Source of the DNA: a virus | IMG/VR virus record: IMGVR_UViG_3300007512_000217 | Location: 1-22,823 of that record | DNA: 22,823 nucleotides | Direction: 5' to 3' (one strand) | Part shown: positions 1-22,823 of the stretch, piece after piece | Position numbering within the stretch: position 1 is the first letter of the stretch | How the letters are laid out: each line of letters begins with the position of its first letter | Translations under genes and position numbers: made by a program | The notes under the pieces: model-generated | The model's database searches: none | Told to the model about the DNA's origin: nothing | Seen by the model: the letters and a program-made list of their open reading frames with translations, nothing else

Positions 1-126
1 AGAAGCGCCTGTAGGACCAGAAGCACCTGATATACCGGACTTACCGGAAGCACCAGAAGCGCCTGTAGGACCAGAAGCACCTGATATACCGGACTTACCG
101 GAAGCACCAGAAGCGCCTGTAGGACC
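1..126 (-). repeat. 54-bp tandem repeat coding Gly-X-Y units
   Basis: Positions 1-54 and 55-108 are identical, and 109-126 repeats the first 18 bases. One unit encodes 18 residues (six Gly-X-Y triplets). Perfect identity at the DNA level indicates recent duplication or slippage, so repeat number probably varies between relatives and may be collapsed in assembly. Confidence 0.9.
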
Positions 127-345
127 TGTAGGACCCTGAGCTCCAACTTCGGTTTCCCAAGAAGTTGTAGATGAATTATAAACTTTTATCTGATTATTAG
201 TTGTATCATACCATATCCATCCGTCTTGTGGACTAGATGGAGCGGTGGCACTTGCAAAATGGTCCTTAGGCGCGTAGCTACTTTGCGCTTCCGCTTCTGT
301 TAGTACATCTGCACCAATAATCTGACTAGCTTTTAATTTAGGCAT
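1..345 (-). CDS. Collagen-like fibre protein, N-terminal part (runs off left edge)
   Basis: The start ATG at 345 follows a GGAG Shine-Dalgarno site seven bases upstream. Residues 1-67 are a non-repetitive N-terminus (begins MPKLKASQIIG) with a Trp/Tyr-rich stretch (DGWIWYDTTNNQIKVYN) typical of a small beta domain found in phage fibre and appendage proteins. From about residue 68 the chain turns into uninterrupted Gly-X-Y triplets (GPTGASGASGKSGISGAS units), which fold as a collagen-like trimer in phage fibres. The C-terminal receptor-binding end lies outside the window. It is the last gene of the fibre module in reading direction. A virion fibre or surface decoration role is inferred from the Gly-X-Y repeat and the neighbours; the exact position on the particle is unknown. 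Confidence 0.8.
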   Translation of the reverse strand, partial: MPKLKASQIIGADVLTEAEAQSSYAPKDHFASATAPSSPQDGWIWYDTTNNQIKVYNSSTTSWETEVGAQGPTGPTGASGASGKSGISGASGPTGASGASGKSGISGASGPTGAS

Positions 346-362
346 CTATAACTCCAAATACT

Positions 363-716
363 TTACTTTTTCTTCTTTTGAACGCGTTTCTTCCTAACAG
401 CTGCTGCTGTTGAAACAGGTTTTTTAGAATTTTTTAATTCTTGTGCTTTTGTTTTATATCCATCTTCAAATCCACTTTGCTTGGCAGATTCTACTTCTCG
501 ATCAAAAGCATCATTTAGAGCAGATAGCAATCCTGTCATAAACTCAAGAGATTTTTCAATCTCAAAAATTTTCATCAGCTGTTTCTCTTTGTTTAACTCA
601 AGAATTGCTAGCTGCCCTTTTAATGTTACAATATTACTATCAATTGCTTGCAAGGTTTCATGCTGTTTCTGTAACTCAGCTTTTTTTCCTTCAAATATAT
701 TTTCATGATAAGTCAT
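363..716 (-). CDS. Coiled-coil protein with basic tail, probable virion component
   Basis: A 117-residue protein of unrecognised family. Residues about 5-65 are heptad-like and rich in Lys, Glu and Leu, predicting a long coiled coil (EGKKAELQKQHETLQ, then NKEKQLMKIFEIEKSLEF). The last 20 residues are strongly basic, ending in RKKRVQKKKK, which suggests contact with nucleic acid or an acidic partner. It sits between two fibre genes, so an oligomeric fibre-attachment or chaperone-like role is possible, but nothing shows this directly. There is no clear Shine-Dalgarno site before the ATG at 716. It ends in TAA. Confidence 0.7.
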   Translation of the reverse strand: MTYHENIFEGKKAELQKQHETLQAIDSNIVTLKGQLAILELNKEKQLMKIFEIEKSLEFMTGLLSALNDAFDREVESAKQSGFEDGYKTKAQELKNSKKPVSTAAAVRKKRVQKKKK

Positions 717-746
717 ATTTATTTTTGGTTACTTATTAATTACTTA

Positions 747-1820
747 CTACGCCATTGGTCCCCATAACATTATTTCATCGCCTGATTCCAAACTAAAATC
801 TAGTTCACTAGCATTAAATGTTATATCTATGTCGTTAACATTGTCTACAATACTAGTGATAGCAGCTAGTTCCACCGCCATCCCATTTACAAATGCAAGC
901 CACTGACTTTTATCAGATGCAGTTCCTGTACTATGGAAAGAGTCATGAATATTTTTAGATGATACTTTAGCAACTGTTCCGCTAACATACGCAGCTGGTG
1001 CATTAGTTAGACTGTTTACCCATGCTATTTCAGGTATAGTGACATTAGTTCCTGTTGAGCTTGCTACTTCGCCTGTGGAAGCTGTATAACTTAGGTTTGT
1101 AGCGACGTTTACCTGAGCTCCAGAATCTACACCGTCTAACTTATCTTTGTCTGTATCAGACATAAGACCGGGGTTAGTTCCGTCTGCTTCAGGAAGAGTT
1201 ACATCAGTTCCAGTAGAACTGGTTAAGACTCTTGTAGAAGCTGTGTACCCTAAATTCGTATCGACGTTTACTTCTGCTCCAGAAGCTATTCCTGCGAACT
1301 TAACAGCATCCGCATCAGCCATAAGGCCTCCTGTTGTTCCTGTTATTTCTGCTATTGGGCTTGTATACGTAGGAGCTGCTCCTGTGTAAATACGGGATTC
1401 AGACCCTGACACACCTGCAATCCACTCTGTCGCAGACTCGTCCCAAATTAAACTTGCATCTGTAGAGCCATTACGTCCTACATGTATACCAGCATCTGCT
1501 CCAGTGTTAGCTGTGCCGTCTGTGTAGTTAATCTGCATTATCGGGTCAGCGATTTGGATAACTGTAGAATCAATAGTTGTGGTAGTTCCTTGAACATCAA
1601 GATCCCCCCAAACTTTTAAATCCTTTGTTGCTCCATTACTACCGACCTCAACATTTGCAGTAAATATATTGTCAGCCAACTGATTTAATTGTGCGGCTGT
1701 TGCTGTGACCTCGGTGCTGTCGATCTGTAGAGTGTTTACGTCTAAAGTACCATTAACAGTTAAGGTATCAGCTGCATCCACAGTTAAATTAGTTTGCCTA
1801 CTTAAATCAATTAAAGGCAT
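747..1820 (-). CDS. Tail fibre / appendage protein with internal repeats
   Basis: A 357-residue Thr/Ser/Asp/Ala-rich protein without cysteine, as is usual for fibres. The N-terminus (about 15-90) reads like a beta-helical fibre shaft (TLTVNGTLDVNTLQIDS, then LKVWGDLDVQGTTTTIDSTV). The centre holds two copies of a roughly 50-residue unit: GLMADADAVKFAGIASGAEV at about 165-185 and GLMSDTDKDKLDGVDSGAQV at about 218-238, each followed by a VNVxTNLxYTAST stretch. The 'GLMSxxDKxKLDGIxxGA' motif is common in tail fibres of many phages. A GGAGG site lies 9 bases before the ATG at 1820. It ends in TAG. The fibre assignment rests on composition and motif; receptor specificity cannot be read from it. 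Confidence 0.8.
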   Translation of the reverse strand: MPLIDLSRQTNLTVDAADTLTVNGTLDVNTLQIDSTEVTATAAQLNQLADNIFTANVEVGSNGATKDLKVWGDLDVQGTTTTIDSTVIQIADPIMQINYTDGTANTGADAGIHVGRNGSTDASLIWDESATEWIAGVSGSESRIYTGAAPTYTSPIAEITGTTGGLMADADAVKFAGIASGAEVNVDTNLGYTASTRVLTSSTGTDVTLPEADGTNPGLMSDTDKDKLDGVDSGAQVNVATNLSYTASTGEVASSTGTNVTIPEIAWVNSLTNAPAAYVSGTVAKVSSKNIHDSFHSTGTASDKSQWLAFVNGMAVELAAITSIVDNVNDIDITFNASELDFSLESGDEIMLWGPMA

Positions 1821-1839
1821 AATTTACTTCCTCCGTTGT

Positions 1840-2247
1840 TTAGCTTGTTTGTTCTTTTTGAAAGTATACACCGATCAAGTCACTTTCAACTAAGTTAATA
1901 CTGCCACCATTACTCGTATTGTGGATAACTATAAAATCATCTCCAATATGGAAATCGGTTGGTGCAGTGATTGTTGTTTGGTTTGTATGAGATAAATAAT
2001 AAACCCCATTAACAATGACCAAAATTGATCCATTTCTTATTGTTTCCCCTGTATTTAAAGATATCATAAACTTGTCTCCAAAAGAATCTGAAATCTTATT
2101 AGTAACTAGTAGTCTTTCAAAATATTGTGCGTTTTCAATTACTAAGTCGTCAATACGAGACTCTAAAATAGCATCATTATTATTCCATGTTACTCGGCCT
2201 TGATTAAAATCATCGCTAGTTTCAACTGTATTTACTCTGTCGGGCAT
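1840..2247 (-). CDS. Small beta-rich virion protein, fibre module
   Basis: A 135-residue protein of no family I recognise. Residues 1-45 contain a polar helical segment (NNNDAILESRIDDLVIENAQY), followed by alternating hydrophobic strands (ETIRNGSILVIVNGVYYLSH and DFHIGDDFIVIHNTSNGG). Such a helix plus beta layout is common in small fibre-base or baseplate proteins. Its ATG overlaps the TAA of the preceding gene (TAATG at 2245-2249), implying translational coupling with the FN3/zinc-ribbon protein. The next gene begins 20 bases downstream. Confidence 0.65.
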   Translation of the reverse strand: MPDRVNTVETSDDFNQGRVTWNNNDAILESRIDDLVIENAQYFERLLVTNKISDSFGDKFMISLNTGETIRNGSILVIVNGVYYLSHTNQTTITAPTDFHIGDDFIVIHNTSNGGSINLVESDLIGVYFQKEQTS

Positions 2248-3035
2248 TACTGTAAATTAACCTCGTATACTTCATCCTCTAGAGAAATTTTACTTGCTTG
2301 AATAATCTGCTCTATAACAAACCCATATACTTCCTTAGTTCTAATGGACTTTACCATTCAACGTGTGTTGCGCTCATCAACCACCACATCTTTTATCTGA
2401 AGAGGCGGGTAATTTAAAGTAGTGATCATAGTATCTGAAGGGCGTCAGTCTCCAAACATATTAATTTGATTATACTTTGGAGAAGGTGTTACAAGAGCTT
2501 TAAAAGTAATTGGATCAAAATACCCATCTATCCAACCTGTTCCATCACATACATCACAATCATCATATTTAATTCGGTATAAAGTTTCATCCCAACACTC
2601 TGTACAGTGTTGGCCTCAAGAGCGTCTTTTTAAAAGCGTTAAAGTTCTGCCAGAATGCTTTTCAAGTACAAGTTTTTTACGTCTGATAATTTCTCTATGA
2701 TGCTTATTTGTAGTAAGATCTTGTAAATATACTGGAGGCTCTGGGTAAACTTCTGACTCACCTGTGGAAGTATGCTTTACTTTAAACTTGTAATACCACA
2801 ATCTATCTGGGTGATGTAATCCAGATAAAGTCGTATCAGAATAGGAATATGCAGTAGAAGAAACGCCTGAAGCTACTAAATCGTACTCAGAAATATTAGA
2901 GCTAGGTGCTTCACACCTATACACATCTATACTATAATCGGAAAAAGTTTCACTAGGGGAAGATTCGAATGACCAAGTAAGATCTAAACTATCTGGATTA
3001 TATGAGTGTACATCTAAAGTCTCAAGAACTATCAT
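2247..3035 (-). CDS. FN3-like/zinc-ribbon virion protein, probable neck or tail-junction protein (three TGA=Trp codons)
   Basis: Read with TGA=Trp this is a 262-residue protein; with the standard code it would stop after 139 residues. Residues about 5-105 resemble a fibronectin type III domain (LDLTWSFESSPSETFSDYSI, later LWYYKFKVKHTSTGES). A basic linker leads to a four-Cys zinc ribbon, C144-x2-C147 and C160-x2-C163 followed by DGTGWIDGYF. The last 100 residues are mixed alpha/beta. TGA codons are at 2616-2618 (residue 140, RRSW), 2445-2447 (residue 197, FGDWRPS) and 2358-2360 (residue 226, NTRWMVKSI). I recall similar 'CxxCWD...CxxCxGTGxxGGY' proteins in structural modules of other large phages, but cannot name a family with certainty. 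Its place between an adaptor-like protein and fibre proteins suggests the neck or tail attachment region. Confidence 0.8.
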
Positions 3036-3042
3036 GACACTC

Positions 3043-3543
3043 TTACCAGATTATATCATCATTGTTGGAAAGGAGTCCGTACTCGGACCCAACTCCGCCA
3101 TACGCATCATCTACGTTACTACCTAGTTTCAAAGCTTGTAGCCCACGAACATACTTATTGATAAGTACGTTATAATAGTTAATATACCTTCCGTACTTAT
3201 CCATGTCCTGAACTGTTACTCCCCCGCCGTCATTATAAGTGAGAGTGTTTCTGGAAGATATTATTCCTTTAGAAGTTAGTACTTGTAAAACAGCCCCATA
3301 CTTCAATAAATTTCAGCTGGGGACTTCAGAAAATTTTAACCAGTTTGTTGCCGGTAGAAACTCATAGTTCATTTCGTCCAAAGCATCTTGAAGAAAATGA
3401 TATAGCTCAATGTCTGTAGACTCTTTTGTCTGGTCTAAAACATTTAAAGCTTCTGTGTCTCCTAACCATGTACGTAGTCGATTAACATATAATTGATCCT
3501 CAAAAGGGATCATATCTAACATTAGCTGCTGTCTATTAGGCAT
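3043..3543 (-). CDS. Probable head-tail adaptor or neck protein (one TGA=Trp codon)
   Basis: A 166-residue protein when TGA at 3313-3315 is read as Trp77 (EVPSWNLLKYGAVL). The two halves are in the same frame and no start codon with a ribosome site exists for the second half. It is mostly helical: an acidic N-terminal half (FEDQLYVNRLRTWLGD; DIELYHFLQDALDEMNYEF) and a Tyr-rich C-terminal half (DMDKYGRYINYYNVLINKY) ending in a glycine-rich tail. Size, helix content and position just after the capsid operon fit head-tail connector proteins, but this is inference. GGAGG lies 9 bases before the ATG at 3543. The start overlaps the end of the preceding gene by 8 bases. Confidence 0.75.
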
Positions 3544-3913
3544 TGTCGTAATCCTCCAGAATAACTATAGTTACTCCTCCATTAGTGGGGACTGTGAGTT
3601 TATCACTATTTGTATAAGTTATTTGGAACTCTCCTAGAAAAGCTCCTGCGGTGTTAGTATCACTACTGACTCATGAATACCTAAGGCGTCCATCTGACCC
3701 ATTGGCATTATTACTATCTGCAGCTGGTAGTAAGGTAATATTAGAACTAGTGTTCACCTTTATAGAGGATCCTTCTGCACTTATCATAGTAAACTTAACT
3801 TCTTGAATTTCTGGTCCACTGAGGTCTATCGGAGACCCATCAACCCCGTATAATACAACATCCAAAAAAGGTCTTGTATCATTTCGTTTCATATATATTG
3901 TACTCGTGGCCAT
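3536..3913 (-). CDS. BppU-like N-terminal domain protein, baseplate/fibre (one TGA=Trp codon)
   Basis: A 125-residue protein. The whole length fits the beta-sandwich domain at the N-terminus of phage baseplate upper proteins (BppU-like): an initial 'IYMKRNDTRPFLDVVLY' strand, 'DGSPIDLSG', a strand 'EVKFTMIS', then the typical closing motif 'G-x-L-R-Y-x-W-x-x-x-D-T-x-x-x-G-x-F-x-G-E-F' and a final 'VTIVILED' strand. The Trp of this closing motif (residue 81) is encoded by TGA at 3671-3673, one of the best arguments that TGA is Trp here. With the standard code the protein would lose its last third. GAGGA lies before the ATG at 3913. It ends in TAA, overlapping the next gene by 8 bases. Baseplate or fibre-anchor function is inferred from the domain. 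Confidence 0.8.
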
Positions 3914-3929
3914 AACTTTTCCTCTATAC

Positions 3930-4217
3930 CTAAATACTTGTGATAGTAGTTTGTTTACTTTCGACTTCTAGTTCAGTTTCTAAAGTATCTAATAACTCTA
4001 AGCGAGCAGCTACTATACTACCTACCTCTATTTCCATGGCTTTATAATTATCTATCGGAAATATTCCAAAGACAAGTTCACCAAAAGTCATATCAGCAAA
4101 ATCGGAGCTGAACGAAAGAGAGCTTCCTCAGCCCCCCTCTGGAGATATAGGGAATACTTGTGGGTCTTCTCCCATATCACGAATTATTTGTAAGTAGTTG
4201 TCCGGTAGCTGTAGCAT
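3930..4217 (-). CDS. Small unknown protein, first gene of neck/fibre unit (one TGA=Trp codon)
   Basis: A 95-residue protein that appears only when TGA at 4128-4130 is read as Trp30 (PEGGWGSSLSF). It begins MLQLPDNYLQIIRDMGED and has an acidic, helical C-terminal half (VAARLELLDTLETELEVESK). No family is recognised. It fills the otherwise empty stretch between the capsid terminator and the BppU-like gene, has a 96-codon frame ending in TAG, and starts only six bases after a consensus -10 box, so its mRNA is probably leaderless. A later ATG at 4175 (residue 15) is the alternative start. Its position as first gene after the capsid suggests a connector or completion protein, but the sequence gives no proof. 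Confidence 0.7.
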
Positions 4218-4223
4218 CAATTA

Positions 4224-4252
4224 AATATACTCGAAATAAATCCTATAGTCAA
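4224..4252 (-). promoter_or_regulatory. Sigma-70-type promoter for neck/fibre genes
   Basis: Reading the minus strand, TTGACT (4252-4247) is followed after 17 bases by TATATT (4229-4224). Element match and spacing are close to ideal for sigma-70. The expected transcription start, about seven bases past the -10 box, falls on or next to the A of the ATG at 4217. It lies immediately after the capsid terminator. Confidence 0.85.
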
Positions 4253-4255
4253 GAT

Positions 4256-4289
4256 AAAAATAAAAAAGGGGCGCCCGAAGACACCCCTT
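4256..4289 (-). terminator. Rho-independent terminator after the major capsid gene
   Basis: On the minus strand a 10-bp stem (4289-4280 with 4275-4266; AAGGGGTGTC pairing with GGCGCCCCTT, two G-U pairs) closes a TTCG tetraloop bounded by C-G, an exceptionally stable loop in RNA. It runs into TTTTTTATTTTT. It is 35 bases past the capsid stop codon. Confidence 0.93.
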
Positions 4290-4323
4290 AAATTACACCT
4301 TATATGCTAAGTAAGCTAATCGA

Positions 4324-5247
4324 TTAAGATTTAGCTAAACTAATTTTAGCACAAGCGTCAGTATTACCAATACCGATACCTAAAGTTTCGTAAGCAGCAA
4401 AAGAAATAACATTCTTTTTCTTTTCAATCCAGAATTTTGTATCATTCAAGACATTAAAGTTACCTAAGAACTCTTGGCCAGCAAAAGCATACATGTAATG
4501 GTTTGAACCATCAGATAACAAATCAACTTTGTTTGAAACAATTAACTTACGGCCAAACAATGAAGAGTAAGAATATCCATTTACGGACATTTCAGCACCC
4601 ACTGCATCACCAACAGTTGTTGCATCCCACATGAAGAGTTTGTTAAACATTACTGTAGACATAAGAATAGTCTCAGCTCTTAACTCACTACCATCAAGTG
4701 TGTTAAACAAGGTTTCGAAAATATCTTTCTTAAACGCACCAGAAGCTTGCCAATCGCCGTTAGCGAAAGATGTGTTATTGCTTGAAGCAGTAACTGCAGC
4801 ATCTACTGTTGCGATGAAGTTTTTATCTTCGATTTTTTGAATATCTTTAACGCTGTTACGTTCAATTACTTCCGTAAGAGGCATCTCATATGCCAATAAT
4901 TCTTCTTCAGTTTTTTGGAAATCTTCTGAAGAGATCATGTAGAAAGGAATTTCGTAACGTTCGCCTTGCAAATAGTTTGCAGTAGGCTGTCCGCGAAAGT
5001 TAACAGTCATAGCCTTTGAATCTGGCTCGATGTCAACGATACGTACTAAACCATCATGATTTACAGAACGTTGTAAATCGGCTTTTGTCACATATTCAGG
5101 TTGAATTACTTTACGTGCGAAAGAAACTTCGCGTAGTTTTTGTCTGATAAAAGCAGACCCTTCCATTGCAACTTTTTCAAGTCCTTCAGAAGAGTTAAGC
5201 TTCTGAACAAACAATTCATTAATTGTACTTGCAGAAATATTACTCAT
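4324..5247 (-). CDS. Major capsid protein (HK97 fold)
   Basis: A 307-residue protein that should form the icosahedral shell. The N-terminal part contains the series typical of a large family of phage capsid proteins: 'FIRQKLREVSFARKVI', 'ADLQRSVNHDG', 'VDIEPDSKAMTVNFRGQP', 'ERYEIPFYMISSEDF' and 'AYEMPLTEVIERNSVKDIQ'. The C-terminal part (about 170-300) is the A-domain-like region with 'GRKLIVSNKVDLL' and 'LGIGIGNTDACAKISL'. AGGAG lies before the ATG at 5247 and the gene is followed by a strong terminator. An 'EGLEKVAMEGS' stretch at residues 21-31 resembles the N-terminal motif seen in many neighbouring proteins and could be near a maturation-cleavage site. No TGA codon occurs in it; it ends in TAA. 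Confidence 0.92.
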   Translation of the reverse strand: MSNISASTINELFVQKLNSSEGLEKVAMEGSAFIRQKLREVSFARKVIQPEYVTKADLQRSVNHDGLVRIVDIEPDSKAMTVNFRGQPTANYLQGERYEIPFYMISSEDFQKTEEELLAYEMPLTEVIERNSVKDIQKIEDKNFIATVDAAVTASSNNTSFANGDWQASGAFKKDIFETLFNTLDGSELRAETILMSTVMFNKLFMWDATTVGDAVGAEMSVNGYSYSSLFGRKLIVSNKVDLLSDGSNHYMYAFAGQEFLGNFNVLNDTKFWIEKKKNVISFAAYETLGIGIGNTDACAKISLAKS

Positions 5248-5263
5248 TATTATACTCTCCTAA

Positions 5264-5635
5264 TTAAACGGTTACAAATTCAAGGGTTCCAGCTGCTGCG
5301 TCATGCGCTACCGCATAAGCAACAACCACGCCGCTTCCGCCACCGTCTAACTTACCGTCAGTATCTGCATACAATGCAGCTCCAACAGCAGGTGTTCCGA
5401 CGAATTGGTCAGTAAGCGCTCTGTAATTACCATACATAAGTGTGATCTGGCCTGTCGCGTCAACGTCATAAGACCATTCACTATTATCATGCTCAGTCCA
5501 TACTGCGTAGCTAGCTGCGCCAGCTGCAATAGCTCCGTCAAACTTTACCCATGAGCCTTGTGTAAGGCCAGAAAGGGAAGCAGGTTCGACATCAAACCGA
5601 GAGATATTATTAATATCACTAAGAAGTTTTAACAT
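5264..5635 (-). CDS. Probable capsid decoration / head stabilisation protein
   Basis: A 123-residue beta-rich protein rich in Gly, Ala, Asp and Thr. The segments 'GSWVKFDGAIAAGAASYAVW', 'GQITLMYGNYRALTDQF', 'PAVGAALYADTDGKLDG' and 'GVVVAYAVAHDAAAGTLEFV' follow the pattern of small capsid-decorating proteins: a filled-in baseline value, then a 'G-x-x-V-A-x-A' turn and a final strand. It lies directly upstream of the capsid gene, where decoration proteins usually lie, 16 bases before the capsid start, and has a strong GGAGG site before its ATG at 5635. The assignment is by position and composition, not by a unique motif. Confidence 0.65.
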   Translation of the reverse strand: MLKLLSDINNISRFDVEPASLSGLTQGSWVKFDGAIAAGAASYAVWTEHDNSEWSYDVDATGQITLMYGNYRALTDQFVGTPAVGAALYADTDGKLDGGGSGVVVAYAVAHDAAAGTLEFVTV

Positions 5636-5656
5636 TTTGTGTCCTCCAAATGTTCA

Positions 5657-5989
5657 TTAATAGTTTTCTAAAAGTAGTCTAGTTAAAGGGTCAAGAGATC
5701 CGTCATCTTGAAGTTCATCACTGAGAGTTCCAAAAACGAAGCTATAGCTTCCTTCTTTTTGGAGTTCAATGGCCTTCTCAATAACCTCCAGCTCTTTAAG
5801 CGATTTCTCGCCAAGCTTTGTAAGCGTTGGAAACACTTCTTCAGCTGCTATACTGCCTTTCTTGTACAGTTCTGAAACAATCTCAGCAGATTTTTCCTTT
5901 ATAAAGAGCTCATCCTGCAAACCTTCTTTCTCTTCTTGAAGAGATCGAATTGCCGTTGCGGCTAATTTATTTAACTTTTCTTGTTCCAT
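5657..5989 (-). CDS. Helical small protein in head-assembly cluster
   Basis: A 110-residue, highly charged, helical protein that begins MEQEKLNKLAATAIRSLQEE and contains a likely coiled coil (LGEKSLKELEVIEKAIELQK). No family is recognised. The 'KLNKLA' start resembles the N-terminal 'ELxKxA' motif of neighbouring proteins. It lies between scaffold-like acidic proteins and the decoration-like protein, which suggests a head assembly or internal head role. The ATG follows the preceding stop by three bases (TAATATATG), so it is probably translated by coupling. It ends in TAA. Confidence 0.65.
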   Translation of the reverse strand: MEQEKLNKLAATAIRSLQEEKEGLQDELFIKEKSAEIVSELYKKGSIAAEEVFPTLTKLGEKSLKELEVIEKAIELQKEGSYSFVFGTLSDELQDDGSLDPLTRLLLENY

Positions 5990-5992
5990 ATA

Positions 5993-6451
5993 TTAGATAC
6001 CCATCTGCGGCACGCGTCCGCGTTTTAAGCCCTCAACAAAAAAATTTGCTGCAATTTGTTTCCTCTGTTCACGGTCAATACGCTCGTCATATTGGTGAAC
6101 CAGCATTCCTCCACCGATTGCTCCAGCTGAAGCAGCTAAAGCGCCTGATATTAGTTTGCCAATTGATCCAGGTTTCCCCTTCTCAATTTTGTTAGCTTTC
6201 GCTAAAAGTTTCTGTGTTTTATCATTTAATTTTGCCGCTTCATGAGCTCGTTGTGCACTTCGTAATGCTTTTTTAGCTTTTCATGTTTGGCCAAACACAC
6301 CTGTTTTCTCAATAGATGCTTGATCAGCTTCTATTAAATAGCTCGCGACTTTTTCTATATCATTTATAGAATAATTTGCAAACCTAGCAGACAAAAAATT
6401 ATCTGCTAGGTCTACATATTTATTTAAAATAGCGTAAGCTAATTTATCCAC
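5993..6451 (-). CDS. Small head-cluster protein with Gly/Ala-rich hydrophobic segment (one TGA=Trp codon)
   Basis: A 152-residue protein when TGA at 6281-6283 is read as Trp57 (FGQTWKAKKALRSAQRAHE). I place the start at GTG 6451, five bases after the TAA of the preceding gene, because the resulting start (VDKLAYAILNKYVDLADNFL) resembles the tandem-helix start of the adjacent paralogue-like proteins; a longer frame from ATG 6505 would overlap the preceding gene by 50 bases. Residues 40-100 are basic and helical. Near 101-122 is a Gly/Ala-rich hydrophobic helix (LISGALAASAGAIGGGMLV), followed by an Arg/Glu-rich stretch. No family is recognised. Virion membrane-interacting or internal head function is conceivable. 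Confidence 0.7.
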
Positions 6452-6455
6452 TGAA

Positions 6456-6794
6456 TTACTGTTCGTCAGTTTCGTCTGGCAAATTAGTTGCCAATTCTTC
6501 AACAAAAGAACGTGCCATAACCTGGCCAGCTTCTACGTATTCAGCAATTTTATCCATTGACTCTTCTTCTTCAATGTCTGCATCTAACATATAAGCAGCA
6601 AGTTTTACAACATCTTCTTCAGTGTAATCATTATCATATTCTTCAGCTAAGATTACGTCTGCAGCTTCTGCATATTTAGCAATAACTTCAACACGTTCAG
6701 CTACAACTGCTTCAGCTTCTTTTTGCATAGCTTCTTCAGCTGCTGCTTCTTCAGCTTTAGTATTCATATTTTCGTAAGTTTCTAGAAGTCCCAT
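6456..6794 (-). CDS. Acidic scaffold-like protein, shares C-terminal motif with upstream gene
   Basis: A 112-residue, strongly acidic helical protein (AEEAAAEEAMQKEAEAVVAE near the start). Near residue 90-105 it carries 'EAGQVMARSFVEELA', nearly the same as 'AQGRVMARAFMDELQ' in the preceding gene, so the two are probably related by duplication or both bind one partner through this helix. Position between maturation protease and capsid, acidity and helix content all fit a scaffold or prohead-core protein, which is inference. AGGA precedes the ATG at 6794, two bases past the preceding stop. No Trp and no Cys are present. Confidence 0.7.
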   Translation of the reverse strand: MGLLETYENMNTKAEEAAAEEAMQKEAEAVVAERVEVIAKYAEAADVILAEEYDNDYTEEDVVKLAAYMLDADIEEEESMDKIAEYVEAGQVMARSFVEELATNLPDETDEQ

Positions 6795-6796
6795 TA

Positions 6797-7498
6797 TTAT
6801 TCCTCCCCAAAGTAAGCGTTATAAAGAGTGCCTAAGATACGTTCTTCAGACGTTTCTTCAGCTTCAGCTGTCTTTTCTTCTTCAGCTTCAACCGCAGCTT
6901 CGCCACCTACTGGAGCGTTTTTATCTGGATTTCCGTCTACTGCAGTGGATCCAAAAGTCTCATCAACTGCTTTATTAGGAGCAGGCATAATAACACCATC
7001 AGCTTGTACATAAGAACCTTGTGCAGCTGCTTCATATTCACGAAGTTTATTGATAACTGCATCAGCTTTACCAGCTTCAGGTACATCACCTGTAACTAGT
7101 TCAACAGGTTTCTTGCTCATATCAGCTGAATGCCCTGTGTAAACACCAGTAGCTACTGCAACTTTTTGAAGTTCGTCCATGAAAGCTCTGGCCATTACTC
7201 GTCCTTGTGCGTCGTATTCAGCGGCTAGTTTTTCAGTTTCTTCTTCAGCTTCTTCAGTTGCTTCTTCAGTTGCTTCTTCAGCTACTTTTTCTTCTTCAGC
7301 TTCTTCAGTTGCTTCTTCAGTTGCTTCTTCAGTTACTTCTTCAGTTGCTTCTTCAGCTACTTTTTCTTCTTCAGCGTCTTCAGTTGCTTCTTCAGTTGCT
7401 TCTTCAGTTGCTTCTTCAGCAATACCGTCAGCAAATTTAGCTTCAGCTGTTTTCTCAGCTTCCAAAGACTTTAAAATTTCATCTATGTTAAGTCCCAT
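6797..7498 (-). CDS. Glu-rich repeat protein, probable prohead scaffold/core
   Basis: A 233-residue, extremely acidic protein. Residues about 25-95 consist of 'TEEA' and 'EEKVAEEATEE' repeats. At 100-115 is 'AQGRVMARAFMDELQKVAVA', a helix shared with the next gene. The remainder is a Pro/Gly-containing region ending in a second acidic stretch and 'ERILGTLYNAYFGEE', a possible capsid-binding C-terminal helix as found in scaffolding proteins. It lies directly after the maturation protease, the classical scaffold position. The Shine-Dalgarno site (GAGGA) lies inside the protease stop region, so the two are probably translated together. Scaffold function is inferred; an acidic internal head protein is the alternative. 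Confidence 0.72.
   Translation of the reverse strand: MGLNIDEILKSLEAEKTAEAKFADGIAEEATEEATEEATEDAEEEKVAEEATEEVTEEATEEATEEAEEEKVAEEATEEATEEAEEETEKLAAEYDAQGRVMARAFMDELQKVAVATGVYTGHSADMSKKPVELVTGDVPEAGKADAVINKLREYEAAAQGSYVQADGVIMPAPNKAVDETFGSTAVDGNPDKNAPVGGEAAVEAEEEKTAEAEETSEERILGTLYNAYFGEE
7234..7422 (-). repeat. Degenerate 12-bp repeats coding TEEA/AEEE units
   Basis: Plus-strand units of the type cttcttcagttg recur many times across this stretch, with interspersed variants (agctactttttcttcttcag twice). They encode the Glu-rich repeat of the scaffold-like protein. Such repeats expand and contract easily. Confidence 0.85.
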
Positions 7499-7501
7499 AA
7501 T

Positions 7502-9277
7502 TTATTCCTCGATTAGTTCGTTATATAACTTGTTTAGAGATTTATTATCCATTTGAGATAATAATTCAGCTCTTTTAATTAGACGTAACCCACTTGATGC
7601 GAGTCCACTCAACCCTAAAGCTGTTAAAAACGGATGTTTACGGAGAAAATCATTTGTTTTTGTGATAGCTTTTCCACGTCTAACATCTGCTTCTGCCTTT
7701 CCAGCAGCAAGATAGCTCACAGGAATCGACACTAAAAGTGATGGAGCAAAAGCTCCGGCTGACTTTTGAAATGACGATTCTTGCAAAGCCAGAGAACCTA
7801 AGGTTCCGGCTCCTACTACTAATGGCATCAGCCACGGGTATTTTTTCACAAGTTTAAAAAATCCAGATAAATTCTTCTTATCCATCATTTTTGCGTAACC
7901 TGTGTAAGCAGCTCCCAATCCCGCTAATGGTAGTAAGGGGGATTTATGTGGGCTTAATAAAGGCTCTGGAGTATGTCCAAAAACCATTTTCTTTAATTGG
8001 CTGGGTTCAGCTTCAATTTGCTTGTCCCATCCAACATCGGTTTCAGATTTTGGCAAAATTCCATGCTTTCTTAACAACTCTAAAAGAGCCTCTTTGTCTT
8101 TTTCGTCCATTGACCCAATAGCTACTTCAAAATCCTCGAGAGGATCTTCTGATGCAACTTTTTCAAGTACTCTGGACACCACCAGTGGTTTTGTTAGGCT
8201 CATTTTTAAGACCGAGTCACCTAACACCCCTGCTACCTTCTCATTAAAATGCTCATAGCTAACAGAAGATAGTTCCACACCTGTATTTTCAGGAGAAAAT
8301 ACTATATGCTGTCTATCTAATTCATCAGCCAACTCACGTTTTCCAACAGAATAAAGAGCTAATTTTTGAAAATCATCACGTCTAGGCATAATTCTTAACC
8401 CTAAAAAAGTAGACATTACTTCTTCTAAAGGAAATTGAGATAATTTTTCAATTTCTTTTTTATCAAGTCTAGCTTGACTAGCATAAACTAGGTCTTTAGG
8501 GTCTTTAGAAAGGGCACTGAGATCAGCGGGAACATCAATTTTTTTCTTAATGTCTGCATTACTTTCGAATGCACTTTCTTTTAAAGCCTCAGCAAGTTCT
8601 GCACTAGACGTCACAGCCTCTTCTTCTGCACTGGCTAACTTAGCAAGAAAGCCTGCAGTACTGTCGGCAGGGATTGTTACAACGCTGAGGTCAAAGAATT
8701 TTGGTCTTGTATTAATGGCAAACACACGCCGGCCATCATCAAGAACACGGTTCATTTTAGTTTTTAAGTGTGCACAATATTGTCTTAAAGTTTTAGCTTT
8801 ATTACCGCACACCGAACATACATCATAAGGAACTTTACAGCCCATAGATACAGCTGGTAAATGTCCCTCATTTAATTTTTCAATGACTGGAGAAGCTTTA
8901 GAATCATCTAATTCTAAAACAAGTTCTACTCTATTCATTCCTGGATTAAAATGAGAAAAAACAACTCGTCCCATAGCTTTGCGAGGATCTTTATTCACAT
9001 GATGCTTATAGACGTGTCCATTCGCTTCAAAAGTTTTATGATACTCACGAAGTGCTTTATGGGGGAAGTAATCTCCATTTCTATTGGAGCCATAGAACTC
9101 GCCAGCAGACATAGCATTCACTAATGCATATGTTTTCTTAGCTTTACGTTCTAAGCTATCAATAAATTCTCTAATATCTTCTGAATACTCAGCAACCTTG
9201 TTGTGATGGTCAGAATCAATGAGAGTGAATACTTCGGAGTCATGATCCCCGTAGTGATACTCTAGAATTTTATCCAT
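7502..9277 (-). CDS. Capsid maturation (prohead) protease with zinc-finger-like insert and hydrophobic C-terminal domain
   Basis: A 591-residue protein. Residues about 50-210 match the serine protease that processes phage proheads: 'GDYFPHKALREYHKTF', His92/His93 in 'VYKHHVNKDP', 'GRVVFSHFNPGMNRVELVLE', and Ser144 in 'LPAVSMGCKV' as probable nucleophile, then 'RPKFFDLSVVTIPAD'. Between Ser144 and the last motif is a Cys/His cluster (C147, C154, C157, C168, H170) that looks like a metal site. Residues 210-440 are helical and may act as scaffold or core. The last 130 residues hold several hydrophobic segments (LLPLAGLGAAYTGYA; YPWLMPLVVGAGTLGSLALQ; APSLLVSIPVSYLAAG; HPFLTALGLSGLASSGLRL), unusual for a prohead protease. 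It lies two genes after the terminase and just before scaffold-like genes. Active-site residues are assigned by analogy, not alignment. Confidence 0.82.
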   Translation of the reverse strand: MDKILEYHYGDHDSEVFTLIDSDHHNKVAEYSEDIREFIDSLERKAKKTYALVNAMSAGEFYGSNRNGDYFPHKALREYHKTFEANGHVYKHHVNKDPRKAMGRVVFSHFNPGMNRVELVLELDDSKASPVIEKLNEGHLPAVSMGCKVPYDVCSVCGNKAKTLRQYCAHLKTKMNRVLDDGRRVFAINTRPKFFDLSVVTIPADSTAGFLAKLASAEEEAVTSSAELAEALKESAFESNADIKKKIDVPADLSALSKDPKDLVYASQARLDKKEIEKLSQFPLEEVMSTFLGLRIMPRRDDFQKLALYSVGKRELADELDRQHIVFSPENTGVELSSVSYEHFNEKVAGVLGDSVLKMSLTKPLVVSRVLEKVASEDPLEDFEVAIGSMDEKDKEALLELLRKHGILPKSETDVGWDKQIEAEPSQLKKMVFGHTPEPLLSPHKSPLLPLAGLGAAYTGYAKMMDKKNLSGFFKLVKKYPWLMPLVVGAGTLGSLALQESSFQKSAGAFAPSLLVSIPVSYLAAGKAEADVRRGKAITKTNDFLRKHPFLTALGLSGLASSGLRLIKRAELLSQMDNKSLNKLYNELIEE

Positions 9278-9280
9278 ATA

Positions 9281-9838
9281 TTAGATAGTATGTATAGTTT
9301 TGTTGCCGCCAAACTGGAACTTATTTCCACCAGAAGAGCCTTTTAGATTAGAGACTGTTTCAAGTGTTCCTAAGCCAGGTTTACGACTACGTTTTGTGTC
9401 TTCAATACTTCCTTCAATCTGCACTAAATTTTTGACTGTATCATGAGGAGGTCCTCCAATACTGTCAAAGGAATCTAGAGATTGTTTTAAATACGCTCCA
9501 GCTGCTAACGGATCAGCGGCAAGACTTGGAGCAAACTTGTAAAGGTGGTCCCAATACATCATTACCTTATCAAATGGGTACTCCTTTAAATCTGGGTGTA
9601 ATTTAATTACTTTTTGAAAGATGGGGTCTTTTGCTTTCTCATGTTGACGTCCTTTCCACCATTCAACACCGCCTTCCGCAACCAGCTCAAGTCCTAAAGC
9701 TCCAGCTACATACCCTAAGCCTTTTAAAGCAGACCTTCCAACAGTTTCCCAAGCAGAAGGATTCTTAGATCCAGAACTTAGCCAACCTGCTTGTTTTTCT
9801 AGCTCAGAGAAAAATCCATATAATGTGTAACTATTCAT
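9281..9838 (-). CDS. Unknown protein with 'ELEKxA' N-terminus, head cluster
   Basis: A 185-residue protein starting MNSYTLYGFFSELEKQAGWL, which carries the 'GFxxELEKxA' motif recurring in this region. Residues 40-60 form a Gly/Ala-rich hydrophobic helix (LKGLGYVAGALGLELVAEGG) followed by the basic 'WWKGRQHEKAKDP'. A central segment 'FDKVMMYWDHLYKFAPSLAA' is helical; the C-terminus is Gly/Asn-rich. I do not recognise a family. One base separates it from the upstream stop (TAATATG), and it is three bases upstream of the protease, so the three genes after the promoter at 10838-10866 appear to be one translational unit. A virion-internal or neck role is possible. Confidence 0.68.
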   Translation of the reverse strand: MNSYTLYGFFSELEKQAGWLSSGSKNPSAWETVGRSALKGLGYVAGALGLELVAEGGVEWWKGRQHEKAKDPIFQKVIKLHPDLKEYPFDKVMMYWDHLYKFAPSLAADPLAAGAYLKQSLDSFDSIGGPPHDTVKNLVQIEGSIEDTKRSRKPGLGTLETVSNLKGSSGGNKFQFGGNKTIHTI

Positions 9839-9839
9839 A

Positions 9840-10829
9840 TTAATACATTGCCTTTCTATATTTAGGAGCGAGCATTTGTTTTTGTAGAATTTCGCCTTGA
9901 TCTTTACGACCTTTCGCTTTACCGCCCCAATATGCTAGGCCAATACCTAGCCCACCTAATACTAGTTTTGGTTTTGATAAAACTTTTAAAGCTTGTCCTA
10001 CAATACCGCCCATTGTTTGTCCAGCCCCAACTGCAATATTTTTAATTCCTGATCCAATCCCGGCTGCCTCTTTTTCTAGTACCTCGTATTTATCTTCATA
10101 AGCAATTGCAGCGTCTATAATTTTATTATATCTTTCTGCATATTTTTCAAGCTCTTCACAAGCCATATATAAATCTGACTTAGGATTAACTATACCAGAG
10201 TGCTCAGCTTCTTTTGTTAAATCTATTGTCGGAAGAGTTTCTTTACTATATTCAGAGAAATCCTCTTCAATAAAGTCAGTGAAGTTTGGAGCTGCTTCTG
10301 ATGCAATTTTAATTATGTCTATAAATGGAGTTCCTTGAAGCAAAGCTTGTTTAGACATACTCCATACTTTGTCGTAAGTATTGATAAAATTAGTTCGTAC
10401 TTTATGAGACTCATCAATTAAAAACGCATGTGTACCTTCAAGACGAGCAGCATCTTTTTCAATTTCAGAAAGAGTCCTAGAAGAATTTTCTGCTGTTTTT
10501 TCCATCTCAGGTTCCGGTGTATCCATAAATCTTGTAGGTGCTGCATCGTAGTCATCCAAAGAAGCTGTCTTCTCTACGTGACTTACGACAGTCTTATGAA
10601 TTTCCTTAGCATCAGCTAAAGGAAAATCTACATAGTTATCTTCCGCTGTTTTAATCATACTAAGATACGTGTTGGTATTTGCTGATTCAACTACACGAGC
10701 TATTTGGTGCGAATTTAAGCCATGTGTCGAAGCTTGCTTTTCAATAGTATCATTTAAAGGGGTGTTCGAGGTAAGATAGGCTTTGGCCGCCTGTTTACCA
10801 AATTTATCTAAATCGTGTGATGTAATCAT
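9840..10829 (-). CDS. Unknown helical protein with C-terminal hydrophobic segment, first gene of head unit
   Basis: A 329-residue protein starting MITSHDLDKFGKQAAKAYLT, another variant of the 'F-x-K-x-A' N-terminal motif. The body is charged and helical with recurring 'KTAE', 'EKTAS' and 'KIASEA' ends of helices. At about 285-310 lies a Gly-rich hydrophobic segment followed by basic residues (KLVLGGLGIGLAYWGGKAKG), likely membrane-interacting. No family is recognised, and it shows none of the features of a portal (far too short, wrong composition). Its ATG at 10829 is only eight bases after a consensus -10 box, so the transcript has almost no leader and no Shine-Dalgarno site. It ends in TAA. 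Confidence 0.7.
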   Translation of the reverse strand: MITSHDLDKFGKQAAKAYLTSNTPLNDTIEKQASTHGLNSHQIARVVESANTNTYLSMIKTAEDNYVDFPLADAKEIHKTVVSHVEKTASLDDYDAAPTRFMDTPEPEMEKTAENSSRTLSEIEKDAARLEGTHAFLIDESHKVRTNFINTYDKVWSMSKQALLQGTPFIDIIKIASEAAPNFTDFIEEDFSEYSKETLPTIDLTKEAEHSGIVNPKSDLYMACEELEKYAERYNKIIDAAIAYEDKYEVLEKEAAGIGSGIKNIAVGAGQTMGGIVGQALKVLSKPKLVLGGLGIGLAYWGGKAKGRKDQGEILQKQMLAPKYRKAMY

Positions 10830-10837
10830 AGTAATTT

Positions 10838-10866
10838 AATATAGTTCTTAGTTAAAACAATGTCAA
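10838..10866 (-). promoter_or_regulatory. Consensus sigma-70-type promoter for the head operon
   Basis: On the minus strand, TTGACA (10866-10861), a 17-base spacer, then TATATT (10843-10838). The predicted transcription start lies one or two bases before the ATG at 10829, implying a nearly leaderless mRNA. It occupies the 53-base gap after the terminase gene. Confidence 0.88.
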
Positions 10867-10882
10867 GTATAAAATTTAAATT

Positions 10883-12430
10883 CTAAAAGCTTTGAAAGTT
10901 CCCCATCTTATGATAAAGGTCCCCTGCTAAAGCTGCGAATAAGGTCGCATGATAAAAATCATCTGGGCCTGTGTTAATATAACGCATTACATTAGTATCT
11001 TCATTATAATCTATTTGGATATTTAAAATGTCTTGCATAAAAGTATCTGTATTATCATCCCATTTTGGGAGAATTATATTGCCTTTTTCAAAGTCAGAGA
11101 AGAAATTAGCCATTACCTGTGTTCTGTTTAAAGTGTATGCAGGTAGTTTGGCATTCCATCTTACCAATTCTTTTTGATTAGGCAGGTGCTGAAAAGATAT
11201 TACCTTTTCAACTCCCAGTCTTTTTCTAAACTCCGAATTAGATGCCTCTCCCATTCCATAGTCTGATGCAATATGAGTGCAATTCCATTTCTTAAATAGT
11301 TCAGGAATATCATCATGAATAAATGAGTACTCGGCTTGTTTTCCCATATATTTTTTAGCATATAAAATTCTAGGTATTCCATTTTCCATACGAACAATAC
11401 TAATAGTCGTGAATGACTTTTCAGAATTTACAGGTCCATAGTCAATTCCTAAAAAGCAAGGTTGCTGTTTATCATACTCAGTAGGTTCCGCACTCATTTC
11501 CCCTCCTGTACAGACTTCCCTCAATTGGTCCTTCGTAATAGGGGTTATTCCAGCATCATAAGAAAGAGCTAATGTTTCATTATAAAAAAGCGCTTTTGAT
11601 TGTCTTTCTCGTTTGTCTATTATATCTCGTTTCCAGTCTACCCAAGGAGCGTCATGAAAGTGGAGTAAACACACTCTAAATCCTTCTAGTTCAGGGCCTT
11701 TACTTCCTGTCGATACCCATTGGCCTCTCTTAGCCGACAATTCTCCTCCACATTTTTTACATATTAGTCCATTTAAACCTATATTATCCTCGTCAAGAAG
11801 ATTCCATTTACCACAATGTTCACATTTAGGCATCCATTCATTTTTACTAGAGTCTTCCCACCTATCTGCCAAAGGTCCTCTGGAGCGTTTCGGAGTTCCT
11901 ACATACATACTATACTTGTACTCCGATCTACTCATTGTTTCCTCAATAACACCAATGTTGTCTTCCATTTGATCCTGCATCTCATCAAAAAGGTTCATGT
12001 CCGCTGAGTACCCTCTAATTCTATCAGCATCTAAATAAGCATAGCGTAAATACATGCGAGAGCCATTTAATAACTGCTTCATAAATACGTTTTGTACAAT
12101 TGATGGGCTTAGGTAGTGCTTTTTAACAAAAGGACTACTATCCATAATTGGTGCTACTCTGTCATGTGAAAAAACTTTTGTCTGATCCACTGAAGGTGAA
12201 ATATACAGTGTCTTAAAGTAAGGTGTTAGTATACTATTAGTCACCATCATATTAGCCAGTGTAGTAGACTTAGCAGTTTGTCGACTAAATTGTAAAACAA
12301 TTTTAGGATGATCTAAATTATAAATTGCCCTTAGATGTGGGTAGTCATCTAGTGACAATATTTTTCCATTTAAGTGCAAAAAACTTTCTGCAAAGTCACT
12401 TTTTGCGAGTTCTATAACTCGTTTATCCAT
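10883..12430 (-). CDS. terL: Terminase large subunit (DNA-packaging ATPase/nuclease)
   Basis: A 515-residue motor protein that pumps DNA into the prohead and cuts it. The ATPase half has a Walker A variant at about 48-57 (FSRQTAKSTT), and Walker B at 146-150 ending in D149-E150 (MNLFDE), with 'GTPKRSRG' near 178-185 as coupling region. A four-Cys zinc ribbon follows: C203-x2-C206 and C224-x2-C227. The nuclease half has the acidic residues of the RNase H-like fold: D330 (FLGIDYGP), D390 (HIASDYGMG) and D491/D504 (DDFYHATLFAALAGD). GAGG precedes the ATG at 12430, nine bases after bS21. It contains no TGA codon; all its Trp are TGG. It ends in TAG. No small terminase subunit is recognised beside it. 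Confidence 0.95.
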   Translation of the reverse strand: MDKRVIELAKSDFAESFLHLNGKILSLDDYPHLRAIYNLDHPKIVLQFSRQTAKSTTLANMMVTNSILTPYFKTLYISPSVDQTKVFSHDRVAPIMDSSPFVKKHYLSPSIVQNVFMKQLLNGSRMYLRYAYLDADRIRGYSADMNLFDEMQDQMEDNIGVIEETMSRSEYKYSMYVGTPKRSRGPLADRWEDSSKNEWMPKCEHCGKWNLLDEDNIGLNGLICKKCGGELSAKRGQWVSTGSKGPELEGFRVCLLHFHDAPWVDWKRDIIDKRERQSKALFYNETLALSYDAGITPITKDQLREVCTGGEMSAEPTEYDKQQPCFLGIDYGPVNSEKSFTTISIVRMENGIPRILYAKKYMGKQAEYSFIHDDIPELFKKWNCTHIASDYGMGEASNSEFRKRLGVEKVISFQHLPNQKELVRWNAKLPAYTLNRTQVMANFFSDFEKGNIILPKWDDNTDTFMQDILNIQIDYNEDTNVMRYINTGPDDFYHATLFAALAGDLYHKMGNFQSF

Positions 12431-12439
12431 TAAGACCTC

Positions 12440-12640
12440 TTATCGACTTTGTGCGTGTCGTATTAAAGACGGCTTCACATAATACTTTCGCTTACGAAGC
12501 TGGTCCATTATACCTGCTCTATCTACTCGTCTAGATAGTCGACGTAATGCGTCTTCAACATTTCCGTCATGTACATACACTTTTAAGCCCTCGTCCCTAG
12601 GCCCGTCGTGCTTTTTCTTCTTATGATAATTTTTTCTCAC
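12440..12640 (-). CDS. rpsU: Ribosomal protein bS21 homologue
   Basis: A 66-residue basic protein. From residue 18 on it matches bacterial small-subunit protein S21: 'LKVYVHDGNVEDALRRLSRR', then 'DRAGIMDQLRKRKYYVKPS', corresponding to the family's 'VALRRFKRxxEKAGxxxExRxRxxYEKP' core. Residues 2-17 are an additional Lys/His-rich N-terminus. In bacteria bS21 sits beside the anti-Shine-Dalgarno region of 16S rRNA and affects initiation. Phage copies are known from large environmental phages and are proposed to steer host ribosomes toward viral mRNA. The start is GTG at 12640, 20 bases inside the upstream gene; no ATG is available in frame. It lies directly before the terminase. The long C-terminal arm of E. 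coli bS21 is missing. Confidence 0.9.
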   Translation of the reverse strand: MRKNYHKKKKHDGPRDEGLKVYVHDGNVEDALRRLSRRVDRAGIMDQLRKRKYYVKPSLIRHAQSR

Positions 12641-14021
12641 TATGTCTTAATGATTTTAAGGCCTCCATGACTCCGCCATAGGGCCCATGTTCAACTGATT
12701 TGTACTTTATATTTCTAAAACTTCTTCTAGGATTTCCCCAGCCCCAGCTATAAGGCAGGTCTCTTCCTCTATGGACCTGAAATTCCATATCCTTTAGTTG
12801 TTTTAAATCTTCTTTGATCTCTAGAACTTTTTGTGCTCTTTGGAATCCTTTTAATTTGGTTAAGTCTTGATTATCTTTATAAAACTCTTCAGCGAGTCTA
12901 GAAAATCTACGCTTAAACAAGTTCGCTGATGCTATCTCAGTTCTAAACTCATGTTCAGGATCTCTGATAGTATCGGGTGTAGTTGTCGTAAATACTTTTC
13001 AATCGTCTTTAAATATATCATATACACCGTAAGGGTAATTTCTATATTTTACGTCCGGATAATAAGGCTTCACAAAAAAATTAATGGGGTGTGCTCCGTC
13101 AACAGAGAGCTCTCCATTAACTGCTCGAGTTCTTAGGTGTAGCGCATTTGCTGCCTCTTCCGAAATACTTTCATCCACGATTAAATTAATATCTATATCA
13201 GAATGAGGGGTATATTTATACCCTGTGATAGAACCTAATATCATAGCTCTGTCAAGCCATTCCAGCGGGCAAATATTATCTTTAATAATGAACAATATTT
13301 GTTGCCTAAGTTCAGGACGTAATTTAAGGTTTTCTTCTCAAACGTCTTTAGCTAAATGTTTTTTTGGTGTATCTAAAATACCTGCTTCTTTGTTTAAATC
13401 ATTAACAACATTTTTTAAGTAAATTTTAGTGTCGTTTTCTACGTTAGGGGTTCACTTATTTACAGCTTCTCCTAACGTTAGGTTACGTTTCGAATCTATC
13501 TGAATCTGTCTGATTCCTGCTGACCTTCCGTCCTTTAAATCTTTAAACACCGCAAATCCCTTAGGTCCCTTTACTGCTCCTTTTTGTCCTACGAACTTTA
13601 GGTTATGTGGGTTATTATTCCTAGTGGCTAAAGTGTCTGACTTGCCATGCCCTTCCCACTTACCTATAATTCTACTTAACTGTGCACTATTAATAGTCTT
13701 TAGAGGAGTCGTCTCTGTAATTAACTTTTTCTTAAGTTTTGTATTCCAGTGGGCGTTAATAGTTCCTGCAGTACTCTGCTTTTTATTTTTAGAAGGTGTT
13801 TTAGTGTTTATATAGTCACGTCCGCGTTCGGAAGTTTCTAATGATGGGTGTTGTGAAAACACTCTATGCGAATACACTACATTGTTTCTCTCCTTCATAA
13901 TTTGAAGCAGTCTTTTCTTACGTTCTCGCTCTTTACGTCTCTTTTTTTCCTCAGCTGTTTCAGCTTCTTTTAAAAGACGCTCTACTTCAATATTAAACGC
14001 TATTTTAGTAATAATATCCAT
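12621..14021 (-). CDS. Fusion of NPGN-type lysozyme-like domain and nucleotidyltransferase-like domain (three TGA=Trp codons)
   Basis: Read with TGA=Trp this is one 466-residue protein; the standard code breaks it into four pieces. Residues 15-45 are a Lys/Arg/Glu-rich helix. Residues about 115-215 match the peptidoglycan-degrading 'NNPGNLR' domain of virion-associated lysins: E123 in 'GKWEGHG', 'NNNPHNLKFVGQKGA', 'GFAVFKDLKDG', 'LTLGEAVNKW' and 'TPNVENDTKIYL'. The Trp of 'NKWTP' (TGA 13452-13454, residue 190) is the conserved Trp of this family. Residues about 243-345 carry the nucleotidyltransferase signature G263-S264 plus D275-x-D277 (LGSITGYKYTPHSDIDINLI); the third acidic residue appears to be Asn in 'HPINFFV'. 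Other TGA codons are residue 228 (13338-13340) and 341 (12999-13001, FKDDWKVF). The C-terminal 120 residues are basic and helical. Activity of the second domain is uncertain. Confidence 0.82.
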
Positions 14022-14026
14022 TATAC

Positions 14027-14593
14027 CTACTTCAGCTTTTCTTTTATATAAGTCTTAGCAGTACTATAGTTCTCTTTAATTGCTGCTTTTAATTTTCTTT
14101 GGTCACCGGGTATAAATCCTTGATTACCTTTAATATAATCCTTGGTGTACTTTTTACCATCGTTAGCGTAAGTCTTAGCTCTGCTATACAAGGATACGGC
14201 TCGATCCGCTATTGTGGGATTAGGTTTAGTGTATCTTTTTGGGAGCTTATACCCCGTTATCGTAATATTAGGGTCAGATTGCGCAGCATATACGCTGTCT
14301 GGGAAAGAAAAAGTACTGGCAGGGTTTCGATACTGATCTTTTGGCCTAATCTTACCGGTAGTTGAATTATACCAATTATACCTCTGCTTACGTTGGTTTT
14401 TACCTACTCGAGTAGATTCTGAAAGCTCTAGAGTGTAATTAGCGGGGTCGGGTAGCGTAGGTTTGGGAGTTACTGTAAACTCTTTTTTTACTCGTTTCTT
14501 TAGCTTGCTCTGATTTCCAGGTAATCATCCTTCATTACCTTTTATATAATCAATAATATTTGAACATTTTACAAAGCCTAATTTTTTTAACAT
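14027..14593 (-). CDS. Basic protein with duplicated 'YIKGNxG[W/F]xPG' motif (one TGA=Trp codon)
   Basis: This 188-residue gene is visible only with TGA=Trp at 14525-14527 (residue 23); otherwise 576 bases appear empty. It starts MLKKLGFVKCSN, the recurrent 'KLGFVK' N-terminus. A motif near the start, 'YIKGNEGWLPGNQSKLKKRV', recurs near the end as 'YIKGNQGFIPGDQRKLKAAI'; the TGA-encoded residue of the first copy aligns with Phe in the second, which favours an aromatic residue at TGA. The middle is Pro/Thr/Tyr-rich and basic. No family is recognised. GGAG lies nine bases before the ATG, overlapping the end of the preceding gene. It ends in TAG five bases before the next ATG. Confidence 0.8.
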
Positions 14594-14597
14594 GTGC

Positions 14598-15419
14598 CTA
14601 TTCTCCATTTAAATCATCAATATGGGGGATTTCTGTCTTCTCACTACTGTCCTGCTCTTTTAATTTAAATTCAATTGCTTCAAAGATGCTTTCATTATCA
14701 GTATTCTCTTGAATTATTCTGTCCACTCGATCAGCTAACTTGACAGCTAGTGATCCCCACTTCTGTGCAAGATCGGGATCTACTCGTGAGCGCTCTTTAA
14801 AGTTATAGTATGAATCTGATAACATATCTCTTAACATATTATCAAACGATTTATCAGGTGCTGCCCCTAATTTCCAAAGAAGGTAATCTTTATCTCCCTG
14901 TAAAGCAATTCTATAAAACTTTTTAATTGTACTGTCTGTTACAGAATCCACTAATTTTTTACGTTCTGCTACATTAAGACCTGCAATATCGAAAAAGTAT
15001 TTAAGAAACATTTCAATGTTATCATGAGAGTATTCAACATTATACTTACCATTAACTATTAACTCAATATCCTCGGAGGTAATTCTCGCTATAGCTAGGC
15101 TGGTAATAAGTCGAAACATAAGTGGATCATCTAAAAGTTTAAAAGCGCCTTTAATTGACTCAATATCGTCTCCGGTGTATACGTCAAATACATACCCAAA
15201 CATTTCAGATATTCCCCAGTCTTTTAGCCATTGTACTTCTACAGAAACTTTTTTATCTTTAAAGTAATCTGGTTGTTCATCAGACATTTCTTCATGGATC
15301 TTCTGGACACCAGGTAACGGAAAAGACAAATTAACTTTTTCTAAACGAGTTAAAATTTCCGCAGGCTCTAGTCTTCCTGCAACTAATGTTCTTACGTATC
15401 TTTCGTGTGGTATTTTCAT
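14598..15419 (-). CDS. Unknown helical protein
   Basis: A 273-residue acidic, helical protein starting MKIPHERYVRTLVAGRLEP. Notable segments are 'LKDWGISEMFGYVFDVYTGD', 'MFLKYFFDIAGLNVAERKKL' and an acidic C-terminus 'SSEKTEIPHIDDLNGE'. I recognise no catalytic motif, no signal peptide and no membrane segment. Its ATG overlaps the stop of the 3'-phosphoesterase gene (TAATG at 15417-15421), so the two are probably co-translated and may act together. It ends in TAG. A structural, packaging-associated or regulatory role are all possible. Confidence 0.7.
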   Translation of the reverse strand: MKIPHERYVRTLVAGRLEPAEILTRLEKVNLSFPLPGVQKIHEEMSDEQPDYFKDKKVSVEVQWLKDWGISEMFGYVFDVYTGDDIESIKGAFKLLDDPLMFRLITSLAIARITSEDIELIVNGKYNVEYSHDNIEMFLKYFFDIAGLNVAERKKLVDSVTDSTIKKFYRIALQGDKDYLLWKLGAAPDKSFDNMLRDMLSDSYYNFKERSRVDPDLAQKWGSLAVKLADRVDRIIQENTDNESIFEAIEFKLKEQDSSEKTEIPHIDDLNGE

Positions 15420-15835
15420 TAATCTATTTGGTGATAAAAATATCGTTTTCCACGTTGAGGCACAATTCTAAAATTCCTATCGTCTCCCTCAAATAAAAGT
15501 CCAGCCTTTTTATCAATTTCAATTAAATTAGCTGTGCCTTTGGAAATACAAGTGTATACATTAACGTGTCCCTTTTTACTAAATGAGCCCTCTTTAGTTA
15601 GAAATTCTTCTGGGTGGTCTTTCGACCGACGTATCGGTACAGGATAATTTCTATCTAACGGGTTCTTCTTTGATGACCAAGAATACACAGTGTCTGGAGT
15701 ACTTACTGACGCCAGTCTAATATCAAAATGTATTCCTTTATTATTTTTATGTGAGAATACAGCATACTTAAAGTGTGTCTCATCCAAGTCGAACTTTAAG
15801 TATTTGAAATTCTTACTATAAAATTTTTTCGCCAT
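15419..15835 (-). CDS. Stand-alone LigD-type 3'-phosphoesterase domain protein
   Basis: A 138-residue protein resembling the 3'-phosphoesterase module of bacterial NHEJ ligase LigD, which trims 3'-ribonucleotides and 3'-phosphates from DNA ends. Matching features are H29, then 'GIHFDIRL' with H36, D38 and R40 (LigD: 'LHYDFRL'), 'VYSWSSKKNP' (LigD: 'SWAVPKGP'), 'RSKDHPEEF' with H74 (LigD: 'DHPLEY'), and 'SKKGHVNVY' (LigD: 'GAGTVxxWD'). The interval from H36 to H74 is 38 residues, close to that in LigD (36). No ligase or polymerase domain is attached. The spacing H29-H36 is one residue longer than I remember for LigD. A role in healing DNA ends, perhaps of the viral genome, is inferred. No good Shine-Dalgarno site precedes the ATG. 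Confidence 0.75.
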   Translation of the reverse strand: MAKKFYSKNFKYLKFDLDETHFKYAVFSHKNNKGIHFDIRLASVSTPDTVYSWSSKKNPLDRNYPVPIRRSKDHPEEFLTKEGSFSKKGHVNVYTCISKGTANLIEIDKKAGLLFEGDDRNFRIVPQRGKRYFYHQID

Positions 15836-15847
15836 ATAAGTTAATGA

Positions 15848-16141
15848 TTACTTATTAAAAATGCCCTTCAAAGCGTTTTTATCTAGCGCCATTTTTGTTT
15901 CCCATCTTGCAAACTGTTCGTCAAGTTTACCTTGGAAAATATCATTGACTGTTGTTTTTAAATCGCTCCAGCTCTCTGGAGGATGTTCTTCAGCAACTTT
16001 AACAAAAAGAGTCTCAAAGTCTTTATCTGTTTCCAAAGTTACGTTTTCAGCTTCCTTAAATATTGGGGTATCTTCAAAAAATTCTCGCACTTTATTATCT
16101 CCCTCCTCATCAAAGAAATTTATAATTATTTGTTCTGACAT
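15848..16141 (-). CDS. Small acidic unknown protein
   Basis: A 97-residue acidic protein (MSEQIIINFFDEEGDNKVRE at the start), mainly helical, with a C-terminal Lys-containing helix (TKMALDKNALKGIFNK). No family is recognised. GAGG lies before the ATG at 16141, which begins three bases after the previous stop. It and the next upstream gene are both short and acidic, suggesting small accessory proteins, possibly partners of the basic Ala/Lys-rich proteins encoded upstream. Confidence 0.65.
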   Translation of the reverse strand: MSEQIIINFFDEEGDNKVREFFEDTPIFKEAENVTLETDKDFETLFVKVAEEHPPESWSDLKTTVNDIFQGKLDEQFARWETKMALDKNALKGIFNK

Positions 16142-16144
16142 AGT

Positions 16145-16372
16145 TTAGTCCTCATCCATTATACTAAAATAAAAATCTAGTACTGCGTCATCTGGCTGTT
16201 TGTCAAAGGATGCTACTAAATCATTATTGTCGTTAAAAACAGAAATAGGACTACTCTCTAGTCCTACACTGTAATCAATTGTGTACCCAAAATTAGATTC
16301 TAGGTAATCTTTAATATGCTCTGCTATAATATATTGGCTACTTGAACCATTAGTTTCAATTGTGAAATACAT
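16145..16372 (-). CDS. Small acidic unknown protein
   Basis: A 75-residue protein that starts MYFTIETNGSSSQYIIAEHI and ends FYFSIMDED. The pattern of alternating strands and a helix (HIKDYLESNFGYTIDYSVG; SPISVFNDNNDLVASFD) suggests a compact alpha/beta fold. No family is recognised. The ATG overlaps the TAA of the preceding gene (TAATG), so translation is probably coupled. Confidence 0.65.
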   Translation of the reverse strand: MYFTIETNGSSSQYIIAEHIKDYLESNFGYTIDYSVGLESSPISVFNDNNDLVASFDKQPDDAVLDFYFSIMDED

Positions 16373-17511
16373 TAGTCGTATATTTTTTTGGTTCCATAAG
16401 CTCCAACACCTAGTGTAGCTGCTCCTGTAAGTCCTGCATTATTTACCATCGCTTTACCTACATTGCCTCTATGTAATTTACCTGCTGTTCCAGCAGCATT
16501 TGATCTTACTCCTCCTTTAACTGCTTTCCCTACAGCTTTTCCGATTCCTTTTATGACCTTAACAGCATGAGTAAGAATAGCTGCATCTTTTTCAAAATAA
16601 GGTCTGAAACTAAACTTGCCTAGTTTTGGGATCGGTTGTTGTTCTTTTTTAGGTTTAGGCGTTTGATCGACTGTCTTTAAAGTTGTTGACGTTGTGGCTT
16701 TAACCTGCTTATCAGATTTACCTTTACCAGCTACATTAACATTTGCTGATTTGATTATAAGTCCTTTATTATCTCTTCCAAATCCAGACATAGCGTTGGC
16801 TCCTAAAACTGCTCCTCCTGCAATAGCTGCTCCTCCTGCTAATTGCTTAGCTCCCGTAGCCGCTCCTTGGCCTAGAAGAGTTTCGCCTAGCCGACCAGTG
16901 GTTCCCAGCCCTGCTTTCCTGGCTGCCTCCACTTTTTCTGCAGCTTCTTTAGCTTTCCTGGCTGCCTCCACTTTTTCTGCAGCTTCTTTAGCTTTTCTAG
17001 CTTTTTCAGCTTCTTTAGCTTTTCTAGCTTCTTCAGCCTTCCTCCCCCTAGTGTTTGCGTCTCTTACCTTACGCTGGTTCCTTAAAACTCGTGCTTCACT
17101 ATTACGCTTTGCTTGGTGGGCTACCTGCTTAACTTTCTTGCCTGTAGCTTGAGCTGCTCCGCCTATAGCTTTGCCTGTAGCTTTGCCTGTAGCTTGAGCT
17201 GCTCCGCCTATAGCTTTGCCTGCGTTTGTAATATTACTTATTAATTCTTGTTTAGCTGCTCCAAACTGTCTGCCCGCGTCGGAAAAATGTCGAGTGGTTC
17301 TTTGGCCTTGGCCAATTAAACCTCCGTCGAGACTGTGGCCTTTACCACGTATTCTAGATAGCTTTCCCTTAGCAGCGCTGCCAGCACCTTTAGCAGTTGC
17401 CTTCAATCCTTTAAGTAATTTACCTAAACCCATGAAGGCTTCTTTGTATAGTCCAGAAGCCTCTAATTGCTCTATTTCATTTAAAAATGTTTGTCTAACT
17501 AGTGGGTGCAT
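16372..17511 (-). CDS. Basic Ala/Lys-rich repeat protein, possible internal virion or ejected protein
   Basis: A 379-residue, strongly basic protein rich in Ala, Lys and Gly, without Trp. The N-terminus MHPLVRQTFLNEIEQLEASG followed by 'LYKEAFMGLGKLLKGLK' belongs to the 'F-x-x-E-(I/L)-x-x-x-x-A' type starts of this region. Residues 95-125 contain repeats 'ATGKAIGGAAQ', residues about 165-210 an 'RKAKEAAEKVEAA' coiled-coil repeat. Two Gly/Ala hydrophobic stretches occur (LAGGAAIAGGAVLGANAMSG at about 223-242, and LTGAATLGVGAYGTKKIYD at the C-terminus). Such basic, low-complexity, weakly hydrophobic proteins are found among phage internal head and ejection proteins; this is analogy only. AGGAG overlaps the upstream stop, seven bases before the ATG. 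Confidence 0.7.
   Translation of the reverse strand: MHPLVRQTFLNEIEQLEASGLYKEAFMGLGKLLKGLKATAKGAGSAAKGKLSRIRGKGHSLDGGLIGQGQRTTRHFSDAGRQFGAAKQELISNITNAGKAIGGAAQATGKATGKAIGGAAQATGKKVKQVAHQAKRNSEARVLRNQRKVRDANTRGRKAEEARKAKEAEKARKAKEAAEKVEAARKAKEAAEKVEAARKAGLGTTGRLGETLLGQGAATGAKQLAGGAAIAGGAVLGANAMSGFGRDNKGLIIKSANVNVAGKGKSDKQVKATTSTTLKTVDQTPKPKKEQQPIPKLGKFSFRPYFEKDAAILTHAVKVIKGIGKAVGKAVKGGVRSNAAGTAGKLHRGNVGKAMVNNAGLTGAATLGVGAYGTKKIYD
16913..16990 (-). repeat. 39-bp tandem repeat, two perfect copies
   Basis: Copies at 16913-16951 and 16952-16990 are identical and encode 13 residues each (KEAAEKVEAARKA). A degenerate continuation of 'KARKAKEAEKARKAKE' type follows to about 17040. Confidence 0.88.
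17141..17223 (-). repeat. 45-bp tandem repeat, nearly two copies
   Basis: The segment starting at 17141 (cctgtagcttgagctgctcc) recurs at 17186 with period 45 and encodes ATGKAIGGAAQ units in the Ala/Lys-rich protein. Confidence 0.85.
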
Positions 17512-17520
17512 GTCGTTCTC

Positions 17521-18480
17521 CTACTTCTTGGTTTCTTTCTTTTCAGGTAACGCTTCCTTCATTTTAATTTCAATAGGCTTATATTTTCCAGTTACAGAAT
17601 GTATTAGGCTATCCATAGGACTTACTGCAGTAATTGTATCTTGTTTTGCATTTACCATTTTAAGAGGGTATTTCTTCAAGTGTGTGAATCCTTGATTAGC
17701 GTAGTGTAAACTATCGGAAGGTTCTACCTGAGCTACCGGTCCTTCAGGAGATTGCATAACAATTTTCTCTCCGAGCTTAACTCGTTCAGTGGGGCGCTGT
17801 GTTGAACTAATCATATATTTCCCTGCTACATAGCTAGGTATACCTACCATTGCCATTCCTGCTGCAGTCGCTGCAGTATCAGATCCACCTGTTCCTACTA
17901 CACCTCTACCTAAATGGGAAAACATGTTTTTAGCTTTTCTCTTTTTCTCGAGCTCTTTAAGCTTTAGTTTTTCTTCTTTAAGTTTAGCTACCTCTACTCT
18001 ATTTTTACGGCCGTATCCGGCTCGGATATTAGCTTCCGTTCTAGCACGTTCCTGTCTAGCTATTGTAGGTGAATACTGCTCTTTAACCTGTTTCTTCTTT
18101 TTAAACCAGCCTATACGTTCAGCTTTTTCTGTACGTAATTGTTTAGCCGCTATTTCGTCTATCTTAGCAACATCAATTTTTTTAGCTGTCTCTACAGCCT
18201 GTGTAGCCTTTCTACCATGACTTTCTGCTTTACCTAAAGAGTTCATAGAACCAGTCTGCCACCATTTAAGACGGGCTAAAGCATTATGAGTTCCTTGTGC
18301 AGCCCTATGGAACTTTTCTTGGGCCTTTAACGCTGGGTGACGTAAAAAATTAAAGAACTTAGCTGTCAGTCCAGCCTCTTTCAAAAACTCAAAGGCTTCT
18401 GTATGTGTGTCTGCATTTGCAATCTTTACTAGCTCATCTGCAAACGCCGCATTAAAAATATTATTTTCTGTGATATGCAT
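17521..18480 (-). CDS. Basic unknown protein with 'ADELVKIA' N-terminus, first gene after promoter
   Basis: A 319-residue basic protein. The N-terminus (MHITENNIFNAAFADELVKI) carries the clearest form of the 'FxxELxKIA' motif, followed by 'EAFEFLKEAGLTAKF'. The centre (about 60-185) is a Lys/Arg/Glu coiled coil (VAKLKEEKLKLKELEKKRKA). A hydrophobic segment lies at about 200-222 (TAATAAGMAMVGIPSYVAGK), and the C-terminus is Lys/Pro/Glu-rich, ending EALPEKKETKK. It resembles the following gene in design (N-terminal motif, basic coiled coil, Gly/Ala segment), and both may be internal virion proteins. GGAG lies eight bases before the ATG at 18480, on a leader of about 27 bases from the promoter at 18514-18542. 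It ends in TAG. Confidence 0.7.
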   Translation of the reverse strand: MHITENNIFNAAFADELVKIANADTHTEAFEFLKEAGLTAKFFNFLRHPALKAQEKFHRAAQGTHNALARLKWWQTGSMNSLGKAESHGRKATQAVETAKKIDVAKIDEIAAKQLRTEKAERIGWFKKKKQVKEQYSPTIARQERARTEANIRAGYGRKNRVEVAKLKEEKLKLKELEKKRKAKNMFSHLGRGVVGTGGSDTAATAAGMAMVGIPSYVAGKYMISSTQRPTERVKLGEKIVMQSPEGPVAQVEPSDSLHYANQGFTHLKKYPLKMVNAKQDTITAVSPMDSLIHSVTGKYKPIEIKMKEALPEKKETKK

Positions 18481-18513
18481 ATTATAACTCCAGTTTACGT
18501 AGTATATATTTAG

Positions 18514-18542
18514 AATATATCTTTTTTTAGCTTATTTGTCAA
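18514..18542 (-). promoter_or_regulatory. Consensus sigma-70-type promoter upstream of long late operon
   Basis: On the minus strand, TTGACA (18542-18537), a 17-base spacer with an A-tract, then TATATT (18519-18514). The -35 box lies two bases past the PhoH stop codon. Unlike the other two promoters, it leaves a leader of about 27 bases with a GGAG ribosome site. Its operon would run through bS21 and the terminase. Confidence 0.87.
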
Positions 18543-18544
18543 GC

Positions 18545-19267
18545 CTAATCTTCCTCATACGATTCGAGTATCTTTGTGACTAAAGAATGTCGAACTATAT
18601 CTTCTCTTGTGAACTTAACTACCCTTATTCTATCGTCTTTATCTTCAAGTCGGTGGACCGCATCAGTAAGTCCGCTAACCTTATCGGTAGTGTCCTGTTG
18701 TCTCTCGTCTCCTGCTACAATTATGTGCGAATTTTTTCCTAGCCTGGATAAAAATAATTTAACCTGTGTGGGGCTAGTGTTTTGTGCCTCGTCTAGAATT
18801 GCGACGCAATTTTCAAGCGTTATACCTCTCATGTACGCTAGAGGTAATACTTCAATAGTCTTATCCTTTACCATAATATCGGCGACTGTTTTGGTAGCGA
18901 TCTTTTGTATATTCATATAAAATGAAAACATAAATGGATCAGTCTTCTCTTCTACAGTCCCAGGTAAAAATCCAAGCTTTTCTCCCGCTTCAACGATAGG
19001 TTTAGTTAGATATATCTTTTTTATCTTCCTATCCTTATCTTTTAAGACCATTAGTGCTGCTAACGCAGCAATATACGTCTTACCAGTCCCAGCGGGACCA
19101 GTTGCAAAAGTTAAAGGGTTTTTAACTATCGAGTTATATAACTCTTCTTGCCGCCAAGTTCAAAAATCTGGGGTAATCCTAACATTTCTTAAGTTATTAA
19201 TACCCGCTGAGTTTCTCCCCTTTTTTGCATGTAAATCTTTTACGTTTCTTTTCTTCTTTTTGCTCAT
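18545..19267 (-). CDS. phoH: PhoH-family ATPase (one TGA=Trp codon)
   Basis: A 240-residue protein starting at ATG 19267 (MSKKKKRNVKDLHAKKGRNS), with AAGGA about ten bases upstream. Walker A is at 57-64 (GPAGTGKT), then 'IYLTKPIVEAGEKLGFLPGT', 'EVLPLAYMRGITLENCVAIL', Walker B with 'DEAQN', and 'GDERQQD', all classical PhoH features. The C-terminus 'VRHSLVTKILESYEED' also fits. TGA at 19160-19162 is Trp36 (ITPDFWTWRQEEL); with standard code the only open stretch starts after the Walker A motif, which would make a dead protein. PhoH is frequent in phages; the true function (RNA-related ATPase or helicase) remains debated. Ends in TAG, directly before a promoter. Confidence 0.93.
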
Positions 19268-19283
19268 GTATAAATAATCCTTG

Positions 19284-19320
19284 GTTAGTTAATATGTAAG
19301 GTGAACCTAAATTAACTAAC
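19284..19320 (-). promoter_or_regulatory. Inverted repeat in the phoH leader
   Basis: GTTAGTTAAT (19320-19311) and ATTAACTAAC (19293-19284) on the minus strand form a perfect 10-bp stem around a 17-base loop that itself contains AGGTTCACCT. The stem ends about four bases before the AAGGA ribosome site of phoH. There is no T-tract, so it is not a usual terminator. It could be a binding site for a dimeric protein or an mRNA structure. Confidence 0.6.
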
Positions 19321-19323
19321 GGA

Positions 19324-20136
19324 CTATTCAATCTTTTCTATCCACTTGTCTAATATTTCGTTTCCTGAGCTATGTTTTGACCAGTCGCCTCCATCCCAGC
19401 CAGTCTGTATCTCTACAGATTCGTCGGTCGAAGGAGACAATAGTTTATTTGAAGCGTACCCACCTACTAAAGCTGTAGGTCCATACTTAGCTGCCATGTA
19501 TAAGGCTTTATCTTTTTTGGTAATATTTTTAGGGAAAGGAAGTTCCGCATTAACATCGCCTTTTGTATAAAGTCTATTATGAATATTTTTACTTTGTTTT
19601 GTCTGTTTAGACACCATATCAGCTACACTGGACTCTGGCATCCAATCACTCTTAGCCATGTGTTTGTTGAGGTAGTCATTTACGCGGTACTTTGTTACAG
19701 GCTTAGAAACAATTTTGTTAACGCCTGTTCCACTCATAATACCAGCTTCTATTGGTCCCATTCGTGTTTTACCTATTGTAACGACATCATCCACAGGAGT
19801 TACAGCTTTTTTACCTTTTAACTTGTCCAATGCTTTAGATAAAAACTTTCCAAAGGCATGCTCAGCTTTTCCCATAGTACTGATACTTTTCGCAGCTTGT
19901 AAAGGAATAGCTGCAGCAAGTTTTTGTCCTTGTGAGTTTCCTTCGGGTGGAGCAGAGTCCTTATGCTCTGGCAGCCCTTTATGCTTAGTACCTGCAAATT
20001 CTCGTATCTGCTCTTCAGTCATAGAGTCAGCTGCATCCTTAACACTTTGTGATACACGATCTCTAGCAATCTCACCTGTCTTAAGTGCTAAAACAAGTCC
20101 CATAAATTTTTGTTGTGCTTTACTTTCTGCTGGCAT
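19324..20136 (-). CDS. DUF3008-like protein with long C-terminal extension
   Basis: A 270-residue protein. The first 57 residues match the small DUF3008-type family: 'MPAESKAQQKFMGLVLALKT', 'VSQSVKDAADSMTEEQIREF', and 'AGTKHKGLPEH'. Family members are normally only about 60-70 residues long; here 200 more residues follow, Lys-rich and helical, with a hydrophobic stretch near 225-240 (YGPTALVGGYASNKLL) and the C-terminus 'SGNEILDKWIEKIE'. The function of the family is not known. GGAG lies before the ATG at 20136, two bases past the upstream stop. It ends in TAG and is followed by the phoH leader hairpin. Confidence 0.75.
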   Translation of the reverse strand: MPAESKAQQKFMGLVLALKTGEIARDRVSQSVKDAADSMTEEQIREFAGTKHKGLPEHKDSAPPEGNSQGQKLAAAIPLQAAKSISTMGKAEHAFGKFLSKALDKLKGKKAVTPVDDVVTIGKTRMGPIEAGIMSGTGVNKIVSKPVTKYRVNDYLNKHMAKSDWMPESSVADMVSKQTKQSKNIHNRLYTKGDVNAELPFPKNITKKDKALYMAAKYGPTALVGGYASNKLLSPSTDESVEIQTGWDGGDWSKHSSGNEILDKWIEKIE

Positions 20137-20138
20137 AA

Positions 20139-20399
20139 TTACTCTCCTGTCTTATAATTGGGGGCAAGTACTTTCTTACCACTATTCATAAATTGTGTGG
20201 TAGTCTGATTTTTAGGTATGTTTACTCCTACAGACTTACCTGATGCAATTCGTTTTTGAGAAGGGGACCCATACATCTTCCAAGCCGTTCGTTTCACAAA
20301 ACCTAGGTTCTTAGAATTATAGCTAGTTCCTTCTGGAACTTTAGGAGGAGCTCCTAAATCAAGTCCAATTTTTTCAAAGCCTAAATCTTTTAAAGTCAT
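20139..20399 (-). CDS. Small basic protein with 'LGFxKI' N-terminus
   Basis: An 86-residue basic protein starting MTLKDLGFEKIGLDLG; a second 'NLGFVKRTAW' occurs at about 31-40, so the motif is present twice. The remainder is Lys/Ser/Thr/Asn-rich with no predicted hydrophobic core, consistent with a flexible or nucleic-acid-associated protein. No family is recognised. The ATG follows the upstream TAA by one base (TAATATG). Confidence 0.62.
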   Translation of the reverse strand: MTLKDLGFEKIGLDLGAPPKVPEGTSYNSKNLGFVKRTAWKMYGSPSQKRIASGKSVGVNIPKNQTTTQFMNSGKKVLAPNYKTGE

Positions 20400-20400
20400 A

Positions 20401-20820
20401 TTACTTACCCTTCTTCTTAGTTAGCCTTTTCTCTGCTTCCACCAATGCTTGTGGATATATCTTTCCACTACTAACAAATTTAGTTGAGTCTGAAGAATGC
20501 ATTTTATATAATTCTTCAGTAGGCATAGTTATTTTGTTGAGTGTCTTAACACTAAGTTCTCGTAAAGTGTCATCCTTTACTTCAGTTCCAAACACGCCCG
20601 CTATGAGCGGTGCATGCTTCTCTTTTAATTGTTCCACTGCTACACTTTTTAACTTAGACCCTACAAAAGGTACATCTTGTACAGCCTGTATCTTCTTAGC
20701 TCCTGCTACAGTTTTAGGATGCTTAGATCCAACTAAAGCCAGTTTATTAGAAACCACGTCCACTAATGTGGGTGTTTCCTCTGCTATTTTTGTGAAACCT
20801 AGTTTTTTAAATATAATCAT
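20401..20820 (-). CDS. Small protein with 'KKLGFTKIAEE' N-terminus
   Basis: A 139-residue protein starting MIIFKKLGFTKIAEETPTLV, one of the best examples of the shared N-terminal motif. The body is helical and Lys/Val-rich ('AVQDVPFVGSKLKSVAVEQL', 'KTLNKITMPTEELYKMH') and ends KRLTKKKGK. No family is recognised. It begins two bases after the stop of the preceding gene (TAATTATG) and is not preceded by a good Shine-Dalgarno site. Confidence 0.65.
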   Translation of the reverse strand: MIIFKKLGFTKIAEETPTLVDVVSNKLALVGSKHPKTVAGAKKIQAVQDVPFVGSKLKSVAVEQLKEKHAPLIAGVFGTEVKDDTLRELSVKTLNKITMPTEELYKMHSSDSTKFVSSGKIYPQALVEAEKRLTKKKGK

Positions 20821-20822
20821 AA

Positions 20823-21329
20823 TTAAAATCTCATTTTAAGTGATAGTCGCCCCCAATCGCCTTTCCCTTTTGGAAAGTTGTATTGAAATGACGTCCTATT
20901 ATAGTTGCCTTTGCCTTTTTTGTGGTAGGAAATTTTCCGACTTGTTACAGCTTCGATAGCTTGTCTAAGTTTAGGGTTGTTTCGCGCTGCAAAATAAGCT
21001 GTTGGTGCAGCTACTGCTGTAGCTAGTGCTCCTTTAGGATTTTCCTTAACAATATTAGTGACTTCTTTTACCCTATCTTTAAAATAATTTTTCACGTCTC
21101 CGTGAGTCTTTTTATATTTACTCACATCTTTAAAAACAGCCTCCACTGGCTTTTCCCATACAGGAGGGTTATCTTTTTTAGTCATCAAAGATTTATTGAT
21201 GTTTAACATCGAAGACCTCGCTACTTCTGGTATTTTTACAGGGCCAGGTTTAAGCGCCATAGAAGATGACGAAGACATCATAGTCTCCTCACCTTTTGCT
21301 AATTTTATAAATCCTAGTTCTCTAAACAT
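20823..21329 (-). CDS. Basic protein with 'ELGFIKLA' N-terminus and Ala-rich hydrophobic segment
   Basis: A 168-residue basic protein starting MFRELGFIKLAKGEE. A Ser-rich stretch follows ('TMMSSSSSMALKPG'), then helices, and an Ala-rich segment at about 113-131 (KGALATAVAAPTAYFAARNN). The C-terminus is aromatic and basic ('KGNYNRTSFQYNFPKGKGDW'), ending in LSLKMRF, a hydrophobic/aromatic C-terminal end. No family is recognised. The 88 bases upstream of its ATG hold no convincing promoter or larger gene. Confidence 0.65.
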   Translation of the reverse strand: MFRELGFIKLAKGEETMMSSSSSMALKPGPVKIPEVARSSMLNINKSLMTKKDNPPVWEKPVEAVFKDVSKYKKTHGDVKNYFKDRVKEVTNIVKENPKGALATAVAAPTAYFAARNNPKLRQAIEAVTSRKISYHKKGKGNYNRTSFQYNFPKGKGDWGRLSLKMRF

Positions 21330-21417
21330 TATCTATAAAGATCCATATTGTCTACTGTAATTCACCTAGTAATTCTATCTTCAGTCCACCAGACATATTA
21401 ATAAAGTTAATAATTTA

Positions 21418-22140
21418 CTACCTTTTTTTAGCACTGTTAAAAAATCTATTTACTGTTTTCATATGATCTCTAGCTGCAGCTGATTCAGATGCACCTGTGG
21501 TCTTAGTACCACTGCCTGTAGTAAGCGTATTATTCCATTTACGAGTCGTAGTAGGAGTTTTCATTTTGTTATCCTTACCCACATAAGCAAGGGTATGCTT
21601 AATTTCCTTAATGGTCTGATCCGCATGCCTAGAAGTATCAGAAAACGCTGTTACTCGACCCGCATCTAACTCTCTTAATAAATGAGCTGCGTCAAATTTA
21701 GGATATTTCTTAGGGCTATTACCATAAGAGGTCAAAACATGGCCTACCACTTTTTGTTTGTGGTCGCCTTCTACCCTAGGTGTACTATGTCTCGATTTAA
21801 TGACTTTAGTCGCTCTCTCTATTGAGTCGTCTTCTGCTAATTTTACAAAGCCTAATTTTTTTAAATTCATGTTAATGTCTCCATCATCTAAACGTGTTCT
21901 AATATAAGAACGCTCTTTATCAAATAACTCTAGTTGCTTACTAGCTGGTTTAGCTGGTTTAATTGGCTTGTCTGTTGTGGGTATTGCTGTAATTTTCTTC
22001 TTTGTGTTTGTCGGGGTGAAAAAACGTGCCGGGATATTATCAGTCTTACGAGCTATACTGGCTTTTAAAACGGCCTGCTGCCGAGTATACTTTTTTGCAT
22101 ACATCAAATGACCTATATATCTCTGGATGGGAGTTCTCAT
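21418..22140 (-). CDS. Unknown basic protein with a second in-frame start
   Basis: A 240-residue basic frame. Residues 1-90 (MRTPIQRYIGHLMYAKKYTR... to ...RTRLDDGDIN) are Lys/Thr/Pro-rich. At residue 91 (ATG at 21870) the sequence reads MNLKKLGFVKLAEDD, exactly the N-terminal signature of neighbouring genes, and has its own GGAG site eight bases upstream. A second, 150-residue product from the inner start is therefore likely. The outer ATG at 22140 also has a good GGGAG site at seven bases. The C-terminal part is His/Lys/Thr-rich and helical, ending 'DHMKTVNRFFNSAKKR'. No family is recognised. It ends in TAG. Confidence 0.68.
   Translation of the reverse strand: MRTPIQRYIGHLMYAKKYTRQQAVLKASIARKTDNIPARFFTPTNTKKKITAIPTTDKPIKPAKPASKQLELFDKERSYIRTRLDDGDINMNLKKLGFVKLAEDDSIERATKVIKSRHSTPRVEGDHKQKVVGHVLTSYGNSPKKYPKFDAAHLLRELDAGRVTAFSDTSRHADQTIKEIKHTLAYVGKDNKMKTPTTTRKWNNTLTTGSGTKTTGASESAAARDHMKTVNRFFNSAKKR
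21868..21882 (-). promoter_or_regulatory. Internal ribosome binding site and start codon
   Basis: GGAG at 21882-21879 is followed after eight bases by ATG at 21870-21868, in frame with the longer 240-residue gene. It would give a 150-residue protein beginning with the recurrent MNLKKLGFVKLAE signature. Confidence 0.65.
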
Positions 22141-22197
22141 TTACATACTCCCTAAATACTCCCTATTGTTATTCCGAAGGTATTACTAATTGGTGTT

Positions 22198-22823
22198 TTA
22201 ATCTTCATTATGAAGTGGACAAACATGCCCATGGTATTCCATTCTATCAAGATCACCATTTAAAGATTGTAAAGTTCTTTCACCATCTAAAATTGTATCA
22301 TGAAAAGCTACTGTAAATAAATCTAAAATTGCCGCTAATCTAGATGTGTTACTTACATAAAATTGACTTGAGCAAATAGCTTTTATCCCTTCTACTACAA
22401 TTTTAACTCTAGATTGATGCCAATAATTAAATTTTTCCACTATAAGGTCAGGAATGCCGTTAAGCTTCGCCCTCTCTTCGTATTCAACTACACAATCCAT
22501 TACAAGTGTTATTAATTCATCTTTTAATTCATTAGGGTGTCGCTTTTCTCAAGCTTTCTTATCCATTACATATGACATTAAAATGTCTCTGCAACACTCG
22601 AATTTTATACGTAAAAAATCAGAGAAAACTGCTCGCCTAAATGGATCCGTGAACGGAATATGTTTAATATCATATCGCATCCATGCGTCCATTCTAAGAA
22701 AAAAAGTATGGTAAGATAAAGGATAGGCTTTTCGATACTGCGCTAAGCGCGCTGTAAGGAATTTGTAAGCCGGTCTCCTAAAATACCATAAAAGCAATAA
22801 CGCTAGGAGTATTCCGCCGGGAA
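22198..22823 (-). CDS. Membrane-anchored unknown protein, C-terminal part (one TGA=Trp codon; runs off right edge)
   Basis: The frame is open to the window edge and gives about 207 visible residues, so the start is outside or at a near-edge alternative codon (TTG at 22797). The visible N-terminus is a hydrophobic segment (PGGILLALLLLWYF) followed by basic residues (RRPAYKFLTARLAQYRKAYP), the pattern of an N-terminal membrane anchor with the following part in the cytoplasm. The rest is helical and charged with an aromatic-rich stretch. TGA at 22549-22551 is Trp (MDKKAWEKRHPNEL), joining two open stretches that are in the same frame. The C-terminus has 'MEYHGHVCPLHNED', a possible single Cys/His metal-binding cluster. 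No family is recognised. It ends in TAA. Confidence 0.72.

Follow-up and report, generated by a model that had tools for sequence, protein, structure and literature searches.

Why do genes of a phage genome fragment carry in-frame TGA codons, and what might read them? We addressed this question for a stretch of 22,823 nucleotides (22.8 kb) of a viral record, hereafter the window, in which a sequence-only reading had proposed that UGA is translated as tryptophan. A recheck of open reading frames and coordinates confirmed 13 in-frame TGA codons in nine genes, all at exactly the lower coordinates given before, and the TGG codons, put earlier at about 70, came to exactly 70. The window had also been said to hold no gene ending in TGA; among its 31 complete genes, 22 end in TAA, nine in TAG and none in TGA, a count that is partly circular since the gene list was built under code 4. 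At the 12–17% of TGA ends expected from code-11 relatives, such an absence has a p of about 0.02–0.003. The comparison of genetic codes that the sequence-only reading had suggested gave a higher coverage of the window by ORFs of at least 150 aa under code 4 (0.78) than under code 11 (0.60), with a TAG-as-sense control at 0.67.

Homologues aligned at the TGA columns carry Trp in 151/195 cells (77%, 23 of them coded by TGA) and Phe or Tyr in 26/195 (13%), compared with 59% Trp and 20% Phe/Tyr at the window's own TGG columns. Gly, the meaning of UGA in code 25, occupies 0/195 cells, and the homologue alignments gave no Ser or Cys signal. At least three homologues align at nine of the 13 sites, and Trp is the commonest residue at each of the nine; the other four, 6281, 13452, 14525 and 22549, are each covered by one homologue or none, and PHROG profile matches extend across two of them, 13452 and 22549. 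Because the columns hold Trp, then Phe/Tyr, without a Gly, Cys or Ser signal, Trp is the sole meaning of UGA that fits them, and the proposed decoding of UGA as Trp in the window, with its expectation of aromatic and mostly Trp residues at these positions, is well supported by the alignments. The window shares with code-4 phages its in-frame TGA at conserved Trp columns and, within the circularity of that count, genes of which 0/31 end in TGA.

All window genes discussed here lie on the minus strand. The late gene at 2247..3035 has TGA at 2616, 2445 and 2358, two of which are spanned by a phrog_2806 match, and homologues show Trp in 13/29 (Tyr/Phe in 12), 17/28 (Phe in 6) and 27/28. TGA 3313 in the late gene at 3043..3543 aligns with Trp in 23/32 homologues and Phe/Tyr in 3; TGA 3671, in the late gene at 3536..3913, falls in an RYSWxxSDT motif where Trp had been expected and where homologues have it in 13/13; and TGA 4128, in the late gene at 3930..4220, aligns with Trp in 7/7, 2 of them TGA-coded. 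The endolysin/tail-type gene at 12621..14021 contains TGA at 13452, spanned by a phrog_873 match (127–209), and at 13338 and 12999, where homologues have Trp in 23/26 and 26/26. In the gene for a PhoH-like ATPase (18545..19267; PF02562, 9.5e-66), TGA 19160 lies upstream of Walker A within a phrog_170 match (1–239), and relatives L005 and L006 have a TGG-coded Trp in its column; as claimed earlier, Walker A is retained only if UGA is read, since the code-11 ORF starts at 19051 (residue 73), past this motif. As for the remaining sparse sites, TGA 22549 in the gene at 22198..22821 is spanned by a phrog_18926 match (32–200), and its one homologue has Tyr; TGA 14525, in the repeat-bearing gene at 14027..14608, is assigned from an internal repeat only, YIKGNEG[W]LPG against a second copy YIKGNQGFIPG, with 0 homologues aligned; and TGA 6281, in a gene of uncertain start (5993..6505), is the weakest site, the sole aligned homologue having His. 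The gene for the major capsid protein (4324..5247; phrog_2522) is free of TGA, as is that for the terminase large subunit (10883..12430; phrog_675, E 2.5e-65), in whose relatives TGA is found at Trp columns.

In a tree of relatives based on the major capsid protein, TGA use switched at least five times, and the window's sister, L013 (support 99/96), writes 22 of its 35 Trp codons as TGA. Three relatives of 205–210 kb (G6, G7 and G8) hold 213 sense TGA codons on the late-gene strand versus 2 on the other strand. These counts are homology-based, with one frame per place: homology-spanned sense TGA number 90, 90 and 33 on the late strand and 1, 1 and 0 on the other strand of G6, G7 and G8, and the same non-late strand carries 284, 263 and 155 TGG codons (Fisher p = 2e-36, 2e-29 and 3e-10). 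The hint of mixed TGG/TGA use in late genes was borne out, in that recoded TGA is almost confined to the late strand in three large relatives. A few non-late genes in relatives do end in UGA. We rejected a heavy use of TGA as a stop on the early strand, which a coding-potential split had overstated; the homology version shows avoidance. Recoding of TAG, suggested by amber (CTA) tRNAs in G6 and G7, was also rejected, as TAG at conserved sense columns was rare and the residue there inconsistent. We consider it quite likely that the window belongs to a large phage in which UGA as well as UGG means Trp, and that it comes from the late (structural) region of that phage's genome.

The sequence-only reading had recommended a search for tRNA-Trp(UCA). 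Within the 22.8 kb window, neither ARAGORN nor a covariance model found a tRNA; relatives do carry a UCA tRNA, in an unexpected two-armed form. In six TGA-using lineages it lies in the lysis cassette on the late strand, in the gap that precedes the gene for the endolysin (Amidase_2), and all TGA-using relatives with sequence across the lysis cassette have it. The tRNA is absent from this gap in L196 and L210, the two code-11 lineages that show the gap directly. The covariance model scored at least 55 bits in TGA users only, where the next best matches are tRNA-Trp(CCA), and at most 44 bits in seven large code-11 relatives (G001, G002, G011, G012, G015, G067 and G071). No contig of the lineage of the window and L013 that carries the lysis cassette was found; from its relatives, we infer that a two-armed tRNA of this kind is encoded elsewhere in the genome from which the window comes. 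Across 56 tRNA-bearing loci, coding density was 0.40 under code 11, 0.61 under code 4 and 0.43 in the TAG control. Beyond the window's family, TGA is used for Trp on the strand opposite the tRNA (154/299 Trp codons) as well as on the tRNA's own strand (649/1587). The accompanying suggestion of a phage tryptophanyl-tRNA synthetase (TrpRS) or altered release factor found no support: both TrpRS (PF00579, TIGR00233) and release factor (PF00472) were detected in 0/42 related or tRNA-bearing records. Only some code-4 phages have a TrpRS or RF1-type release factor, and their absence here is compatible with membership of that group.

By its predicted fold, the UCA tRNA of the relatives is a tRNA-Trp(CCA) that has gained a further anticodon arm, with UCA, by insertion, and about 57 distinct phage tRNAs belong to this two-armed class. 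The second arm, of 4–7 bp with a loop xUCCAAx, follows the UCA arm and precedes the T arm, in the position of a long variable arm. Its loop is TCCAA (UCCAA) in 29/30 unique tRNAs, from a scan that had not required a second loop, and its stem covaries, with compensatory changes while the loop stays. When the UCA arm was excised in silico, ARAGORN called Trp(CCA) in 51/60 cases; 12/95 ordinary Ser/Leu/Tyr tRNAs survived the same operation. If the CCA arm is instead treated as the anticodon arm, what remains is, in 48/58, a normal tRNA-Trp whose variable loop has 4 nt. The acceptor end has G73 in 56/57 and, as its first pair, A1-U72 in 45/57 and G1-U72 in 10/57, in keeping with Trp acceptor identity (G73, A1-U72). 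These features establish, at the level of sequence comparison, the two-armed structure. The class I suppressor tRNA-Trp(UCA) of code-4 bacteria and mitochondria shares the UCA anticodon and the Trp acceptor end (A1-U72, G73) but has a single anticodon arm and its variable loop is short, whereas the relatives' tRNA retains a complete CCA-loop arm after the UCA arm and ahead of the T arm. A recent duplication of the first arm as the origin of the second was rejected, stem likeness being 0.43 both within and between tRNAs. We also noted an odd T loop (GGCGGTA) in the G7-type copy. The open-access literature searched describes no tRNA with two anticodon arms. When five two-armed tRNAs were compared by blastn with deposited phages, the matches were mainly ordinary tRNA-Trp and tRNA-Ser, and no copy in a cultured phage was confirmed.

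In bacteria, the main identity elements of tRNA-Trp are G73, the anticodon and the first acceptor pair (PMC9976931). Because the anticodon CCA is a main element, acceptance of a phage UCA tRNA by host TrpRS is not obvious. We postulate that, late in infection, an opal-reading tRNA probably comes from the phage itself, that UGA would be read by the UCA arm, which occupies the decoding position, and that the original CCA arm, together with G73 and A1-U72, would let host TrpRS charge the molecule. The tRNA would appear only with late transcription, and under this proposal in-frame UGA would for that reason be avoided by other genes and tolerated in late genes. Taken as a whole, this proposal is, in our judgement, the probable and best explanation. 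It is possible, though we doubt it, that the CCA arm does not serve TrpRS and is instead a leftover of tRNA-Trp, enables the tRNA to decode UGA as well as UGG, or protects it against host nucleases: the charging role is deduced, and the normal tRNA-Trp seen through the CCA arm in 48/58 suits these uses too. By contrast, the near-constant UCCAA loop, kept despite compensatory stem changes, argues for selection on an anticodon-like loop; the anticodon belongs with G73 and the first acceptor pair to the Trp identity elements; and the 42 records yielded no phage TrpRS.

Phages that read UGA as Trp are already known. In the code-4/code-15 phages of Borges et al. (2022), as outlined in PMC10746230 and PMC11210395, UGA likewise stands for Trp in late/structural genes, and a phage UCA suppressor tRNA accompanies an alternative code in standard-code hosts; in contrast, our 42 records lack a phage TrpRS or release factor, and the suppressor is two-armed and, in the window's family, placed within the late lysis cassette. 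Since code-4 phages that follow code-4 hosts also exist (PMC11210395), and the window has no known host, the host itself might use code 4 (a Mycoplasma-like or other bacterium), with the tRNA as an accessory. We regard this as unlikely: standard-code close relatives occur throughout the same tree, with its repeated switches; one and the same genome has UGA as sense in late genes and avoids it or uses it as a stop elsewhere; and the same tRNA class lies 27 bases before terS in a prophage of Bacteroides neonati, a standard-code host, where terL contains a TGA in frame. Gut phages also have suppressor tRNAs linked to theta ribozymes (PMC10879173), likewise set against standard-code hosts, but in none of the nine tRNA loci that we tested did a theta ribozyme reach the Rfam threshold.

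A further possibility is that an otherwise ordinary tRNA-Trp(CCA), instead of the UCA tRNA, has acquired the ability to read UGA, through a 4-bp anticodon stem as in Blastocrithidia, another known route to UGA = Trp (PMC13092985), or through a Hirsh-type D-arm change, and a tRNA-Trp(CCA) gene is present in each of G6, G7 and G8. This is very unlikely, as the anticodon stems of G6 and G8 are, by eye, a normal 5 bp, G6 retains the ordinary G24 D arm, the code-11 relative G015 also encodes tRNA-Trp(CCA), and only TGA users possess a UCA tRNA that is fully cognate to the codon. The tRNA-Trp(CCA) stem of G7 has, by eye, one A-C mismatch at 31-39.

Even less probable is charging of the UCA tRNA with serine, or its being a selenocysteine tRNA. 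A long variable arm and G73 are Ser features (PMC9976931), ARAGORN labels 54 intact two-armed tRNAs tRNA-SeC, and Rfam labels two tRNA-Sec, just above threshold; tRNA-Sec and allo-tRNAs (PMC7609411) share the UCA anticodon, the long arm between anticodon and T arms and the tRNA-SeC software label. However, the phage class has a 7-bp acceptor whose first pair is A-U or G-U in 55/57 versus G1-C72 in true cellular tRNA-Sec, a UCCAA loop, TGA columns that hold Trp and neither Ser nor Cys, and a body that, minus its UCA arm, is a tRNA-Trp. A scan of a genome collection separated 20 cloverleafs into 15 ordinary tRNA-Sec-like molecules and five of the phage class. Finally, sequencing or assembly errors or gene decay, conceivable for a single metagenomic contig, can be dismissed given 13 sites in Trp-specific columns, frames open to the end and independent contigs that have TGA in the same columns for Trp.

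To return to the two-armed tRNA, we are evenly poised on the broader idea that a widespread phage tRNA class splits charging (CCA loop, host TrpRS) from decoding (UCA loop), its late-gene placement switching the code without a phage synthetase. An opal suppressor tRNA was reported in just 11/73 predicted code-4 phages (PMC11210395), a count that mislabelling as tRNA-SeC by present software may partly explain, and phage tRNA-SeC calls may be opal suppressors. If true, a tRNA with charging and decoding assigned to separate arms would represent a new architecture for this molecule, and it would offer a natural model of stop-codon suppression and a handle on the timing of the phage code switch.

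Read with UGA as tryptophan (code 4), the window (a whole IMG/VR virus record; 22,823 bases, G+C 0.377) is an almost unbroken series of minus-strand genes, including those for the major capsid protein, a terminase, a head-maturation-protease-like protein, an endolysin/tail-type protein and PhoH, together with many unknown genes. The sequence-only reading had proposed this use of UGA from 13 in-frame TGA codons and the lack of any gene ending in TGA, with TGG (about 70) as the main Trp codon. All 13 codons were confirmed in frame at the positions given, TGG numbers 70, and every complete gene stops at TAA (22 genes) or TAG (9 genes). The proposal was also upheld by relatives gathered through terminase, PhoH and capsid searches: of the 195 homologue cells aligned to the window's TGAs, 151 are Trp and 26 are Phe or Tyr, and no other residue occurs more than four times. 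Since the window's own TGG columns are 59% Trp and 20% Phe/Tyr, the TGA columns act as Trp columns. These columns cover nine of the 13 sites, and two further sites fall inside PHROG profile matches; for 6281 and 14525 the basis is the open frame, joined at 14525 by an internal repeat. Several otherwise unrelated window genes (14027–14608, 20139–20399, 20401–20820, 20823–21329 and 21418–22140) share a motif like LKKLGFVKLA near their start, which may be a capsid-targeting leader cleaved by the prohead protease.

Three relatives of 205–210 kb (G006, G007 and G008) were read in pieces, with one coding frame retained per place. The plus strand, which holds the capsid, tail and lysis genes, has 90, 90 and 33 homology-spanned sense TGA codons, respectively; the minus strand, which holds the tRNA cluster, has 1, 1 and 0. 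Minus-strand genes contain 284, 263 and 155 TGG codons despite this near-zero sense TGA. Few of them end in TGA (4/65, 0/58 and 5/38), hence UGA there is mostly avoided and not employed as a stop. From its gene content, the plus strand would be the late-transcribed one. TGA-using relatives (L148–L180) also carry large tRNA sets (about 25–30) and a tmRNA; two have amber (CTA) tRNAs (L153:5393–5469 and L161:15365–15439, each on the minus strand of its contig), yet in these two relatives TAG has no clear use as sense.

No tRNA was found within the window. In G006 and G008, a plus-strand tRNA with anticodon UCA, labeled tRNA-SeC by ARAGORN, sits right before the Amidase_2 endolysin gene, filling the gap that separates it from a small gene. 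This small gene is directly preceded by a holin gene in G006. G007 carries the UCA tRNA at the same location, where ARAGORN missed it. Further relatives were obtained via an actin-like (Volactin family) gene just downstream, seen at L151:12744–13724 near the lysis cassette of these phages. The UCA tRNA was seen in six lineages, all of which use TGA, and was not found in the same gap of two code-11 lineages (L196 and L210). With a covariance model, scores of at least 55 bits occurred in TGA users only; the best scores in seven large code-11 relatives were at most 44 bits. The window lacks the lysis cassette, and we infer from its family that its own genome carries this tRNA.

The UCA tRNA has a long arm between its anticodon and T arms, and the loop of this arm holds UCCAA in every family copy. 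The loop is usually 7 nt (GUCCAAA, CUCCAAA or UUCCAAA), which is the anticodon loop of tRNA-Trp(CCA). An IMG/VR pattern search matched 79 places, 75 of which fold as cloverleafs (57 distinct). Because that pattern required the UCCAA loop, a second scan omitted it and required U72 and G73 only; among the matches listed, which are a sample, UCCAA was present in the arm of 29 of 30 distinct cloverleafs. With the register picked for maximal pairing, the second-arm stem was 97% paired, compared to 50% when halves were shuffled among tRNAs, and all pair types were present. A count on the MAFFT alignment gave both-side changes in all four pairs. When the UCA arm was excised in silico, ARAGORN called tRNA-Trp(CCA) in 51 of 60 cases, and in 48/58 the spacing to the T arm was the normal 4 nt. 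Of 95 ordinary Ser, Leu and Tyr tRNAs, only 12 could still be called as a tRNA after the same excision. The molecule is therefore a tRNA-Trp(CCA) bearing an added UCA anticodon arm between the D arm and the CCA arm. Its acceptor end is Trp-like (A1-U72 in 45/57, G1-U72 in 10/57, G73 in 56/57). G007-type copies (L159:16163–16261 and L194:3470–3568) have a non-standard T loop, GGCGGTA, and are otherwise intact.

On a tree of 56 capsid proteins labeled by TGA use, the window's sister is L013 (support 99/96), with 22 TGA among 35 Trp codons; the next nearest, L007, L008 and L015, use none. The label switches at least five times on well-supported branches, and seven times on the best tree, so the family switches code; the tree does not distinguish gain from loss, and labels are counts in aligned regions, making short contigs uncertain. 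In L004, the terminase (6463–9129, 888 aa versus 516) and a protease-like gene (11110–13980, 956 aa versus 591) contain large in-frame insertions, perhaps inteins.

We also examined 56 loci around two-armed tRNAs, most outside the window's family. Long ORFs covered 0.40 of the sequence with code 11, 0.61 with code 4 and 0.43 with TAG read through; for code-11 relatives of the window, the values were 0.78, 0.82 and 0.81. In the Bacteroides neonati MS4 genome, a two-armed tRNA precedes a Terminase_4 gene by 27 bases. A TerL gene comes after it, and its ATPase domain match contains an in-frame TGA. Bacteroides uses the standard code, hence UGA reading in this prophage belongs to the phage, not to a host code. 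A transposase-like gene (L364:267–1556) lies directly behind the shortened TerL, so the prophage may be damaged. OLE and ROOL large RNAs occur among tRNA arrays of two-armed-tRNA phages (L294:5822–6158, L290:5210–5602 and L305:1356–1973).

Phages that read UGA as Trp are already known, as are late-gene bias and suppressor tRNAs. We found no description of a tRNA with two anticodon arms in the open-access literature searched; this structure is conserved and linked to TGA use. Of 73 predicted code-4 phages, just 11 were reported with an opal suppressor, and many of the remainder infect code-4 hosts (PMC11210395); tRNAs hidden under the SeC label may partly account for this figure. Some known code-4 phages encode a TrpRS (PMC10746230); none was found in the 42 records examined here. 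Bacterial Trp identity lies mainly in the anticodon bases, in G73 and in the first pair of the acceptor stem (PMC9976931). A simple CCA-to-UCA change would be expected to weaken host charging. A division of labor between the arms, in which the CCA arm would be kept for charging by host TrpRS and the added UCA arm would serve the ribosome in decoding UGA, would solve this problem.

Follow-up and report, generated by a model that had tools for sequence, protein, structure and literature searches.

A stand-alone LigD-type 3'-phosphoesterase with an altered active site among the late genes of uncultured tailed phages

We report that a viral DNA fragment of 22,823 bases from IMG/VR, analysed over its whole length and called the window below, encodes among its late genes a stand-alone member of the LigD 3'-phosphoesterase (PE) superfamily. 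The protein retains the metal triad and the phosphate-binding arginine and histidine of the family and has lost the equivalent of a catalytic tyrosine; related phages encode, in addition, fusions of a PE domain to an ATP-dependent ligase. We propose, with a probability of about one half, that this PE is a metal-dependent enzyme that would clean 3' ends late in infection, readying DNA ends and nicks for sealing around packaging.

Results

The phosphoesterase gene of the window

The original prediction, made from the sequence of the window, had placed a LigD-type phosphoesterase in an open reading frame that proves to be real (Table 1). Its strand, which had not been stated, is the minus strand: the gene runs from 15835 to 15419, as all late genes of the window do, and the plus-strand frame over the same positions is full of stops. 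The five residues named in that prediction (H29, H36, D38, R40 and H74) are all found in the protein, and its 'SW' and 'DHP' motifs are present as S52-W53 and D73-H74-P75. Comparison of two pairs of PE genes revealed purifying selection, with dN of 0.06-0.13 against dS of 1.3-2.3, a ratio that is approximate because these dS values are near saturation.

Table 1. Coordinates of the window features discussed in the text
Feature	Position	Strand	Remarks
Probable major head protein	4324..5247	minus	phrog_2522, E 5.9e-11
Probable head maturation protease, in the cluster of structural genes	7502..9277	minus	phrog_18299, E 2.5e-10
Terminase large subunit (TerL)	10883..12430	minus	phrog_675, E 2.5e-65
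466-aa protein, C-terminal part Pol-beta/MNT-type nucleotidyltransferase (NT) (GSITGYKYTPHSDIDIN)	12621..14021	minus	three TGA codons read as Trp
193-aa protein	14027..14608	minus	a single in-frame TGA, translated as Trp; LKKLGFVK motif close to N-terminus
P0002, 273-aa all-helical protein	14598..15419	minus	start overlaps PE stop (TAATG)
Stand-alone LigD-type 3'-phosphoesterase (PE)	15419..15835	minus	138 aa; H29/H36/D38 as metal triad, R40/H74 as phosphate ligands, F78 at the Tyr88 position
p97, conserved small protein adjoining the PE slot on its upstream side	15848..16141	minus	
p75, a further conserved small protein in the block of p97	16145..16372	minus	
PhoH-like ATPase	18545..19267	minus	one in-frame TGA read as Trp; truncated under the standard code

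Fold and descent

The Pfam profile LigD_N matched the window PE with an E value of 0.031 (14.8 bits), which is below its curated cut-off of 31.1 bits. It reached E values of 2.5e-4 and 3.2e-4 on the orthologues of the window PE (21.3-21.6 bits), and exceeded the cut-off on the fused relatives described below (35.6-42.2 bits, E as low as 9.6e-11). The profile search that had been suggested as a check thus fell short for the window protein but supported its orthologues. A profile built from nine stand-alone PEs retrieved the structure of the Korarchaeum PE (3p4h) with an E value of 0.0025. We then modelled the window PE with AlphaFold2 from 18 phage sequences (pLDDT 87.5). When the model was compared with known structures by VIA-align, ranks 1 to 6 were occupied by all six known LigD-PE entries, with Z scores of 14.9 (3p4h), 14.9 (3p43), 13.5 (3n9d), 13.5 (3n9b), 12.2 (5dmp) and 11.5 (2lj6), while rank 7 scored 4.8. 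Foldseek by itself did not give these entries a high rank, and it was VIA-align that brought them out. Matches to PadR, MTRES1 and flavivirus NS5 were dismissed as noise.

The alignment of 18 divergent phage PEs (10 stand-alone relatives and 8 fused domains) contains nine invariant columns: H29, H36, D38, R40, S52, P65, H74, G83 and F115. Five of them are exactly the residues picked out beforehand. H29/H36/D38 correspond to the metal triad His42/His48/Asp50 of LigD, and R40/H74 to its phosphate ligands Arg52/His84; these counterparts form the Mn site and bind the scissile phosphate, respectively (PMC8656161, PMC4797286). Given the LigD_N scores of the orthologues, the profile match to 3p4h, the fold of the model and the invariant columns, the agreement of residues is more than chance. 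The window PE therefore belongs to the LigD 3'-phosphoesterase superfamily by fold and descent, and the assignment to the LigD end-processing domain stands.

The window PE has the same fold as the PE of Pseudomonas aeruginosa LigD (3n9b/3n9d/2lj6, Z 11.5-13.5), and H42, H48, D50, R52, S61 and H84 of the latter all have equivalents. It differs in that Tyr88 is replaced by F78 and Glu82 by K72, in being unfused, and in that Ku was not found in its lineage. The stand-alone PEs of the archaea Candidatus Korarchaeum (3p4h), Methanosarcina barkeri (3p43) and Methanocella paludicola (5dmp) are, like the window PE, compact single-domain beta-barrels and share with it the metal triad and the arginine and histidine of the phosphate pocket. 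Identity to them is about 15-18%, and their active-site tyrosine and glutamate are replaced in the window PE. The setting differs as well: the window PE lies in a phage late-gene context with no NHEJ operon, whereas the M. paludicola PE is part of an operon with Pol and ligase (PMC4797286).

An altered active site

Tyr88 is the sixth catalytic residue of Pseudomonas LigD; its mutation abolishes activity (PMC8656161), and it has been called strictly conserved (PMC4797286). The position is occupied by phenylalanine in the window PE and by W, T, A or S in other stand-alone PEs, L005 having W, while the tyrosine is present in all eight fused PEs. The position of Glu82, which is required for the 3'-phosphatase step of LigD PE, holds lysine in the window PE and K, R or P in other members. 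The published N-terminal phosphatase residues had no confident match in the window PE, whose residues 1-10 are modelled with a pLDDT of 46. Conversely, an arginine pair, R69 and R70, is invariant in the stand-alone branch only, the fused-domain columns being less surely aligned there. A branch with 100/100 support sets the stand-alone PEs apart, as one group, from the group of fused ones, so that the stand-alone PE is an established lineage and not a broken ligase. Since Tyr88 is replaced, fold and descent place the window PE in the superfamily as a divergent branch, not as a canonical LigD PE. As judged from its sequence it is a predicted enzyme, which could be inactive or of other specificity.

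These departures raise the question of whether the stand-alone PE is dead or has been repurposed as a DNA-end-binding barrel, accessory for example to the terminase, the nucleotidyltransferase or the PE-ligase. Such a barrel would fit the loss of both the Tyr88 and Glu82 equivalents and the new arginine pair. However, the metal triad and R40/H74 remain invariant down to 36% identity, whereas a protein without catalysis would be under no constraint to keep them; we therefore consider this explanation unlikely.

PE-ligase fusions and other LigD-like proteins in related viruses

The window comes from a lineage of uncultured tailed phages, with contigs of up to 210 kb, that read TGA as Trp. A PE-ATP-ligase fusion of about 440-470 aa (e.g. 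L016:4251-5618, L numbers designating loci of related viral contigs) is encoded in 10 of 19 related records. It combines a LigD_N domain (9.6e-11) with an ATP-dependent ligase and a ligase OB domain and has no primase-polymerase (POL). The six PE catalytic residues, the ligase motif I (K-x-D-G) and the later ligase motifs are all invariant. The fusion thus shares virus group and superfamily with the window PE, but falls in the other branch, keeps the full catalytic set and carries the ligase and OB domains. Several fusions lie a few kb from the gene block that holds the stand-alone PE: 0.1-2 kb upstream of p75 in L010, L012, L016, L017 and L027/L031, and about 6 kb upstream of it in L025. In the 210-kb record of L026, about 12 kb separate the fusion from the stand-alone PE. 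Both forms occur together on the contigs of L010, L016 and L026 only, most of the other contigs with a stand-alone PE being short fragments; no fusion was found in the 41.8-kb L021 record, where the stand-alone PE is present. In three long records another ATP-dependent ligase, possibly the replicative one, is encoded at a different place.

The original prediction had noted that no ligase, polymerase or Ku is nearby. This holds inside the 22.8-kb window but not in several of its relatives, where the PE-ligase lies a few kb upstream. The lack of a ligase near the PE reflects the fragment that was sampled and is misleading for the lineage. As to a polymerase, a nucleotidyltransferase gene does follow P0002 on its 3' side in the window, in a frame that is hidden unless TGA is translated as Trp. 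It is conserved between P0002 and TerL, and in the window Asn occupies the position where a third carboxylate is usual. We do not take it as an active polymerase partner of the PE, because this position is Asn, Ser or Thr across the NT family.

A search with the fusion retrieved 39 IMG/VR contigs, and the match extends into the ligase part in 33. Of the remaining six, the three more distant contigs L117, L119 and L120 encode a LigD-type primase-polymerase joined to a PE (POL-PE; L117:2227-3759, L120:2281-3636). In L117 and L120 the POL-PE gene appears to lie between two RNA polymerase beta-prime-like fragments, recognised in L117 by the motif NADYDGD. The other three (L115, L116 and L118) carry the PE domain within large proteins, of 1446 and 1629 aa in L116 and L118. 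The 1629-aa protein (L118:1-4887) contains an inorganic pyrophosphatase domain followed by a PE domain, which what looks like an intein splits just before the second metal-binding histidine. An insert at this place suggests that the PE active site of L118 is functional. A search for Ku in 11 related records of up to 210 kb, which may be fragments, found nothing, and LigD-type primase-polymerase gave weak matches below the cut-off in six of 11 related records.

An optional insert in a conserved late gene block

In order of transcription, the PE gene is followed by those of P0002, the 193-aa protein, NT, TerL, the head protease and the major head protein. The placement of the PE upstream of the terminase and beside P0002 had been noted; it is confirmed in the window and conserved in related contigs. 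For comparison, 27 viral contigs were recruited through a terminase alignment, and the order p75-p97-(zinc finger)-[PE]-P0002-NT-TerL is repeated in many of them. The PE slot is occupied in the window, L002, L005, L008, L010, L013/L021, L016, L026, L029 and L061, and vacant in L009, L012, L017, L025 and L027/L031. P0002 is found in nearly all relatives whose contig spans its place. Since P0002 and NT are kept where the PE is missing, the block is a core one into which the PE is optionally inserted. In several relatives a small Ogr/Delta-like zinc-finger gene overlaps the PE start (L005:4928-5149, L002:4710-4910); none was seen in the window.

P0002 had been put forward as a candidate partner of the PE on the grounds of translational coupling. 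The overlap of the PE stop with the P0002 start is borne out; the partnership is not. P0002 is kept in the PE-less L009, L012, L017, L025 and L027 and lies sometimes 0.3-0.6 kb from the PE, which makes it a core late gene and not a PE-specific partner. Fold comparison of P0002 gave no confident match (the lowest Foldseek E value was 0.7, and the highest VIA Z, 7.3, covered the C-terminal helices only), and we did not assign it a known fold on these weak matches. P0002 may be a small terminase, an identity that comparison of its modelled fold neither backs nor opposes.

Several late proteins of the window have in common an LKKLGFxKxA-like motif, mostly N-terminal (minus strand, 20139-20399, 20401-20820, 20823-21329, 21418-22140 and 14027-14608). 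Its core LGFxK occurs 15 times over all loci against 2.8 expected. The motif is a possible capsid-targeting leader.

Genetic code, tRNAs and inteins

The genes of the 193-aa protein, the 466-aa NT protein and PhoH remain open only if TGA codes for Trp, and in-frame TGA codons of the window lie on the minus strand at 2247-3035, 12621-14021, 14027-14608 and 18545-19267. Wherever sites were compared, TGA proved to stand for Trp: W228 and W341 of NT, both TGA-encoded in the window, align with Trp in relatives, and 'ETA*LNEW' in P0002 of L002 aligns with 'EVQWLKDW' of the window. In-frame TGA codons for Trp also occur in L002, L007, L008, L009, L020, L023-L026, L029 and L061. Trp codon usage varies inside a single terminase family: both TGA and TGG serve for Trp in some members, and in others the core genes show TGG alone. 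Standard-code annotation breaks many genes of the lineage, including those of the nucleotidyltransferase and PhoH. In-frame TGA codons are absent from the PE gene of the window but occur in the PE genes of L002, L008 and L061. At codon 86 of the L002 gene (L002:5131-5133), the Trp that stands in place of the essential tyrosine is encoded by TGA, so that a standard-code reading cuts the PE off exactly there.

The 210-kb record of L026 (L072:5786-5883, L073/L074) contains more than 25 tRNA genes and a tmRNA. One of the tRNAs has a UCA anticodon (SeC according to ARAGORN) and shares A1-U72 and G73 with tRNA-Trp, but has a long variable arm. From these features it is a candidate TGA-reading suppressor. 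TerL carries an in-frame insert of about 350-400 aa in L022, L023, L024, L025, L026, L029, L030 and L061, near residue 141 in L023-L026, L029 and L030; this insert is probably an intein.

Searches for known phage relatives

No match to the PE family was found in PHROGs. Against 50,697 phage records, tblastn with an archaeal PE, with the window PE and with its L005 orthologue gave nothing, and with the fusion matched the ligase part only. The stand-alone PE alignment found no relative in 84,980 prokaryote genomes, in a pattern-based search able to detect close relatives only. We found no description of a phage LigD PE in the openly licensed literature. Phage PE, PE-ligase and POL-PE thus appear to be undescribed in PHROGs and in these phage records.

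Discussion

We favour 3'-end cleaning because the metal triad and the Arg/His pair are kept, the gene is under purifying selection, it lies in a packaging neighbourhood, and related phages encode a PE-ligase. The PE would be made together with packaging and structural proteins. It would remove 3' blocks (3'-phosphates, 3'-terminal ribonucleotides, damaged termini) at nicks and ends of replicated phage DNA and leave a 3'-OH, to be sealed before or around packaging by a ligase, which in relatives would be the PE-ligase that the phage itself encodes. We infer that the PE is active despite the missing tyrosine, acts on such substrates at that time and at packaging rather than entry, and cooperates with the PE-ligase. 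Healing of genome ends by the PE, as first suggested, is plausible.

The placement among structural genes would also suit a protein that travels in the virion or is synthesised immediately on entry, and that heals or trims incoming 3' ends for circularisation. There are precedents for end joining by phages: according to PMC7719229, the Ku-encoding phages Omega and Corndog exploit host LigD, and Corndog combines a 3' overhang with end joining (PMC4351075). The large PE proteins of L116 and L118 could moreover be virion proteins. However, Ku was not found in the 11 records searched, and the PE lacks the LGFxK N-terminal motif of several neighbouring proteins, which makes action on entry rather improbable. 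The likeness to these mycobacteriophages, which apply NHEJ-type chemistry to their own genome ends, is one of idea only: as reported in PMC7719229 (citing Pitcher et al. 2006), Omega and Corndog encode Ku and borrow host LigD, whereas the lineage of the window has phage-encoded LigD-like parts and no Ku that we could find. Healing of the 3' ends of cleaved RNA or tRNA, as RNA repair or anti-defence, is very unlikely: LigD PEs do act on 3' ribonucleotides (PMC8656161), a tRNA array is present in one relative (G015) and loss of the tyrosine may alter the substrate, but the PE is placed late with packaging genes, the block holds no RNA ligase or kinase, and the fused relatives carry a DNA-ligase domain.

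Beyond 3'-end cleaning by the window PE, we advance only tentatively a wider scheme. These uncultured phages, many of them large, might possess a dismembered, Ku-less LigD-type end-joining system, whose parts are PE alone, PE-ligase, POL-PE and PE inside giant proteins. The altered-site PE would then perform packaging-associated 3'-end quality control on the phage's own genome, with a late PE-ligase and possibly NT.

Bacterial and archaeal repair is the known setting of LigD-type phosphoesterases, which also have eukaryotic relatives. The enzyme type is thus a known one; new in the collections searched here are its phage-encoded split form and its altered active site. The occurrence of PE, PE-ligase and POL-PE in uncultured viruses suggests an undescribed viral use of LigD chemistry, as a toolkit with which these phages mend DNA ends. 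If active, the stand-alone PE would represent viral LigD chemistry without Ku and a natural active-site variant (Tyr to Phe or Trp) of a metal-dependent phosphoesterase, and it would open to experiment the role of 3'-end healing in packaging or in circularisation of the genome.
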